DNA of 64,000 nucleotides, taken from Plantibacter flavus (GTDB lineage: Bacteria; Actinomycetota; Actinomycetes; Actinomycetales; Microbacteriaceae). Made by a program: the position numbers and the translations under genes. The notes below the pieces were generated by a model. The model was not told where the DNA came from, searched no databases, and was given only the letters and a program-made list of their open reading frames with translations. Location: positions 1,184,825 through 1,248,824 of the forward strand of contig NZ_FXAP01000001.1 in assembly GCF_900177615.1 (NCBI RefSeq). Reading direction: 5' to 3'. Shown here piece after piece: positions 1-64,000 of this stretch (position 1 is the first letter of the stretch; each line of letters opens with the position of its first letter).

Positions 1-1
1 G

Positions 2-205
2 AAGAAGAGCCCGACGCCGAACCTGCGTCGGGAGGGCATCGCCGCCGAGGGCGCGAACGACCTCGAGTCGATCATCGCCGACCTCAACGCCCAGATGCTG
101 GCCGCCGCGGCGGAACTCAAGTTCGAACTCGCCGGCCGTCTCCGCGACGAGGTCTCCGAGCTCAAGCAGGAACTCCGACAGATGGCCAAGGCCGGGCACA
201 TCTAG
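2..205 (+). CDS. uvrB: UvrB C-terminal fragment (excinuclease ABC subunit B)
   Basis: Only the last 67 codons are present; the start lies outside the window. The visible tail reads through a short UVR domain (about residues 20-60 of the fragment, with the pattern DLESIIADLNAQM followed by AAELKFELAGRLRDEV) and ends KAGHI. This helical hairpin of UvrB contacts the matching UVR motif of UvrC in the excinuclease. The identification is supported by uvrA and uvrC following immediately on the same strand. It is separated from uvrA by a 79-bp gap holding a terminator-like hairpin and a separate uvrA promoter, so uvrA need not be read from uvrB. Confidence 0.85.
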   Translation, partial: KKSPTPNLRREGIAAEGANDLESIIADLNAQMLAAAAELKFELAGRLRDEVSELKQELRQMAKAGHI

Positions 206-225
206 TCCGCCGCTTCGCTGAGAGC

Positions 226-271
226 GCAGTACCACAGACACCGCTCGGGAGTCCGGTGTCGGTGGTGCTGC
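226..271 (+). terminator. Hairpin after uvrB
   Basis: Arms 226-242 and 255-271 pair over 17 bp with one mismatch and one G-U pair around a 12-nt loop. There is no T-run, as is common for actinobacterial terminators. The right arm overlaps the upstream element of the uvrA promoter. Confidence 0.45.
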
Positions 272-278
272 GTAGACT
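256..278 (+). promoter_or_regulatory. uvrA promoter, PafBC/RecA-NDp type
   Basis: TGTCGGTG (257-264), exactly 8 nt, then TAGACT (273-278), and 6 nt later the GTG start of uvrA at 285. The mycobacterial LexA/RecA-independent damage promoter consensus, tTGTCRGTG-N8-TANNNT, is matched at all positions except the first weakly conserved T. The short gap to the start codon predicts a leaderless transcript. No LexA-type palindrome was seen here. Confidence 0.7.
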
Positions 279-284
279 CGAAGG

Positions 285-3176
285 GTGTCAATTGCCAAGG
301 TAGATCACCACTCCACGCTCAGCGTCCGCGGTGCCCGCGTCCACAATCTTCAGAACGTCGACCTCGAGATCCCTCGCGACTCGCTCGTCGTCTTCACGGG
401 TCTCTCGGGCTCGGGGAAGTCCTCACTCGCCTTCGACACGATCTTCGCCGAGGGCCAGCGACGCTACGTCGAGTCGCTCTCGGCGTACGCCCGCCAGTTC
501 CTCGGTCAGGTCGACCGCCCGGACGTCGACTTCATCGAGGGCCTGAGCCCCGCGGTCTCGATCGACCAGAAGTCCACGAACCGCAACCCCCGGTCGACCG
601 TCGGGACGATCACCGAGGTCTACGACTACATGCGGCTGCTCTGGGCGCGCATCGGCGTCCCGCACTGCCCGGTCTGCGGTGAGGTCATCCAGCGCCAGAC
701 GGTGCAGCAGATCGCCGACCAGCTGATGGAGCTCGAGGAGCGACGCCGCTACCAGATCGTCGCCCCCGTGGTGAGCCAGAAGAAGGGCGAGTTCGTCGAC
801 CTCTTCAAGGAGCTCTCGGCCAAGGGCTTCGCGCGCGCCATCGTCGACGGCGAGGCGATCCAGCTCGCGGAACCGCCGACCCTCAAGAAGCAGGTCAAGC
901 ACGACATCGCGGTCGTCGTCGACCGCCTCGTCGCCGGCCCCGAGATCCTCGGTCGCCTGACCGACTCCCTCGAGACGGCACTGCAGCTCACCGACGGTCT
1001 CGTGACGATCAACTTCGTCGACGAGGAGGGCGACGACGCCTGGCGCACCTTCTCCGAGAAGCTCTCCTGCCCGAACAACCACCCGCTGCAGCTGACCGAG
1101 ATCGAGCCGCGGACGTTCTCGTTCAACGCCCCGTTCGGTGCCTGCCCGGAGTGCTCGGGTCTCGGCACGCGCATGTCGGTCGACGCGGAGCTGCTCCTCG
1201 GCGACGAGGAACTCAGCATCAACGAGGGCGTCATCGTCCCGTGGACCACCCAGGGCAAGGGGCTCTACCAGTACTACGAGAAGCTGCTCGACGGGCTGGC
1301 CCGCGACCTCGGCTTCTCGCTCGACACCCCCTGGCGCGACCTGCCGGCCTCGGTCCAGGAAGCGGTGCTCCGCGGCGACAACTTCAAGGTCAAGGTCAAG
1401 TGGAAGAACCGCTTCGGCCGCGAGATGAGCTACTCCTCGGGCTTCGAGGGCGTCATCCCGTACATCGAGCGTCAGTACCTCCAGGCCGACACCGACAGTC
1501 AGCGCGTGCGCTGGTCCGAGTACCTGCGCGAAGTCCCATGCCAGGTCTGCGGCGGTCGTCGCCTCAAGCCCGAGGTCCTCTCCGTCCTGATCCACGAGCA
1601 CAACATCGCCGAGGTCGCCGAACTGAGCCTCTCCGACGCCCGCGCGTTCATGGACCGCCTTGAACTGAGCGACCGCGAGGCCCACATCGCCGCGCAGGTG
1701 CTGCGCGAGATCAAGGTCCGACTCGACTTCCTCATCCAGGTCGGACTCAACTACCTCGACCTGGCCCGGACCGCCGGCTCCCTCTCGGGCGGTGAGGCGC
1801 AGCGCATCCGCCTCGCGACGCAGATCGGCTCGGGACTCACCGGCGTGCTGTACGTCCTCGACGAACCGAGCATCGGCCTGCACCAGCGCGACAACCGCCG
1901 CCTCATCGAGACCCTCGTGGCTCTGCGCGACCTCGGCAACACGCTGATCGTCGTCGAGCACGACGAGGACACCATCCGCACCGCCGACTGGATCGTCGAC
2001 ATCGGTCCCGGCGCGGGCGTCAACGGCGGCCGTGTCGTGCACTCCGGATCGTACGAGGCGCTCGAGGCCAACACCGAGTCCCTCACCGGTGACTACCTCT
2101 CCGGCCGCAAGGCCATCGAGATCCCGGCGAAGCGTCGTCCGATCGACACGAAGCGTCAGATCCAGGTGATCGGAGCGCAGGCCAACAACCTGAAGAAGGT
2201 CAGCGCGGACTTCCCACTCGGAGTCCTCACCGCGGTCACCGGCGTGAGCGGCTCCGGGAAGTCCTCGCTCGTCAACGACGTCCTGTACCGGGTCCTGGCC
2301 AACAAGCTGAACGGCGCGCGCAAGCTGCCCGGCAAGCACACCAGGGTCACGGGTCTGGAGCACCTCGACAAGGTCGTCCACGTCGACCAGGCGCCCATCG
2401 GCCGTACCCCGCGCTCGAACCCCGCCACGTACACCGGCGTCTTCGACAAGATCCGGAACCTCTTCGCGGAGACGCAGGAGGCCAAGGTCCGCGGCTACCT
2501 CGCCGGTCGGTTCAGCTTCAACGTCAAGGGCGGCCGCTGTGAGGCCTGCTCGGGCGACGGCACGATCAAGATCGAGATGAACTTCCTGCCCGACGTCTAC
2601 GTCGCCTGCGAGGTGTGCGGGGGAGCGCGGTACAACCGCGACACCCTGACGATCCACTACAAGGGCAAGAACATCGCCGAGGTCCTCGACATGCCGATCG
2701 CCGAAGCCGCCGACTTCTTCGAGCCGATCTCCTCGATCCACCGGTTCCTGAAGACCCTCGTCGAGGTCGGCCTGGGCTACGTCCGTCTCGGCCAGAGCGC
2801 CACGACGCTGTCCGGCGGCGAGGCCCAGCGCGTCAAGCTCGCGACGGAGCTGCAGCGGCGGAGCAACGGGCGCAGTGTCTACGTCCTCGACGAGCCGACC
2901 ACGGGTCTGCACTTCGAAGACGTCCGGAAGCTGCTGCTCGTCCTCGGCGGGCTCGTCGACAAGGGCAACACGGTCATCGTGATCGAGCACAACCTCGATG
3001 TCATCAAGTCCGCCGACTGGCTCATCGACATGGGCCCGGAGGGTGGAGCCGGTGGCGGGACGGTCCTCGCCACCGGAACACCCGAGCACCTCGCGACGGT
3101 CCCCGGCAGCCACACGGGCTTCTTCCTGAACGAACTGTTCGAGGCAGAGGCCGGCGGCAGCCGCAAGGCGGGCTGA
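285..3176 (+). CDS. uvrA: UvrA, excinuclease ABC subunit A
   Basis: Damage-sensing ATPase of nucleotide excision repair; it loads UvrB at distorted DNA in the cytoplasm. The 963 aa match full length. There are two ABC modules: Walker [10 protein letters not shown] at residues 39-47 and GVSGSGKSS at about 653-661, each followed by an LSGGEAQR signature and a YVLDEP Walker B. Zinc CxxC pairs are visible (CPVC, CPEC, CQVC, CEAC/CEVC). The GTG start is chosen because translation from it gives the normal N-terminus and because a TANNNT box ends 6 nt before it. uvrC follows after 1 nt, so the two are co-transcribed and probably damage-induced together. Confidence 0.97.
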
Positions 3177-3177
3177 C

Positions 3178-5103
3178 GTGGCGGCCGTCCGCGGCGGAAG
3201 TGGTCTGGCGTACCGGCCGAAGGCGGGGGAGATCCCCACCATGCCCGGTGTGTACCGCTTCAGCGACGACTCGGGCCGGGTGCTCTACGTCGGCAAGGCG
3301 ATGAACCTCCGGGCGAGGCTCAGCAACTACTTCGCGCCCCTGCACACCCTCCACGAGCGCACGCGCCGCATGGTGACGACCGCGACCGGGGTCACCTGGA
3401 CGACGGTCGGCAGCGACGTCGAGGCGCTGCAGCTCGAGTACACGTGGATCAAGGAGTACGACCCGCCGTTCAACGTCAAGTTCCGAGACGACAAGTCGTA
3501 CCCGTACCTCGCGGTCACCCTCGGTGACGAGGCGCCGCGCGTCATGGTCACCCGGAACACCCGGATCCCGGGGGCCAAGTACTTCGGTCCGTACCCGAAG
3601 ATCTGGGCCGTCCACGACACGGTCGACCTCATGATCAAGGTCTTCCCGATCCGCACCTGCTCCGACTCGGCGTACAAGCGGGCCATGGCCTCGGGGAAGC
3701 CCTGCTTCCCCGGGCAGATCGGACGGTGCGGCGGCCCGTGCTCCGGCAAGGTCACCATCGAGGAACACCGCGCGATCGTCGACGACTTCGTCTCGTTCAT
3801 GGTCGGCAACGACCGCCGCTTCACGACGCGCATCACCGCCGACATGAAGGCCGCCGCGGCCCGCCAGGACTACGAGTCCGCCGCCGTCTACCGGGATCAG
3901 CTCCAGGCGCTCGACCAGGTGCTCGCGAAGAGCGCGGTCGTCCTGCGCGACGCCGTGGACGCCGACCTGTTCGGCATCGACCACGACGAGCTCGCCGCGT
4001 CGGTGCAGCAGTTCATCGTCCGTGGTGGCCGCATCCGCGGTGTGCGGTCGTGGACCGTCGACAAGGAGCTCGACATGTCGACCGCCGAGCTCGTCGACAG
4101 CGTCGTCCAACGGGTGTACGCCGCCGCGAGCGGGACCGAGGTCCCGCGAGAGGTACTCGTCCCGGAGCTGCCGGACGACGCCGAGAGCCTCGAGGACTGG
4201 CTGGCCGAGCGCCGCGGCTCGAAGGTCGCCCTCCGCGTCGCCCAGCGCGGCGAGAAGGCGACGCTCATGGAGACCGCGGTCGTCAACGCCAAGCAGGCCC
4301 TCATGCTCTACAAGACCCGGCGCAGCTCCGACTTCGTCGCCCGGACGCAGGCGCTCGAGGACATCCGCGATGCGCTCGGGATGCCCGAGGCGCCGCTGCG
4401 GATCGAGTGCTTCGACGTGTCTCATCTGAGCGGTACCAACATCGTGGCGTCGATGGTGGTCTTCGAGGACGGACTGTCCCGCAAGGACGAGTACCGCCGC
4501 TTCGGCGTCGCCGAGTCCACCGACGACACCGACTCGATCTACCAGGTCGTCTCCCGGCGACTCGCGCACCTCACGTCGTCCGAGCCCGTCGAGACGGTCG
4601 ACGAGACCACGCAGGAGCGCAAGCGCCGGAAGTTCACCTATCCGCCGCAGCTCCTCATCGTCGACGGCGGGCAACCGCAGGTCGCCGCTGCCGCGCGTGC
4701 ACTGGAGGAGTCCGGCCTGACCGGGATCACCCTGTGCGGACTGGCGAAGCGACTGGAGGAGATCTGGTTGCCCGACGACCCGTATCCGGTGATCCTGCCG
4801 CGGGGGAGCGAAGCCCTGTTCCTCCTCCAGCGGGTCCGCGACGAGGCGCACCGGTTCGCCATCAGTTTCCAGCGACAGAAGCGGAAGCGCGACATCTCGA
4901 CCGTCCTCGGCGAGATCCCGGGGCTCGGACCGGCGAAGGTCCGCGAGCTGCTCAAGCACTTCGGATCCGTCGCCCGCTTGAAGACCGCGACGCCGGCCGA
5001 GATCACCGAGGTCAAGGGTATCGGCGACAAACTGGCCGCCACGGTGCACGAGGCGTTGACCTCCGGCTCCGCACAGCCCTCGCAGGCCTCGCGGAATGGG
5101 TAG
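3178..5103 (+). CDS. uvrC: UvrC, excinuclease ABC subunit C
   Basis: Dual-incision nuclease of nucleotide excision repair. The 641 aa show an N-terminal GIY-YIG nuclease ([20 protein letters not shown], residues about 21-40), a central UVR motif, an RNase H-like endonuclease domain ([22 protein letters not shown]) and C-terminal helix-hairpin-helix motifs ([13 protein letters not shown] and [13 protein letters not shown]). It starts with GTG one base after the uvrA stop, so translation is probably coupled. In mycobacteria uvrC heads the uvrC-rapZ-whiA block; here uvrA also joins it. Confidence 0.97.
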
Positions 5104-5131
5104 GCTGGGACTTCAGACCTTCGAGGAAAGC

Positions 5132-6019
5132 GTGTCGATGACCCCGGGCCAGCCGCAGCACCAGCAGGAAGTCCTCATCGTCACGGGGATGTCCGGCGCC
5201 GGACGCTCCACCGTCGCGAACGCGCTGGAGGATCTCGGCTGGTACGTCGTCGACAACCTGCCCCCGCAGATGCTCCGTCCCCTCGTCGACCTCGCCGAGC
5301 GCGCCGGATCACGTCTGCCGCGGATCGCCGCGGTGGTCGACGTCCGCGGCCGCGACTTCTTCAGCGAGCTGCAGGAGATCGTGCCGGCGCTCCGGGGCGG
5401 GACGCACCTCCGCATGATCTTCCTGGAGGCGACCGACGCGGCGCTCGTCCGCCGGTTCGAGGCCGTCCGCAGGCCGCACCCGCTGCAGGGCGAGGGAACG
5501 ATCCTCGACGGCATCGTGGCGGAGCGTCACCGACTGAGCGAGATCCGCGAGTCGAGCGATGTCATCATCGACACGAGCGACCTCAACATCCACCAGCTCG
5601 CCACGACCACGCGTGAGCTCTTCGCCGGCGCGGAGACACCGGGTGTCCAGGTCACCGTGCTGAGCTTCGGGTTCAAGTACGGCCTGCCGCCTGATGCGGA
5701 CCTCGTCGCCGACATGCGGTTCCTCCCGAACCCGTTCTGGGTCCCGGAGTTGCGTGCGTTGAGCGGTCAGGACCCCGAGGTCAGTGAGTACGTACTCTCG
5801 CAGACCGGAGCCGCCGAGTTCCTGGAGAGCTACGCCCACGCCCTCGAACCCGTCCTCGCCGGGTACCAGCGCGAGAACAAGCGTCACGTCACCATCGCCG
5901 TCGGCTGCACGGGGGGCAAGCACCGCTCGGTCGCGGTCGCCCTCGAACTCGCCGACCGGCTGCGGAACCAGTCCGGCGTCGCCGTGCACGTCCGGCACCG
6001 AGACCTCGGGCGCGAATGA
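5132..6019 (+). CDS. rapZ: RapZ-family nucleotide-binding protein (YvcJ-like)
   Basis: P-loop protein of the RapZ/YvcJ family. In E. coli RapZ is an RNase adapter controlling GlmZ/GlmY small RNAs, but in Gram-positive bacteria the role is less clear. Walker [10 protein letters not shown] is at residues 19-27, with Arg in place of the usual Lys. The C-terminal domain carries [17 protein letters not shown] and [12 protein letters not shown], typical of the family. The 295-aa start at GTG 5132 follows GAGGAAAG with 5-nt spacing; ATG 5138 is an alternative, and a frame from ATG 5096 overlapping uvrC by 8 nt is less likely. whiA follows, as in other actinobacteria and firmicutes. Confidence 0.9.
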
Positions 6020-6143
6020 CGCCCACGGGCCCGACGCAGCCGCGGCGGAGCCCGAACGGTCCGAGGCACCACGCCTCCGGATCGCGAACATGCAGGATCG
6101 ACGCCGCACTCCGACGGCGCGATCACGACAGATAGGAACCACC

Positions 6144-7121
6144 GTGGCCCTCACCGCCGACGTCAAGAACGAACTGGCGCTCGTCCGCGAGACCCGCAAC
6201 TCGGTCCGAGCGGCCGAACTCGCGTCCTTGCTTCGCTTCTCCGGCGGACTCCACACGATCTCCGGACGCGTGGCGATCGAAGCCGAACTCGACAGTCCGA
6301 CCCTCGCCCAGCGGGTGCGTCGCGACATCGGCGAGCTCTACGGGATCCGCAGCGAGATCCTGGTGCAGAACCCCGGTAGCTCGGGCAAACCGAGCCTGTT
6401 CGTGGTGCGCGTCATCGAGGGCGGGGAGACCCTCGCCCGGCAGACCGGACTCCTCGACGCCCGACGGCGTGCGGTCCGCGGGCTGCCGAACCGGCTGACC
6501 ACCGGGTCGCGCGACGAACTCGCCGCCGTCTGGCGGGGGGCGTTCCTCGCGACCGGGTCCCTGACCGACCCCGGCCGGTCTGCGTCACTCGACGTCGTGT
6601 GCCCCGGCAACGAGTCCGCGATGGCGCTCGTCGGTGCCGCGGGCCGCATCGGTGTCTCCGCGAAGGCACGTGAGGTCCGCGGCATCCATCGTGTCGTCAT
6701 CCGCGAGGGCGACGCGATCAGCGGCATGCTGTCGCTCATGGGTGCCACCGGCACCGTCACCTCCTGGGAGGAGATGCGACAGCGCAAGGAGGTCCGGGCG
6801 ACCGCGAACCGCCTCGTCAACTTCGACGACGCCAACCTGCGCCGCTCCGCCCAGGCTGCCGTGGCGGCCTGCGCGCGCGTCGAGCGCGCCCTGGAGATCC
6901 TGGGCGACGAGGTGCCCGACCACCTGCAGTACGCCGGCGCCCTGCGCCTCGACCACCGTGAGGCCAGCCTCGACGAACTGGGCCACTTCGCCGACCCTCC
7001 GATGACGAAGGACGCCATCGCCGGCCGCATCCGGCGCCTGCTCGCCATGGCGGACAAGCACGCGAGCGATCTCGGCATCCCAGGCACGGACGCCAACCTC
7101 CCGGCGGATTACGAGGACTGA
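6144..7121 (+). CDS. whiA: WhiA, DNA-binding protein WhiA
   Basis: Transcription factor combining a degenerate LAGLIDADG homing-endonuclease fold (N-terminal, no nuclease activity known) with a C-terminal helix-turn-helix. In Streptomyces it acts with WhiB on sporulation septation genes, and in non-sporulating actinobacteria it affects division. The 325 aa begin [12 protein letters not shown] and end with a helical region ([14 protein letters not shown]). GTG 6144 is chosen because AGGA lies 7-10 nt upstream and the N-terminus fits the family; the frame stays open far upstream through rapZ, which is a GC-rich artefact. Confidence 0.93.
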
Positions 7122-7207
7122 AGCAGCTCGTGAATCCTCGCCGACCCGGCATCGTCGCGGTTCGTCATGCTGGGAACAAGCCCCGACTCCCGACGGTTGC
7201 CGCTCAC

Positions 7208-7213
7208 TAGACT
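7208..7213 (+). promoter_or_regulatory. Candidate -10 box of sodA
   Basis: TAGACT lies 63 nt before the sodA start, predicting a leader of roughly 57 nt that ends in a good GAGGAG ribosome site. No clear -35 was seen. Confidence 0.4.
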
Positions 7214-7276
7214 GGGTGATGACGCTCAGAGCCGTGTGCAGACAGCGCACGGGACAACACGAGGAGATCACGAAGA

Positions 7277-7903
7277 ATGGCTGTTTACTCACTGCCCGAA
7301 TTGCCGTACGACTACAGTGCGCTCGAGCCGCACATCAGTGCGACCATCACCGAGCTCCACCACGACAAGCACCACGCCACCTACGTGGCCGGTGCGAACA
7401 CGGCCCTCGAGAAGCTCGCTGAGGCCCGCGACGCCAACGACTTCACGAACGTCAACAAGCTCGAGAAGGACCTCGCGTTCAACCTCGGCGGCCACGTCAA
7501 CCACACCATCTGGTGGAACAACCTCTCCCCGGACGGCGGCGACAAGCCGACCGGCGAGCTCGAGTCCGCCGTCGGCGAGTACTTCGGCAGCTTCGACAAG
7601 TTCCAGGCGCACTTCACCGCCGCTGCGCTCGGCGTGCAGGGTTCCGGATGGGCCGCGCTCACCTGGGACACCCTCGGTCAGCGCATCAACATCCAGCAGT
7701 TCTTCGACCAGCAGGGCAACTTCCCGGCCGGCACCGTCCCGCTGCTGCTGCTCGACGTCTGGGAGCACGCCTACTACCTGGACTACAAGAACGTCCGCGC
7801 CGACTACGTCAAGGCGTTCTGGAACATCGTCAACTGGGCCGACGTCCAGGCACGCTTCGAGGTCGCGCGCAAGCAGACCAACGGCCTGCTGGTACTGTCG
7901 TAG
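7277..7903 (+). CDS. sodA: Superoxide dismutase (Fe/Mn family)
   Basis: Converts superoxide to hydrogen peroxide and oxygen. The 208 aa are full length. The metal-ligand regions are visible: His28 in [12 protein letters not shown], His in [10 protein letters not shown], and Asp plus His in [15 protein letters not shown]. No signal peptide, so cytosolic. ATG 7277 is preceded by GAGGAG and opens with the family N-terminus [15 protein letters not shown]. Metal choice (Mn versus Fe) cannot be decided by eye; the sequence looks like the actinobacterial Mn or cambialistic group. It has its own promoter and terminator. Confidence 0.95.
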
Positions 7904-7907
7904 TTGA

Positions 7908-9035
<1,128 letters not shown>

Positions 9036-9087
9036 CCAATCGGCTGTCTGCCGCACTCCTCACCCGAGCAGCCAGACACCGTATGGT

Positions 9088-9128
9088 CCGAACGGGCGTC
9101 CTGAATCATCTTCAGGGCGCCCGTTCGG
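9088..9128 (+). terminator. Terminator between gap and pgk
   Basis: 18-bp stem (9088-9105 with 9111-9128) containing one G-U pair, loop TCATC. Strong GC-rich hairpin 52 bp after gap. Confidence 0.75.
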
Positions 9129-9171
9129 CTTCGTCGGTGGTCGTGGCTCAGCGCAGAGAAAGACCCTCCTC

Positions 9172-10389
9172 ATGACCCTCCGCACCCTCGACTCGCTGGG
9201 CGACCTCAGCGGTCGCCGAGCCGTCGTCCGCCTCGACCTCAACGTCCCGCTGAAGGACGGCGTCATCACCGACGACGGCCGCATCCGCGCGGCACTCCCC
9301 ACCCTCAACGCGCTCATCAACCAGGGTGCGCGTGTCGTCATCGTCTCGCACCTCGGCCGCCCCGACGGCACACCCGACGCGAAGTACAGCCTTGCGCCCG
9401 TCGCGCAGCGGTTGTCCGAACTCCTCGGCAAGCCCGTGACCTTCGCCGCCGACACCGTCGGCAGCGCCGCGACCGACGCCGTCGCCGCGCAGACCGACGG
9501 CGACGTCGTCCTGCTCGAGAACCTGCGCTTCAACTCCGCCGAGACCAGCAAGGACGCCGGCGAACGTGAGGCGTTCGCCGCCAAGCTCGCCGCTTTCGGC
9601 GACGTCGTCGTCTCCGACGGCTTCGGTGTCGTCCACCGGAAGCAGGCGAGCGTGTACGAGCTCGCGAAGCTGCTCCCGAGCGCTGCCGGGCTGCTCATCG
9701 CCGCCGAGCTCGAGGTCCTCGACCGCCTCACCGAGACCCCGGAGCGCCCCTACACGGTCGTCCTCGGCGGCTCGAAGGTCTCCGACAAGCTGGGCGTCAT
9801 CGGACACCTGCTGCCGCGCGTCGACTCGCTGCTCATCGGCGGCGGCATGCTGTTCACCTTCCTCGCCGCCCAGGGGCACGCCGTCGGTTCGAGCCTGCTC
9901 GAAGCTGACCAGATCGAGACCGTCCGCGGGTACCTCGCGAAGGCCGACGAGCTCGGCGTGACGATCGTCCTGCCGACCGACGTCGTCGTCGCCTCGGCGT
10001 TCGGTGCCGACGCCGAGCATGTCGTGCGCCCTGCCGACGCCATCGAGGACACCCCGTTCGGTGCCTCAGGACTCGGACTCGACATCGGACCGGACACGGC
10101 TGCAGCGTTCGCCGAGATCGTCGCCGCGTCCAAGACGGTGTTCTGGAACGGCCCGATGGGCGTGTTCGAACTCGCGCCCTTCGCCGCCGGTACGCGCGCG
10201 GTCGCTGAAGCACTCACCCGCACGGACGGCCTGAGCGTCGTCGGTGGCGGTGACTCGGCCGCAGCGGTTCGTGCGCTCGGCTTCGATGATGACCAGTTCG
10301 GTCACATCTCAACTGGTGGCGGCGCCAGCCTCGAGTTCCTCGAGGGCAAGCGTCTGCCTGGACTGGAGGTCCTCGGATGGCAGCAGTAA
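9172..10389 (+). CDS. pgk: Phosphoglycerate kinase
   Basis: Transfers phosphate from 1,3-bisphosphoglycerate to ADP. The 405 aa match the family. The N-terminal signature VVRLDLNVPLKDG, the substrate-binding SHLGRPDG and the C-terminal nucleotide site FWNGPMGVFE with VGGGDSAAAV are all present. ATG 9172 gives a normal N-terminus (MTLRTLDSLGDLSGRRA). Its last 13 bases overlap tpiA, whose ribosome site lies inside pgk, so the two are translationally coupled. Confidence 0.97.
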   Translation: MTLRTLDSLGDLSGRRAVVRLDLNVPLKDGVITDDGRIRAALPTLNALINQGARVVIVSHLGRPDGTPDAKYSLAPVAQRLSELLGKPVTFAADTVGSAATDAVAAQTDGDVVLLENLRFNSAETSKDAGEREAFAAKLAAFGDVVVSDGFGVVHRKQASVYELAKLLPSAAGLLIAAELEVLDRLTETPERPYTVVLGGSKVSDKLGVIGHLLPRVDSLLIGGGMLFTFLAAQGHAVGSSLLEADQIETVRGYLAKADELGVTIVLPTDVVVASAFGADAEHVVRPADAIEDTPFGASGLGLDIGPDTAAAFAEIVAASKTVFWNGPMGVFELAPFAAGTRAVAEALTRTDGLSVVGGGDSAAAVRALGFDDDQFGHISTGGGASLEFLEGKRLPGLEVLGWQQ

Positions 10390-11180
10390 CCCCCGGGCAC
10401 ACGCGTGTGCCCCTGATCGCCGGCAACTGGAAGCTCAACCTGGACCACCTCCAGGCGATCGCCCTCGTCCAGAAGCTCGATTGGACGCTCAAGGACGGCA
10501 AGCACGACTACGCCGACGCCGAAGTGGCCATCTTCCCGCCGTTCACGGACCTCCGCTCGGTCCAGACGATCGTCGCCGCCGACAAGCTCAAGCTGGCCTA
10601 CGGCGCGCAGGACCTGTCGCAGCATGACTCGGGCGCCTACACCGGTGAGATCTCCGGAGCGTTCCTCGCGAAGCTCGACTGCCGCTACGTGCTCGTCGGA
10701 CACTCCGAGCGCCGCACGCTGCACAACGAGACCGACGAGGTCGTCCAAGCGAAGACGGCCGCAGCCGTGCGACACGGCCTCGTCCCCGTCATCTGCATCG
10801 GCGAGACCGCCGAAGACCTCGAGGAACACGGCCCGTCGGCCGTCCCAGTGGCGCAGCTCAAGGCAGCCATCGACGGACTCGCACCGGACGCGGACATCGT
10901 CGTGGCCTACGAGCCGGTGTGGGCCATCGGTTCCGGTCAGGCGGCGACGCCCGACCAGGCGCAGCAGGTCGCAGCCGCTCTCCGCAGCACGCTCGCCGAG
11001 GTCCTCGGCGACGAGGCGGCACAGCGCACGCGGATCCTCTACGGCGGTTCGGTGAAGGCCTCGAACATCGCCGGCTTCATGCGCGAACCAGACGTCGACG
11101 GAGCCCTCGTCGGTGGTGCGAGCCTGCTCGCCGACGAGTTCGCCGGGATCGCCCGCTTCTCGCAGCACGTCGGACTCTGA
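10377..11180 (+). CDS. tpiA: Triosephosphate isomerase
   Basis: Interconverts dihydroxyacetone phosphate and glyceraldehyde 3-phosphate. The 267 aa include the catalytic His109 in VLVGHSERR and Glu179 in AYEPVWAIGSG, and the phosphate loop YGGSVKASN. The start inside pgk is supported by a perfect GGAGGT (10365-10370) six bases before ATG 10377. Transcription probably ends at the strong hairpin 11207-11246. Confidence 0.97.
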   Translation: MAAVTPGHTRVPLIAGNWKLNLDHLQAIALVQKLDWTLKDGKHDYADAEVAIFPPFTDLRSVQTIVAADKLKLAYGAQDLSQHDSGAYTGEISGAFLAKLDCRYVLVGHSERRTLHNETDEVVQAKTAAAVRHGLVPVICIGETAEDLEEHGPSAVPVAQLKAAIDGLAPDADIVVAYEPVWAIGSGQAATPDQAQQVAAALRSTLAEVLGDEAAQRTRILYGGSVKASNIAGFMREPDVDGALVGGASLLADEFAGIARFSQHVGL

Positions 11181-11206
11181 CCGACCTGCTGCACCAGCAG
11201 CACCGA

Positions 11207-11246
11207 CACGGCTCGGCCCGCGGCACCAGCCGCGGGCCGAGCCGTG
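11207..11246 (+). terminator. Terminator after tpiA
   Basis: Perfect 17-bp GC-rich stem (11207-11223 with 11230-11246), loop CACCAG, 26 bp after tpiA. Confidence 0.8.
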
Positions 11247-11264
11247 TCCGCTGAACCGTCGAGG

Positions 11265-11270
11265 TATACT
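11265..11270 (+). promoter_or_regulatory. Candidate -10 box of secG
   Basis: TATACT 45 nt upstream of the secG GTG and just after the tpiA terminator, so secG appears to have its own promoter. Confidence 0.5.
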
Positions 11271-11315
11271 GGACGGCGGTTCAGCCCCTCTGAACGCGAA
11301 TGCGAAAGGTCTCAC

Positions 11316-11564
11316 GTGGAGATTCTCCAGGTCATCCTGCAGGTGCTGCTCGGCATCACCAGCCTCCTGCTCACCTTCCTGATCCTGCTGCACAAGGGCC
11401 GCGGCGGCGGTCTGTCCGACATGTTCGGCGGCGGCTCCTCCAGCAACCTCGGTTCGTCAGGGGTCGCCGAGCGCAACCTCAACCGCTTCACCGTCATCCT
11501 CGGCCTGACCTGGGGTGCCTGCATCGTCGTGATCGGGCTCCTGACGAAGTTCGCCGCCGCCTAG
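11316..11564 (+). CDS. secG: SecG, preprotein translocase subunit
   Basis: Small membrane subunit of the SecYEG translocon. The 82 aa have two hydrophobic segments, LQVILQVLLGITSLLLTFLI near the N-terminus and FTVILGLTWGACIVVIGLL near the C-terminus, joined by the conserved loop HKGRGGGLSDMFGGG. GTG 11316 is preferred over the in-frame GTG at 11244, which lies in the tpiA terminator. Placement after tpiA is conserved in actinobacteria. Confidence 0.93.
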   Translation: MEILQVILQVLLGITSLLLTFLILLHKGRGGGLSDMFGGGSSSNLGSSGVAERNLNRFTVILGLTWGACIVVIGLLTKFAAA

Positions 11565-11650
11565 ACCGGCCGCGAAGCCCCGATCCCGGGGACGCAACTC
11601 GACGCACCACACCCGAACCACTCTCGACAGTACGAGAAAGAGGAAACACC

Positions 11651-12013
11651 ATGGCATCAGGCGGAAGCGCTATCAGGGGATCACGCGTCGGCGCCGGTCC
11701 CATGGGCGAGCAGGACCACGGCTACCACGCGGACCGCATCGCCATCTCCTACTGGGACGCCCTCGGCAACGAGACGGTCCGCCACTTCGCGGCGAACGTC
11801 CCCGACGAGGAGATCCCGGAGACGATCGACTGCCCGACGTCCGGTCTGCCGGCCGGTCGCGACAAGGCGAACCCGCCGGAGGTCGCGAAGCTCGAGCCGT
11901 ACAAGACCCACCTCGCCTACGTGAAGGAACGGCGCACGGAGGAAGAGGCCGAGCAGCTGCTCGAAGAGGCGCTCCAGCAGCTCCGTGCACGCCGCGGTAC
12001 GGCAGCGAAGTAG
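11651..12013 (+). CDS. RbpA-family RNA polymerase-binding protein, cysteine-poor paralogue
   Basis: 120 aa, with an N-terminal basic GSAIRGSRVGAGPMGE segment and a C-terminal sigma-contacting-like helix (THLAYVKERRTEEEAEQLLEEAL) of the RbpA family, which binds RNA polymerase and stabilises initiation with the principal sigma factors. The central zinc region has only one cysteine (Cys61 in DCPTSGLPAG), where related proteins have DCPRCG and further Cys/His, so metal binding is probably lost. A second, zinc-competent RbpA is at 62582-62944. An AGAGGAA ribosome site precedes ATG 11651. The position beside secG and the pentose phosphate operon is conserved. Confidence 0.85.
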   Translation: MASGGSAIRGSRVGAGPMGEQDHGYHADRIAISYWDALGNETVRHFAANVPDEEIPETIDCPTSGLPAGRDKANPPEVAKLEPYKTHLAYVKERRTEEEAEQLLEEALQQLRARRGTAAK

Positions 12014-12030
12014 CCGGACAGCACCACATA

Positions 12031-12070
12031 CGCGGAAAGGCCGTTCCCCGGGGGGAACGGCCTTTCCGCG
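12031..12070. terminator. Bidirectional terminator between the RbpA paralogue and pgl
   Basis: Perfect 19-bp inverted repeat (12031-12049 with 12052-12070) with a 2-nt centre, between two convergent genes. Symmetry means it can stop both transcripts. Confidence 0.8.
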
Positions 12071-12101
12071 TACTGGCACCGGCTCGGCGACCGGCCTCCC
12101 G

Positions 12102-12890
12102 CTAGTACTCCGGGAGGATCAGTGAATCCGGGACCTCTGCGGCCGCATCCTGGTCGACGAAGAACACCGTCCGTTTGCGTCCCTTGGCCCCGGCGGCGGG
12201 GACCTCGTTGTAGCTGGCACCAGCAAGGGCGAGGCCGAGTGCCGACGCCTTGTCGGCGCCGGCGAGCACGAGCCAGACCCGCACGGAGGAGTTGATGGCC
12301 GGCCGGGTGAGGCTGAGTCGTTCGGACGGCGGCTTGGGGGAGTTCCGCACCGGGACGACCGAGGTGTCGGTCACCGAGACCTCGGCACGCTCCGGGAAGA
12401 GCGACGCGACGTGACCGTCGGGACCGACACCCAGGAACGTGATGTCGAACCGCGGGTGGTCCTCGCCGGGCCGCGCGAACCGACGGAGTTCGTCGGCGTA
12501 GCGCACCGCAGCGGCGTCGAGGTCGATGCCGTCCTCCGGCGCCGGGTATCCGTGCACGTGTTCGGCGACGAGGCCACGCTCCGGCAGCACCAGCAGGATC
12601 TCCAGCAAGGCCTCGCGTGCCTGCAGCTCGTTCCGATCGGCGTCGTCGCGAGCGACCCAGCGCTCGTCTCCCCACCAGAGGTGCACCCGGGACCAGTCCA
12701 CCCGGTCGCGGTCCTTCGACGCGGCCACGGCGGCGAGCGTCCCCGTGCCGACCGTACCGCCGGTCAGGACGACGTGGACCGTCTCCTGCGACTCGAGCAG
12801 TTCACGGGTTCGGGACAGGAACCGCTTGGCGACCGAGGTCGTCAGCTGGTCGCGGTCCTGGTAGACGAGGACGCGTCGCTCGGTCGGCAT
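12102..12890 (-). CDS. pgl: 6-phosphogluconolactonase
   Basis: Hydrolyses 6-phosphogluconolactone, the second step of the oxidative pentose phosphate pathway. 262 aa of the Pgl/DevB family: VVLTGGTVGTGTLAAVA near the N-terminus, WWGDERWV, DITFLGVGPDGHVASLFP and a C-terminal LVLAGADKASAL. Start ATG 12890 shares one base with the opcA stop. It is the last gene of the tkt-tal-pgi-zwf-opcA-pgl operon. Confidence 0.95.
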   Translation of the reverse strand: MPTERRVLVYQDRDQLTTSVAKRFLSRTRELLESQETVHVVLTGGTVGTGTLAAVAASKDRDRVDWSRVHLWWGDERWVARDDADRNELQAREALLEILLVLPERGLVAEHVHGYPAPEDGIDLDAAAVRYADELRRFARPGEDHPRFDITFLGVGPDGHVASLFPERAEVSVTDTSVVPVRNSPKPPSERLSLTRPAINSSVRVWLVLAGADKASALGLALAGASYNEVPAAGAKGRKRTVFFVDQDAAAEVPDSLILPEY

Positions 12891-13852
12891 CAGCTGGTCC
12901 GAGCGCGGAGCGTGACCGGCTCGCCGAGGCCGGGGAGGCCCACGGTGATGACCTGTCCGTACAGGACGTCCGGGTCGAGCGTGCGGAGCTCCTCGGCGAG
13001 GCAGTCGCGCAGACTGCGACGGGGGAGCGAGAGGTCGTGCGTCGGCTGTCCGGGCTGGATCAGCGTCGCGATGTCGGGAACGGGTCGCTCGAGGACGACG
13101 TTGCCGGACGCCCGCGTGAGGCGGACACCGTGGATGCCGCTCGACCCGTGCGCCATGCTGAGCTCGTGGGTCACGTCGACCTGCAACTGCAGCTGGAGCC
13201 AGGCGGCGAGCAGCTCGGTCGATGGGGAGTCCGATGCTCCGGACACCTCGATCGCCGTGACGGGCTCGTACGGCGGCTGGTCGAGCACCGCCGCGAGCTG
13301 TGCACGCCAGAGCGTGAGCCTGGTCCACGCGAAGTCCGTGTCTCCGGGGGCGTAGTTCTCAGCGCGACCGCGGAGGGCGGCGTGGGTGTCCGCTGCCGCA
13401 GACGCGTCGGTGATGCGACGCTGGGCGATGCGGCCGATCGGTGACGTCGAGACGCGTTCCGGAGCCTCTCCTGGCCACCAGGCGACCACGGGCGCGTCGG
13501 GCAGGAGCAGACCGGTCACGAGGCTCTCCTCGTTCTCGGCGACCGCACCGTAGGCGCGGAGGATGACCACCTCGCTCGCTCCGGCGTCACCGCCGACTCG
13601 GATCTGGGCATCGAGTCGGTCTCCGATGGAGGAGTGCTGGTCGTCATGCTCGGTGGAGAGGACGATGACCCGCATGGGGTGCTCGCGGGAGGCCTCGTTG
13701 GCGGCCTCGATGGCCTCCTCCTCGGCTCCGAGCCGCGTCGAGATCACCAGGGTGAGCACGCGCCCCAGGGCGACGGCTCCGCCGTCCTCGCGGATGGTCA
13801 CGAGCGCCTTCGAGAGCTTGCTCGTGGTCGTGTCTGGCAGGTCTACGATCAT
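12890..13852 (-). CDS. opcA: OpcA, glucose-6-phosphate dehydrogenase assembly protein
   Basis: Partner of glucose-6-phosphate dehydrogenase, first known from cyanobacteria as an allosteric activator and found beside zwf in most actinobacteria. 320 aa, beginning MIVDLPDTTTSKLSKAL, with conserved ENEESLVTGLLLPDAPVVAWWPGEAP and DFAWTRLTLWRAQLAA. The ATG overlaps the zwf stop (ATGA), so translation is coupled and equimolar production with Zwf is expected. No enzymatic motif is seen. Confidence 0.93.
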   Translation of the reverse strand: MIVDLPDTTTSKLSKALVTIREDGGAVALGRVLTLVISTRLGAEEEAIEAANEASREHPMRVIVLSTEHDDQHSSIGDRLDAQIRVGGDAGASEVVILRAYGAVAENEESLVTGLLLPDAPVVAWWPGEAPERVSTSPIGRIAQRRITDASAAADTHAALRGRAENYAPGDTDFAWTRLTLWRAQLAAVLDQPPYEPVTAIEVSGASDSPSTELLAAWLQLQLQVDVTHELSMAHGSSGIHGVRLTRASGNVVLERPVPDIATLIQPGQPTHDLSLPRRSLRDCLAEELRTLDPDVLYGQVITVGLPGLGEPVTLRARTS

Positions 13853-15393
13853 GGTCGTCTCCAGGTGCGTCCGTCGCGGTTCATGAGGTCGTCGGCCGAG
13901 GACGGGCCCCAGGTGCCGGGAGCGTACTGCTCGAGCGGCGTGTCCTGAGCGGCCCAGTACTCCTCGATCGGGTCGAGGATCTTCCAGGAGAGCTCGACCT
14001 CCTCGTGACGGGGGAAGAGGGGCGGGTCGCCCAGCAGGACGTCGAGGATGAGACGTTCGTACGCCTCCGGGCTCGCCTCGGTGAAGGCGTGGCCGTAGCC
14101 GAAGTCCATCGTGACGTCGCGGACCTGGGTGCCGGCACCCGGGACCTTCGAACCGAAGCGGATGGTGACACCCTCGTCGGGCTGGACGCGGATGACCAAG
14201 GCGTTCTGGCCGAGCGCCGAGGTCTGGCTCTCCGCGAACAGGTACTGCGGAGCACGCTTGAAGACGACCGCGATCTCGGTGACGCGGCGTCCGAGGCGCT
14301 TCCCGGCACGCAGGTAGAACGGCACGCCGGCCCACCGGCGGGTGTTGATGTCGAGCCGCATCGCCGCGTAGGTCTCGGTCGTCGACTCCGGGTTCATCCC
14401 GTCCTCGTCGAGGAAGCCCAGCACGTGCTCGCCGCCCTGCCAACCGCCGGCGTACTGTCCACGGGCCGTCGCGGCCCCGAGGTCGTCGGGGAGGCGGACG
14501 GCCGCGAGGACCTTCTCCTTCTCCGCGCGCAGGTCTGCGGCGTTGAAGGAGATCGGCTCCTCCATCGCCGTGAGGGCGAGGAGCTGCAGCAGGTGGTTCT
14601 GGATGACGTCGCGCGCCGCTCCGATGCCGTCGTAGTACCCGGCCCGACCACCGACGCCGATGTCCTCGGCCATGGTGATCTGCACGTGGTCGACGTAATT
14701 GGCGTTCCAGATGGGCTCATACAGCTGGTTCGCGAACCGGAGCGCCAGGATGTTCTGGACGGTCTCCTTGCCGAGGTAGTGGTCGATCCGGAAGATCGAG
14801 TCCGATGGGAAGACCGACTGCACGATGTCGTTCAGCTCGCGAGCCGTCTTGAGGTCGCTGCCGAACGGCTTCTCGATGACCACCCGGCGCCACTGACCGT
14901 CAGCGGGTTCCGCGAGTCCCGAGCGACGGAGCTGCTCGGTGACCTGCGGGAAGGCCTTCGGCGGGATCGAGAGGTAGAACGCGTGGTTGCCCATCGTCCC
15001 GCGATCCGCATCGAGCTCTTCGATGGTCTCCTTCAGCTTCTCGAACGCCGCGTCGTCGCCGAATTCACCGGGGACGAACCGGATGCCCTGGGCGAGCTGG
15101 TTCCAGACGTCCTCGCGGAACTCGGTCCGGGCGTACTGCTTGACGGATTCGTGGACGACCTCCATGAAGTCCTGGTCCTCCCAGTCCCGTCGGGCGAACC
15201 CGACGAGTGAGAAGCCAGGGGGCAGGAGGCCCCGGTTCGCCAGGTCGTACACGGCCGGCATCAGCTTCTTGCGGGACAGGTCGCCTGTCACGCCGAAGAT
15301 GATGAGGCCGCTCGGACCGGCGATCCGATTGAGGCGTCGGTCGGTGTCCACCCGCAGCGGGTTGGACTCCGGGGTGATTTCCACCGGGGACAT
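13849..15393 (-). CDS. zwf: Glucose-6-phosphate 1-dehydrogenase
   Basis: First step of the oxidative pentose phosphate pathway, making NADPH. The 514 aa are full length, with the coenzyme motif IIFGVTGDLSRKKLMPAVYD and the substrate/catalytic motif FRIDHYLGKETVQN. ATG 15393 gives MSPVEITPESNPLR; the frame is open further upstream but lacks homologous-looking sequence. opcA overlaps its stop by 4 nt and pgi lies 23 bp upstream. Confidence 0.97.
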   Translation of the reverse strand: MSPVEITPESNPLRVDTDRRLNRIAGPSGLIIFGVTGDLSRKKLMPAVYDLANRGLLPPGFSLVGFARRDWEDQDFMEVVHESVKQYARTEFREDVWNQLAQGIRFVPGEFGDDAAFEKLKETIEELDADRGTMGNHAFYLSIPPKAFPQVTEQLRRSGLAEPADGQWRRVVIEKPFGSDLKTARELNDIVQSVFPSDSIFRIDHYLGKETVQNILALRFANQLYEPIWNANYVDHVQITMAEDIGVGGRAGYYDGIGAARDVIQNHLLQLLALTAMEEPISFNAADLRAEKEKVLAAVRLPDDLGAATARGQYAGGWQGGEHVLGFLDEDGMNPESTTETYAAMRLDINTRRWAGVPFYLRAGKRLGRRVTEIAVVFKRAPQYLFAESQTSALGQNALVIRVQPDEGVTIRFGSKVPGAGTQVRDVTMDFGYGHAFTEASPEAYERLILDVLLGDPPLFPRHEEVELSWKILDPIEEYWAAQDTPLEQYAPGTWGPSSADDLMNRDGRTWRRP

Positions 15394-15416
15394 GAAGCTC
15401 CTTGTGCAGTGACGCG

Positions 15417-17030
15417 CTAGTCGTTGACGGCGTCGAAGAGGGTGACGATGTTCTGGTCCGGCGACGTGAGGGTCAGCGTGAGGACCGGACGACCGTGCTC
15501 GGCGAGGACGCGGGCGTCGCCGCCCGCCTGGGCCTCGATGAGCTGGCCGAAGGTGAACGGGCGCTCGGGGATCTCCAGGTCGACGGGGGCCGTCTCGGTG
15601 ATCTGCAGGAACACGCCGTTCGCGGGGCCGCCCTTGTGGTACTGACCCGTCGAGTGCAGGAAGCGCGGACCCCACCCGAAGGTCGTGGGTCGTGCCGCCT
15701 TCGCCGCGACGAGGTCGCGGATGCTCTCGAGCTGCGGGGAGGCGAGACGGTCGACGTAGCCCTGGATCGCGACGTAGCCGTCGGAGGGGAGCTGCGCGAG
15801 CAGTGCCTCGACGGCGCCGGACAGGGTGGTCACGCCGTCGAGCAGACCGGCCGAACCGCGGACCTCGACACCGTCGGCGACGAAGGCGGGTGCCTCAGGC
15901 TCCGGACGGTTGTCGAGCAGGCCACGGGTGGCGACCTTCGCGGACTCGACGTCCGGCTGGTCGAACGGGTCGATGCCGATGAGGCGCCCGGCGACGACGG
16001 TCGCGTACTCCCACACCAGCATCATCGCGCCGAGGCTGCCGCTGACGAGGATCTCGCCCTCGTGGCGGTCATGGCGCAGCAGGTGGAACTCGTGGGCGTC
16101 GTCGACGATGCGGACGATCTGGAGGTCGGCCGGCTTCGACTCGAGCTCGGGAGCGAGCGGGTTGAGTACGACGGGCAGCAGGCCACGACCGGACTTGCCG
16201 GTCGATTCGGCGATGAGCTGTTCGGCCCAGTCCGGGAATCCGACGATGTGCGTCCCGTCGGTGATGAGACCGACCTTGTCGCGCAGCGGAACGGTGCCGC
16301 CGATCGCCGCACCCAGGATGAGTCCCGGGTTCGACGCGTCGTCGATCGCGAGTTCTCCGAGCACCGCGTCGGCCTCGTCGAGCAGCGCGCCGATGTCGAC
16401 ACCGGCCAGACCGGACGGCACGAGACCGAAAGCGGTGAGCGCACTGTAGCGACCGCCGACGTTGGGGTCGGCGTTGAAGACCCGGTAGCCGGCCTCGTTC
16501 GCCGCCGCCTCGAGCGGGGAGCCCGGGTCGGTGACGATGACGATGCGGCCGGCGGGGTCGATCCCTGCAGCCGTGAACGCGGCCTCGTAGGCGCGACGCT
16601 GGCTGTCGGTCTCGACCGTGGAGCCGGACTTCGAGGAGACGACGAGCACCGAGGTCTCGAGGCGGTCCGCCAGAGCCGCGAGGACCTGACCGGGAGCGGT
16701 CGAGTCGAGGACGGTGAGGTCGCCCCCCAGCGTGTTCGTGATGACCTCGGGTGCGAGCGAGGAACCGCCCATGCCCGCGAGCACGATGTGGTCGATGCCC
16801 TCGTCGTTGAACTGCTCACGGAGCGCGAGGATCGGCTCGACCAGCGGGCGGGAGATGGAGACCGCCTGGACCCAGCCGAGGCGCTTGGACGCCTCGGCCT
16901 CGGCCGCAGGACCCCACAGCGTGGGGTCCTGGTCCGTGATGCGCGACGCGACGAGGTCGCTGACGAGCGTCGGGACCACCGATGCGACAGCGGCTTCCGC
17001 CGCGCCGCTCACGCGGATCTTGAAGCTCAC
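15417..17030 (-). CDS. pgi: Glucose-6-phosphate isomerase
   Basis: Interconverts glucose 6-phosphate and fructose 6-phosphate. 537 aa with two SIS-type sugar-isomerase subdomains; [19 protein letters not shown] marks the phosphate-binding site and [11 protein letters not shown] the first subdomain. It belongs to the divergent type found in actinobacterial tal-pgi pairs, which are fused in some bacteria; here the genes are separate but overlap by 4 nt. It supplies hexose phosphate to the pathway operon in which it sits. Confidence 0.94.
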
Positions 17031-18136
17031 TTGGAGGCCTCCAGAGCCGTCTTCACGGTCTCGAGCAGCTCGTCCCAGGACACGATGAACTTCTCGACGC
17101 CCTCACGCTCGAGCAGCGCCGTCACCTCGTCGTACGACACGCCGAGTGCGGCGATGGCGTCGAGGACCTCGTTCGCAGCCGCGTAGGAGCCGGTGACGGT
17201 GTCGCCGGTGATGACGCCGTGGTCGAAGGTCGCCTCGAGGGTCTTCTCCGGCATGGTGTTGACCACGCCGTCGGCGACGAGCTCGGTCACGTAGAGCGTG
17301 TCGGGGAGCTCGGCGGACTTGACGCCCGTCGAGGCCCAGAGCGGACGCTGCTTGTTGGCGCCGGCCTCGAGGAGCGCGGTGGCACGCTCGCTCGCGAACT
17401 CCTGCTCGAAGACCTGATAGGCGAGCTGGGCGTTCGCGACGCCGGCCTTGCTCTTCAGCGCGGTCGCCTCGGGGCTGCCGATCGCGTCGAGACGCTTGTC
17501 GATCTCGGTGTCGACCCGCGACACGAAGAACGAGGCGACCGAGTGGATCGTCGAGAGGTCGTGGCCCGCGGCCTTGGCCTGCTCGAGACCGGTGAGGAAC
17601 GCGTTGATGACCTCGCGGTACCGGGTGAGGCTGAAGATCAACGTGACGTTGACGCTGATGCCGGCGCCGATGACCGCGGTGATGGCCTCGAGGCCCTCGA
17701 CCGTCGCGGGGATCTTGATCATCGCGTTGGGCTGGTTGACCTTGGCCCAGAGCTGCTTGGCCTGGTCGATCGTCGAGGCTGCGTCGTGCGCGAAGCCCGG
17801 CTCGACCTCGATCGACACGCGGCCGTCGTACCCGTTCGAGGAGTCGTAGACCCCACGGAAGATCTTCGATGCCGCGGCCACGTCGTCGGTGGTGATCTCG
17901 AAGACCGCCTCGGTGACGTCCTTGCCGGCGGCGGCGAGCTGGGCGACCTGCTCGGCGTAGACGTCGCCGTTACTGAGGGCGGACGCGAAGATCGTCGGGT
18001 TCGTCGTGACACCCACGACGTTGCGGTCGGCGATGAGCTGCTCCAGCCCACCGGACTGGATGCGTCCGCGGGAGAGGTCGTCGAGCCAGATGCTGACGCC
18101 GGCGGCGGACAGCTGGGCGGTTGGGGTTTCAGTCAT
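17027..18136 (-). CDS. tal: Transaldolase
   Basis: Transfers a dihydroxyacetone unit between sugar phosphates in the non-oxidative pentose phosphate pathway. The 369 aa carry the N-terminal [15 protein letters not shown] and the Schiff-base lysine Lys141 in [16 protein letters not shown] 18136 lies 24 bp downstream of tkt, with GGAGAC upstream; the stop overlaps pgi by 4 nt. Confidence 0.96.
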
Positions 18137-18160
18137 GTTCTTCTGTCTCCTTCGCCCGGG

Positions 18161-20251
18161 CTACTTGCCGAGCGTCTCGTGTGCTGCGGAGACGACTGCC
18201 TCCGTGGTGATGCCGAACTCACGGAACAGCGTCTTGTAGTCGGCGGACGCACCGAAGTGCTCGATCGACACGGTCCGGCCGGCGTCGCCGACGATGCTCT
18301 TCCAGGTCAGGCCGAGACCCGCCTCGACGGACACGCGTGCGGTGACGGCCTTCGGGAGGACGGACTCGCGGTACTCGGCGGACTGCTCCTCGAACCACTC
18401 GAGTGCGGGCACCGAGACGACGCGGGCGTTGACGCCCTCGCCGCGCAGGACCTCGCGGGCCTCGACGGCGAGCTGGAGCTCGGAGCCCGTCGCGATGAGG
18501 ATGACGTCCGGCGTGCCGCCGGGCGCCTCGGCGAGGATGTACGCACCCTTGGCGACGTTCGACGCTGCAGCGAAGGTCTCGCCGGTGGCGTCGCCCGTGC
18601 CGCGCTCGAACACCGGGATGTTCTGCCGGGTCAGCGCGATGCCGGTCGGGCCGCCGCGACGCTTGAGGATCTCGAGCCAGGCGTAGGCCACCTCGTTCGC
18701 GTCACCCGGTCGCACGACGGCGAGGTTCGGGATGGCACGGAGCGAGGCGAGCTGCTCGATCGGCTGGTGCGTGGGGCCGTCCTCACCGAGGGCGACGGAG
18801 TCGTGGGTCCACACGAAGATGGACGGCACGTTCATGAGCGCGGCGAGACGGACGGCCGGACGCATGTAGTCGCTGAAGATGAGGAAGGTGCCACCGAACG
18901 CGCGGGTCGGGCCGTGCAGGACGATGCCGTTGAGGATCGCGGCCATGGCGTGCTCGCGGATGCCGAAGTGCAGGACGCGACCGTAGGGGTTCCCGGTCCA
19001 CTCGTGGGTGGAGTGCTCGCTCGGGATGAACGACGCACCGCCCTCGATCGTCGTGTTGTTCGACTCGGCGAGGTCGGCCGAACCGCCCCACAGCTCCGGG
19101 ATGACCGGGCCGAGGGCGTTGAGCACCTTGCCGGATGCGGCGCGGGTCGAGACGTCCTTGCCTGCCTCGAAGACGGGCAGCGCCGACTCGACACCCTCGG
19201 GGAGTTCGCCGGCCTCGAGACGCTCGAGCAGCGCAGCGCGCTCCGGGTTGGCCGCGGCCCAGGCGTCGAACGTCTGCTGCCACTCGGCGCGTGCCTCGGC
19301 ACCGCGGTCGATCGCCTTGCGGGTGTGCTCGATGACCTCGTCTGCGACGAAGAAGTTCTGCTCGGGGTCGAAGCCGAGCACCTCCTTGACGGCCGCGAGC
19401 TCCTCGGCGCCCAGCGCCGAACCGTGGATCTTGCCGGAGTTCTGCTTCTTGGGAGCCGGCCAACCGATGATGGTCTTCAGAATGATGAGCGACGGCTTGT
19501 CGGTCTCGGCCTTCGCGGCCTCGATCGCGTCGTTGAGCGCGTGGACGTCCTCGACGTACTCGCCCGTCTTCTTCCAGTCGACGACCTGGACGTGCCAGTG
19601 GTAGGCCTCGTAGCGGGCCTTGACGTCCTCGGTGAAGGCGATGTTGGTGTCGTCCTCGATCGAGATCTGGTTGGAGTCGTAGATCGCGATGAGGTTGCCG
19701 AGCTGCTGGTGACCGGCGAGCGAGGAGGCCTCGCTCGTGACGCCTTCCTGCAGGTCGCCGTCGCCGGCGATGACGTAGACGAAGTGGTCGAACGGGCTCG
19801 TGCCGGCCTCGGCCTCGGGGTCGAACAGGCCACGCTCGAAGCGGGACGCGTACGCGAAGCCCACGGCGGAGGCGAGCCCCTGGCCGAGGGGACCGGTGGT
19901 GATCTCGACGCCGTCGGTGTGGCCGTACTCCGGGTGACCCGGCGTGAGCGAGCCCCAGGTGCGGAGCGCCTCGAGGTCGGAGAGTTCCAGACCGTAGCCG
20001 CCCAGGTAGAGCTGGACGTACTGGGTCAGCGAGCTGTGCCCGACCGACAGGACGAAGCGGTCGCGTCCGAGCCAGTCCTGATCCTTCGGATCACGTCGCA
20101 TGACCTTCTGGAACAGCAGGTAGGCGGCGGGGGCGAGGCTCATCGCCGTTCCCGGGTGGCCGTTGCCGACCTTCTCCACCGCGTCGGCGGCGAGGATGCG
20201 CGCCGTGTCGACTGCTTTGCTGTCAATGCTTTCCCACTGCAGATCTGCCAC
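18161..20251 (-). CDS. tkt: Transketolase
   Basis: Thiamine diphosphate enzyme transferring two-carbon units; first gene of the pentose phosphate operon. The 696 aa have the TPP domain (GNGHPGTAMSLAPAAYLLFQ, GDGDLQEGVTSE), the pyrimidine domain with VWTHDSVALGEDGPTHQP and the C-terminal regulatory domain. GTG 20251 (VADLQWESIDSKAVD) is preferred because AAGGG lies 11-15 nt upstream and the sequence further upstream does not resemble transketolase. Confidence 0.96.
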   Translation of the reverse strand: MADLQWESIDSKAVDTARILAADAVEKVGNGHPGTAMSLAPAAYLLFQKVMRRDPKDQDWLGRDRFVLSVGHSSLTQYVQLYLGGYGLELSDLEALRTWGSLTPGHPEYGHTDGVEITTGPLGQGLASAVGFAYASRFERGLFDPEAEAGTSPFDHFVYVIAGDGDLQEGVTSEASSLAGHQQLGNLIAIYDSNQISIEDDTNIAFTEDVKARYEAYHWHVQVVDWKKTGEYVEDVHALNDAIEAAKAETDKPSLIILKTIIGWPAPKKQNSGKIHGSALGAEELAAVKEVLGFDPEQNFFVADEVIEHTRKAIDRGAEARAEWQQTFDAWAAANPERAALLERLEAGELPEGVESALPVFEAGKDVSTRAASGKVLNALGPVIPELWGGSADLAESNNTTIEGGASFIPSEHSTHEWTGNPYGRVLHFGIREHAMAAILNGIVLHGPTRAFGGTFLIFSDYMRPAVRLAALMNVPSIFVWTHDSVALGEDGPTHQPIEQLASLRAIPNLAVVRPGDANEVAYAWLEILKRRGGPTGIALTRQNIPVFERGTGDATGETFAAASNVAKGAYILAEAPGGTPDVILIATGSELQLAVEAREVLRGEGVNARVVSVPALEWFEEQSAEYRESVLPKAVTARVSVEAGLGLTWKSIVGDAGRTVSIEHFGASADYKTLFREFGITTEAVVSAAHETLGK

Positions 20252-20414
20252 TGAATACTGACCCTTCTCATCGGAACAGGAGGCCGACGAGCGGTCGAGC
20301 CTTCTTCTGTGCGTTCGCGGCCCACGTCGTCTTCGGCGTCCGAGCACACGACACCGCTCTTCGAACTGGGTGAAGGGGGGCGCACGCGTGCACAGTGGCT
20401 GGCGAGCACTTCCC

Positions 20415-20420
20415 AGCATA
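20415..20420 (-). promoter_or_regulatory. Candidate -10 box of the tkt operon
   Basis: Minus-strand TATGCT about 164 nt upstream of the tkt start; a long leader would result. The assignment is tentative. Confidence 0.25.
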
Positions 20421-20564
20421 GCGAACCCCTGCAGCCGAGGGTCGATGTTCGACGAGCGCGAACACGCGACGTCACGGATCGTCGCAGAGCTCGCAGGACG
20501 GGCGTCACCCGGTGACGGACCGTGCGCCTGCACGCCATGAGTAGGGAGCCGCCCGCGCGTGTCG

Positions 20565-20570
20565 TAGAAT
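20565..20570 (+). promoter_or_regulatory. Candidate -10 box of ctaB
   Basis: TAGAAT 58 nt before the ctaB ATG; no clear -35. Confidence 0.4.
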
Positions 20571-20628
20571 CGTCTGCGGACCGCGCACCGGGCGAGCAGT
20601 GCGTGGTGAACCGAACGTTAGAGGAGCA

Positions 20629-21549
20629 ATGGACGTCGCTGTAGCAGAACGTGTGTCGAGCCCCAAGCTCGGTTTCCGACGCAAGGCGAAGGCGTACATC
20701 GCCCTCACCAAGCCGCGGGTCATGGAACTGCTGCTCGTGACGACGATCCCCGTCATGATCCTCGCGAAGGGCGGTCTGCCCGACTGGTGGCTCGTCATCG
20801 CGACCGTGATCGGTGGGTCGTTGAGCGCCGGCTCCGCGGCGGCGTTCAACTGCTACATCGACCGCGACATCGACGCGGTCATGGACCGCACGAAGAAGCG
20901 CCCTCTCGTGACCGGCGAGCTCACGCCGCGCGAGGCACTCGTGTTCGCGTGGACGCTCGGCGTCGTCTCGACGGTCTGGCTCCTCGCCACCACCAACTGG
21001 CTCGCTGCAGCCCTGTCCGTCGGCGCGATCCTCTTCTACGTCTTCGTGTACACGCTGTGGTTGAAGCGACGCACCCAGCAGAACATCATCTGGGGTGGGA
21101 TCGCGGGCTGCTTCCCCGTCGTCATCGGCTGGGCCGCCGTCACCGGTTCGCTCACGTGGGCACCGATCATCCTCTTCGCGGTCGTGTTCCTCTGGACGCC
21201 GCCGCACTACTGGCCGCTGTCCATGAAGTACCGCAGTGACTACCAGGCCGTCGGCGTGCCGATGCTCGCCGTCGTCCGCGGTCGCGCGCAGGTCGGCCTC
21301 CAGGTCATCCTGTACGCGTGGGCGACCGTCGTCTGCTCGCTCCTGCTCATCCCGGTGGCCGACATGGGGCTGCTGTACAGCGCCGTCGCCCTCCTGTCCG
21401 GCGGCTGGTTCGTCTACGAGACCCACCGCCTCTACAACCTCGCGATCCGCCACGAGCACGTCTCGCCGATGCGCGTCTTCCACGGGTCGATCACCTACCT
21501 GACCCTCCTGTTCCTCGCCGTCGGCATCGACCCGCTGCTCCCGTTCTGA
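20629..21549 (+). CDS. ctaB: Protoheme IX farnesyltransferase (heme O synthase)
   Basis: Membrane UbiA-family prenyltransferase that adds farnesyl to heme B to make heme O, for the heme-copper oxidase. 306 aa, about nine hydrophobic segments, with the prenyl diphosphate/Mg motif [20 protein letters not shown] and a second motif [16 protein letters not shown] 20629 follows GAGGAG (20621-20626). ctaA, the next enzyme, is 2.6 kb away on the other strand; SURF1 is at 32609. Confidence 0.96.
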
Positions 21550-21553
21550 CCCG

Positions 21554-24103
21554 GTGGCTGACGCAGCGGAACGCGGCCGGCTGATCGCTGCGACGGGTGA
21601 GAGCCCCGACATCGTCTTCGACCGGTTCGTCTCCTGGGCCGAGGCCGGCGGACTCAGCCTGTACCCGGCGCAGGAGGAGGCGCTCATCGGCATCGTCGAC
21701 GGCGCCAACGTCATCCTCTCCACGCCGACGGGCACCGGCAAGAGCCTCGTCGCCGCCGGCGCACACTTCGCGGCGCTGAGCTCCGGTCGCCGCAGCTACT
21801 ACACGGCGCCCATCAAGGCGCTCGTGAGCGAGAAGTTCTTCGCGCTCGTCGAGATGTTCGGTGCGGAGAACGTCGGGATGGTCACCGGGGACTCCTCGGT
21901 GAACGCCGACGCACCGATCGTCTGCTGCACCGCCGAGATCGTCGCCAACCTGGCGCTCCGGCACGGCGAGGACGCCGGCATCGACCAGGTCGTGATGGAC
22001 GAGTTCCACTTCTACGCCGACCCCGACCGCGGGTGGGCGTGGCAGGTGCCGCTGCTCACCCTCCCGGACACGCAGTTCATCCTCATGTCCGCCACCCTCG
22101 GCGACGTCGGCGACCTCGCGCGGGACCTCGAGCGCCGGACCGGCCGTGAGACCGCCATCGTGACCGGCGTCGAACGACCGGTGCCGCTCCACTTCTCCTA
22201 CGCGACCACACCGATCCACGAGACCGTGGAAGACCTCCTCCACACGGGACAGGCTCCGATCTACATCGTCCACTTCGCGCAGGCGGCGGCGCTCGAGCGG
22301 GCACAGGCGTTGACCAGCCTCAAGGTCGTCACCCGCGAGCAACGCGACGAGATCGCCGACGCCATCGGCGACTTCCGGTTCAGCACCGCGTTCGGCACGA
22401 CGCTGTCCCGGCTCGTCCGCAGCGGGATCGGCGTGCACCACGCCGGCATGCTGCCGAAGTACCGACGCCTGGTGGAGCAGCTGGCCCAACGTGGTCTCCT
22501 CCGCGTCATCTGCGGGACGGACACCCTCGGCGTCGGGATCAACGTCCCGATCCGCACGGTCCTGTTCACGGCGCTCACGAAGTACGACGGCACGAAGATG
22601 CGCCAGGTGAACGCCCGGGAGTTCCACCAGATCGCCGGTCGTGCGGGTCGGGCCGGCTACGACACCGCGGGCACCGTCGTCGTCCAGGCTCCCGAGCACG
22701 AGACCGAGAACCTCAAGCTCATCGAGAAGGCCGGCGACGACCCGAAGAAGCGCCGGAAGATCATCCGGAAGAAGGCGCCGGAGGGGTTCGTGTCCTGGGG
22801 GGAGCCGAGCTTCCAGCGTCTCGTCGCGGCCGAGCCTGAGACACTTACCAGCCACATGCAGCTCACCCACGCGATGATGCTCAGCGTCATCGCACGCGGC
22901 GGTGACAGCTTCGGCACCATCCGCTCCCTCGTCTTCGACAACCACGAGCCTCGGGCGAGACGATTCGCCCTGGCCAGGCGCGCGCTCGAGATCTACCGCA
23001 CCCTCCGCACGGCAGGCGTCATCACCCAGACGATCGACCCCGAGACGGGTGAGGTCGTCATCGGCCTCACGGTCGAGCTGCAGCCGAACTTCGCGCTCAA
23101 CGCTCCGCTGTCGCCCTTCGCCCTCGCCGCGTTCGAGCTCTTGGACCCTGCGGAGCCCGGCTTCGCCCTCGACGTCATCTCGGTGGTCGAGTCGACGCTC
23201 GATGATCCGCGCCAGATCGTCATGGCCCAGCAGCACCTCGCCAGGGGCGAGGCCGTGCAGGCGATGAAGGCCGAGGGGATCGAGTACGACCAGCGCATGG
23301 AACTTCTCGAGGCGGTGACCCATCCGAGACCGCTGGCGGAACTCCTCGAGGCGGCGTTTACCAGCTACACCGCCGCGCAGCCGTGGGCACTCGACCTCGA
23401 GCTCCGCCCGAAGGCGGTCGTCCGCGACTTCATCGAACGCGCACTCAACTTCAGTGAGTTCGTCTCGTTCTACAGCCTCTCGAGGTCCGAGGGACTCGTC
23501 CTGCGATACCTTTCCGACGCCTTCCGGGCGATCCGGCAGAGCGTGCCGGACGAGTTCAAGGACGAGGAGCTCCAGGACCTCATCGAGTGGCTCGGAGAAC
23601 TCGTCCGACAGGTCGACTCGAGTCTGCTCGACGAGTGGGAGGAACTGTCCCACCCGGACCCCGAGCGCCATGCGGAGGCGAGTCGGTCACTTCCACCCAC
23701 GCCACGGAGCGTCCTCGCCAACCGTCGGGCGTTCACCGTCCTCGTCCGGAACGAACTCTTCCGCCGGGTCCAGCTCGCGTCGCTTGAGCACTACGACGCG
23801 CTCGGCGAGCTCGACGCGTCGGCTGGATTCGACGCCGACACCTGGGCGGACGCCATGGATCCGTACTTCGAGGAGCACGGTGAACTCCCGACGGGTGCTG
23901 CAGCACGGAGCCCGGCGCTGCTGATCGTCGACGACGAGGACGAGCGCCCCGTCGGCGACACGGGCGGTGTCTGGCGAGTGCGTCAGGTGTTCGCCGATCC
24001 GGCCGGCGACCACGACTGGGGGATCAGCGCAGTCATCGATCTCGACGCCTCCGATGAGACCGGGACCGCGGTCGTCCGGGTGACCGCTGTCGGGATGCTC
24101 TGA
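21554..24103 (+). CDS. SF2 RNA helicase, DEAD/DEAH with DUF3516-type C-terminus
   Basis: 849-aa superfamily 2 helicase, Ski2-like in layout. Walker A STPTGTGKS at residues 56-64, motif II DEFH at 149-152, SAT at 179-181, and a second RecA domain with GIGVHHAGMLPKYRR and QIAGRAGRAGYDT. The long C-terminal half (from about 430) resembles the DUF3516 region of a helicase found throughout actinobacteria; its substrate is not established, RNA being presumed. GTG start 4 bp after ctaB, so co-transcription is likely, though no functional link with heme synthesis is evident. Confidence 0.85.
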   Translation: MADAAERGRLIAATGESPDIVFDRFVSWAEAGGLSLYPAQEEALIGIVDGANVILSTPTGTGKSLVAAGAHFAALSSGRRSYYTAPIKALVSEKFFALVEMFGAENVGMVTGDSSVNADAPIVCCTAEIVANLALRHGEDAGIDQVVMDEFHFYADPDRGWAWQVPLLTLPDTQFILMSATLGDVGDLARDLERRTGRETAIVTGVERPVPLHFSYATTPIHETVEDLLHTGQAPIYIVHFAQAAALERAQALTSLKVVTREQRDEIADAIGDFRFSTAFGTTLSRLVRSGIGVHHAGMLPKYRRLVEQLAQRGLLRVICGTDTLGVGINVPIRTVLFTALTKYDGTKMRQVNAREFHQIAGRAGRAGYDTAGTVVVQAPEHETENLKLIEKAGDDPKKRRKIIRKKAPEGFVSWGEPSFQRLVAAEPETLTSHMQLTHAMMLSVIARGGDSFGTIRSLVFDNHEPRARRFALARRALEIYRTLRTAGVITQTIDPETGEVVIGLTVELQPNFALNAPLSPFALAAFELLDPAEPGFALDVISVVESTLDDPRQIVMAQQHLARGEAVQAMKAEGIEYDQRMELLEAVTHPRPLAELLEAAFTSYTAAQPWALDLELRPKAVVRDFIERALNFSEFVSFYSLSRSEGLVLRYLSDAFRAIRQSVPDEFKDEELQDLIEWLGELVRQVDSSLLDEWEELSHPDPERHAEASRSLPPTPRSVLANRRAFTVLVRNELFRRVQLASLEHYDALGELDASAGFDADTWADAMDPYFEEHGELPTGAAARSPALLIVDDEDERPVGDTGGVWRVRQVFADPAGDHDWGISAVIDLDASDETGTAVVRVTAVGML

Positions 24104-24170
24104 GCCGCCAGCAGGCGCAGTAAACCGTCAGCAGGCGCAGTGAGCCGTCAGCGGAAGAGCGTCTGAGCCG
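24101..24170 (+). repeat. Three-copy 20-bp tandem repeat between convergent genes
   Basis: Copies begin at 24101, 24121 and 24141 (consensus TGAGCCGTCAGCAGGCGCAG, third copy diverging after CCGTCAGC), with a fourth partial copy at 24164. The first copy contains the helicase stop codon; the array ends against the ctaA stop. It is too short and gapless for CRISPR. Confidence 0.75.
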
Positions 24171-25202
24171 TCAGCGCGAGACGCTGAGGGATGCCGACTC
24201 CTCGACGCGCGACGCGGTCCGGTCCGGGATCCGCTGCTGCAGCACGACCCAGGTCATCGCGGCGACGAGCAGTCCGGCGAGCACCATGTGCAGCCCGACG
24301 AGCACTTCGGGGAGTCCGAGGCGGGCCTGGGTGAGCCCCACGATGATCTGCACCACTTCGACCGCGAGCAGGGTGGAGACCGCCGTGCGTACCCCGCGCG
24401 ACCCGCGGCGGGCACCGAGCGCGATCACGCCGACGAGCAGCACGATGGTGCCGGCGAGCGTCGCGTAGGCGGGCCAGCTGTGGAGGTGCTGGAGGAACTC
24501 GGGGTCGAACCCGTTGCGCGGCGCCGGCACCTCCTTCGAGTTGTCGCCGGCGTGCGGGCCCGAGCCCGTCGTCAGGATGCCGAACACCACGGTGACGGCG
24601 ACGAAGAGGCTCGTCAGGTGGACGACGCCGAGGTACCAGCCGGGCATGACCTTCACCGCACCGCGGGGGCCGCGGTAGACCCGATGGACGAGCATCGTCG
24701 CGAGGGCGACGAGGACGATCGAGATGACGAAGTGCAGCCCGACCACGTACGGGTTGAGTCCAGTGAGGACGGTGATGCCGCCGAGGACCGCCTGCGCGGG
24801 GATCGACAGACCCTGGAGCAGGGTCAGCCGGAAGAGGTCGGGGCGCTGCCGACGCATGCGGATCACCGCGAGGAACGCGGCGATCACGATGGCCGCGAGG
24901 ACGAAGGTCAGGAGTCGGTTGCCGAACTCGATGAATCCGTGGATGCCCATCTCCGGCGTGTTGACGAAGGAGTCGTCCGTGCAGCGAGGCCACGTGGGGC
25001 ACCCGAGCCCGGAGGCCGTCAGGCGCACGGCGCCCCCGGTTCCGATGAGGACGAGCTGGAAGGCGAACGAGAGCCAGGCGACGACCCGTACGCGCTTGTC
25101 GATCGTCGTCGGCAACCACTGCCAGAACCGGGTGGCCCGCACCCGGTCGGGAAGGGACGGTGCCGGCGTCGGTCGACCGGCGGTCTTGGAGTGGTGTGAC
25201 AC
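24171..25202 (-). CDS. ctaA: Heme A synthase (COX15/CtaA)
   Basis: Oxidises heme O to heme A in the membrane for cytochrome aa3. 343 aa with about eight transmembrane segments. Conserved signatures: VLIGTGGAVRLTASGLGCPTWPRC near the N-terminus (GLGCP with the paired cysteines), EFGNRLL and a C-terminal VGLHMVLAG. GTG 25202 is chosen because GAAGGAT precedes it at good spacing; an ATG at 25259 would add 19 unlikely residues. Confidence 0.92.
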   Translation of the reverse strand: MSHHSKTAGRPTPAPSLPDRVRATRFWQWLPTTIDKRVRVVAWLSFAFQLVLIGTGGAVRLTASGLGCPTWPRCTDDSFVNTPEMGIHGFIEFGNRLLTFVLAAIVIAAFLAVIRMRRQRPDLFRLTLLQGLSIPAQAVLGGITVLTGLNPYVVGLHFVISIVLVALATMLVHRVYRGPRGAVKVMPGWYLGVVHLTSLFVAVTVVFGILTTGSGPHAGDNSKEVPAPRNGFDPEFLQHLHSWPAYATLAGTIVLLVGVIALGARRGSRGVRTAVSTLLAVEVVQIIVGLTQARLGLPEVLVGLHMVLAGLLVAAMTWVVLQQRIPDRTASRVEESASLSVSR

Positions 25203-25275
25203 GGGACGATCCTTCGGTTCGCGGTGGCCACGGCTGCGGTATCCACCGTCCTCACCCACAACCCACAGGAAGCTG

Positions 25276-25335
25276 TAGGATTATGAGGTTCACGGTGCGC
25301 GCGAGAAGCGCCATGGTTCATGAACATTGTAGGTT
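25276..25335 (+). promoter_or_regulatory. suf operon upstream region with palindrome
   Basis: Two candidate -10 boxes, TAGGAT (25276-25281) and TAGGTT (25330-25335), flank the perfect 10-bp palindrome GTTCATGAAC (25316-25325); TTCGCGAA (25334-25341) lies next to it. A strong ribosome site (GGGAGGAAAGAGGG) precedes sufB. The palindrome is a candidate operator; no regulator gene such as sufR adjoins it. Confidence 0.4.
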
Positions 25336-25449
25336 CGCGAAGAAGCCGCCCGCACATCCCCTCCCCAATCCGCTCCGATCAGGCGCGTGCCATGGGAGGG
25401 AATGACGACCTCCAGCCGGTGGTTGTCTCCAGGGAGGAAAGAGGGACAC

Positions 25450-26868
25450 ATGTCAGACATCCTGATCGATCGCCCGGAGCTCGCCGGACTCGGCCAATAC
25501 GAGTTCGGATGGCACGACGGCGACGTCGCCGGCGCTTCAGCGCGCCGCGGCATCTCCACTGAGGTCGTGGCCGACATCTCCGCACTGAAGAACGAACCGG
25601 ACTGGATGCTGCAGCGCCGCCTCAAGGCCCTGCAGCTGTTCGAGCGCAAGCCCATGCCGACGTGGGGCGCCGACCTCTCCGAGATCGACTTCGAGAACAT
25701 CAAGTACTTCGTCCGGTCCACCGAGAAGCAGGCTCAGACCTGGGAGGACCTGCCGGACGACATCAAGAACACCTACGAGAAGCTCGGCATCCCCGAGGCG
25801 GAGCGCCAGCGCCTCGTCTCCGGTGTCGCCGCGCAGTACGAGTCCGAGGTGGTCTACCACCAGATCAACGAGGAGCTCGAGGCGCAGGGTGTCATCTTCA
25901 TGGACACCGACACGGCGTTGCGCGAGCACCCCGAGTTCTTCGAGGAGTACTTCGGCACGGTCATCCCGTCCGGCGACAACAAGTTCGCCGCACTGAACAC
26001 CGCCGTGTGGTCGGGTGGCTCCTTCGTCTACGTGCCGCCCGGCGTGCACGTCGAGATCCCGCTGCAGGCCTACTTCCGGATCAACACCGAGAACATGGGT
26101 CAGTTCGAGCGCACGCTGATCATCGCCGACGAGGGCAGCTACGTGCACTACATCGAGGGCTGCACCGCGCCGATCTACAAGTCGGACTCGCTGCACTCCG
26201 CGGTCGTCGAGATCATCGTCAAGAAGAACGCCCGCGTACGCTACACGACGATCCAGAACTGGTCGAACAACGTCTACAACCTGGTCACGAAGCGCGCCAC
26301 GGCCGCCGAAGGCGCGACCATGGAGTGGATCGACGGCAACATCGGATCCAAGGTCACGATGAAGTACCCGTCCATCTACCTCATGGGCGAGCACGCCAAG
26401 GGCGAGACCCTGTCCGTCGCGTTCGCCGGTCCCGGCCAGCACCAGGACGCCGGCGCGAAGATGATCCACATGGCTCCGTACACGCAGTCGTCCATCGTCT
26501 CCAAGTCGATCGCCCGAGGCGGCGGACGCGCGGGGTACCGCGGCGAGGTCCGGGTGGACGCCAACGCCCATCACTCGGCCAACACCGTGCGCTGCGACGC
26601 GCTCCTGGTCGACACCATCTCCCGCAGCGACACGTACCCGGCGATCGACATCCGTGTGGACGACGTCCAGCTCGGACACGAGGCGACGGTGTCCAAGGTC
26701 AGCGAGGAGCAGCTCTTCTACCTCATGAGCCGCGGCATGCCGGAAGACGAGGCCATGGCGATGATCGTCCGCGGCTTCATCGAGCCGATCGCCCGCGAAC
26801 TGCCCATGGAGTACGCACTCGAACTCAACAAGCTCATCGAGATGGGCATGGAAGGATCCGTCGGTTAA
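25450..26868 (+). CDS. sufB: SufB, Fe-S cluster assembly scaffold
   Basis: Core scaffold subunit of the SufBCD complex, where Fe-S clusters are built. 472 aa; the family features [28 protein letters not shown], the [13 protein letters not shown] segment with its conserved cysteine, and a C-terminal [21 protein letters not shown] are present. ATG 25450 follows a very strong purine-rich ribosome site. The stop shares one base with the sufD start. No intein is present, unlike some mycobacterial SufB proteins. Confidence 0.97.
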
Positions 26869-28076
26869 TGACGACTGCAGCACCGACTCAGACCGAAGGA
26901 CAGCACGGCATCACGGCACACAGCGACGGCGCAGGACGCGTCATCCCGGTGCAGACCCGATCGGAGCGCTTCAGCTCCTATGATGTCGCCGACTTCCCAA
27001 CGGTGACGGGACGCGAGGCGGTCTGGAAGCTCAGCCCGGTCGCGCAGTTCGCCGACCTCACCGCGGGGGAGCTCGACGGCTCACCCACCCCGATCGCGCA
27101 CGACGACGTCGACGGATTCAGCGTCGAGTGGATCAGTCGCGACGACGCCCGCGTCGGCTCCGCCGGAGTGCCTGAGGAGCGCGCCTCCGCGAACGCCTGG
27201 TCGAGCTTCGACCAAGCACTGGCGATCTCGGTCACGGGTGAGGAGTCCAAGACCCTGCGCCTCGAGCGGAGCGGGCTCGGCGACGGCGCCCGCGCTGCGC
27301 ACACCGTCATCACCGCCGCGCCGTTCAGCCGGGGCCTCATCATCATCGAGAACGCAGGCGACGCCCGCCTCACCGAGAACGTCGAGATCGTCGTCGGCGA
27401 GCAGGCCGACGTGACCGTCGTGACCGTGCAGTGGTGGGACGACGCAGCCGTGCACCTCGCCAGCCACTTCGCGTCCATCGGTCGCGACGCCCACCTCAAG
27501 CACGTCGTGGTGTCGCTCGGCGGCAAGGTCGTCCGGGTGAACCCGACCCTGCACCTCGCCGGTCAGGGCTCGGACCTCGACTCGCTCGGCGTGTACTTCT
27601 CCGACGCGGGTCAGCACCTCGAGCAGCAGGTCTACATGCACCACGACGCACCGAACACCCGCGGGCGCGTGACCTACAAGGGCGCACTGCAGGGCGAGGG
27701 TGCGCGGTCCGTGTGGATCGGCGACGTCCTCATCAGCAACCGTGCCGTCGGCACCGACAGCTACGAGCAGAACCGCAACCTCGTCCTCTCCGACGGCACC
27801 CGTGCCGACTCGGTGCCGAACCTCGAGATCGAGACCGGCGACATCGCCGGTGCCGGTCACGCGAGCGCGACCGGACGCTTCGACGACGAGCAGCTCTTCT
27901 ACCTGCAGGCTCGAGGCATACCTGAGGACGAGGCACGACGACTCGTCGTCCGCGGCTTCCTCGTGGAGATCATCCAGCAGATCGGTGACACCGAGCTGCA
28001 GGAGCGCCTCTCGGCGGCCATCGAGGCCGAACTGCTCGGCGCCGACGGACAGGGCACCGGCGGAGCGCAGCACTGA
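26868..28076 (+). CDS. sufD: SufD, Fe-S cluster assembly protein
   Basis: Partner of SufB in the scaffold complex. 402 aa; the N-terminal half is variable and the C-terminal half has the beta-helix core (HHDAPNTRGRVTYKGALQGEG, QLFYLQARGIPEDEARRLVVRGF), with the conserved histidine of SufD in the MHHDAPNT segment. Start ATG 26868 overlaps sufB by one base and the stop overlaps the ferredoxin start by one base. Confidence 0.96.
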   Translation: MTTAAPTQTEGQHGITAHSDGAGRVIPVQTRSERFSSYDVADFPTVTGREAVWKLSPVAQFADLTAGELDGSPTPIAHDDVDGFSVEWISRDDARVGSAGVPEERASANAWSSFDQALAISVTGEESKTLRLERSGLGDGARAAHTVITAAPFSRGLIIIENAGDARLTENVEIVVGEQADVTVVTVQWWDDAAVHLASHFASIGRDAHLKHVVVSLGGKVVRVNPTLHLAGQGSDLDSLGVYFSDAGQHLEQQVYMHHDAPNTRGRVTYKGALQGEGARSVWIGDVLISNRAVGTDSYEQNRNLVLSDGTRADSVPNLEIETGDIAGAGHASATGRFDDEQLFYLQARGIPEDEARRLVVRGFLVEIIQQIGDTELQERLSAAIEAELLGADGQGTGGAQH

Positions 28077-28399
28077 TGGCGACGAAGGTGTGCTCGTTCG
28101 ACGAGCTCGCCGTCAACCAGGCCAAGCGGGTCGTGGTGGACGGCGTGCCGATCGCCCTCGTGCGCGACGCGTCGGACGAACTGTTCGCGATCGGCGACGT
28201 CTGCACCCACGGCGACATCTCGCTGTCCGAAGGCTTCGTCGAGGACGGCAACCTCGAATGCTGGGCACACGGCTCGCAGTTCTCGCTCACGACGGGCAAG
28301 CCGCTCACCCTTCCGGCCTACGAGCCGGTCCCCGTCTACACCGTCGAGCTCATCGACGGCGACATCTACATCGACCCGACCGCAACGAAAGAGATCTAG
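28076..28399 (+). CDS. Rieske-type [2Fe-2S] ferredoxin in the suf operon
   Basis: 107-aa Rieske domain, annotated in relatives as a non-heme iron oxygenase ferredoxin subunit. Cluster ligands Cys43-x-His45 (DVCTHGDISL) and Cys62-x2-His65 (LECWAHGSQF) are all present. It is coupled to sufD and precedes sufC by 4 bp, so an electron-supply role in cluster assembly or a role as a dedicated client is plausible. A dioxygenase partner is not encoded nearby. Confidence 0.9.
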   Translation: MATKVCSFDELAVNQAKRVVVDGVPIALVRDASDELFAIGDVCTHGDISLSEGFVEDGNLECWAHGSQFSLTTGKPLTLPAYEPVPVYTVELIDGDIYIDPTATKEI

Positions 28400-28403
28400 C
28401 ACC

Positions 28404-29180
28404 ATGTCAGTCCTCGAAATCCGCGACCTGCACGTCAGCGTCGAAACCGAACAGGGCACCAAGCCGATCCTGCGTGGCGTCGACCTCACCATCCGGAAGG
28501 GCGAGACCCACGCGATCATGGGTCCGAACGGTTCGGGCAAGTCCACGCTCGCGTACACGATCGCCGGCCACCCGAAGTACACCGTCGACAGCGGATCCAT
28601 CACGCTGGACGGCGAGGACGTCCTCGCGATGAGCGTCGACGAGCGCGCCCGTGCCGGACTCTTCCTCGCGATGCAGTACCCGGTCGAGATCCCCGGCGTC
28701 ACGGTCACGAACTTCCTCCGCACGGCGAAGACCGCCGTCGAGGGCGAGGCGCCCGCGATCCGCGGCTGGATCAAGGACGTCCGCGAGTCGATGAAGAACC
28801 TGCGCATGGAGCCTGCCTTCGCCGAGCGCAACGTCAACGAGGGCTTCTCCGGTGGCGAGAAGAAGCGTCACGAGATCCTCCAGCTCGAGCTGCTGAAGCC
28901 GCAGTTCGCAGTCCTCGACGAGACCGACTCCGGCCTCGACGTCGACGCCCTCAAGATCGTGTCCGAGGGCGTCAACCGCGCCAAGGAGAACACGGGCCTC
29001 GGCGTCCTGCTGATCACGCACTACACGCGCATCCTCCGCTACATCAAGCCGGACTTCGTGCACGTCTTCGTCGCCGGCAAGATCGCTGAGCAGGGCGGTC
29101 CCGAGCTCGCCGACCGACTCGAGAACGAAGGCTACGACCGCTTCCTCGTCGACGCCGTCGTCGCCCCGGAAGGTGCCTGA
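28404..29180 (+). CDS. sufC: SufC, Fe-S cluster assembly ATPase
   Basis: ABC-type ATPase of SufBCD that drives conformational change of the scaffold; soluble, not a transporter. 258 aa, Walker A GPNGSGKST near residue 37, signature FSGGEKKR, and DETDSGLDVDALK after Walker B, the usual SufC form. In many actinobacteria sufS and sufU follow; here a DUF59 gene comes directly after. Confidence 0.97.
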   Translation: MSVLEIRDLHVSVETEQGTKPILRGVDLTIRKGETHAIMGPNGSGKSTLAYTIAGHPKYTVDSGSITLDGEDVLAMSVDERARAGLFLAMQYPVEIPGVTVTNFLRTAKTAVEGEAPAIRGWIKDVRESMKNLRMEPAFAERNVNEGFSGGEKKRHEILQLELLKPQFAVLDETDSGLDVDALKIVSEGVNRAKENTGLGVLLITHYTRILRYIKPDFVHVFVAGKIAEQGGPELADRLENEGYDRFLVDAVVAPEGA

Positions 29181-29196
29181 AGCCGCGCGAGCGGTC

Positions 29197-29202
29197 TAAG
29201 AT
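29197..29202 (+). promoter_or_regulatory. Candidate -10 box for a leaderless DUF59 transcript
   Basis: TAAGAT, then 6 nt, then ATG 29209. It may give the DUF59 gene an internal promoter within the suf operon. Confidence 0.5.
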
Positions 29203-29208
29203 AACGAC

Positions 29209-29538
29209 ATGGTAACAACGCTCAGTCCGCAACGATTCGACGAGGTCGAAGAGGCGCTCAAGGACGTCATGGACCCCGAGCTCGGGGTGAACGTGGTCGA
29301 CCTCGGTCTCATCTACGACCTGGGGTGGGATGACGAGAACGACGCGCTCATCATCCACATGACCCTGACCTCCGCCGGATGTCCGCTCACGGACGTCCTC
29401 GAGGAGCAGACGGGTCAAGCGCTCGACGGCATCGTCGACGCCTTCCGCATCAACTGGGTGTGGATGCCGCCGTGGGGCCCGGAGCGCATCACGGACGACG
29501 GGCGCGACATGATGCGTGCCCTCGGCTTCTCGATCTGA
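29209..29538 (+). CDS. DUF59/MIP18-family metal-sulfur cluster assembly factor (SufT-like)
   Basis: 109 aa of the PaaD/MIP18 family, which assists Fe-S cluster maturation or transfer. Conserved features: MDPELGVNVVDLGLIYDL near the N-terminus and the reactive-type cysteine Cys58 in LTSAGCPLTD. It closes the suf operon, 28 bp after sufC, and is followed by a strong hairpin. In mycobacteria the equivalent gene sits after sufS and sufU. Confidence 0.92.
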   Translation: MVTTLSPQRFDEVEEALKDVMDPELGVNVVDLGLIYDLGWDDENDALIIHMTLTSAGCPLTDVLEEQTGQALDGIVDAFRINWVWMPPWGPERITDDGRDMMRALGFSI

Positions 29539-29548
29539 TCGATCCTCC

Positions 29549-29587
29549 ACGACGACGGACGGCTGCATCGCAGCCGTCCGTCGTCGT
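29549..29587 (+). terminator. Terminator of the suf operon
   Basis: Perfect 17-bp stem (29549-29565 with 29571-29587), loop CATCG, 10 bp after the DUF59 stop, followed by GTTCCC. Confidence 0.8.
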
Positions 29588-29619
29588 GTTCCCGACAGTG
29601 TCGCCCGGCTGATCCCGGA

Positions 29620-29625
29620 TAGGGT
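29620..29625 (+). promoter_or_regulatory. -10 box for a leaderless aminotransferase transcript
   Basis: TAGGGT, 6 nt, ATG 29632. Confidence 0.5.
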
Positions 29626-29631
29626 CGAGGC

Positions 29632-30798
29632 ATGACCGAGATCGTGTCCGCCGACCCCCTCGACGTCCTGCGCAGCCGGACGAGCGAGAAGTGGTCCGAG
29701 TACCCCGACGACGTCCTGCCCATGTTCGTGGCCGAGATGGACGTCCCGCTCGCCCCCGTGATCCGCGATGTCCTGCACGCGGCGATCGATCGCGGTGACG
29801 CCGGGTATGTCGCGAGCCGCACACGGCTCCCACAGGCGTTCGCCGACTTCGCAGCGCGACGCTGGGGATGGGACGTGGATCCCGGCTCCGTGTTCACCAC
29901 CGCCGACGTCAGCATGGGCATCGTCGAGATCCTGCGTCGCGTCATCTCGCCCGGCGAGGGCGTCGTGATCACCTCGCCGGTCTACCCACCGTTCTTCGAC
30001 CTCGTCACCGAGGCTGGGGGAGTCGTGGTGGACGCCCCCTTGCTCGGGTCCAGCCGCGCCGGCGATCCCGCCGGAGGCTGGCGGCTCGACCTGGACGGTC
30101 TCGAAGCAGCCTTCCGCAACGGCGCGAAGGCGTTCCTGCTCTGCAACCCGCACAACCCGATCGGTCGGCCGCACACGGTCGACGAACTCCGCTCGGTCGC
30201 CGCGCTGGCCGCGCGGTACGGGGTCACGGTCGTGAGCGATGAGATCCACGCTCCGCTCACCCAGCCGGGCGAGCGGTTCGTGCCCTATCTCAGCGTGTCC
30301 GACGAGGCCGCCGAACACGGGTACGCCGTCCTGTCGGCGAGCAAGGCCTGGAACCTCGCCGGCCTGAAGTGCGCGGTGATGGTCACCGCCGGCCCCGGGC
30401 CGCGGAGCGTGGTCGCGGGGATGCCGGTCGAGGTGTTCTGGCGGACGGGCCAGTTCGGTGTGCTGGCTTCGGTCGCCGCCTTCGAGGCCGGAGAGCCCTG
30501 GTTGGACGGGCTCCTCGGGTTGCTCGACGGCAACCGGCGGCTGCTCGGTGAGCTGCTGGGCACCGAGTTGCCCGAGGTCGGCTACCGTCCGCCTGGCGCC
30601 GGGTACCTCGCCTGGCTGGACTGCACCGCGTTCGGTTGGACCGAGCCCCCGGCGCGGCGCATCCTGCGCGAGGCGCGCGTCGCCCTGCAGGAGGGAGCCC
30701 CGTTCGGGCCCGGGGGCGTGGGCCACGCACGACTCAACCTGGCCTGCTCACCCGAGCTCCTCACCGAGGCGGTCGGACGGATCTCCGCCCTGCGTTGA
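29632..30798 (+). CDS. PLP-dependent aminotransferase, MalY/PatB (C-S lyase) type
   Basis: 388-aa fold-type I PLP enzyme. The N-terminal RTSEKWSEYPDDVLPMFVAEMD is the MalY/PatB hallmark; family members cleave cystathionine or other C-S bonds, and E. coli MalY also modulates MalT. PLP lysine Lys238 is in LSASKAWNLAGLKCA; LLCNPHNPIGR and VVSDEIHAPL carry the Asn and Asp contacts. It follows the suf operon but has its own promoter, so a link with sulfur supply is only suggestive. It is not a SufS: the cysteine desulfurase signatures are missing. Confidence 0.88.
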   Translation: MTEIVSADPLDVLRSRTSEKWSEYPDDVLPMFVAEMDVPLAPVIRDVLHAAIDRGDAGYVASRTRLPQAFADFAARRWGWDVDPGSVFTTADVSMGIVEILRRVISPGEGVVITSPVYPPFFDLVTEAGGVVVDAPLLGSSRAGDPAGGWRLDLDGLEAAFRNGAKAFLLCNPHNPIGRPHTVDELRSVAALAARYGVTVVSDEIHAPLTQPGERFVPYLSVSDEAAEHGYAVLSASKAWNLAGLKCAVMVTAGPGPRSVVAGMPVEVFWRTGQFGVLASVAAFEAGEPWLDGLLGLLDGNRRLLGELLGTELPEVGYRPPGAGYLAWLDCTAFGWTEPPARRILREARVALQEGAPFGPGGVGHARLNLACSPELLTEAVGRISALR

Positions 30799-30863
30799 CG
30801 GTCGTCCGGCCGCGCCGGAACCCTGCCGGAACGGCCGCGGTGCTGAGCATCGGATTCACGATT

Positions 30864-30869
30864 TATACT
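30864..30869 (+). promoter_or_regulatory. Candidate -10 box of the ABC-F gene
   Basis: TATACT 54 nt upstream of ATG 30924; the leader would be about 47 nt. Confidence 0.45.
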
Positions 30870-30923
30870 GGGAGGCTGACCCCCACCCTCCGCGTTGTCG
30901 AAACGCACCCGAAGAAATGGACT

Positions 30924-32528
30924 ATGCCTGTGCTGAGTGTGCACGACCTCGAGATCCGCGTGGGGGCACGCGTGCTCATGGAGCACGTGAACTTCCGCGT
31001 GTCCGCCGGCGACAAGATCGGCCTCGTCGGCCGTAACGGTGCCGGGAAGACGACCCTGACCAAGACGCTGGCGGGGGAGACCCTCCCGACGAACGGCAAG
31101 ATCGATCGCGGTGGCGAGATCGGGTACCTCCCGCAGGACCCGCGCTCCGGCAACCCGGAGGACCTCGCCCGCACCCGCATCCTCGACGCGCGTGGTCTCG
31201 GCCAGCTCGCGCTCGGCATGCACGAGTCGAGCATGGCCATGGCGAGCGACGACCCGAAGGTGGCGGAAGCCGCCATGAAGAAGTACGGCAACCTCACCGA
31301 CCGGTTCAACGCGCTGGGCGGGTACGCCGCAGAGGCCGAGGCGGCCTCGATCGCGTCGAACCTGAACCTGCCCGACCGCATCCTCGATCAGCAGCTGAAG
31401 ACGCTCTCGGGTGGACAGCGCCGCCGCATCGAGCTCGCGCGCATCCTCTTCTCCGACGCCGAGACGCTCATCCTCGACGAGCCGACCAACCACCTCGACG
31501 CCGACTCGGTCGTCTGGCTGCGTGAGTTCCTCAAGCAGTACAAGGGCGGGTTCATCGTGATCTCGCACGACATCGAGCTCGTCGGCGAGACGGTCAACCG
31601 GGTCTTCTACCTCGACGCGAACCGCACCGTCATCGACATCTACAACATGAACTGGAAGAACTACCAGCGTCAGCGCGAGGCCGATGAGGAGCGCCGGAAG
31701 AAGGAGCGCACCAACGTCGAGAAGAAGGCGACGGCGCTCCAGCTCCAGGCGGCCAAGTTCGGTGCGAAGGCCAGCAAGGCGGCGGCAGCCCACCAGATGG
31801 TGGCTCGCGCCGAGCGGATGCTGTCCGGGCTCGAGGAGGTCCGCGCTCAAGACCGCGTGGCCAAGCTGCGGTTCCCGACCCCGGCGCCCTGTGGCCGGAC
31901 GCCGCTCATGGCGAGCAACCTGTCGAAGAGCTACGGCTCGCTCGAGATCTTCACGGCCGTCGACCTCGCGATCGACCGTGGCTCGAAGGTCGTCATCCTG
32001 GGATTCAACGGTGCGGGCAAGACGACCCTGCTGCGGATCCTCGCCGGAGTGGACCAGCCCGACACCGGGCAGCTCGAGCCCGGGCACGGCCTGCGGATCG
32101 GCTACTACGCACAGGAGCACGAGACGATCGACGTGAAGCGCAGCGTGCTCGAGAACATGGTCTCCTCGTCGCCGAACATCACCGAGATGGAGGCGCGCAA
32201 GGTCCTCGGCTCGTTCCTGTTCACCGGCGACGACTCCAACAAGCTCGCGGGCGTGCTGTCCGGTGGCGAGAAGACGAGACTCGCTCTCGCGATGATCGTC
32301 GTCTCGGGCGCGAACATGCTTCTTCTGGACGAACCGACCAACAACCTCGACCCGGCCAGCCGTCTGGAGATCCTCGACGCGCTCGCCCACTACGAGGGTG
32401 CTGTCGTGCTCGTGAGTCACGATGAGGGCGCCGTCGAGGCGCTCAACCCCGAGCGGGTGCTCATCCTGCCCGACGGCGTCGAGGACCACTGGAACAAGGA
32501 CTACCAGGACCTCGTCAGCCTGGCCTAG
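30924..32528 (+). CDS. ABC-F family ribosome-associated ATPase
   Basis: 534 aa with two ABC domains and no membrane segments. Walker A GRNGAGKTT at residues 36-44 and GFNGAGKTT in the second half; signatures LSGGQRRRIELAR and LSGGEKTRLALA. The linker (EADEERRKKERTNVEKKA onwards) is strongly charged, as in proteins that reach into the ribosomal E/P site. The position after suf matches a mycobacterial ABC-F gene once called a macrolide transporter. Whether it is a translation factor or gives resistance cannot be judged. ATG 30924 gives MPVLSVHDLEIRVG. Confidence 0.9.
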   Translation: MPVLSVHDLEIRVGARVLMEHVNFRVSAGDKIGLVGRNGAGKTTLTKTLAGETLPTNGKIDRGGEIGYLPQDPRSGNPEDLARTRILDARGLGQLALGMHESSMAMASDDPKVAEAAMKKYGNLTDRFNALGGYAAEAEAASIASNLNLPDRILDQQLKTLSGGQRRRIELARILFSDAETLILDEPTNHLDADSVVWLREFLKQYKGGFIVISHDIELVGETVNRVFYLDANRTVIDIYNMNWKNYQRQREADEERRKKERTNVEKKATALQLQAAKFGAKASKAAAAHQMVARAERMLSGLEEVRAQDRVAKLRFPTPAPCGRTPLMASNLSKSYGSLEIFTAVDLAIDRGSKVVILGFNGAGKTTLLRILAGVDQPDTGQLEPGHGLRIGYYAQEHETIDVKRSVLENMVSSSPNITEMEARKVLGSFLFTGDDSNKLAGVLSGGEKTRLALAMIVVSGANMLLLDEPTNNLDPASRLEILDALAHYEGAVVLVSHDEGAVEALNPERVLILPDGVEDHWNKDYQDLVSLA

Positions 32529-32541
32529 CGCCAACGGCTCA

Positions 32542-32578
32542 GCGTACCCGGCCCCTGGGCTTCACAGGCCGGGTACGC
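32542..32578. terminator. Terminator between ABC-F gene and SURF1
   Basis: 12-bp perfect stem (32542-32553 with 32567-32578) between convergent genes. Confidence 0.65.
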
Positions 32579-32608
32579 CCCGTCCGTCGCCGGCTCGGGC
32601 CAGTCGGT

Positions 32609-33457
32609 TCAGCGACTCGCTTCGAGGATCTCATCCTCGATGTCGGCGTCGGACCGCGCTTTCGCGGCGAGCCGTTCGGCGCGCGCAGCCGCACGCCGCT
32701 GCTCCTTCGGGTCGTCGGAGTTCAGGATGCGGTACTCCTGACGGATGGCATAGGCGAGGAAGATGAAGCCCATCAGCGCGAAGACCACCCATTGCAGCGC
32801 GTACGAGAGGTGCATCCCCTCGTTCGGCTCGGGCTTGATCGGACCGAGCGGTGCAGCCTCGGCAGGCGCCGGGCTCTCCGAGAGCAGCATCCCGTACGCA
32901 CCGGAGTAGAGCGTCTCGCCGCGGAGTTCGGCGATCTGCGGGAGGTTGATCGTGGCCACCTGGCCGTCGGCGGCCCCGCGGCCCGGGAGCGTCGGTTCGC
33001 CGGGTCGGATGCGGACGACGACCGAGACCTCACCGCTCGGAGGGGCCGGGACCGACTCGGGTGCTTCGAGTGAATCGTTCGCAGCGACCCAGCCACGGTC
33101 GACGATGAACACGTCTCCATTCGCCAGACGGAGCGGCGTGAGGACGTTGAAGCCCGCCTGGTTGTTCCGGGGACGGTTCCGGACCAGCAGCTGTTCGTCA
33201 GGCAGGTAAGTGCCACTCATCGACACCGGGTGCCATTCGTCGGCCACGCTGAAGGAGTCGAGCGACGGCAGCGCTTCGTCGAGCGGGATCGGGGTCGCGT
33301 CCCAGTTGGTCTCGATGCGCTGGACCTCCTCCTCCTTCTCGCTCGCCCGGGCGAGCTGCCAGTTGGAGAGGAGGACGCACACGATCGCGAACACGATCGC
33401 GACGCCGAGGTAGCCGAGCCAACGGCGGCTGAAGGCGAACCGCCAACCCGCGCTCAT
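32609..33457 (-). CDS. SURF1 family cytochrome oxidase assembly protein
   Basis: 282 aa with the SURF1 topology: an N-terminal transmembrane helix (WLGYLGVAIVFAIVCVLLSN, residues about 10-30), a large extracytoplasmic domain with LLVRNRPRNNQAGFNVLTPL and VDRGWVA, and a C-terminal helix (WVVFALMGFIFLAYAI). SURF1 proteins help insert heme a in cytochrome c oxidase, which fits ctaA and ctaB in the same window. Start ATG 33457 overlaps the stop of the upstream small gene by 4 nt. Confidence 0.92.
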   Translation of the reverse strand: MSAGWRFAFSRRWLGYLGVAIVFAIVCVLLSNWQLARASEKEEEVQRIETNWDATPIPLDEALPSLDSFSVADEWHPVSMSGTYLPDEQLLVRNRPRNNQAGFNVLTPLRLANGDVFIVDRGWVAANDSLEAPESVPAPPSGEVSVVVRIRPGEPTLPGRGAADGQVATINLPQIAELRGETLYSGAYGMLLSESPAPAEAAPLGPIKPEPNEGMHLSYALQWVVFALMGFIFLAYAIRQEYRILNSDDPKEQRRAAARAERLAAKARSDADIEDEILEASR

Positions 33458-33678
33458 GGGCCGACCGCCGACGCCAGCGGACGCCGCTCGAGCGGGAAGG
33501 AGCGGGCTTCGAGGAAGGCCTCCAAGAAGTCGACGTGTTCGTCGCAGGCGGTCCAGACCTTCACACGGTCCTCCGCGTGGATCTTCGGATTGCGCCACTC
33601 GATCCGCCAGCTCGCCGCCGCGCGGCAGCCGGCCCGGGAGCAGATCACGCCGTCGGGCTCGGCACCGAACCCGATCAT
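33454..33678 (-). CDS. Small conserved actinobacterial protein of unknown function
   Basis: 74 aa, soluble, no signal peptide. Cysteines lie at 13 and 18 (ICSRAGCRAAASWRIEW) with a later TACDEHVDFL Cys/His cluster, so a small zinc-binding fold is possible. It is sandwiched with 4-nt ATGA overlaps between a DUF3099 gene and SURF1, implying one operon and translational coupling. The tight context hints at a link with cytochrome oxidase or membrane assembly; function is otherwise unknown. Confidence 0.8.
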   Translation of the reverse strand: MIGFGAEPDGVICSRAGCRAAASWRIEWRNPKIHAEDRVKVWTACDEHVDFLEAFLEARSFPLERRPLASAVGP

Positions 33679-33983
33679 GCCTGGTCGGCCGGACGAGGCG
33701 GAACCGAGTCGTCGACGATCGTCGGCCGCTGGGACACGACGACGCCGGTGGGGCGCTCGATGGCCCCCTGCGACGGCAGCGACCCGGCGTTCGCGATGAT
33801 CACGGCGACGTACGGCAGGAAGATGGCACCGGCTGCGACCGCGAACATCCAACCGCCCTGGACGAACGGGAGCGCAGCGAGGCAAAGCAACCGGACACCC
33901 ATGGTGATCGAGTACTTGATGAGCCGCTGCCGGCGCTCTTGTTCGGGAGCCGGTGGGAGGGAGGTGATGCTCTGCTGCTTCAT
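33675..33983 (-). CDS. DUF3099-type membrane protein
   Basis: 102 aa with two hydrophobic segments (GVRLLCLAALPFV and WMFAVAAGAIFLPYVAVIIA) and a polar, proline-rich C-terminus, the usual form of the actinobacterial DUF3099 family. First gene of the DUF3099-small protein-SURF1 operon. A minus-strand TAGGCT (33993-33998) ends 9 nt before the ATG, so a very short leader is expected. Function unknown. Confidence 0.85.
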   Translation of the reverse strand: MKQQSITSLPPAPEQERRQRLIKYSITMGVRLLCLAALPFVQGGWMFAVAAGAIFLPYVAVIIANAGSLPSQGAIERPTGVVVSQRPTIVDDSVPPRPADQA

Positions 33984-34054
33984 GCCACGACCAGCCTACG
34001 CGCTCGGCGGGTGGGCGACGCCCCCAAATCACCGGGAGAACCGGAGGACCCCCA

Positions 34055-34060
34055 TATGCT
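34055..34060 (+). promoter_or_regulatory. Candidate -10 box of fabG
   Basis: TATGCT 84 nt before the fabG start; an AGGAGAGGAA ribosome site lies directly before the ATG. Confidence 0.35.
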
Positions 34061-34144
34061 GGTACGGGTCCGCGGCCGGAACGCCGCGCGCCCCGACGGC
34101 CGCCGCACGAGTCGGCCGGTATCGCCGCAGGAGAGGAATCGACC

Positions 34145-34855
34145 ATGACCGCACCACGCACCGTACTCGTCACCGGAGGCAACCGGGGGATCGGCTTCGC
34201 CATCGCCGAGGAGTTCGTCGCGCAGGGTCACCGCGTCGCCGTCACCGCACGATCCGGCGAGGGCCCAACGGGCACGTTGACGGTCCGCGCGGACGTCACC
34301 GACGCCGCCTCCGTCGACGCGGCGTTCACCGAGATCGAGTCGGAGCTCGGGCCGGTCGAGGTGCTCGTGGCGAACGCGGGCATCACGAAGGACACCCTGC
34401 TCATGCGGATGAGCGAGGACGACTTCGACCAGGTGGTCGACACGAACCTCGGCGGCTCCTTCCGCGTCGTCAAGCGCGCGTCCAAGGGCATGCTCAAGGC
34501 ACGCTTCGGACGCATCGTGCTCATCTCCAGCGTCGTGGGCCTCTATGGGTCCGCCGGACAGGTCAACTACGCGGCCTCGAAGAGCGGCCTCATCGGCATG
34601 GCGCGATCCATCACCCGCGAGCTCGGTGCACGTGGGATCACGGCGAACGTGATCGCCCCGGGGTTCATCGAGACCGACATGACCGCCGAGCTGCCCGCCG
34701 AGACCCAGGCCGAGTACAAGAAGAGCATCCCGGCAGCACGTTTCGCGAGTGCGAACGAGGTCGCGAAGGTCGTCACGTGGATCGCCGGTGACGACGCGGG
34801 TTACATCTCCGGCGCCGTGATCCCGGTCGACGGCGGCCTCGGCATGGGTCACTGA
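34145..34855 (+). CDS. fabG: 3-oxoacyl-ACP reductase (FabG/MabA-like SDR)
   Basis: Short-chain dehydrogenase, NADPH-dependent reduction of 3-oxoacyl-ACP in fatty acid synthesis. 236 aa; TGGNRGIG cofactor motif at residues 10-17, NAGI at 77-80, catalytic Ser129, Tyr142 and Lys146 in ISSVVGLYGSAGQVNYAASK. The TGGNRGIG and RMSEDDFDQVVDTNLGG patterns resemble mycobacterial MabA. No inhA-like gene follows; serB is convergent. Confidence 0.9.
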   Translation: MTAPRTVLVTGGNRGIGFAIAEEFVAQGHRVAVTARSGEGPTGTLTVRADVTDAASVDAAFTEIESELGPVEVLVANAGITKDTLLMRMSEDDFDQVVDTNLGGSFRVVKRASKGMLKARFGRIVLISSVVGLYGSAGQVNYAASKSGLIGMARSITRELGARGITANVIAPGFIETDMTAELPAETQAEYKKSIPAARFASANEVAKVVTWIAGDDAGYISGAVIPVDGGLGMGH

Positions 34856-34913
34856 CCCGGGCCGCACCGCACCGAGCAGAACCCGACCTCGGGCGCTGAC
34901 CCCGACGCGCGGA

Positions 34914-35609
34914 TCAGAGCCCGAGGAGCGGAAGGACGCCGGCGAGGTCGACCCGCCCGGCGACGACGTCGGCATGGCGGCGGACGATCGGCTTCGCGTT
35001 GAACGCGACCGAGAGCCCGGCGACGGCCATCATCTCGAGGTCGTTGGCTCCGTCGCCGATCGCGATCGTCCGTGCCAACGGCACGCCGTCCTCGTCGGCC
35101 CACTCCTGCAGTGCGGCCGCCTTCGCCGCCGCGTCGATGATGGGACCGCTGAGGCCTCCCGTCAACCGACCGTCGGCGGTCTCGAGGCGGTTCGCCCGTA
35201 CATGGTCGAGGCCGAGTGCCTCGGCGAGCGGGTCGAGCAGTTCATGGAACCCGCCGGACACGACACCGATCCGTGACCCGTGCGCATGCAGCCGGCCGAT
35301 CAGCGTCTCCAGGCCGGTCGTCGTCCGGATCCGTTCGGCGATCACCGGGATCCGGTCGACGGGCAGGCCCGCGAGCGTCGCGACCCGGGCCCGGAGGCTG
35401 TCGGCGAAGTCGAGGTCACCGCGCATGGCTCGCTCGGTGATGGCGGCGACCTCGGGGAGGCTGCCGACCTCCTCGGCGAGCAGCTCGATCACCTCGTTCT
35501 CGATGAGCGTCGAGTCGGCGTCGAGGACCGCGAGGAACCGGACGCCTCGTCCGGCCTGTGGGGGGAGTGCTGCCTCGGGATCCGCCACTGCCGAACGCTC
35601 GGTACTCAT
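34914..35609 (-). CDS. serB: Phosphoserine phosphatase
   Basis: HAD-superfamily enzyme for the last step of serine synthesis. 231 aa, nucleophile motif DADST (Asp30, Asp32), SGGFHELL with the second-motif Ser, and [10 protein letters not shown] at the metal site. There is no N-terminal ACT domain, so it is the short form. ATG 35609 overlaps the glgC stop by 4 nt, coupling it to a glycogen gene for no obvious metabolic reason. Confidence 0.92.
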
Positions 35610-36850
35610 GGAACGACGCGTACTCCCTTGCCAACCACGGTGAGACCGGATTCGGTGACGGTGAAACCGCGAGCGCGGTCACGGTCGTGGTCGACACCGA
35701 CGCTCGCGCCGGAGGTGACCACCACATCCTTGTCCAGGATAGCCCGCTTGACGACGGCGTCCGGTTCGATGTGGACCTTGTCGAACACGACCGAGTCGGA
35801 GACGTGGGCGCCGGATTCCACGAGCGCCCACGGCCCGAGGACACTGCGCTCGATGTGGGCACCGGACAGGAGCGAACCGAGGGAGACGATCGAGTCGATG
35901 GTCTGGCCGAGGTTGCCCTTCGCGTCCCGTACGAACTTCGCCGGCGGCGAGTTCAGCTGCGAACTGAAGATCGGCCAGTCGCGGTTGTACAGGTTGAAGA
36001 TCGGGAGCGTCGAGATGAGGTCCTGGTGGGCCTCGTAGAACGAATCGATCGTCCCCACGTCGCGCCAGTAGTAGCGGTCGCGATCCGTCGAGCCGGGCAC
36101 GTCGTTCCGCTGGAGGTCGTAGACGCCGGCCTCGCCGCGGTCGACGAAGTACGGGACGATGTCGCCACCCATGTCGTGGTTCGAACTCGTCACCTCGCCG
36201 TCGTCGATGACCGCCTGCATGAGCGCGTCGGCGTCGAAGACGTAGTTGCCCATCGAGGCGAGCACCTCGCCGGGGGAGTCGGGCAGGCCCGGTGCGTCGA
36301 GCGGCTTCTCGAGGAAGCGGGCGATGGTGGTCGGGTCGTCCGCGTCGACGTCGATGACGCCGAACTGGTCGGCGAGGGAGATGGGCTGACGGATCGCGGC
36401 GACCGTCGCCTTCTTGCCCGAGGCGATGTGCGCCTCGATCATCTGCGCGAAGTCCATGCGGTAGACGTGGTCGGCGCCGACGACCACGACGATGTCGGGC
36501 TTCTCGTCGCGGATCAGGTTGAGGCTCTGCAGGATCGCGTCGGCGGATCCGCTGAACCAGCGCTTCCCGAGGCGCTGCTGCGCCGGCACGGACGCGACAT
36601 AGGAGTCGAGCAGGCCGGACAACCGCCAGGTCTGCGAGACGTGGCGGTCGAGGCTGTGGGACTTGTACTGGGTGAGGACGACGATCTGGGTGAGTCCGGA
36701 GTTGATGAGGTTCGACAGCGCGAAATCGATCAGGCGGTACTGCCCGCCGAACGGTACGGCCGGTTTCGCGCGGTCTGCGGTCAGCGGCATCAACCGCTTC
36801 CCTTCCCCACCAGCGAGGACGATTCCGAAGATCTTCTTTGAGGCGGCCAT
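35606..36850 (-). CDS. glgC: Glucose-1-phosphate adenylyltransferase
   Basis: Makes ADP-glucose from glucose 1-phosphate and ATP. 414 aa, with the nucleotide motif [21 protein letters not shown] at the N-terminus, [12 protein letters not shown] at the active site and a C-terminal left-handed beta-helix. The start ATG 36850 lies 6 nt after a minus-strand TATTGT, so the transcript is probably leaderless. Divergent from glgA across only 45 bp, as in mycobacteria. Confidence 0.96.
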
Positions 36851-36856
36851 GGCTTC

Positions 36857-36889
36857 ACAATAGATGCCGGACGAGACCTGTACTAGCGT
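36857..36889. promoter_or_regulatory. Back-to-back leaderless promoters of glgC and glgA
   Basis: Minus-strand TATTGT (36857-36862) ends 6 nt before the glgC ATG; plus-strand TAGCGT (36884-36889) ends 6 nt before the glgA ATG. The two -10 boxes are 21 bp apart, so the polymerase footprints must overlap. Confidence 0.6.
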
Positions 36890-36895
36890 CTAGAC

Positions 36896-38077
36896 ATGCG
36901 AGTTGATCTTGTGACAAAGGAGTACCCGCCGGAGATCTACGGCGGCGCAGGCGTCCACGTGTCGGAGCTGGTGAAATCCCTCCGCAGCGACATCGACGTG
37001 ACCGTGCGCTGCTTCGGCGCGCCACGCGACGAGGCCGACACCGTCGCGTACGGTGTCCCGGCCGAGCTCCAGGGGGCGAACGGCGCCCTCACGACCCTCG
37101 GGACGGACCTCCTGATCGCCCAGGACGTCGCCGGAGCCGACCTCGTGCACTCGCACACCTGGTACGCGAACGGTGCCGGTCACCTCGCGTCGCTGCTGCA
37201 CGGCATCCCGCACGTCGTGACCGCGCACAGTCTGGAGCCGCTCCGCCCGTGGAAGGCCGAGCAGCTCGGCGGTGGGTACCGCGTGTCCAGCTGGATCGAG
37301 CAGTCCGCCTACGAAGGCGCCGCGGCCGTCGTGGCGGTCAGCGACGGCATGCGTCGCGACATCCTGCGGTCCTACCCGAGCCTCGACCCGGCCAAGGTGC
37401 AGGTCATCTACAACGGGATCGACCTCACCGACTGGCAGCCACGCGTCGACGACGAGGTGCTGCGGTCCCTCGGCATCGACCCGTCCCGTCCCTCCGTCGT
37501 CTTCGTCGGTCGGATCACCCGTCAGAAGGGGCTGCCGTACCTGCTCCGCGCGGCCCGACTGCTGCCGCCCGACGTGCAGCTCATCCTGTGCGCCGGCGCT
37601 CCCGACACCCCCGAGATCCTCGCCGAGGTCAAGGGGCTCGTCGAGGAGCTGCAGCGCGAGCGCACCGGGGTCGTGTGGATCGAACGACTGCTCCCGCGTC
37701 ACGAGTTGTGCACCGTCCTCACCGCCGCCACGACCTTCGTGTGCCCGTCGATCTACGAGCCACTCGGCATCGTCAACCTCGAGGCGATGGCCTGCGGTGC
37801 CGCCGTGGTCGGGACGGGGACCGGCGGCATCCCGGAGGTCGTGCAGGACGGTGTGACCGGCAGGATCGTCCCGCTCGCGCAGGCGTCCGACGGCACCGGC
37901 ACCCCGCTCGACCCGGAGCGTTTCGTCGCCGACCTCGCCGCCACCCTCACCGAGGTCGTCCAGGATCCCGCCCAGGCGAGGGCCTACGGGGCCGCTGGTC
38001 GCCGACGCGCGGAGTCCGACTTCAGCTGGTCGCGCATCGCCACCCAGACGGCGGAGCTGTACCGCAGCCTGGTCTGA
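36896..38077 (+). CDS. glgA: Glycogen synthase / maltose-1-phosphate synthase (GlgA/GlgM, GT4 type)
   Basis: 393-aa GT-B glycosyltransferase using ADP-glucose. The N-terminal KEYPPEIYGGAGVHVSEL is the acceptor-side signature; FVGRITRQKGLPYLL and CPSIYEPLGIVNLEAMACG mark the donor domain with the retaining-enzyme EX7E. This short actinobacterial type was named glgA, but the mycobacterial relative makes maltose 1-phosphate for the GlgE pathway. Which product is made here cannot be told without seeing whether glgE exists in this genome. Confidence 0.9.
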   Translation: MRVDLVTKEYPPEIYGGAGVHVSELVKSLRSDIDVTVRCFGAPRDEADTVAYGVPAELQGANGALTTLGTDLLIAQDVAGADLVHSHTWYANGAGHLASLLHGIPHVVTAHSLEPLRPWKAEQLGGGYRVSSWIEQSAYEGAAAVVAVSDGMRRDILRSYPSLDPAKVQVIYNGIDLTDWQPRVDDEVLRSLGIDPSRPSVVFVGRITRQKGLPYLLRAARLLPPDVQLILCAGAPDTPEILAEVKGLVEELQRERTGVVWIERLLPRHELCTVLTAATTFVCPSIYEPLGIVNLEAMACGAAVVGTGTGGIPEVVQDGVTGRIVPLAQASDGTGTPLDPERFVADLAATLTEVVQDPAQARAYGAAGRRRAESDFSWSRIATQTAELYRSLV

Positions 38078-38128
38078 ACCACCTGCGGGCACCTCGGAGG
38101 ACGGCGACGCGCGACGAGTCTTGGCGGA

Positions 38129-38134
38129 TAGGCT
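38129..38134 (+). promoter_or_regulatory. -10 box for a leaderless ABC ATPase transcript
   Basis: TAGGCT, 6 nt, ATG 38141. Confidence 0.5.
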
Positions 38135-38140
38135 AGGACC

Positions 38141-38953
38141 ATGCCGAGCGTGTTGCAGTTCTCCGATGTGTCCGTCGTCCGTAATCTCAACCCCATCCTC
38201 GATGGCGTCGACTGGACGGTGACGGGCGACCAGCGATGGATCGTCCTCGGCCCGAACGGCGCCGGCAAGACGACGCTCCTGCAGCTCGCGGCGACGCTCA
38301 TCCACCCCTCGAAGGGAACGGTGTCCGTGCTCGACGAGACGCTCGGCCGGGTCGACGTCTTCGAACTGCGCCCGCGCATCGGCTTCGCGTCCTCCGCCCT
38401 CGCGAAGCGGGTGCCGCCGGAGGAGACCGTCCTGGACGTCGTGCTCACGGCGGCCTACTCGGTCACCGGGCGCTGGGTCGAGCAGTACGAGGACATCGAC
38501 GTGAAGCGCGCGTCGCGGGTGCTCGCGGAATGGAAGCTCGACCACCTCGCCGACCGCCGGTTCGGCACGCTCAGCGACGGCGAGCAGAAGCGCGTGCAGA
38601 TCGCGCGGGCCATCATGACCGACCCCGAACTCCTCCTGCTCGACGAGCCGGCCGCGAGCCTCGACCTCGGCACGCGCGAGGAGCTCGTCGAACTGCTGGG
38701 CGGCTACGCGAGCGCCGACGACTCACCGGCGATCATCATGGTGACCCACCACGTCGAGGAGATCCCCGTCGGCTTCACCCACGTCCTGCTCGTACGCGAC
38801 GGTGGCATCGTCGCCGCCGGCCCGATCGCCGAGACACTCACGGCCGAACACCTCAGCGAGACCTTCGACCTCCCGATCGAGCTGAGCGAGGAGGACGGTC
38901 GGTTCCACGCCCGCTCCGTCCGCGCCGGACGCTCGGCCGTCGCCCCCTCCTGA
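38141..38953 (+). CDS. Orphan ABC ATP-binding protein
   Basis: 270 aa, a single ABC domain: Walker [10 protein letters not shown] at 37-45, signature LSDGEQKR (145-152; Asp-Gly in place of the usual Gly-Gly), Walker B LLLLDE at 165-170, and a switch His in VTHHVEEI. It resembles the YlmA/ModF-like cytosolic ATPases. No permease or binding protein adjoins it, so it may not be a transporter part. The substrate is unknown. Confidence 0.85.
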
Positions 38954-39009
38954 CCGCCACGCCTCGGCGAGTCGTCCTCGGCTGGCGAGCAGACGCGCGC
39001 CGAGTCTGG

Positions 39010-39038
39010 TAAAGTCGACCTTTGGCTCGCGGAGCCAA
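39010..39038 (+). promoter_or_regulatory. rpmE2 promoter and leader hairpin
   Basis: TAAAGT at 39010-39015 is the likely -10. A 7-bp hairpin, TTGGCTC-GCG-GAGCCAA (39022-39038), lies at the predicted transcript start, leaving a leader of about 90 nt before the L31 ATG. Ribosomal protein leaders for L31 have been reported in actinobacteria; this is a candidate. Confidence 0.5.
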
Positions 39039-39110
39039 GAGCTTTCTGCCTCGTGCCTGGAGTTCCGAGCGCGGGTACTACCCACACCATCCACTCAACA
39101 AGGACTGCTG

Positions 39111-39359
39111 ATGAAATCTGACATCCACCCCACGTACGAAGCCGTCGTCTTCCGCGACCTCGCCTCCGGCGCGACGTTCCTCACGCGCTCGACGGTCTCG
39201 TCGGGCAAGACGATCGACCTCGACGGCGTCACCTACCCGGTGATCGACGTGGAGATCTCGTCCGAGTCGCACCCGTTCTACACGGGCAAGCAGCGCATCA
39301 TGGACTCCGCCGGTCGCGTCGAGAAGTTCAACCAGCGATTCAAGGGCTTCGGCAAGTAG
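39111..39359 (+). CDS. rpmE2: 50S ribosomal protein L31 type B
   Basis: 82-aa large-subunit protein bL31. It begins [16 protein letters not shown] and has [28 protein letters not shown], diagnostic for the type B form. No cysteine is present, so this is the zinc-independent version that replaces the zinc-binding L31 when zinc is short in bacteria having both. Whether a zinc form exists elsewhere is unknown. An AAGGA ribosome site precedes the ATG. Confidence 0.97.
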
Positions 39360-39377
39360 TCCTTCCGCTGGAGTACA

Positions 39378-39409
39378 CGAACGCCCCGATCCTCGGATCG
39401 GGGCGTTCG
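39378..39409. terminator. Terminator after rpmE2
   Basis: Perfect 14-bp stem (39378-39391 with 39396-39409), loop CTCG, between rpmE2 and the convergent exonuclease. Confidence 0.8.
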
Positions 39410-39431
39410 TCGTCGTGGGGAGCCGTGCGAC

Positions 39432-40205
39432 TCAGATACCGATGGGCAGCTGGTCCGCTGGGACGATGACCAGCGCTTCAGGACGAGCGGCAGGGCGTCC
39501 GGTACGGATGGGCCAAGCGCCTTCGGCGACGAACTCGGGATCGCGCACGCGGCGCATGTAGGACTGGAAGCTCTCCGCCTGCTCGAGCGACCAGGTCCGC
39601 TGGGCCTCGTGCAACTCGTCGACGCTCGTCGGCAGGGCGTCGGCGTGACGCCGACCGATGGCCTGAGCGACGCGTCCGGCGGCGACGGCGTCCACGCCCG
39701 CGTCGTGCGCACCCTCCAGTGGAACGCCGTGCAGGGCGGCGACGACCTCGAGCGTCCGCTTGCCGCGCCGGAACGTGTCGAGCCGCCGGTCGAGGATCAG
39801 CGGGTCGACGACGGGGGACGGGTCGGTGATCGAGGTCACCCCGTGTCGCTCCGCTTCGAAGTGCAGGAGGGAGAAGTCGTAGGGCGCGTTGTAGGCGACC
39901 ACCGGGGTCCGCGCGGCGAACAGTTCGGTGAGGACGGCGACGATCTCTCCGACGACGGTCGGTGCCGGACGCCCCTCAGCCCGGGCCCGCTCCGTCGTGA
40001 CGCCGTGGATCTCGGCGGCGCGAGCGGGGATCTCGACCCCCGGGTCGGCCATCCACGACCACGAGCGTTCGACCGAACCGTCCGCAGTGATGACACCGAC
40101 GAAGGCGGTCACGATGCGACTCGTCTCCACCTCGATGCCCGTCGTCTCGAGATCGAAGACCGCCAGGCGGTCCGTCCAGTGGGGATTCGCATCGACCGTG
40201 TTCAC
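39432..40205 (-). CDS. DnaQ-like 3'-5' exonuclease
   Basis: 257-aa DEDDh exonuclease like the proofreading subunit of DNA polymerase III. ExoI VFDLETTG (Asp18, Glu20), ExoII YNAPYDFSLL (Asp110) and ExoIII GAHDAGVDAVAA (His167, Asp172) are complete. No BRCT or helicase domain follows, so it is a stand-alone nuclease. GTG 40205 is supported by TAGGGT ending 6 nt upstream. Its promoter also carries TGTCGGAG with an 8-nt spacer, suggesting control with uvrA. Confidence 0.9.
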   Translation of the reverse strand: MNTVDANPHWTDRLAVFDLETTGIEVETSRIVTAFVGVITADGSVERSWSWMADPGVEIPARAAEIHGVTTERARAEGRPAPTVVGEIVAVLTELFAARTPVVAYNAPYDFSLLHFEAERHGVTSITDPSPVVDPLILDRRLDTFRRGKRTLEVVAALHGVPLEGAHDAGVDAVAAGRVAQAIGRRHADALPTSVDELHEAQRTWSLEQAESFQSYMRRVRDPEFVAEGAWPIRTGRPAARPEALVIVPADQLPIGI

Positions 40206-40211
40206 GCCTTC

Positions 40212-40234
40212 ACCCTATGACGCGCCTCCGACAG
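40212..40234 (-). promoter_or_regulatory. Exonuclease promoter, PafBC/RecA-NDp type
   Basis: On the minus strand: CTGTCGGAG, 8 nt, TAGGGT, 6 nt, GTG. It differs from the uvrA element by one base within the TGTCGGNG core and has identical spacing. Confidence 0.55.
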
Positions 40235-40297
40235 GGGCCTGTGCCACGCCGGAGCGGCACGGTCCGCATCGTCGGGTGAACGCGGAGCCGGACTCCC

Positions 40298-40303
40298 TAG
40301 ACT
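40298..40303 (+). promoter_or_regulatory. -10 box for a leaderless hydrolase transcript
   Basis: TAGACT, 6 nt, ATG 40310. Confidence 0.55.
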
Positions 40304-40309
40304 GAGTGG

Positions 40310-41212
40310 ATGCCCGTCGAATCACCGTACGCCGACCAGCTCGACCGCATCCCCGTCCGGGAGCGCTCGCTCATCATGGACGGAGCCGAGACCCGGTTCT
40401 GGGACTACGGCGACCAGGAGGCGTCGACGACGATCGTCATGGTGCACGGGTTCCGCGGCGACCACCACGGCCTCGAACCGGTCGTCGCGCAGCTCTCCGG
40501 GTTCCGGATCATCGCTCCGGACCTCCCCGGCTTCGGCAGCTCGGCACCCTTCCCCGAGGCCACCCACTCCGTCGAGGGGTACGCCGCCTGGCTGGGACGG
40601 TTCATCGAGGAGCTGCACCTGACCGGTCGTGTCGTGCTCCTCGGGCACTCGTTCGGCTCGATCGTGTCGAGCGCCGCCGTCGCCGGGGGACTCCGACCGG
40701 ACGACCTCGTCCTCGTGAACCCGATCGCCGCCCCGGCGCTCCAGGGCCCCCGCGGCGTCCTGACGAGGCTCGCGGTCTTCTACTACTGGTCGTCCGCGAA
40801 GCTCCCGAAACGCCTGGGATTCGCGTTCCTCCGCAACAAGGGCGTCGTGCGCATCATGAGCGTCGCGATGTCGAAGACGAAGGACCCGACGCTCCGTCGG
40901 TGGATCCACGCCCAGCACGACCAGTACTTCAGCGCCTTCGCCGACCGGGAGGTCGTCCTCGAGTCGTTCACCGCCTCGGTCAGCCACGACGTCAGCGAGT
41001 ACGCCGACCGGATCCCGAGCCGGACGCTGCTCATCGCCGCCGAGCGCGACGACATCACGCCCGTCGCCGCGCAGTACGCGCTCGCGAAGCGGTTCGCCGA
41101 CGCGCAGCTGCACGTCATCCCGGGCGTCGGACACCTCATCCACTACGAGGAGCCGCACGACGCGGCGCAGCGCCTCACCGCGTTCCTCGCGGACGACCGC
41201 ACCGACGCCTGA
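40310..41212 (+). CDS. Alpha/beta-fold hydrolase
   Basis: 300 aa with the alpha/beta-hydrolase core: oxyanion segment VMVHGFRGDHHG, nucleophile elbow LLGHSFGSIVS, catalytic Asp region AAERDDITP and His in VGHLIHYEEP. No signal peptide. The substrate cannot be inferred; an esterase or lipase-like role is likely. Its stop lies inside a palindrome shared with the convergent sirtuin gene. Confidence 0.88.
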   Translation: MPVESPYADQLDRIPVRERSLIMDGAETRFWDYGDQEASTTIVMVHGFRGDHHGLEPVVAQLSGFRIIAPDLPGFGSSAPFPEATHSVEGYAAWLGRFIEELHLTGRVVLLGHSFGSIVSSAAVAGGLRPDDLVLVNPIAAPALQGPRGVLTRLAVFYYWSSAKLPKRLGFAFLRNKGVVRIMSVAMSKTKDPTLRRWIHAQHDQYFSAFADREVVLESFTASVSHDVSEYADRIPSRTLLIAAERDDITPVAAQYALAKRFADAQLHVIPGVGHLIHYEEPHDAAQRLTAFLADDRTDA

Positions 41213-41228
41213 GGCGTCAGGCGTCGGT
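41201..41228. terminator. Palindrome spanning both convergent stop codons
   Basis: Perfect 12-bp stem (41201-41212 with 41217-41228), loop GGCG. It covers the last three codons and stop of both genes, so each protein ends in Thr-Asp-Ala. Confidence 0.75.
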
Positions 41229-42119
41229 CGCCTCCTGCGAGACGACGCTCGTGAAGGCGGACGGGACCAGGCGAGCGGCGATCCCGGTGAGCGTCTCGCT
41301 GGCACCAGCGTCGAGCTTCACGTCCGCGCGGCCGTCGGCCTTCGTGACGCCGCGGTTGATGACGACGATCGGCAACCGCTTCCGGCGGGCGAGTTCGAGG
41401 AGCCGGATCCCCGAGTTGACCACGAGCGACGACCCGGCGATCACGAGTGCGTCGGCGCCGCGCACGAGTGCTGCCGCCTCGGCGTACTTCTCCGTCGGGA
41501 TGAATTCGCCGAAGAAGACCACGTCCGGCTTCAACATGCCGCCGCAGACCGTGCACACGGGGACGACGATCTCGTCGACCCGCCCGACCTCGGCATCGCC
41601 GTCCGGGTTGATCGTCACGTCCGTCTCGGTGTCGAGCCACGGGTTCAGGGCCGTCATGCGCTCCGCGATGCTCGACCTGGCGTAGCTCTGCCCACAGGAG
41701 AGACAGCTGACGCGGTCCATCGACCCGTGCAGGTCGACGACGCGGCGCGAGCCGGCCCTGACGTGGAGGCCGTCGACGTTCTGCGTGATGACGCCGTCGG
41801 CGATGCCGGCCTCTTCGAGAAGCGCGATCGCCCGGTGGCCGGCGTTCGGGCGAGCGCCGTCGAACCGCTTCCAGCCGAGGTGGCTGCCGGCCCAGTAGCG
41901 TTTGCGCGCGGCGTCGTCGTTGGACAGGAACTGGTCGACCGTCATGGGGGTCCGGACCGGAGCGCCCTGGCCCCGGTAGTCGGGGATGCCGGAGTCCGTG
42001 CTCACGCCGGCCCCGGTGAGGAAGGCGACACGTCGGTCCGCGAGCAGCTCGATCGCCCGTTCGAGCCCGGCCTCGGCCGTCTCGTCAGCGGGATCCCCTG
42101 CTGCGATCAGCGTGCTCAT
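41217..42119 (-). CDS. Sir2-family NAD-dependent protein deacylase
   Basis: 300-aa sirtuin. NAD site FLTGAGVSTDSGIPDYRG (residues 33-50), ITQNVDGLH, catalytic His131 in LHGS, and four zinc cysteines (Cys139, Cys142, Cys189, Cys192). It removes acyl groups from lysines using NAD. Start ATG 42119 has GGAGC just upstream. Not a defence-type sirtuin: it is stand-alone, of ordinary length and without a fused domain. Confidence 0.93.
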   Translation of the reverse strand: MSTLIAAGDPADETAEAGLERAIELLADRRVAFLTGAGVSTDSGIPDYRGQGAPVRTPMTVDQFLSNDDAARKRYWAGSHLGWKRFDGARPNAGHRAIALLEEAGIADGVITQNVDGLHVRAGSRRVVDLHGSMDRVSCLSCGQSYARSSIAERMTALNPWLDTETDVTINPDGDAEVGRVDEIVVPVCTVCGGMLKPDVVFFGEFIPTEKYAEAAALVRGADALVIAGSSLVVNSGIRLLELARRKRLPIVVINRGVTKADGRADVKLDAGASETLTGIAARLVPSAFTSVVSQEATDA

Positions 42120-42257
42120 GCCTGCTCCGTCCATCCGTCCGCGACGATCGGAGTGCTCCGGGCCATCGCTTCCCCTGAGTCTAAACGGCCTCGTTTTCGA
42201 TCGTGTTCCCACTCTGGCAAGGTGGAGGTCGAACATCGCGTCGAGAGGACGTCTCCC

Positions 42258-43061
42258 ATGCAGGTCATCCGGATCACCGATCTCGACGACGGACGACTCG
42301 ACGACTACGCGCGACTGACGGACGTCGCCCTCCGCCGGGTGTCCGAACCCGCCGGTGGCCTGTACATCGCCGAGTCCACGAAGGTCATGGAACGTGCGCT
42401 GCGCGCCGGGCACCGACCGCGATCGGTCCTGCTGCAGGAGAAGTGGCTCGAGGACGTCTCGCCACTCCTCGAGGACCACGACGTCCCGGTCTTCGTCGGC
42501 GAGCCCGCCCTCCTCGAGCAGCTGACGGGCTTCCACCTGCATCGGGGAGCGCTCGCGGCGATGCACCGCCCACCGCTCGCCGACCCCGCCGAACTCCTCG
42601 CCGGCGCCCGCCGGGTGGTCATCCTCGAGGACATCGTCGACCACACCAACGTCGGCGCCATCTTCCGCTCCGTCGCCGGCCTCGGTGCCGACGCGGTCCT
42701 GATCACCCCGCGCTGCGCCGACCCGCTGTACCGTCGAAGCGTCCGCGTCAGCATGGGCACGGTCCTGCAGGTGCCGTGGACCCGCCTGCCGGAATGGGAC
42801 GTCGCATCCGGCGTCCTGCGGAATGCCGGCTTCGAGACGGCCGCCCTGGCCTTGGCCGACGATGCCGTCGACCTCGACACCTATGCTCGGACCGCGCCGG
42901 AACGGCTCGCCATCGTGCTCGGCGCCGAGGGTGACGGTCTGAGTGCCTCGGCCCTCGCCGCCGCCGACACGATCGTGACCATCCCGATGCTCCACGGCGT
43001 CGACTCGCTGAACGTCGCGTCGGCCAGTGCCGTCGCCCTCTGGGAGCTCCGGGTCCGCTGA
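42258..43061 (+). CDS. TrmH/SpoU-family RNA methyltransferase
   Basis: 267 aa. An N-terminal L30e-like substrate domain (residues about 20-100) precedes the knotted SPOUT domain: HTNVGAIFRSVAGLGADAVL, IVLGAEGDGLS and SLNVASASAVALWEL are motifs 1-3. It methylates the 2'-O of a tRNA or rRNA nucleotide with SAM; the target is not predictable from sequence. ATG 42258 follows GAGAGGA. Confidence 0.9.
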   Translation: MQVIRITDLDDGRLDDYARLTDVALRRVSEPAGGLYIAESTKVMERALRAGHRPRSVLLQEKWLEDVSPLLEDHDVPVFVGEPALLEQLTGFHLHRGALAAMHRPPLADPAELLAGARRVVILEDIVDHTNVGAIFRSVAGLGADAVLITPRCADPLYRRSVRVSMGTVLQVPWTRLPEWDVASGVLRNAGFETAALALADDAVDLDTYARTAPERLAIVLGAEGDGLSASALAAADTIVTIPMLHGVDSLNVASASAVALWELRVR

Positions 43062-43133
43062 CCACGGTCGCACGCTGCTCGAGACCGCCCGCTCGGCGGC
43101 ACGTCGCGACAGGGTACGCGCAGGAGCGCCGGG

Positions 43134-43139
43134 TAGCAT
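43134..43139 (+). promoter_or_regulatory. -10 box for a leaderless carboxypeptidase transcript
   Basis: TAGCAT, 6 nt, GTG 43146. Confidence 0.5.
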
Positions 43140-43145
43140 GACCGG

Positions 43146-44390
43146 GTGCCACTCACGAGACGACAGATCTACCGCCGCCGCCGTCTCGCCGTCTTCGGCG
43201 TCCTCGCCCTCCTCATCGGGCTGTTCGGCTACAGCGCTGGCGCGCTGCTCCGTCCGGTGCCGGCCGCGGCTGCGACGCTCGAATCCAGCGACGCCCTCAC
43301 CACCTCGCTCGTCCAGCAGACCACACCGGTCGCCTGGCCAGGGTTCGGGCGGGGCGCCATCGGTGCCGTCGGGTTCGACGGCGTCTTGAGTTCGAGTGGC
43401 GAGCAGACGCCGTTCCCCATTGCGAGCATCACGAAGACGATCACCTCCCTGGTCGTGCTGGAGGCCAAGCCGCTCGCCGCGGGGGATCAGGGCCCGTCCA
43501 TCACGCTGACCGACGCCGACGTCGGCTTCTACTACGACACCATCGCGGAGAACGGTTCAGCGGCACCCGTCGTCGCCGGGTCGGTGTTCACCCAGCGGCA
43601 GATGCTCGAAGCACTGCTCCTCCCATCGGCGAACAACTACAGCATCTCCCTCGCCGTCTGGGCCTTCGGTTCGGTCGACGCGTACCTCGACGCCGCGCGC
43701 GCCTGGCTCGATGCACGTGGGCTGACGGGCACCACCGTCACGAACACGAGCGGCCTGGGCGAGACGAACGTCAGCACCCCGAGCGACCTCGTGACCATCG
43801 GCAAGCTCGTACTCGCCGACCCGGTGCTCTCGTCGATCGTCAAGGAGCCCACGGCGGTGCTCCCCGCCATCGGCGAGGTCGAGAACACGAACGCCCTCCT
43901 CGGCCAGTACGGGGTGACCGGCATGAAGACGGGGACCGACGACGCCTCCGGCGCCTGCCTGCTGTTCTCCGCCGACCTCCAGGTGGAGGGGCGGACGGTG
44001 ACCGTCGTCGGCGTCATCCTCGGTGCCGACGACCACACCGTGCTCAACGAGGCCGTGGTCTCCCTGTTGCAGAGCGTGCCGGCCGGATTCCACCAGGTCC
44101 AGCTCGCCACCGCCGGGCAATCGGTCGGCTCGTACTCGACCGCGTGGGATCAGGCCGCGAAGGTCGTCGTGGCGTCCGACGCCAACGTGCTCGTCTGGCA
44201 GGACACCCCGATCACGGTCGAGAGCCGCGCCAGAGCCATCGACGCCGGTGCCGCCGGTTCGACGGTCGGGAAGCTCAGCTACACCGTGGGAGCCGGCGCG
44301 GAGGGTGGTGCGGCGACGATCGACGTCCCGCTGGCCCTCGACGCGAACGTCGCCCCGGTCACGCCCTGGTGGCGCCTGACCAACCCGTGA
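43146..44390 (+). CDS. D-alanyl-D-alanine carboxypeptidase (S11-type PBP)
   Basis: 414-aa low-molecular-mass penicillin-binding protein that trims peptidoglycan stem peptides. A basic N-terminus and one membrane-spanning or signal segment (LAVFGVLALLIGLFGYSAGAL, residues 14-34) place the domain outside the cell. Catalytic motifs: SITK (Ser94-Lys97), SAN (161-163) and KTG (261-263). The GTG start is supported by TANNNT 6 nt upstream. A C-terminal beta domain follows, as in DacA/DacC. Confidence 0.9.
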   Translation: MPLTRRQIYRRRRLAVFGVLALLIGLFGYSAGALLRPVPAAAATLESSDALTTSLVQQTTPVAWPGFGRGAIGAVGFDGVLSSSGEQTPFPIASITKTITSLVVLEAKPLAAGDQGPSITLTDADVGFYYDTIAENGSAAPVVAGSVFTQRQMLEALLLPSANNYSISLAVWAFGSVDAYLDAARAWLDARGLTGTTVTNTSGLGETNVSTPSDLVTIGKLVLADPVLSSIVKEPTAVLPAIGEVENTNALLGQYGVTGMKTGTDDASGACLLFSADLQVEGRTVTVVGVILGADDHTVLNEAVVSLLQSVPAGFHQVQLATAGQSVGSYSTAWDQAAKVVVASDANVLVWQDTPITVESRARAIDAGAAGSTVGKLSYTVGAGAEGGAATIDVPLALDANVAPVTPWWRLTNP

Positions 44391-44429
44391 CCGCAGCAGA
44401 CGCCGGAGCCCGGGTGTCCGGTCGGGCGG

Positions 44430-45239
44430 TCAGACGTCGAGTTCCTGGTCCTGCGCTGCGACCGTGAGGAACGGGCCGGCGAGCGGTCGCTTGGCGGTGA
44501 TGTGGTCGCCGGACGACTGGTGCCGCACCCGACGGAGCACCCACGGCACGAGGTACTCACGCGCCCAGGCGAAGTCCTCGGTCCGGGCCTGACGCCAACG
44601 CCTGACGGGGAGCGGCTCCGGCTGCAGCGGCTTGAGGTCGTTCTCCACGTTCAGCGCGTGCAGGACGAGCCGGGCGACCTCGTGATGGCCGAGCGCGTTC
44701 AGGTGCAGGCGGTCCGGTGCCCACATCCGCGGATCCTGGATCGCCTGGAGTGCCCACTGGTCGGCGATGATGCAGTCGTGTCGGGCGGCGATGGCCCGCA
44801 GGTTCTCGTTGTAGATCGCGACCTTGCCGCGGATGCTCCGGAAGACGGGGGAGAAGCCGACGTCCACGCCGGTGAACAGCACGACCGTCGCTCCATCGCT
44901 CCGGAGGCGGATGATCGCCTGCTCGAGTCGTCTGGCGATGTCGTCGGGGTCGGTGCCGGGCCGGATCACGTCGTTGCCGCCCGCCGAGATCGTGATGAGG
45001 TCGGGGTGAAGCTCCAGGGCCGGCTCCACCTGGTCGTCGAGGATCTGCTGCGCGAGCTTGCCGCGCACCGCGAGGTTGGCGTAGGCGAAGTCCGAGTTCT
45101 GCGCGGCCAGCACCTCGGCGACCCGATCGGCCCACCCACGGTGCCCGCCCGGCGCCCCCGGCTCGGGATCGCCGATCCCCTCGGTGAACGAGTCGCCGAT
45201 GGCGACGTACCGCGACCAGGGATGGTGCTGTTCGGTCAT
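44430..45239 (-). CDS. SGNH/GDSL-family hydrolase
   Basis: 269 aa with the SGNH blocks: GDSFTEG (catalytic Ser), a Gly-containing LAVRG, GGND and a C-terminal DRLHLNALGH with the Asp-His pair. No signal peptide, so cytosolic. Likely an esterase or lipase-like enzyme; the substrate is unknown. ATG 45239 has GAGGAT at suitable distance. It is divergent from the SF2 helicase at 45388. Confidence 0.88.
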   Translation of the reverse strand: MTEQHHPWSRYVAIGDSFTEGIGDPEPGAPGGHRGWADRVAEVLAAQNSDFAYANLAVRGKLAQQILDDQVEPALELHPDLITISAGGNDVIRPGTDPDDIARRLEQAIIRLRSDGATVVLFTGVDVGFSPVFRSIRGKVAIYNENLRAIAARHDCIIADQWALQAIQDPRMWAPDRLHLNALGHHEVARLVLHALNVENDLKPLQPEPLPVRRWRQARTEDFAWAREYLVPWVLRRVRHQSSGDHITAKRPLAGPFLTVAAQDQELDV

Positions 45240-45356
45240 GGGTGGATCCTCCTGCTGTGCATCCGGAACCTCCAGCGTACGCCCGCCCCTCGGCTGGCGG
45301 ATCAGTCGCGAGTCGGACATCCGGATGGGTGTCGAGGCCGCGCACGATGGTCGGCG

Positions 45357-45379
45357 GTGTCGGCGCGGCCGGGTACAGT
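45357..45379 (+). promoter_or_regulatory. SF2 helicase promoter, PafBC/RecA-NDp type
   Basis: GTGTCGGCG (45357-45365), 8 nt, TACAGT (45374-45379), 8 nt, GTG 45388. It matches the uvrA promoter except for C in place of T at one position of the upstream element. Confidence 0.55.
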
Positions 45380-45387
45380 GGTCTCCA

Positions 45388-47205
45388 GTGAACGCGGAAA
45401 TCTCTTCGACCCAGCACCTGGGCGGGTCCGCAGCCGAACACCTCTCACCGGCCTTCCCGGAACGCGCAGCGTGGGGCACGGCGAGCAAGCTTCGAGCCTG
45501 GCAGGCCGAGGCGCTCGAGCAGTACTTCACGACCGAACCCCGTGACTTCCTCGCGGCGGCGACACCGGGCGCAGGCAAGACGACGTTCGCGCTGCGACTC
45601 GCCTCCGAACTCCTCCATCGCGGCACGATCGACCGCATCACGGTCGTCGCCCCGACCGATCACCTGAAGCGCCAGTGGGCCGAGGCCGCGAGCCGGGTCG
45701 GCATCCGCCTCGACCCGAACTTCGCGAACCGCGACCAGGTCTTCGGCCGCCATTACCACGGTGTCGCCGTCACCTACGCCCAGGTCGCGGCGAACCCGCC
45801 CGTGCATCAGCGCACGACCGATTCGGGTCGCACCCTCGTCATCCTCGACGAGGTCCACCACGGCGGCGACGCCCTGAGCTGGGGCGACGGCATCCACGAG
45901 GCCTTCTCGCGGGCCACCCGTCGGCTGTCCCTGACCGGGACCCCGTTCCGGTCCGACACGGCACCGATCCCGTTCGTGGTCTACCAGCCGGACCACCAGG
46001 GCATCCGGACCTCCGTCACCGACTACAACTACGGGTACGGTCGCGCGCTCCAGGACGGGGTCGTCCGTCCGGTGCTCTTCATGGTCTACGCCGGTCACAT
46101 GCGCTGGCGGACCAAGGCCGGCGACGAGATGGAGGCCCGCCTCGGCGAGGGCAATACGAAGGACATCACCTCCGCGGCCTGGCGCACCGCCCTCGACCCG
46201 CAGGGTGACTGGATCCCGGCGGTCCTGAAGTCCGCCGACCTCCGGCTGTCCGAGGTTCGTCAAGCGGTCCCGGACGCCGGCGGACTCGTGATCGCCACCG
46301 ACCAGACGACCGCCCGAGCCTACGCCGCCATCCTGCACGAGCTGACGGGGGAGCAGCCCACGGTCGTCCTCTCCGATGAGAAGGAGGCCAGCGACCGGAT
46401 CGCCGACTTCTCGGGGAACACCAAGCGCTGGATGGTCGCGGTGCGCATGGTGTCGGAAGGCGTGGACGTCCCACGACTCGCCGTCGGCGTCTACGCGACC
46501 TCATCCGCCACGCCGCTGTTCTTCGCGCAGGCGATCGGGCGATTCGTCCGGGCCAGACGTCGCGGCGAGATCGCGAGCATCTTCCTCCCGAACGTGCCGA
46601 ACCTGATGGCCCTCGCAGAGAAGCTCGAGCTCGAACGCGACCACGCACTCGACCGCCCGAGCGACCCGGACGCGGAGGGCGACCTCTTCAACCCGGAGGA
46701 CGCGATGATGGCGGCCGCGGAGCGCGAGGACAAGGCTTCCGACTCGCTCCTCGCGGAGTTCACCTGGCAGGCCGTCTCCTCGGACGCGCACTTCGACCGG
46801 GTCGTGTTCGACGGCGACGAGTTCGGCGAGCTCGCCCAGCCGGGCACCGAGGAGGAGTTCGACTTCATCGGGTTCCCCGGGCTCCTCGAGCCTGAACAGG
46901 TGCACGAGCTGCTCGTGCAGCGCCAGAGCCGCCAGGCCAAGCGCGGGGCGTTCGTCGACAAGAACGCCGCCTCGCCGAGTCCGCAGGCGGACATCCCCGC
47001 TCCGCTCTACCGCACCCTCAAGGAGCAGCGCCAGGTGCTCAACACCCTGGTCGGTCTCTACGCCAAGCACACGAAGGAGCCGCACGGACTCGTGCACGCC
47101 GAACTGCGACGCGTCTGCGGCGGACCCGCCGTGGCACAGGCCAGCGTGACGCAGCTGCAGTCGCGCATCGACCTGCTCCGTCGTCGCCTGGGTCACGGGC
47201 ACTGA
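45388..47205 (+). CDS. SF2 DEAD/DEAH helicase, XPB/type III-restriction-like
   Basis: 605-aa superfamily 2 helicase. Walker A ATPGAGKTT (58-66), motif II DEVHH (154-158), motif III LTGTPFR (182-188), and a second RecA domain with MVSEGVDVPRLAVGVYAT and FAQAIGRFVRARR. The last 150 residues are acidic then helical, with no nuclease motif recognised. It has no methyltransferase neighbour, so a restriction role is not supported. A GTG start with a damage-type promoter suggests a DNA repair function. The frame is open upstream to 45184, but that region overlaps the divergent gene. Confidence 0.85.
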   Translation: MNAEISSTQHLGGSAAEHLSPAFPERAAWGTASKLRAWQAEALEQYFTTEPRDFLAAATPGAGKTTFALRLASELLHRGTIDRITVVAPTDHLKRQWAEAASRVGIRLDPNFANRDQVFGRHYHGVAVTYAQVAANPPVHQRTTDSGRTLVILDEVHHGGDALSWGDGIHEAFSRATRRLSLTGTPFRSDTAPIPFVVYQPDHQGIRTSVTDYNYGYGRALQDGVVRPVLFMVYAGHMRWRTKAGDEMEARLGEGNTKDITSAAWRTALDPQGDWIPAVLKSADLRLSEVRQAVPDAGGLVIATDQTTARAYAAILHELTGEQPTVVLSDEKEASDRIADFSGNTKRWMVAVRMVSEGVDVPRLAVGVYATSSATPLFFAQAIGRFVRARRRGEIASIFLPNVPNLMALAEKLELERDHALDRPSDPDAEGDLFNPEDAMMAAAEREDKASDSLLAEFTWQAVSSDAHFDRVVFDGDEFGELAQPGTEEEFDFIGFPGLLEPEQVHELLVQRQSRQAKRGAFVDKNAASPSPQADIPAPLYRTLKEQRQVLNTLVGLYAKHTKEPHGLVHAELRRVCGGPAVAQASVTQLQSRIDLLRRRLGHGH

Positions 47206-47264
47206 GGTCAGCACCTCTTCTCGCGCGCGCGTTCTCCTGCTTCGCGGTTGGCCCGCCGGAGCTG

Positions 47265-47331
47265 CCCTTCGACAGGCTCAGGGACCGGCGTGTTCCGGAC
47301 GGAGCGCTCCCGGTCACTGAGCTTGTCGAAG
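47265..47331. repeat. REP-like inverted repeat
   Basis: CTTCGACAGGCTCAGGGACCGG (47267-47288) is followed, inverted, by CCGGTCACTGAGCTTGTCGAAG (47310-47331), with two mismatches and a 21-nt centre. Elements with the CTTCGACAAGCTCAGGGACC core recur between genes in many high-GC bacteria. Confidence 0.75.
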
Positions 47332-47360
47332 CGCCCACGAGGGCCCTCCGGCTCTGACCC

Positions 47361-47432
47361 CCCTTCGACAGACTCAGGGACCGGCGGAGCGGGCTCAGGG
47401 ACCGGCGGAGCAGACTCAGGGACCGGCGGTGG
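47361..47432 (+). repeat. REP core plus three 21-bp tandem copies
   Basis: A further CCCTTCGACAGACTCAGGG core runs into three tandem 21-bp units (47370-47390, 47391-47411, 47412-47432) sharing CTCAGGGACCGGCGG. The array seems to have grown from the right half of the REP core. No gene is expected in 47206-47550. Confidence 0.75.
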
Positions 47433-47503
47433 TGCGCCGGTTGTCGCTCTGGCCGAAGACGATGTCGGGTGTCGGCGTGTCGTGGAGTCCGGCGGGAAAA
47501 CAA

Positions 47504-47533
47504 GAACGGCCGGAGCTTTCGCTCCGGCCGTTC
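47504..47533 (-). terminator. Terminator of tRNA-Leu
   Basis: 13-bp perfect stem (47504-47516 with 47521-47533), loop of 4; on the minus strand it is followed by TTGTTTT, a classic intrinsic terminator 17 bp beyond the tRNA. Confidence 0.85.
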
Positions 47534-47550
47534 GCCGTCTCAACACGGTG

Positions 47551-47634
47551 TGCGCGAAGGGGGACTTGAACCCCCACGCCCGTAAGGGCACTAGCACCTC
47601 AAGCTAGCGCGTCTGCCATTTCCGCCACCCGCGC
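47551..47634 (-). tRNA. tRNA-Leu (anticodon GAG)
   Basis: 84-nt class II tRNA. The acceptor stem pairs 5' GCGCGGG with TTCGCGC (two G-U pairs). Anticodon arm CTAGC-TTGAGGT-GCTAG gives anticodon GAG, reading CUC and CUU. There is a long variable arm (TGCCCTTACGGGCG) and a T-loop GGTTCAAGTCC. The 3' CCA is not encoded and must be added by nucleotidyltransferase. Confidence 0.97.
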
Positions 47635-47675
47635 GTGTTGTGATCGTGTCCGGCTTTCGCTGGGCACGAGAAGAA

Positions 47676-47704
47676 ACTCTAGCACGGATTTCGACAGCCG
47701 TTCA
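47676..47704 (-). promoter_or_regulatory. tRNA-Leu promoter
   Basis: Minus strand: -35-like TGAACG (47699-47704), 17-nt spacer, -10 TAGAGT (47676-47681), about 42 nt before the mature 5' end. Confidence 0.5.
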
Positions 47705-47797
47705 CCACCTCGTACCGCCAGAGGATCTCCCCGACGCCCTCCGGCCGTGCGCCGACCGCGCATCCGGGGGAGAGGTGCAGCGGTCAGGGCCGACGAG

Positions 47798-47803
47798 TAG
47801 CGT
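47798..47803 (+). promoter_or_regulatory. -10 box for a leaderless M20 peptidase transcript
   Basis: TAGCGT, 6 nt, ATG 47810. Confidence 0.5.
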
Positions 47804-47809
47804 GGAGCC

Positions 47810-49129
47810 ATGACCTCCGGCTCAGACGCATCCGACCTCACGCTCGACGAGACCACGCGGATCGCGCGGGACCTCATCCGCATGGACACGACGAACTACG
47901 GTGAGGGCCGCTCCAACGGTGAGACGGAGGCCGCCGAGTACGTCGAGGCGTACCTCCGCGACCTCGGTCTGGAGCCGGAGCTGATCGACGCCGCTCCGGG
48001 CCGGACCAGCGTGGTCGCACGGGTCGCCGGTGCGAACCCCGAGAAGCCGGCGCTCGTCGTGCACGGGCACCTCGACGTGGTGCCCGCCGATCCTGCGAAC
48101 TGGTCGGTGGACCCCTTCGGCGGCGAGATCAAGGACGGCCTGCTGTGGGGACGCGGGGCCGTCGACATGAAGAACATGGACGCGATGATCCTCGCGTCGC
48201 TCCGCGAGATCCTCGGCAGCGGCCGTCGGCCGGAACGCGACCTCGTGATCGCGATGTTCTCGGACGAGGAGAACGGCGGCGTGTTCGGCTCGCACCACCT
48301 CGTGACGGAACGACCGGAGCTCTTCGCCGGCGCGACCGAGGCGATCAGCGAGGTCGGCGGGTACTCGATCACGTTCGGCGGACGCCGCTCCTACCTCCTC
48401 CAGACCTCGGAGAAGGCCCTCGTCTGGATCAAACTGGTCGCGACCGGACGAGCGGCCCACGGATCCCGCTACGTGCAGGACAACGCCGTCACCCGCCTCG
48501 CGGAAGCGGTGGCGGCCATCGGACGCACCGAGTGGCCCGTCCGACTCACCGACACCACCGAGCAGCTGCTCCGTGAGATCGCCACCATCCTCGGCACCAC
48601 GCCCGAACGGCTCGGCCCGGACGAGCTCGCCCTCGCGACGGGTACCGCCTCCGGCTTCATCCAGGCCTCGCTGCGCACGACGAGCAACCCGACCCTGCTG
48701 CAGGCCGGATACAAGCACAACGTGATCCCCGATCGCGCCGAGGCGCTCGTCGACATCCGCACCCTGCCCGGCGAGGAGGACGCCGTGCTCGCGCGCGTCG
48801 CGGAGATCGTCGGTGAGGACATCGAGATCGTCGTCATGCACCGCGACATCGGCCTCGAGACACCGTTCTCGGGTCCGCTCGTCGACGCGGTCGTCGAGAC
48901 CCTCGGACGCCATGACCCCGGCGCCCCGGTGCTCCCGTACATGCTCTCCGGCGGTACCGACAACAAGGCGCTGTCGCTCCTCGGCATCACCGGGTACGGC
49001 TTCGCTCCGCTGCGACTGCCGGAACACCTGGACTTCCCCGCGATGTTCCACGGGGTCGACGAGCGTGTGCCGCTCGACGCGCTAGGGTTTGGCAAGCAGG
49101 TCCTCACGGACCTCCTCCTCGACTACTGA
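47810..49129 (+). CDS. M20/M25/M40-family metallohydrolase
   Basis: 439-aa zinc peptidase or deacylase of the ArgE/DapE/CPG2 group. Metal-site motifs: VVHGHLDVVPAD (His), WGRGAVDMKNMDA (bridging Asp), FSDEENGG (catalytic and metal Glu) and a C-terminal MFHGVDERVPL (His). The substrate is not predictable; mycobacterial relatives in the same gene neighbourhood are called dapE2, but a true DapE role is unproven. uppP and mshC follow, as in mycobacteria. Confidence 0.92.
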   Translation: MTSGSDASDLTLDETTRIARDLIRMDTTNYGEGRSNGETEAAEYVEAYLRDLGLEPELIDAAPGRTSVVARVAGANPEKPALVVHGHLDVVPADPANWSVDPFGGEIKDGLLWGRGAVDMKNMDAMILASLREILGSGRRPERDLVIAMFSDEENGGVFGSHHLVTERPELFAGATEAISEVGGYSITFGGRRSYLLQTSEKALVWIKLVATGRAAHGSRYVQDNAVTRLAEAVAAIGRTEWPVRLTDTTEQLLREIATILGTTPERLGPDELALATGTASGFIQASLRTTSNPTLLQAGYKHNVIPDRAEALVDIRTLPGEEDAVLARVAEIVGEDIEIVVMHRDIGLETPFSGPLVDAVVETLGRHDPGAPVLPYMLSGGTDNKALSLLGITGYGFAPLRLPEHLDFPAMFHGVDERVPLDALGFGKQVLTDLLLDY

Positions 49130-49243
49130 CTTCCCACGGTCCGTCTCCGCGCCCTCCGAGCCGCGAGACGCTCCAGGAGCCGCCCCGCCGACGACTGCCG
49201 GATCCGGCCGAACACCAGCCATCCGGCTGCAGAAAGGTGCCCT

Positions 49244-50068
49244 GTGGACCTCATCAACGCCATCATCCTCGGACTCGTCCAGGGACTCACCGAGTTCCTG
49301 CCGATCTCGTCGAGTGCGCACCTGCGCATCCTCGGTGAGTTCCTCCCGGGGGCGAAGGACCCTGGCGCGGCGTTCACGGCGATCACCCAGATCGGTACCG
49401 AGGCCGCCGTCGTGGTGTTCTTCTGGCGCGACATCGTCCGCATCATCTCGTCCTGGTGCAAGGCCCTCGTCGGCAAGATCCCGAGGGATGACGCCGACGC
49501 CCGCATGGGGTGGCTGATCATCATCGGCAGCGTCCCCATCGTCGTGCTCGGCCTGTTGTTCCAGGACGAGATCGAGACGACCTTCCGCTCACTGTGGATC
49601 GTCGCGATCATGCTCATCGTGTTCGGCATCCTGCTCGGTGTCGCCGACGCCGTCGGTGCGAAGAAGCGACGTCTGAAGAGTCTGACCTACCGCGACGGCG
49701 CGATCTTCGGAGGCGCCCAGGCCCTCGCCCTCATCCCCGGTGTCTCCCGCTCCGGCGGCACGATCACCGCGGGGCTGTTCATGGGCTACGAGCGCCGTGC
49801 TGCGGCGCGGTACGCCTTCCTGCTCGCGATCCCCGCGGTGTTCGGCAGCGGCTTCTACCAGGTCTTCAAGAGCATCGGCGAGCCGAGCCCCTACGGACCG
49901 GTCGAGACGCTCGTGGCCACCGTCATCGCGTTCGTCGTCGGCCTCGCGGTCATCGCCTTCTTCATGAGCTACATCTCGAAGCGCAGCTTCCTGCCCTTCG
50001 TCGTCTACCGCATCGTGCTCGGCGTCGTCCTGCTGGTGCTGCTCGGCACGGGCGTGATCAACGCGTGA
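49244..50068 (+). CDS. uppP: Undecaprenyl-diphosphatase
   Basis: Integral membrane phosphatase recycling the lipid carrier for cell-wall synthesis; also linked with bacitracin tolerance. 274 aa, about eight hydrophobic segments, with the active-site motifs [17 protein letters not shown] (residues 10-26) and [14 protein letters not shown] 49244 fits the N-terminus [14 protein letters not shown]. Its stop overlaps the mshC start by 4 nt (GTGA). Confidence 0.96.
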
Positions 50069-51303
50069 GGGCCTGGTCCGCCCCGGTCGTCCCGCAGCTG
50101 CCCGGCTCCGGCACGGCCCCGTGTCTCTGGGACACCCCGAGCGCCGGGCTCATCGAGGCCTCCGCCGAACGTACGGCGCGTCTGTACGTCTGCGGCATCA
50201 CGCCGTACGACGCGACCCACCTCGGCCACGCGTCGAGCTACCTCGCCTACGACACCCTCCAGCGCGTCTGGCTGGACGCCGGCTACGAGGTGCACTACGC
50301 CCAGAACGTCACCGACGTGGACGACCCGCTGCTCGAGCGGGCGAACGCGACCGGCGTCGACTGGGTCGAACTCGCAGCGAGCCAGGTCGAACTCTTCCGG
50401 AGCGACATGGAACGCCTCAGCATCCTTCCCCCCGAGGACTACGTCGCGGTCACCGAGGTCATCGGACCGATCGCCGACGCCGTCGCGCTCCTGATCGAAC
50501 GCGGCGTCGCCTACACGGTCGACACCCCGGACAGTGCCGCCGGAGACGACGTCTACTTCGACGTGCGCGCCGCTGCCGACGACGTCTGGCACCTCGGCGC
50601 GGAGAGCGGGCTCGACGAGGCCACGATGGCCGCGTTCTTCGCCGCGCGCGGGGGAGACCCCGACCGCGCCGGGAAACGCGACGCCTTCGATCCACTGCTC
50701 TGGCGGGCGGCGCGCGACGGCGAGCCGAGCTGGGAGTCACCCGTCGGCCAAGGGCGCCCCGGTTGGCACATCGAGTGCTCGGTCATCGCCCTCCAGCATC
50801 TCGGATCCGACTTCACGGTCCAGGGTGGCGGCTCAGACCTCGTCTTCCCCCACCACGACCTCAGCGCCGGGCACGCCGCAGCGCTGTCCGGCCGCCCGCT
50901 AGCCAAGGTGTTCAGCCACGCCGGCATGGTCGCCTACGAGGGCACGAAGATGTCGAAATCCCTCGGCAACCTCGTCCTCGTCTCACGCTTGGCCGCCGAC
51001 GGAGCAGACCCCTCGGCCATCCGGCTCGCGATCCTCGCGAACCACTACCGCAGCGACTGGGAGTGGCACGACGAGCACCTCGTCCTGGCCGATCGTCGGC
51101 TCGGGACCTGGCGTTCGGCCTTCGCGACGGACGCCGCGGGCGGCGCTTCCGCCGTCGAACTGCTGCAGGCGATGCGGGTCCGACTGGCGGACGACCTCGA
51201 CACGCCGGGTGCCATCGCGCTCGTCGACGCCGCAGCGATCACCGGCGTCGACGACGCCGACCTCGCGCGGTCGGCCGTCGACGCGCTCCTCGGCGTGCGC
51301 TGA
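50065..51303 (+). CDS. mshC: MshC, cysteine:glucosaminyl-inositol ligase
   Basis: ATP-dependent ligase joining cysteine to GlcN-Ins in mycothiol synthesis, the low-molecular-weight thiol of actinobacteria. 412 aa, evolved from cysteinyl-tRNA synthetase: zinc-site Cys43 in [22 protein letters not shown] at 52-55, WHIECSVIA, and KMSKS at 295-299. It lacks the C-terminal anticodon-binding domain of CysS, and the TPYD plus short length separate it from CysS. GTG 50065 is coupled to uppP. Confidence 0.95.
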
Positions 51304-51349
51304 GCAGGAAGCCCGCTCACCGGATTCGCCCCGCCGCGATGGGACCGGG

Positions 51350-52276
51350 CTACTCGCGGTCCTTCCGCCATGGCTCGTCGCCCTTGCCCTCGTCCCGACG
51401 CAGGTACCGCTCGAACTCCTTGGCGATGGCCTCACCGCTCGCCTCGGGCGACTCGACGGTGTCGCGCGCCTGCTCCAGCTGCTGGATGTAGGCGGCCATG
51501 TCCTCGTCTTCGGCGGCGAGTGTGTCGATCCCGCTCTGCCACTCGCCGGACTCCTCGACGAGGGCTCCGCGCGGGATGACGACGTCGATGAGTTCCTCGA
51601 GCTTGTCGATCAGCGCCAGGACGGCTTTCGGGGAGGGCGCGCTGTGCACGTAGTGGGGGACCGAGGCCCAGACCGACAGACTCTGGACGCCCTGCCGCTC
51701 GGCCGCGTCGGCCAGCACGCTGAGGATGCCGACCGGCCCTTCGTAGGTGCTGCGCTCGAGCTGCAGGGCCTGCCGCAGCTCGGCGTTCTCGCTCGAGGCG
51801 AACACCGAGATGGGTCGCGTGTGCGGGACGTCGGCGAGCATCGCACCGAGCATCACCATGCCGGTGATGCGCTGCTCGGTGATCACGGCGAGGATCTCGT
51901 CGACGAACGCCTTCCAGCCGCGCGAGGGCTCGGCACCCAGCAACACGTAGACGTTGTCGCCACCGCCCTCGCTGACCCGGAGCGCAGCGTCCTCCGCCAG
52001 GGGGGTCGCGGGCTTCGCCGCTTCGGGGTCGGGCCCCGAGATCGTGGTACCGGGCCAGGTCAGGGACCGCTTGCCGTCCTCGTCGACGCCGACCGTCGGC
52101 CGGTTGAACTGGTAGTCGTAGTAGGGCTCCGGGTCGATCTCGAGCAGCGGGCGGAGGGCGAGCGAGTCGCGAAGCACGCGCACCGCGCCGCTCGCCGCCT
52201 CGCCGGCATCGTTCCAACCCTCGAACGCCACGACGAGCAGGCGACCGCCCAGCGGCTCCTTGGTGTCTTCCGTCAC
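51350..52276 (-). CDS. PAC2-family protein
   Basis: 308-aa PAC2 fold (proteasome assembly chaperone-like). It begins with LLVVAFEGWNDAGEAASGAV and has LLGAEPSRGWKAFVDEIL and VGILSVLADAAERQGV. In actinobacteria this family is present with or without a proteasome, and its function is unknown. The C-terminus is acidic with ELEQARDTVES-type helices. GTG 52276 follows GAGGAG. Its place beside mshC and trmI is the same as in mycobacteria. Confidence 0.88.
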   Translation of the reverse strand: MTEDTKEPLGGRLLVVAFEGWNDAGEAASGAVRVLRDSLALRPLLEIDPEPYYDYQFNRPTVGVDEDGKRSLTWPGTTISGPDPEAAKPATPLAEDAALRVSEGGGDNVYVLLGAEPSRGWKAFVDEILAVITEQRITGMVMLGAMLADVPHTRPISVFASSENAELRQALQLERSTYEGPVGILSVLADAAERQGVQSLSVWASVPHYVHSAPSPKAVLALIDKLEELIDVVIPRGALVEESGEWQSGIDTLAAEDEDMAAYIQQLEQARDTVESPEASGEAIAKEFERYLRRDEGKGDEPWRKDRE

Positions 52277-52343
52277 GTCTCACTCCTCGGTGCACGGGGA
52301 CCTTCCGCGACCATCCATCCAGGATAGGCGCTTCACCACCCGG

Positions 52344-52349
52344 TAGCAT
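52344..52349 (+). promoter_or_regulatory. -10 box for a leaderless HAD phosphatase transcript
   Basis: TAGCAT, 8 nt, GTG 52358. Confidence 0.5.
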
Positions 52350-52357
52350 GGCACCCC

Positions 52358-53062
52358 GTGACCACTCTCCTCCCTGCCGCAGTCCTCTGGGACATGGACG
52401 GCACCGTCGTCGACACCGAGCCCTACTGGATGGAGGCCGAGACCGAGCTGGTCGCGGCCCACGGTGGCACCTGGACCCATGAGGACGGCCTCCTGCTCGT
52501 TGGAAACGGCCTCTGGGACTCCGCCGCAGTGCTCCAGGGACGCGGCGTCGCGCTGGACGCCGACACGATCGTCGCCCACCTCACGGACCACGTCCGGCGA
52601 CTCATCCAGGAACGCGGCGTCCCGTTCCGTCCCGGTGCCCAGGAGCTGCTCCACGAGCTTCGGGAGGCCGGCGTGCCGACCGCACTCGTCACCATGTCGA
52701 TCCGGTCCATGGCCGAGGACATCGCGAGCGGCATCCCATTCGACGCGTTCGACCTCATCGTCGCCGGGGACGAGGTGGAGCAGCCCAAGCCCCATCCGGA
52801 CCCCTACCTCAGGGCGGCCGAGGCACTCGGCGTCGACCCGCGCGAGTGCATCGCGATCGAGGACTCCGCCACCGGTCTCGCGTCCGCGCTCGCGGCGGGG
52901 ACCATCGCCGTGTCCGTCCCGCACATCGTTCCGATCCCCGAGGGCCCGCACCACACCACCTGGGACACCCTCGCCGGGCGCTCCGTCGCCGACCTCGCCG
53001 AGCTGCGCTCGACCGCGAGCGGCATCACCCACCACCCCGAGACAGAGGCAGCACAGCGATGA
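52358..53062 (+). CDS. HAD-family hydrolase (beta-phosphoglucomutase/phosphatase-like)
   Basis: 234 aa. Nucleophile motif LWDMDGTVVDTEP (Asp12, Asp14), a helical cap, VTMSIRS with motif II, Lys in VEQPKPHPD and motif IV IAIEDSATGLASA. Subfamily IA phosphatase or phosphomutase; substrate unknown. The stop overlaps the trmI start by 4 nt, which suggests the two are made together. Confidence 0.9.
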   Translation: MTTLLPAAVLWDMDGTVVDTEPYWMEAETELVAAHGGTWTHEDGLLLVGNGLWDSAAVLQGRGVALDADTIVAHLTDHVRRLIQERGVPFRPGAQELLHELREAGVPTALVTMSIRSMAEDIASGIPFDAFDLIVAGDEVEQPKPHPDPYLRAAEALGVDPRECIAIEDSATGLASALAAGTIAVSVPHIVPIPEGPHHTTWDTLAGRSVADLAELRSTASGITHHPETEAAQR

Positions 53063-54123
53063 GCGCGAACCACCAGCCGGCGAACAGCGGCCCCTTCCGC
53101 GAGGGCGACCGCGTGCAGCTGACCGGACCGAAGGGGCGGAAGAACACCATCACGCTGGAGGCCGGCAAGGTCTTCCACACGCACCGCGGGATGATCGAGC
53201 ACACCACGATCATCGGCCTGCCGGACGGCAGCGTCGTCGCCAACACCGAGGGCATCGAGCACCTCGCACTCCGGCCGCTGTTGGTCGACTTCGTGATGTC
53301 GATGCCTCGCGGTGCCGCCATCATCTACCCGAAGGACGCGGCCGAGATCATCGGCCAGGCGGACATCTTCCCCGGTGCGACGGTCGTCGAGGCCGGTGTC
53401 GGTTCCGGCGCGCTCTCCCTCTGGCTCCTCCGCGCCATCGGACCGTCGGGCAGGTTGGCCTCCTTCGAGCGTCGGGACGAGTTCGCCGACGTCGCCCGCG
53501 GCAACGTCGCGACCTTCTTCGGCTACGACCCGCAGAACTGGTCGGTCACGGTCGGCGACCTCCAGGAGACCCTGCCCGACACGATGCCCGCCGAATCCGT
53601 CGACCGCGTGGTGCTCGACATGCTCGCGCCGTGGGAGTGCCTCGACGTCGCCTGGGAGGCGCTCAAGCCCGGCGGCGTGATCCTCTGCTACGTCGCCACC
53701 GTCACCCAGCTGTCCCGCGTCGCCGAAGCGATCCGAGCGACGGGCGGCTTCACGAACCCGCAGTCGAACGAGACGATGATGCGCGGGTGGCACGTCGAGG
53801 GGCTAGCCGTGCGACCGGACCACCGCATGATCGGACACACGGGCTTCCTCATCACCGCGCGGAAGCTCGCGCCCGGTACGGTCCTGCCCGAGCTGAAGCG
53901 ACGCGCCTCGAAGAGCGACTTCAGCGCCGAGGACGTCGAGCTGTGGACGCCGGGCGCCCTCGGGGAACGCTCCGCGAGCGCGAAGATCCTGCGGAAGCGC
54001 GCCAGGAGCGCCGGGGCGAGCGCCGAGCTCTCCCGTGCGCGGGGCCTGGACGGCGAGAGCGCGGGGCCCGACGAGCCGATCGAACCGTCCGCCGCCGAGC
54101 CGGCTCTCGGCGACGATCGTTGA
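53059..54123 (+). CDS. trmI: TrmI, tRNA (adenine-N1)-methyltransferase
   Basis: Methylates A58 in the T-loop of tRNAs. 354 aa: an N-terminal beta-rich domain (residues 10-80) and a SAM-binding Rossmann domain with VVEAGVGSGALSLWL and the motif DMLAPWECLDVAW. The C-terminal tail (from about 300) is charged and probably disordered. ATG 53059 overlaps the HAD gene. In proteasome-bearing actinobacteria the arc/mpa, dop, pup and prc genes come next; here they do not. Confidence 0.93.
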   Translation: MSANHQPANSGPFREGDRVQLTGPKGRKNTITLEAGKVFHTHRGMIEHTTIIGLPDGSVVANTEGIEHLALRPLLVDFVMSMPRGAAIIYPKDAAEIIGQADIFPGATVVEAGVGSGALSLWLLRAIGPSGRLASFERRDEFADVARGNVATFFGYDPQNWSVTVGDLQETLPDTMPAESVDRVVLDMLAPWECLDVAWEALKPGGVILCYVATVTQLSRVAEAIRATGGFTNPQSNETMMRGWHVEGLAVRPDHRMIGHTGFLITARKLAPGTVLPELKRRASKSDFSAEDVELWTPGALGERSASAKILRKRARSAGASAELSRARGLDGESAGPDEPIEPSAAEPALGDDR

Positions 54124-54140
54124 CCCCGGTCCACGTCGAC

Positions 54141-54146
54141 TAAACT
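54141..54146 (+). promoter_or_regulatory. Candidate -10 box of the FKBP gene
   Basis: TAAACT, 48 nt before GTG 54195; an ACGAGGATCC ribosome site follows. Confidence 0.4.
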
Positions 54147-54194
54147 GTGCGACGGCGACCTGCCGTCCCACCCGTACCACCGAAACGAGGATCC

Positions 54195-55151
54195 GTGCGC
54201 ACTGCACCAGCTCTCATCGCCGCAGCAGGCCTCCTGCTCGTCTCCCTCACCGGGTGCACCGCGCCGGGCTCGGCCTCGTGCGACACCGCGGCGTCCGCCG
54301 GCGACGCGACGAAACTCATCAGCGTGTCGGGTGACTTCGGCGCCACCCCGAACGTGGAGCTCCCGAAGCCGCTGTACACGAAGACGACGGAGCGCCAGGT
54401 CGTGATCCAGGGCGACGGTCAGCAGGTCTCGGCCAACGGCACCGTCAACCTCAACCTGATGCTCCTCAACGGACGCACGGGCGACGTCCTGCAGCAGACG
54501 GACTTCAACGGGCCCGCGAGCACCCTCATCGCCCTGTCCGGAAGCCTCCCCGGCTTCGCGAAGGCGTTCGCCTGCACGACGGTCGGATCCCGTGTCGTCG
54601 CGGCGATCTCACCCGAGGACGCCTTCGGCCCGAGCGGTGGCAGCGAGGCGAACGGCATCAAGAAGGATGACGCGATCATCCTCGTCGCCGACATCCAGGG
54701 TGCCGCGCTGCCCAAGGCCGACGGTGCCGAGCGCCCGATCCCGTCGGGGTTCCCCTCCGTCGTGACCGCTCCGAGCGGTCAGCCCGGCATCACCATCCCG
54801 GCGGCCACCGCCCCGACCGAGACGAAGCACACGCTGTCCCGCGCCGGCGACGGTGCCATGGTCAAGGCCGGCGACCAGGTCATCGTCAACTACACCGGCG
54901 TGCTGTGGGATCAGAAGAGCGTCTTCGCCAGCACCTGGGAGGACGGGCAGCCCTTCGTCCTGACCGCCGGCAGCGGGCAGCCGCTCAAGGCATTCGACGA
55001 CGCGGTCGTCGGCCAGCAGGTCGGATCGCAGATCATCCTCGTCGTGGCACCGAAGGACGCCTACGGCGACCAGGGCTCGGGTAGCGTCCCGGCCGGTGCG
55101 ACGCTCGTGTTCGTGATCGACGTGCTCGGCACCGAGCGCGCGGCGCAGTAA
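54195..55151 (+). CDS. FKBP-type peptidyl-prolyl isomerase lipoprotein, two domains
   Basis: 318 aa, secreted lipoprotein: signal helix PALIAAAGLLLVSLTGC with lipobox LTGC and lipidated Cys21. The C-terminal FKBP domain (about 230-315: GDQVIVNYTGVLWDQKSVF, AFDDAVVGQQVGSQIILVV, GDQGSGSVPAGATLVFVID) is recognisable. The middle region (about 70-175) is a diverged second FKBP-like domain (GRTGDVLQQTDFNG, GFAKAFACTTVGSRVVAAI, EDAFG). It probably folds proteins at the outer face of the membrane. It lies alone between trmI and pafB. Confidence 0.9.
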   Translation: MRTAPALIAAAGLLLVSLTGCTAPGSASCDTAASAGDATKLISVSGDFGATPNVELPKPLYTKTTERQVVIQGDGQQVSANGTVNLNLMLLNGRTGDVLQQTDFNGPASTLIALSGSLPGFAKAFACTTVGSRVVAAISPEDAFGPSGGSEANGIKKDDAIILVADIQGAALPKADGAERPIPSGFPSVVTAPSGQPGITIPAATAPTETKHTLSRAGDGAMVKAGDQVIVNYTGVLWDQKSVFASTWEDGQPFVLTAGSGQPLKAFDDAVVGQQVGSQIILVVAPKDAYGDQGSGSVPAGATLVFVIDVLGTERAAQ

Positions 55152-55217
55152 CCTACACGCCTCGGATACGGCGCGTCCCACGCCCGCGTCGCGGGTGGGG
55201 GACGGGCCGTCCATCGG

Positions 55218-55223
55218 TAGACT
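55218..55223 (+). promoter_or_regulatory. -10 box for a leaderless pafBC transcript
   Basis: TAGACT, 6 nt, GTG 55230. The TGTCGG element seen at uvrA is absent here. Confidence 0.55.
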
Positions 55224-55229
55224 GGACCG

Positions 55230-56270
55230 GTGTCCTCAGCCCGCGAGTCCCCGAAGCCGGTCCCGGTGGAGGAGCGACTCTTCAGCCTCGTGCTCGCGCT
55301 CCTCGCCACGCAGACCGGCCTGACGAAGAACGAGATCCTGTCGACCGTCCAGGGGTACCGTCAGCAGTATTCGAGTGGCGGCGGCAACGCCAGTCTTGAG
55401 CGACAGTTCGAGCGCGACAAGGACAACATCCGCGAGCTCGGTGTCCCGCTCGAGACGATCGAGCAGCCGGGCGAACCCGGCAACAACCAGTCGATGCGCT
55501 ATCGGATCCCGAAGGGCGCCTACGAGCTCCCCACCGACGTCCGGTTCACCCCGGCGGAGCTGTCACTGCTGTCGCTCGCGGCCACCGTGTGGCGTGAGGG
55601 GTCGCTCTCCGGCCAGTCGCAGCGAGCGATGACGAAGTTGCGGTCGCTCGGCATCGAGCCCGACGAGCCGATCATCGGATACGCGCCGAGACTCCGCACC
55701 CGGGAGGCCTCGTTCGAACCGCTCGACGCGGCGCTCGAACGTCGGTCCGTGGTCGCCTTCCCCTACCTGAAGCCCGGCGAGACGCGGCCACGCGTCCGCA
55801 CCGTGGCACCGCTGGCGCTCGTCCAGCACGAGGGTCGCTGGCACCTCTACGCGACCGACCGGACGGTGGACGAGCCCCGGACGTTCCTCCTCTCGCGGAT
55901 CGTCGGTCCGGTCAAGCCGACGGGGGAGTCGTTCCCCGCCGACGACCGCGACCACGCCGCCGACGCGATCGACGGCCTGCGCCGCGTGTCCTCGTCGCAG
56001 CGCGCCCTCGTCCGTGTCCGGCCCGGGACCGACGCCGCGGCCCGCCTCGGCAACCGCTACGGCGTCAGCGACACGGAGCGCACGGAACTCACCATCCCGT
56101 ACCTCGACCACCACATCCTCGCCGACGAGCTCGCCGGTTTCGGCCCGGAAGTCGTCGTCCTCGACCCTCCGGCGCTCGTCGAGGCCGTGGCGTCCAGACT
56201 CGAGCTGGTCGTCGCCCGCCACCGCGCGACCGACGACGCACCCCACCCCGAGGAGACCGCCCGTGGCTAA
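55230..56270 (+). CDS. pafB: PafB, WYL-domain transcriptional regulator
   Basis: 346 aa. Winged helix-turn-helix at the N-terminus (LFSLVLALLATQTGLTKNEIL), WYL domain in the middle (GRWHLYATDRTVDEPRTFLLSRI, a variant of the WYL core) and a C-terminal WCX extension. With PafC it forms the activator of the LexA-independent DNA-damage response in mycobacteria, acting with sigma at promoters of the tTGTCRGTG-N8-TANNNT form. Overlaps pafC by 8 nt. The flanking pafA of other actinobacteria is missing. Confidence 0.93.
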   Translation: MSSARESPKPVPVEERLFSLVLALLATQTGLTKNEILSTVQGYRQQYSSGGGNASLERQFERDKDNIRELGVPLETIEQPGEPGNNQSMRYRIPKGAYELPTDVRFTPAELSLLSLAATVWREGSLSGQSQRAMTKLRSLGIEPDEPIIGYAPRLRTREASFEPLDAALERRSVVAFPYLKPGETRPRVRTVAPLALVQHEGRWHLYATDRTVDEPRTFLLSRIVGPVKPTGESFPADDRDHAADAIDGLRRVSSSQRALVRVRPGTDAAARLGNRYGVSDTERTELTIPYLDHHILADELAGFGPEVVVLDPPALVEAVASRLELVVARHRATDDAPHPEETARG

Positions 56271-57273
56271 GCGACCGGCGGCGCCCCGCGCTCAGGACAA
56301 GCTGATCTTCCTCCTCTCGCTCGTGCCGTATCTCATCGACCGCGAGCGGGTCACGGTCGATGAGGCCGCGCGGCACTTCGGCCTGTCCCCGCGCCAGATC
56401 CGAGAAGCGGTCGAGCTCTTGACGGTGTCCGGCGTGCCGGGCGACACCCGGCAGTACCTCGCCGGCGACCTCTTCGACATCGACTGGGGCAGCTTCGAGG
56501 AGGACGACGAGATCGTCCTCACCCACCGGGTCGCCCTCGACGACAGTCCTCGCTTCTCAGCCCGCGAGGCCTCGGCCCTCATCGCCGGCCTGCAGTCGCT
56601 CCAGCGCCTTCCCGAGTTCGTCGACAGCGACGTCATCGGCGGCGTGATGGCGAAGCTCGCCCGCGGGGCGTCGTCCGCACCGGGCCAGCTCGCGGTCACC
56701 GAGTCCTACTCCGCACACGCGGTCGGCATCATCCGGTCCGCCCTGGCCGCCGGCCACAGCGTCGCGTTCGACTACGTCGACGCGAGTGGGGCGACCGAGG
56801 CGAGACTGGTGGACCCACTGCGTCTCGAGTCCCAGGATCAGGACTGGTACCTCTACGGGTGGTGCCACCTGCGCGAGGCGACGCGTCGCTTCCGTCTCGA
56901 TCGGATGACCGTGCTGCGGGAGACCGATGCCGAGGTCGTGTTCCGCGAAGCGGACGTCGTCGTCCCGACCGCGTTGTTCGAGCCGAGCGACTCCGACCGC
57001 AACGTCACCGTGCTCGTCCGACGCTCGGTCCTGCCGCTCATCGACGACTACGTGGTCGCCGTCGACAGCGCGCCAGGCGGCTCCGCAGCCCGTGAGGACA
57101 GCGACGCCGAGGTGACCGCGACCCTGCGCCTCGCGCACCATCACGGCCTCAAACGACTGGTCGCCGCACACCCCGGCCTCATCACCGTGCTCGGCCCGGC
57201 GGACGCGCGCGACGCGGTCGCCGATTGGGCGGCCGCCGGTCTCGCGCAGTACCGAAAGACATCCGGGAGCTGA
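56263..57273 (+). CDS. pafC: PafC, WYL-domain transcriptional regulator
   Basis: 336 aa; HTH region (RVTVDEAARHFGLSPRQIREAVELL, seen in parts), WYL domain with DWYLYGWCHLREATRRFRLDRM and a C-terminal WCX domain. Obligate partner of PafB. GTG 56263 lies inside pafB, giving tight coupling and equal amounts, as needed for a heterodimer. tatA and tatC follow, as in mycobacteria. Confidence 0.93.
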   Translation: MAKRPAAPRAQDKLIFLLSLVPYLIDRERVTVDEAARHFGLSPRQIREAVELLTVSGVPGDTRQYLAGDLFDIDWGSFEEDDEIVLTHRVALDDSPRFSAREASALIAGLQSLQRLPEFVDSDVIGGVMAKLARGASSAPGQLAVTESYSAHAVGIIRSALAAGHSVAFDYVDASGATEARLVDPLRLESQDQDWYLYGWCHLREATRRFRLDRMTVLRETDAEVVFREADVVVPTALFEPSDSDRNVTVLVRRSVLPLIDDYVVAVDSAPGGSAAREDSDAEVTATLRLAHHHGLKRLVAAHPGLITVLGPADARDAVADWAAAGLAQYRKTSGS

Positions 57274-57311
57274 CTCCCGAGACTCCCGGCAGGAGAGCGG
57301 GAGATGCAGGG

Positions 57312-57317
57312 TAGAGT
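57312..57317 (+). promoter_or_regulatory. Candidate -10 box of tatA
   Basis: TAGAGT 37 nt before the tatA ATG. Confidence 0.35.
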
Positions 57318-57354
57318 GAGTGGACCTCGACCTCGAAGATCAGGAACGAAGACT

Positions 57355-57624
57355 ATGTTCGGCAACGCATTCACCGGGTGGCACCTCGTCATCATCCTCC
57401 TCATCGTCCTGCTGCTGTTCGGAGCACCGAAGCTCCCGGGTCTCGCCCGCAGCGTCGGCCAGTCGATGCGGATCTTCAAGAGCGAGGTCAAGAGCATGCG
57501 CGACGACGAGCCCGCCTCGCCCGACGCGACGGGCACGGTTCCGCCCGCGAGTGCGGCACCCGCCGACCCCACTCCGGCCGCAACGGCCCCGCAGAAGCCG
57601 ACCGACCCGCCGGTCAAGCCGTAA
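57355..57624 (+). CDS. tatA: TatA, twin-arginine translocase subunit
   Basis: 89-aa pore-forming subunit of the Tat pathway for folded proteins. One N-terminal membrane helix ([20 protein letters not shown]), the FGxxKLP hinge, an amphipathic helix ([18 protein letters not shown]) and a Pro/Ala-rich tail. ATG 57355 follows AGGAA. tatC is 90 bp downstream. No tatB is seen here; it usually sits elsewhere in actinobacteria. Confidence 0.95.
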
Positions 57625-57714
57625 CCCTGAGGACCACCCGAGCCCGATGACGCCAGCACCTGGCCCCCGACGAGCGCGCCTCGAACACGCTGCTCAGGAA
57701 CGGACGATGTCGCC

Positions 57715-58524
57715 GTGGCCCTGACCGAGAAGCGTCCGAAGAAACAGAACCGCGAAGGGCGGATGTCCCTCGGCGAGCACCTCGTCGAGTTGCGGAAGCG
57801 GCTGTTCTACTCAGCCATCGGCATCATCGTCGGCATGGTCGCGGGTTTCATCGCCTCCGAGTGGATCATCGAAGCGATGAGCGCTCCCATCCTCGTCATC
57901 GCCGACGATCGCGGGCAGGCGTTCCTGAACTTCACCAACGTCACGAGCGCGTTCGACCTGCGGATGAAGATCGCCCTCACCGCCGGTGTCGTCCTGTCCA
58001 GCCCGGTGTGGCTCTACCAGATCTGGGCGTTCCTCGTGCCCGGCCTGACGCGCAAGGAGCTGAAGTACGCGATCGGGTTCTTCGCGACCGCCGTGCCGCT
58101 GTTCCTCGCGGGCTGCTACGCGGGTTGGTTCGTGTTGCCGCACATCGTCGAGCTCATGCTCGGCTTCACCCCGACGGCGGCGGCCAACTTCCTCGACGCC
58201 ACCACCTATTACGACTTCGTCCTGAAGCTGGTACTGGCGGTCGGTGTCGCCTTCGTCCTGCCCGTGTTCCTCGTCTTGTTGAACTTCGTCGGGGTGCTCT
58301 CCGCAGCGGCGATCATCAAGGCGTGGCGGGTCGCGATCCTCGTCATCGTGCTCTTCACGGCCATCGCCACGCCCGCCGCCGACATCGTGTCGATGTTCGT
58401 CCTGGCGATCCCGATGGTCCTGTTGTACTTCGCGGCCTACGGCGTCGCCGTCCTCCACGACCGCAGTGCGGCCAAGCGGCAGCGACGCATCGACGCCGAA
58501 CTCGGCAGCGCGGGGCTCGCATGA
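57715..58524 (+). CDS. tatC: TatC, twin-arginine translocase receptor subunit
   Basis: 269-aa six-helix membrane protein that recognises the RR signal peptide. Conserved MSLGEHLVELRKRLFYS at the first helix, PVWLYQIWAFLVPGL and FVLPVFLVLL are visible. The GTG start gives an 18-residue basic N-tail. Its stop overlaps helY by 4 nt, an arrangement kept from mycobacteria to this genome. Confidence 0.96.
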   Translation: MALTEKRPKKQNREGRMSLGEHLVELRKRLFYSAIGIIVGMVAGFIASEWIIEAMSAPILVIADDRGQAFLNFTNVTSAFDLRMKIALTAGVVLSSPVWLYQIWAFLVPGLTRKELKYAIGFFATAVPLFLAGCYAGWFVLPHIVELMLGFTPTAAANFLDATTYYDFVLKLVLAVGVAFVLPVFLVLLNFVGVLSAAAIIKAWRVAILVIVLFTAIATPAADIVSMFVLAIPMVLLYFAAYGVAVLHDRSAAKRQRRIDAELGSAGLA

Positions 58525-60941
58525 GCGACACCGCTTCGCCTGCCGAGCGGTATCGGGCAGCAGCGGTCCGGAACGCGACACCGAGGCTCCAGGAGTTCCG
58601 CGCGAGGCAGCGTTTCGACCTCGACGCATTCCAACTCGAGGCGTGCGAGCGGATCGAGAACGGCAGCAGTGTCCTCGTCGCCGCACCGACGGGTGCCGGC
58701 AAGACCATCGTCGCCGAGTTCGCGATCGCCCTCGCCATGCACGGCGACCGCGGCAAGGTCTTCTACACCACGCCGATGAAGGCGCTCAGCAATCAGAAGT
58801 TCCAGGAGCTCACCGCCGAGTACGGTTCCGAGCACGTCGGCCTGCTCACGGGCGACACGAACGTGAACGGCAACGCCCGCATCGTCGTCATGACGACCGA
58901 GGTGCTCCGCAACATGCTGTACGCGGACTCCGACGCGCTGACCGATCTCGCCTTCGTCATCATGGACGAGGTCCACTACCTGGCGGACCGGTTCCGCGGA
59001 GCGGTGTGGGAGGAGGTCATCATCCACCTCCCGCAGGCCGTTCGGATGGTGTCGCTGAGCGCGACCGTGTCGAACGCCGAGGAGTTCGGTGACTGGCTGC
59101 AGGCCGTCCGCGGCGACACCGCCGTGATCGTGTCCGAGGAGCGACCGGTGCCCCTCACCCAGCACGTGCTGATGCGCAACAAACTCATCGACCTGTTCGC
59201 CGCGCCGAGCCTCGCCGACACCCATCAGGTCAACCCGGAGCTCGTCCGCATGGCACAGTTCGGTGGCCGTGCACCGAACAGCCGTCAATACAAGGACATC
59301 AGCCGCTACAATCAGCGCCGAGCCCCCCATCGGGCCGAGAAGCTCGACCGTGGGCATTTCGTCCAGATGCTCGACGACCACCACCTGCTCCCGGCGATCT
59401 TCTTCGTCTTCAGCCGTGTCGGGTGCGACCAGGCGGTCAAGCAGGTCCTCCGTTCCGGCATCAGGCTGACCGAGGCGCACGAACGCGACGAGATCCGCCA
59501 GATCGTCGACGAGCACTGCCGGACCCTGCTCGACGAGGACCTCGCCGTCCTCGGCTACTGGGAGTGGCTCGACGGCCTGGAGCGGGGCGTCGCCGCCCAC
59601 CACGCCGGTCTCCTGCCGGCGTTCAAGGAGGTCGTCGAGGAGCTCTTCCGGCGGAAGCTCGTGAAGGTCGTCTTCGCGACCGAGACCCTCGCGCTCGGCA
59701 TCAACATGCCGGCCAGGACGGTCGTCCTCGAGAAGCTCGAGAAGTTCAACGGTGAGGCACGCGTCCCGATCACCCCGGGGGAGTACACCCAGATCACCGG
59801 GCGTGCCGGACGCCGTGGCATCGACGTCGAGGGCCACGCCGTGATCCAGTGGACCGAGGGGCTGCACCCGCAGTCCGTCGCCTCGCTGGCATCCCGACGC
59901 ACCTACCCGCTCAACTCCAGCTTCCGCCCGACCTACAACATGGCGGTCAACCTGATCGACCAGTTCGGCCGTCAACGCACCCGTCAGATCCTCGAGTCGT
60001 CCTTCGCGCAGTTCCAGGCGGACCGGGCCGTCGTCGGGATCGCCCGGAAGGTGCGCGAGCAGGAGTCGTCACTCGCCGGGTACGAGAAGTCCATGTCGTG
60101 CCACCTCGGGGACTTCGTCGAGTACGCGGGCATTCGCCGCGAGCTCACGGACCTCGAACGCAAGGGCGAACCGAACGGCTCGCGCGCGTCGAAGGACCGT
60201 CGCCAACGCAAGCTCGCCGAACTCCGCAAGCGGATGCGGGCTCACGCCTGCCACGTCTGCCCGCACCGCGAGGACCACGCTCGTTGGGCGGAACGATGGT
60301 TCAAGCTCAAGAAGCAGACCGACCAGCTGCGACAGCAGATCCAGACGCGGACGGGTGCGGTCGCGCGCGTGTTCGACCGGGTCGTCGACGTCCTGCTCGA
60401 GTACGAGTACCTTGCACGCGACGAACACGGCGCGGTCGTCGTCGCGGCTCCCGGACGCACCTTGAAGCGCATCTACGGAGAACGGGACCTCCTCGTCGCG
60501 GAATGCCTGCGAACCGGTGCCTGGAACGACCTCGATGCCGCATCCCTCGCGGCGATGGCCGCCGCGATCGTGTACGAACCACGGCGTGAGGAGCAGAACA
60601 CCCCGGAGCGCTTCCTGCCCCGCGGCCCGTTCCGCTCCGCACTCGAACGGACGCAGGACCTCTGGAGTCGGCTCGACGACAGCGAACGGGAGCACCGCCT
60701 CCCGGGGAGCAACCCGATCTCGACCGGCCTCTCGCTCGCCATGCACCAGTGGGCCAAGGGTGCGAACCTCGACACGGTGCTCATCGAGGCGGAACTCGCC
60801 GCCGGCGACTTCGTGCGGTGGTGCAAGCAGACCATCGACCTGCTCGATCAGCTCCGCGTCGTCGACGGACCGGTGGGCCGTCATTCGCGTGAGGCGCTGG
60901 ACTCGATCCGACGCGGCATCGTCGCGTACAGCTCGCTGTGA
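58521..60941 (+). CDS. helY: HelY-like Ski2/Mtr4-type RNA helicase
   Basis: 806-aa SF2 helicase. Walker A APTGAGKT (55-62), DEVH (149-152), SAT (180-182), GVAAHHAGLLPAFKEVVEELF, QITGRAGRRGID, then a winged helix and the Ski2-like C-terminal helical (DSHCT/rRNA-processing arch) domain. A CHVCPHRED cysteine/histidine cluster at about 573-581 may bind zinc. RNA processing or degradation is the likely job. Shorter by about 100 residues than recalled for mycobacterial HelY. The helY-lnt junction overlaps by 4 nt. Confidence 0.9.
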   Translation: MSDTASPAERYRAAAVRNATPRLQEFRARQRFDLDAFQLEACERIENGSSVLVAAPTGAGKTIVAEFAIALAMHGDRGKVFYTTPMKALSNQKFQELTAEYGSEHVGLLTGDTNVNGNARIVVMTTEVLRNMLYADSDALTDLAFVIMDEVHYLADRFRGAVWEEVIIHLPQAVRMVSLSATVSNAEEFGDWLQAVRGDTAVIVSEERPVPLTQHVLMRNKLIDLFAAPSLADTHQVNPELVRMAQFGGRAPNSRQYKDISRYNQRRAPHRAEKLDRGHFVQMLDDHHLLPAIFFVFSRVGCDQAVKQVLRSGIRLTEAHERDEIRQIVDEHCRTLLDEDLAVLGYWEWLDGLERGVAAHHAGLLPAFKEVVEELFRRKLVKVVFATETLALGINMPARTVVLEKLEKFNGEARVPITPGEYTQITGRAGRRGIDVEGHAVIQWTEGLHPQSVASLASRRTYPLNSSFRPTYNMAVNLIDQFGRQRTRQILESSFAQFQADRAVVGIARKVREQESSLAGYEKSMSCHLGDFVEYAGIRRELTDLERKGEPNGSRASKDRRQRKLAELRKRMRAHACHVCPHREDHARWAERWFKLKKQTDQLRQQIQTRTGAVARVFDRVVDVLLEYEYLARDEHGAVVVAAPGRTLKRIYGERDLLVAECLRTGAWNDLDAASLAAMAAAIVYEPRREEQNTPERFLPRGPFRSALERTQDLWSRLDDSEREHRLPGSNPISTGLSLAMHQWAKGANLDTVLIEAELAAGDFVRWCKQTIDLLDQLRVVDGPVGRHSREALDSIRRGIVAYSSL

Positions 60942-62521
60942 GGTCCCTGCACCGTCGGAGCGACCGGCTCCGACCGATCGACGCGCTGGTCGACCGTCGT
61001 CCGCCGGTCCCGCTCTGGCTCGCGGCCGTCGTGGCCATCGCCGCCGGCCCGGTCCTCGACGCCGGCTTCCCGGACCGCGGGGTCTGGCCCCTGACGTTCG
61101 TCGGCATCGCCCTCGTCCTCCTCACCCTCATGGGGCGCAGCGTCGGCGGTGCGCTCCTCGTCGGATTCCTGGCGGGGGAGTCGTTCTACCTGATCCACAT
61201 CGAGTGGGCGACCGCCTACCTCGGTCCCGTCCCGTGGGCGGCACTGTCGACGCTCGAGGCCATCTTCTTCGCGCTCGGAGCCGTGCTCATCACCCTGGCG
61301 TATCGCTGGGTGCCGCGCGCCTTCCCCGGGATCGGGGGACGCGTCTGGTTGACCGCCGCGGTCGTCGCCGCCCTGTGGACCGCGCGCGAGACACTCGTGA
61401 GCACCTGGCCCTACGGCGGATTCCCGTGGGCGCGGATGGCGCTCAGCCAGTCCGAGAGCCCGTTCGCACCGCTCGTCGCCTGGGTCGGGTTCTCGGGGCT
61501 GTCGTTCCTCATGGTGCTGCTCGTGGCACTCGCTCTGCAGCTCGCCGCGACCGCGGAGCTCCCGGCGATCAGCCGGGTCGGGACCGCGGTCCTCGCGGTC
61601 ATCGCTGTGCTCGTCGTGCCGGCATGGCCGACGGCGACGACCGGGAGCATGCGGGTGGCTGCCATCCAAGGTAACGGCCCCGCCGGCTACTTCGACGCCG
61701 CAGCACCCGGCACCGTCATGCAGACCCAGATCGACGAGACGCTGCAGGTGCTCGACGCGGACGTCGACGTCGTGGTCTGGCCCGAGGGCAGCGCAGACCT
61801 CGACCCGCAGCGGGTTCCCCAATCGGCGGCAGCCCTCGACGCGTTGAGCCGTCGCATGGACGCACCGTTCGTCGTCGGTGCGATCTCCCAACGCGGCGAC
61901 CGCTACTACAACTCGTCACTCCTCTGGGACGCCTCGGACGGCGTCCGCGACGTCTACGACAAGAAGCACCCGGTCCCGTTCGGTGAATACGTCCCGGACC
62001 GGAAGTTCTGGGAGCCGTTCGCACCCGACCTCATCGGCCTCATCCAGCGCGAGTACACCCCGGGTACGAAGGACAACGTCTTCGACATCGACGGCGTGCT
62101 CGCAGGGATCAGCATCTGCTTCGACATCGCCGACGACCAGCTCACCCGCGACGCGGTGGCGGGTGGTGCGCGGATCGTGTTCGCCCAGACCAACAACGCG
62201 GACTTCGGGCAGACGGACGAGAACCAGCAACAGCTGGCGATCGCACGGCTCCGGGCGATCGAATCGGCTCGGTCCGTGGTGAACATCTCCACGGTGGGTA
62301 CCAGCCAGATCATCGGGCCCGACGGCTCGACGATCGACAGCATCCCGGCCTTCCGCCCCGGATCGATGGTCTCCGAGGTGCCGCTGGCGGACACGGTCAC
62401 GCCGTCGATGGCCTTCGGTCACCAGCTCGAGATGTTCATCGGTGGCATGGGACTCGCCTCGCTAGTCCTCGCCGGATTCGCCGCCAGGCCCCGGCGCGTC
62501 TCGAACCGTCCCCGGACATGA
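60938..62521 (+). CDS. lnt: Apolipoprotein N-acyltransferase
   Basis: Adds the third acyl chain to lipoproteins in the membrane. 527 aa: about six to seven hydrophobic N-terminal segments, then a nitrilase-like domain with the catalytic triad Glu283 (WPEGSADL), Lys342 or Lys343 (YDKKHPVPFGEY) and Cys394 (ISICFDIADD). Coupled to helY. The triacylation substrate in this window includes the FKBP lipoprotein. In mycobacteria the enzyme is fused or paired with a Dol-P-mannose synthase; none is seen here. Confidence 0.94.
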   Translation: MRSLHRRSDRLRPIDALVDRRPPVPLWLAAVVAIAAGPVLDAGFPDRGVWPLTFVGIALVLLTLMGRSVGGALLVGFLAGESFYLIHIEWATAYLGPVPWAALSTLEAIFFALGAVLITLAYRWVPRAFPGIGGRVWLTAAVVAALWTARETLVSTWPYGGFPWARMALSQSESPFAPLVAWVGFSGLSFLMVLLVALALQLAATAELPAISRVGTAVLAVIAVLVVPAWPTATTGSMRVAAIQGNGPAGYFDAAAPGTVMQTQIDETLQVLDADVDVVVWPEGSADLDPQRVPQSAAALDALSRRMDAPFVVGAISQRGDRYYNSSLLWDASDGVRDVYDKKHPVPFGEYVPDRKFWEPFAPDLIGLIQREYTPGTKDNVFDIDGVLAGISICFDIADDQLTRDAVAGGARIVFAQTNNADFGQTDENQQQLAIARLRAIESARSVVNISTVGTSQIIGPDGSTIDSIPAFRPGSMVSEVPLADTVTPSMAFGHQLEMFIGGMGLASLVLAGFAARPRRVSNRPRT

Positions 62522-62555
62522 CGATCGGCTGATCCGATACCGGATCAGCCGATCG
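62522..62555. terminator. Terminator between lnt and rbpA
   Basis: Perfect 15-bp stem (62522-62536 with 62541-62555), loop ATAC, directly after the lnt stop, between convergent genes. Confidence 0.8.
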
Positions 62556-62581
62556 AGGGGAGGCCTGTCAAGCGCTCGGTG

Positions 62582-62944
62582 TCACGCGCTCTTCTGCTGG
62601 CCGCGACGGGCGCGGAGATACGAGAGCCGCTCTTCGAGCAGCTCCTCGAGCTCGTCACGCGAGCGACGCTCGAGCAGCATGTCCCAGTGACTGCGGGGGG
62701 TCTTGACGTCGCCACGGTCGACGACGACGGGCTTCGAGTCGACGAGGAGGACGGCCTCAGCACCGCAATGCCGGCATTCCCACAACTCGGGGACTTCCGC
62801 ATCGGCGGCGAAGGTCATGGTGGTCTCGCGCTCGCAACTCTGACACCGGTAGATGTGGTTGCTTCGCGCCGAGAATATGACGCCCTCTTCCGTTTGTAGA
62901 CTCTGGGCGCCCAGGCGCATTCCGCGCAAACTGCGATCTGCCAT
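62582..62944 (-). CDS. rbpA: RbpA, RNA polymerase-binding protein
   Basis: 120-aa initiation factor that binds RNA polymerase and the principal sigma, stabilising the open complex. MADRSLRGMRLGAQS at the N-terminus, a zinc ribbon with Cys34, Cys37, Cys57 and Cys60, and the sigma-interacting RSHWDMLLERRSRDELEELL. It matches mycobacterial RbpA and has the same neighbour (lnt). A GAGGAG ribosome site precedes ATG 62944. Paralogue at 11651. Confidence 0.95.
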   Translation of the reverse strand: MADRSLRGMRLGAQSLQTEEGVIFSARSNHIYRCQSCERETTMTFAADAEVPELWECRHCGAEAVLLVDSKPVVVDRGDVKTPRSHWDMLLERRSRDELEELLEERLSYLRARRGQQKSA

Positions 62945-62974
62945 TGTGTGGTCTCCTCTCGCTCGGCATCCACA

Positions 62975-62980
62975 GTTATA
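62975..62980 (-). promoter_or_regulatory. Candidate -10 box of rbpA
   Basis: Minus-strand TATAAC about 31 nt upstream of the rbpA ATG, in a locally AT-rich stretch. Confidence 0.45.
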
Positions 62981-63071
62981 AACCCACAAGCTGGGTAAAC
63001 TGTTCCGTTCACCCATCGGGCTCTCAGCTCCTGCCCAGCTGCGGAGACGCCGGGTGCGGGGAGCGGACCCG

Positions 63072-63851
63072 TCAGCGCGAGCGGACCAGCTCGAGCGCGA
63101 GATCACAACGGTCGGTGACGAGGCCGTCGACGCCGAGATCCAGCAGGCGTCGCATGTCGGCGGGTTCGTTAACCGTCCATACGTGCACCTCGACGCCGAG
63201 GCCGTGCATCTGTGCGAGGAGATGCTTCGTAACGACGGGTACGCCGCGGAACCGTTCGGGCACCTGGAGCGCCTGAACTCCCGCGAGTGACCGGCGGAGT
63301 GCTCCTTGGAGCCCGAGCGCGGCTGCGGGGAGGACGCGGAGCAGGATCCGGGCCGACGCGGATGAGGCTACGGAGTCGGCGCCGGCCTCCAGCCCCACGG
63401 CCCGCACGATCGCGGAACGTCTGCCCTCGTCGAAGGAGGTGACGAGCACCCGGTCGGCGGCACCGGCACCGACGATCGAGGCAGCCGCCGGCGCAGCCGC
63501 GGCCGCCGCCTTGATGTCGAGGTTGAAGCGTGCCCCGGGGAACTCGGCCAGCGCCTCCGACAGCGTCGGGATGCGATCGCCGCCGAGGTCGATCCGCTGG
63601 AGCTCCGCCAGCTCGAGATCCGCGATCGGTCTCGGATCGCCGGTGATGCGGCGCAGGGACGGGTCGTGGAAGAGGACGGCGTGTCCGTCGCGCGTGCAGT
63701 GCGCGTCGGTCTCGACGTACTCGGCGCCGGCAGTCAGGGCATGGCGGAAGGACGACAGCGTGTTCTCGGGAACCCCCGGCCCGGCCAGCCCTCGATGGGC
63801 GAGGACCCGAGGGCGGGCCGGACGGAAGTAGGGGAGGACCGCTGTCGTCAC
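63072..63851 (-). CDS. Glycerophosphodiester phosphodiesterase
   Basis: 259-aa TIM-barrel GDPD, hydrolysing glycerophosphodiesters to glycerol 3-phosphate and alcohol. Catalytic block VLAHRGLAGPGVPENTLSSF (His and Glu), VETDAHCTRDGHAVLFHDPSL (Glu, Asp and catalytic His) and a C-terminal VHVWTVNEPADM. No signal peptide, so intracellular. It starts with GTG 63851, 8 bp after the upstream gene, implying one operon with it. Confidence 0.92.
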   Translation of the reverse strand: MTTAVLPYFRPARPRVLAHRGLAGPGVPENTLSSFRHALTAGAEYVETDAHCTRDGHAVLFHDPSLRRITGDPRPIADLELAELQRIDLGGDRIPTLSEALAEFPGARFNLDIKAAAAAAPAAASIVGAGAADRVLVTSFDEGRRSAIVRAVGLEAGADSVASSASARILLRVLPAAALGLQGALRRSLAGVQALQVPERFRGVPVVTKHLLAQMHGLGVEVHVWTVNEPADMRRLLDLGVDGLVTDRCDLALELVRSR

Positions 63852-63858
63852 CGCGTGC

Positions 63859-64000
63859 TCAGCCCTCGGGCTGGACGGGGGTCGTCGGCGCCGGTGGCGT
63901 CTGGGGTGACGAGGCAGGCGCTGTGGTGAATGAGGGCGCCTGCGCAGCTGCGGCCGCCGCCCGTGCCGTGGCGGCAGGGTCGCGGGTGTTCCCCGGCCCG
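63859..64000 (-). CDS. C-terminal fragment of an unidentified protein
   Basis: The last 46 codons of a gene running off the window edge. The visible tail is Ala/Pro/Thr-rich (APASSPQTPPAPTTPVQPEG at the end), a low-complexity, probably disordered C-terminus. 7 bp separate its stop from the GDPD start. Nothing identifies its function. Confidence 0.65.
   Translation of the reverse strand, partial: GPGNTRDPAATARAAAAAAQAPSFTTAPASSPQTPPAPTTPVQPEG

Follow-up and report, generated by a model that had tools for sequence, protein, structure and literature searches.

Predicted PafBC-dependent promoters upstream of uvrA, a DnaQ-like exonuclease gene and an SF2 helicase gene in Plantibacter flavus, in a setting without PF03136

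The 64-kb stretch of Plantibacter flavus DNA analysed here, referred to as the window, carries uvrA, a DnaQ-like exonuclease gene and an SF2 helicase gene, and raises the question of whether these three answer to one regulator, PafBC. Each of their GTG starts is preceded at 6–8 nt by the same arrangement, TGTCGGNG-N8-TANNNT (Table 1), and reading all three sites confirmed this part of the initial annotation. The coordinates given there hold for the uvrA and helicase sites, whereas the exonuclease site begins at 40233 rather than 40234, one base off. The TGTCRG core and the spacing likewise fit the consensus quoted in that annotation, although its T at base 7 does not hold, this base being T, A and C across the three window sites. 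The motif, its fixed spacing and its position are thus seen directly. By profile search, the exonuclease reaches 275.6 bits against NCBIfam NF005927 / PRK07942 (cut-off 186). In the helicase, the Helicase_C match lies slightly below cut-off, and the closest solved structures by sequence are XPB-type. The regulator genes, said earlier to lie in the same window, are indeed present, as domains and solved-structure alignments agree; the proposed GTG start of pafC overlaps the pafB stop. The best-scoring solved relative of both proteins is 6sj9, the PafBC of Arthrobacter aurescens, which has the same PafB/PafC domain layout (PMC6789036) in fused form, whereas pafB and pafC are separate genes here.

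Table 1. Promoter elements and genes discussed in the text, with positions in the window.
Feature	Position	Strand	Description
uvrA promoter, PafBC/RecA-NDp-type (predicted)	257..278	+	TGTCGGTG 257-264, 8-nt spacer, TAGACT 273-278; without TTGACA-like -35
uvrA	285..3176	+	GTG at 285, 6 nt past -10; UvrA interaction and DNA-binding domains; predicted leaderless
DnaQ-like exonuclease promoter, PafBC/RecA-NDp-type (predicted)	40212..40233	-	TGTCGGAG 40233-40226, 8-nt spacer, TAGGGT 40217-40212
DEDDh 3'-5' exonuclease, DnaQ-like	39432..40205	-	GTG at 40205, 6 nt past -10; predicted leaderless
SF2 helicase promoter, PafBC/RecA-NDp-type (predicted)	45358..45379	+	TGTCGGCG 45358-45365, 8-nt spacer, TACAGT 45374-45379
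SF2 helicase	45388..47205	+	GTG at 45388, 8 nt past -10; ResIII/DEAD domains; predicted leaderless
pafB	55230..56270	+	WYL and WCX domains; aligns with PafB chains of 6sj9, 7p5x and 9fnd
pafC	56263..57273	+	HTH_PafC (113.1 bits), WYL and WCX domains; aligns with PafC of 6sj9 and 7p5x

The exact pattern TGTCNGNG-N8-TANNNT occurs three times in the whole window, at uvrA, the exonuclease and the helicase and nowhere else, compared with a mean of 0.13 and a largest count of 2 in 100 dinucleotide shuffles. When one mismatch is allowed on the TGTCGG form, the window holds 5 matches against a shuffle mean of 2.07, a count reached by 7 of the 100 shuffles. This excess is weak, so that the case rests on the exact matches, their position and their conservation. 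The genome scan proposed in the initial annotation, extended over 4.30 Mb in 11 contigs, shows the motif in excess, most clearly when a start codon is required 6–8 nt downstream: 13 matches then remain against 3 for the reversed pattern, while the exact pattern without that condition gives only a twofold difference (23 against 11). From base composition, the chance that 13 of 23 exact matches have a start at this distance is estimated at 3e-9.

The genes that follow these 13 matches are dnaX, sbcD, radA, mfd, an SRAP gene, recG, a gyrB/parE-like gene, uvrB, uvrA, the exonuclease, the helicase, a 101-aa protein that has no Pfam match and a 288-aa zinc-finger protein (L005), named by Pfam matches or by reading of translations. 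Eleven of the 13 belong to replication or DNA repair, a repair-gene context that is likewise observed directly. Among the other exact matches, the distance to the start is 10 nt for a uvrD/pcrA-type gene, 22 nt for holA and 30 nt for an HNH-type gene, and starts lie farther off at a metK-like gene (77 nt), a PhoH-like gene (94 nt) and recA (122 nt; named by translation reading). For recA, an in-frame TTG is found 26 nt from the motif, and the uvrB promoter sits beyond the left edge of the window. Four exact own-genome matches (L004, L006, L011 and L016) have no convincing target gene. Of the genes by which the initial annotation proposed to recognise the regulon, recA is present, alongside uvrA, uvrB, radA, recG and other repair genes, while ruvC, dnaE2 and adnAB are missing from the 23 exact matches. 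A UvrD-like gene, possibly AdnA-type, carries the motif in two relatives (L187 by Pfam, L192 by translation reading), and the zinc-finger protein (L005, L166) has a weak Vsr/DUF559-like nuclease end.

Alignment of 16 own promoters, namely those of the 13 genes together with the uvrD-type gene, recA and holA, defines the architecture more closely. G stands at position 9 in 13 of them; of the two bases preceding TGTC, the first is G in 13 and the second in 11 of the 16. A TTGACA-like -35 sought 16–18 nt from the -10 has at least three mismatches in all 16. With the -10 set at -12 to -7, the element spans -28 to -21. This agrees with the -26 motif that PafB touches in the initiation complex of mycobacteria (PMC11804915, where the complex of PafBC with RNA polymerase is described). 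A start codon 6–8 nt beyond the -10 would then occupy roughly +1 to +3, and leaderless mRNAs are accordingly predicted. In pafB, too, TAGACT stands 6 nt ahead of the GTG start, with no -26 element; the arrangement of -10 and start, predicted to be leaderless, is therefore not special to this promoter class. In the M. tuberculosis form, TGTCGG-N10-TA-N3-T (PMC8151990), and in the PafBC-dependent promoters of M. smegmatis and M. tuberculosis, the same -26 TGTCGG, the same 10 nt from the last G to TA and the same TA-N3-T -10 are described, while base 7 varies among the own promoters, unlike there. The identification with the PafBC/RecA-NDp promoter made in the initial annotation is supported by this geometry, the missing -35, the presence of pafBC and the recA and uvrA targets. 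On these grounds, we judge it highly probable that the shared element marks a PafBC-dependent (RecA-NDp) sigma-A promoter, and uvrA, the exonuclease and the helicase very probably belong to the PafBC regulon.

A different regulator could in principle account for the three genes, with LexA/SOS control acting on them and the TGTC element being incidental. Judged by the SOS consensus, SOS-like sites do occur nearby, one at 112-125 with one mismatch, apparently in the end of uvrB, and one at 40318-40331 with two; moreover, PMC8223512 describes recA, uvrA and uvrC as being under both PafBC and SOS control. Nevertheless, the exact box CGAACNNNNGTTCG is absent from the window, and sites with up to two mismatches are in general excess across it (95 against 62 expected), on which grounds SOS control is set aside as the explanation of the element. 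It would also leave the conserved -26 element and its spacing unexplained, and we regard it as very unlikely.

Conservation of the sites, likewise a direct observation, was followed in 80 exonuclease loci of relatives, 16 named genera included; their genus names we take to be almost only those of Microbacteriaceae, with one Planococcus and several MAGs named to phylum or order. With the start 5–9 nt downstream, the exonuclease motif is exact in 36 of the 80 loci and has at most one mismatch in 62; the remaining 18 have 2–6 mismatches and include all five Leucobacter and both Pseudoclavibacter loci. When the spacer is varied, all 62 matches fall at spacer 8, with 0–1 of 80 at each of spacers 4–7 and 9–12. 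For the helicase, found in 21 of the 80 loci, the corresponding values are 13 of 21 at spacer 8 and 0–1 of 21 elsewhere, and only 9 of 766 other gene-like ORFs in the same loci carry the motif. These counts bear on the reading that the likeness is accidental, GC-rich promoters having no more in common than a leaderless start and a sigma-A -10. The pafB arrangement and the window's one-mismatch matches, which barely exceed those of the shuffles, would agree with it; an upstream element held at one exact spacer across 16 named genera would not, nor would the wealth of repair genes among the own-genome matches or the 862 matches with a start codon, against 18 for the reversed pattern, in 38 genomes of the same class. 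Chance is rejected by the spacer scan and appears extremely improbable.

The same loci bear on whether another activator uses the element, WhiA being an example. The WhiA site GACAC reads GTGTC on the opposite strand, and the G that precedes TGTC in 11 of the 16 own promoters would suit it. In the exonuclease orthologs, however, an A often takes that place (GATGTC), and WhiA-like control is rejected on the base preceding TGTC in these orthologs and the own promoters. Since the targets are moreover DNA-repair genes, the genome has pafBC and the motif is the one described for PafBC, such an activator has hardly any probability in our estimate.

Under PafBC control, the two less familiar members differ in reach. 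For an order-wide view, the 30 top-scoring loci were taken from each search of 59 genomes; they include the own genome and are not randomly drawn. Within 300 nt upstream of the gene, the best match to the motif shows at most one mismatch at 18 of the 30 exonuclease loci and at 5 of the 30 helicase loci; four of these five helicase loci are from the own family, and the other 25 have at least two mismatches. In 32 further class genomes, the exonuclease exceeds the NF005927 cut-off in 13, comprising 10 of 11 in the large-genome family f21, none of 14 in f22 and 3 of 7 in others. The ten f21 loci have TGTCAGTG as their best site, at the correct spacing and with one mismatch in the first -10 base, mostly at a longer motif-to-start distance. 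From these motif counts, the exonuclease is predicted to be a widely conserved target and the helicase mainly a family-level one. The earlier proposal that the regulon takes in both genes accordingly gains from a motif conserved at one spacer, while for the helicase it holds mainly within the own family.

The distribution of the motif was further compared with that of PafC in a tally of 156 of 396 phylum genomes. A strong PafC match is found in all 38 genomes of the same class mentioned above. Outside the class, matches with a start number 97 against 2 for the reversed pattern in f31 (17 genomes), 41 against 0 in f66 (8) and 11 against 0 in f61 (6), with strong PafC in 17/17, 8/8 and 6/6 genomes, respectively; these three families were chosen because they showed matches and are not a fair sample. 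The family f28 has 13 against 18 in 33 genomes, with PafC matches weak at best. The counts are 28 against 9 in f34 (38 genomes), where PafC matches are also weak at best, and 12 against 3 in f25 (16 genomes) despite strong PafC in 15 of 16. The association between motif and PafC across families is thus clear, though not perfect (f25, f34). Loss of PafC was considered as the cause of the motif-less exonuclease genes and is ruled out, PafC being present in all seven Leucobacter and Pseudoclavibacter genomes, with generally weaker scores. Matches with a start number 13–33 in each of the five Leucobacter genomes, and 2 and 8 in the two of Pseudoclavibacter; since all seven keep both PafC and motif matches, losing the motif at one gene does not amount to losing the system. 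Separately, 11 matches on a second contig of Frondihabitans were examined as a mobile-element PafBC regulon, a candidate set aside as most of them share a longer cassette. In this cassette, TGACG-like bases precede the -10 by about 18 nt, and the likely start codon comes after a leader; ordinary promoters are therefore as likely there, and some pattern matches probably do not represent PafBC sites.

The promoter class and its regulator are already known (PMC8151990, PMC6789036, PMC5087735), and a review extends RecA-NDp promoters to other Actinobacteria and names uvrA as a PafBC target (PMC8223512). The finding here is one of predicted new members and of an unusual setting without PF03136. As in M. 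smegmatis and M. tuberculosis, whose regulon is covered by the same review, recA and uvrA are targets and a pafB-pafC pair is present; apparently different from the mycobacterial regulon are the PRK07942-type exonuclease and the SF2 helicase with its mainly family-level motif. Deletion of pafBC in M. smegmatis lowered RecA, RecQ, HolB, GyrB, a DNA helicase and a 5'-3' exonuclease, and a DnaQ-type exonuclease is absent from the table of deletion changes in that report (PMC5656591). In Streptomyces, the macrodomain gene SCO6735 has a RecA-NDp promoter and is reported as UV-inducible (PMC5087735), which places the same class outside mycobacteria, there for a single gene. In an initial search described in PMC9380542, the M. 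smegmatis PafBC motif was not found conserved in S. venezuelae; the 371 matches with a start in 11 genomes of f21, against 4 for the reversed pattern, sit oddly with this remark if f21 is Streptomycetaceae.

The setting differs from that of mycobacteria in that PF03136, the Pup ligase/Dop family, is absent in the own genome and family. The Pup-system search was made with PF03136 only, so that the absence concerns the Pup ligase/Dop family; Corynebacterium glutamicum, used as control, was positive. PF03136 was found in none of the 299 own-family genomes (probably Microbacteriaceae; 85 genera), among them 268 with completeness of 90% or more and contamination of 5% or less. It was likewise not found in the own genome, in any of the six own-family members of the phylum draw (own genome included) or in any of the 22 genomes behind the named loci. 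PafC exceeds its cut-off in 6/6 and 22/22 genomes of these two smaller sets, in which matches with a start number 119 against 5 for the reversed pattern (13–25 per genome) and 394 against 4 (2–34 per genome). The 22 genomes were hand-chosen, ten of them for poor exonuclease motifs, and may overlap the six.

With published mycobacterial work as a guide, we infer PafBC binding, damage induction and leaderless transcription at the own promoters as follows. DNA damage would expose single-stranded DNA, which, as in mycobacteria, may bind the PafBC heterodimer at its WYL domains. PafBC would then let the housekeeping RNA polymerase use promoters that combine the -26 element TGTCGGNG with a -10, and mRNAs of uvrA, the exonuclease and the helicase, predicted to be leaderless, would be made after damage. 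Predicted to be induced with them are uvrB, recA, radA, recG, mfd, sbcD, dnaX, the parE-like gene, holA and the SRAP gene. In mycobacteria, shut-off of the PafBC response is described as pupylation-based. A broader reading, to which we give even chances, is that in the own family (inferred Microbacteriaceae) PafBC runs a broad damage regulon, much of it predicted to be leaderless, without Pup ligase and Dop; as both are absent, the mycobacterial pupylation-based shut-off could not operate there, and the regulon would have recruited unrecognised repair factors, the XPB-like SF2 helicase and the zinc-finger protein (L005/L166).

What appears to be added to the known system is the target list for the family, the exonuclease and the helicase as members, and the setting without PF03136. 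A response to DNA damage known chiefly from work on mycobacteria would thereby extend to another large family, for which targets can be listed from sequence, and its switch appears to be widespread in related bacteria although Pup ligase and Dop, its usual neighbours, are missing. The finding opens two questions to direct testing: how bacteria lacking pupylation end the response, and whether the helicase and the zinc-finger protein act in repair.

The genome of Plantibacter flavus itself and that of a Curtobacterium relative each place an exact copy of the PafBC-type motif ahead of a treble-clef zinc-finger protein, which matches DUF4379 slightly below the cut-off and whose C-terminal part gives a very weak Vsr/DUF559/REase-like match. 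From sequence, this protein is a candidate damage-inducible nuclease. A small protein behind an exact motif in P. flavus found no match in the Pfam comparison. At pafB, a TAGACT -10 element lies 6 nt upstream of the GTG start, and the upstream element TGTCGGNG is absent (window 55200-55232), as would be expected if PafBC levels were constant.

Genes directly behind exact motifs
Gene product	Genome	Locus and position	Strand	Length	Motif
Zinc-finger protein	P. flavus	L005:628-1494	-	288 aa	exact, directly upstream
Zinc-finger protein	Curtobacterium	L166:1529-2509	+	327 aa	exact, directly upstream
Small protein	P. flavus	L001:1529-1831		101 aa	exact, 6 nt upstream

Repeated copies occur in two relatives. 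Cryobacterium sp. MP_M3 (G456) carries an identical motif at six sites (L203-L208), followed by similar N-termini. Of these products, the one that was scanned belongs to DUF222 and ends in an HNH-like part; a multicopy family therefore appears to carry its own promoter copy. In Frondihabitans sucicola (G461), 11 of the 34 matches that include a suitably spaced start fall on contig 2 (450 kb; L194-L202), most of them within a longer repeated promoter-leader cassette. Three contig-2 proteins scanned from these loci gave no family over the cut-off, and the matches there are perhaps not PafBC sites.

The motif is absent at the DnaQ-like exonuclease in Leucobacter (L086, L095, L098, L114, L142) and Pseudoclavibacter (L145, L162), and the same genomes retain PafC and genome-wide motif matches. 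In L098 and L114 an exact motif is carried by a divergent gene, apparently for an alpha/beta hydrolase.

In the further family f22, a different DnaQ-like paralog (L226, L233-L237) is preceded by TGTCGG or TGTCAG at the motif's spacing, with a CATNCT -10 element, one to two mismatches over the whole motif and a start 6-7 nt downstream. Since the search for PRK07942, the profile of the exonuclease, returned nothing over the cut-off in f22, a different exonuclease may take over the PRK07942-type role there.
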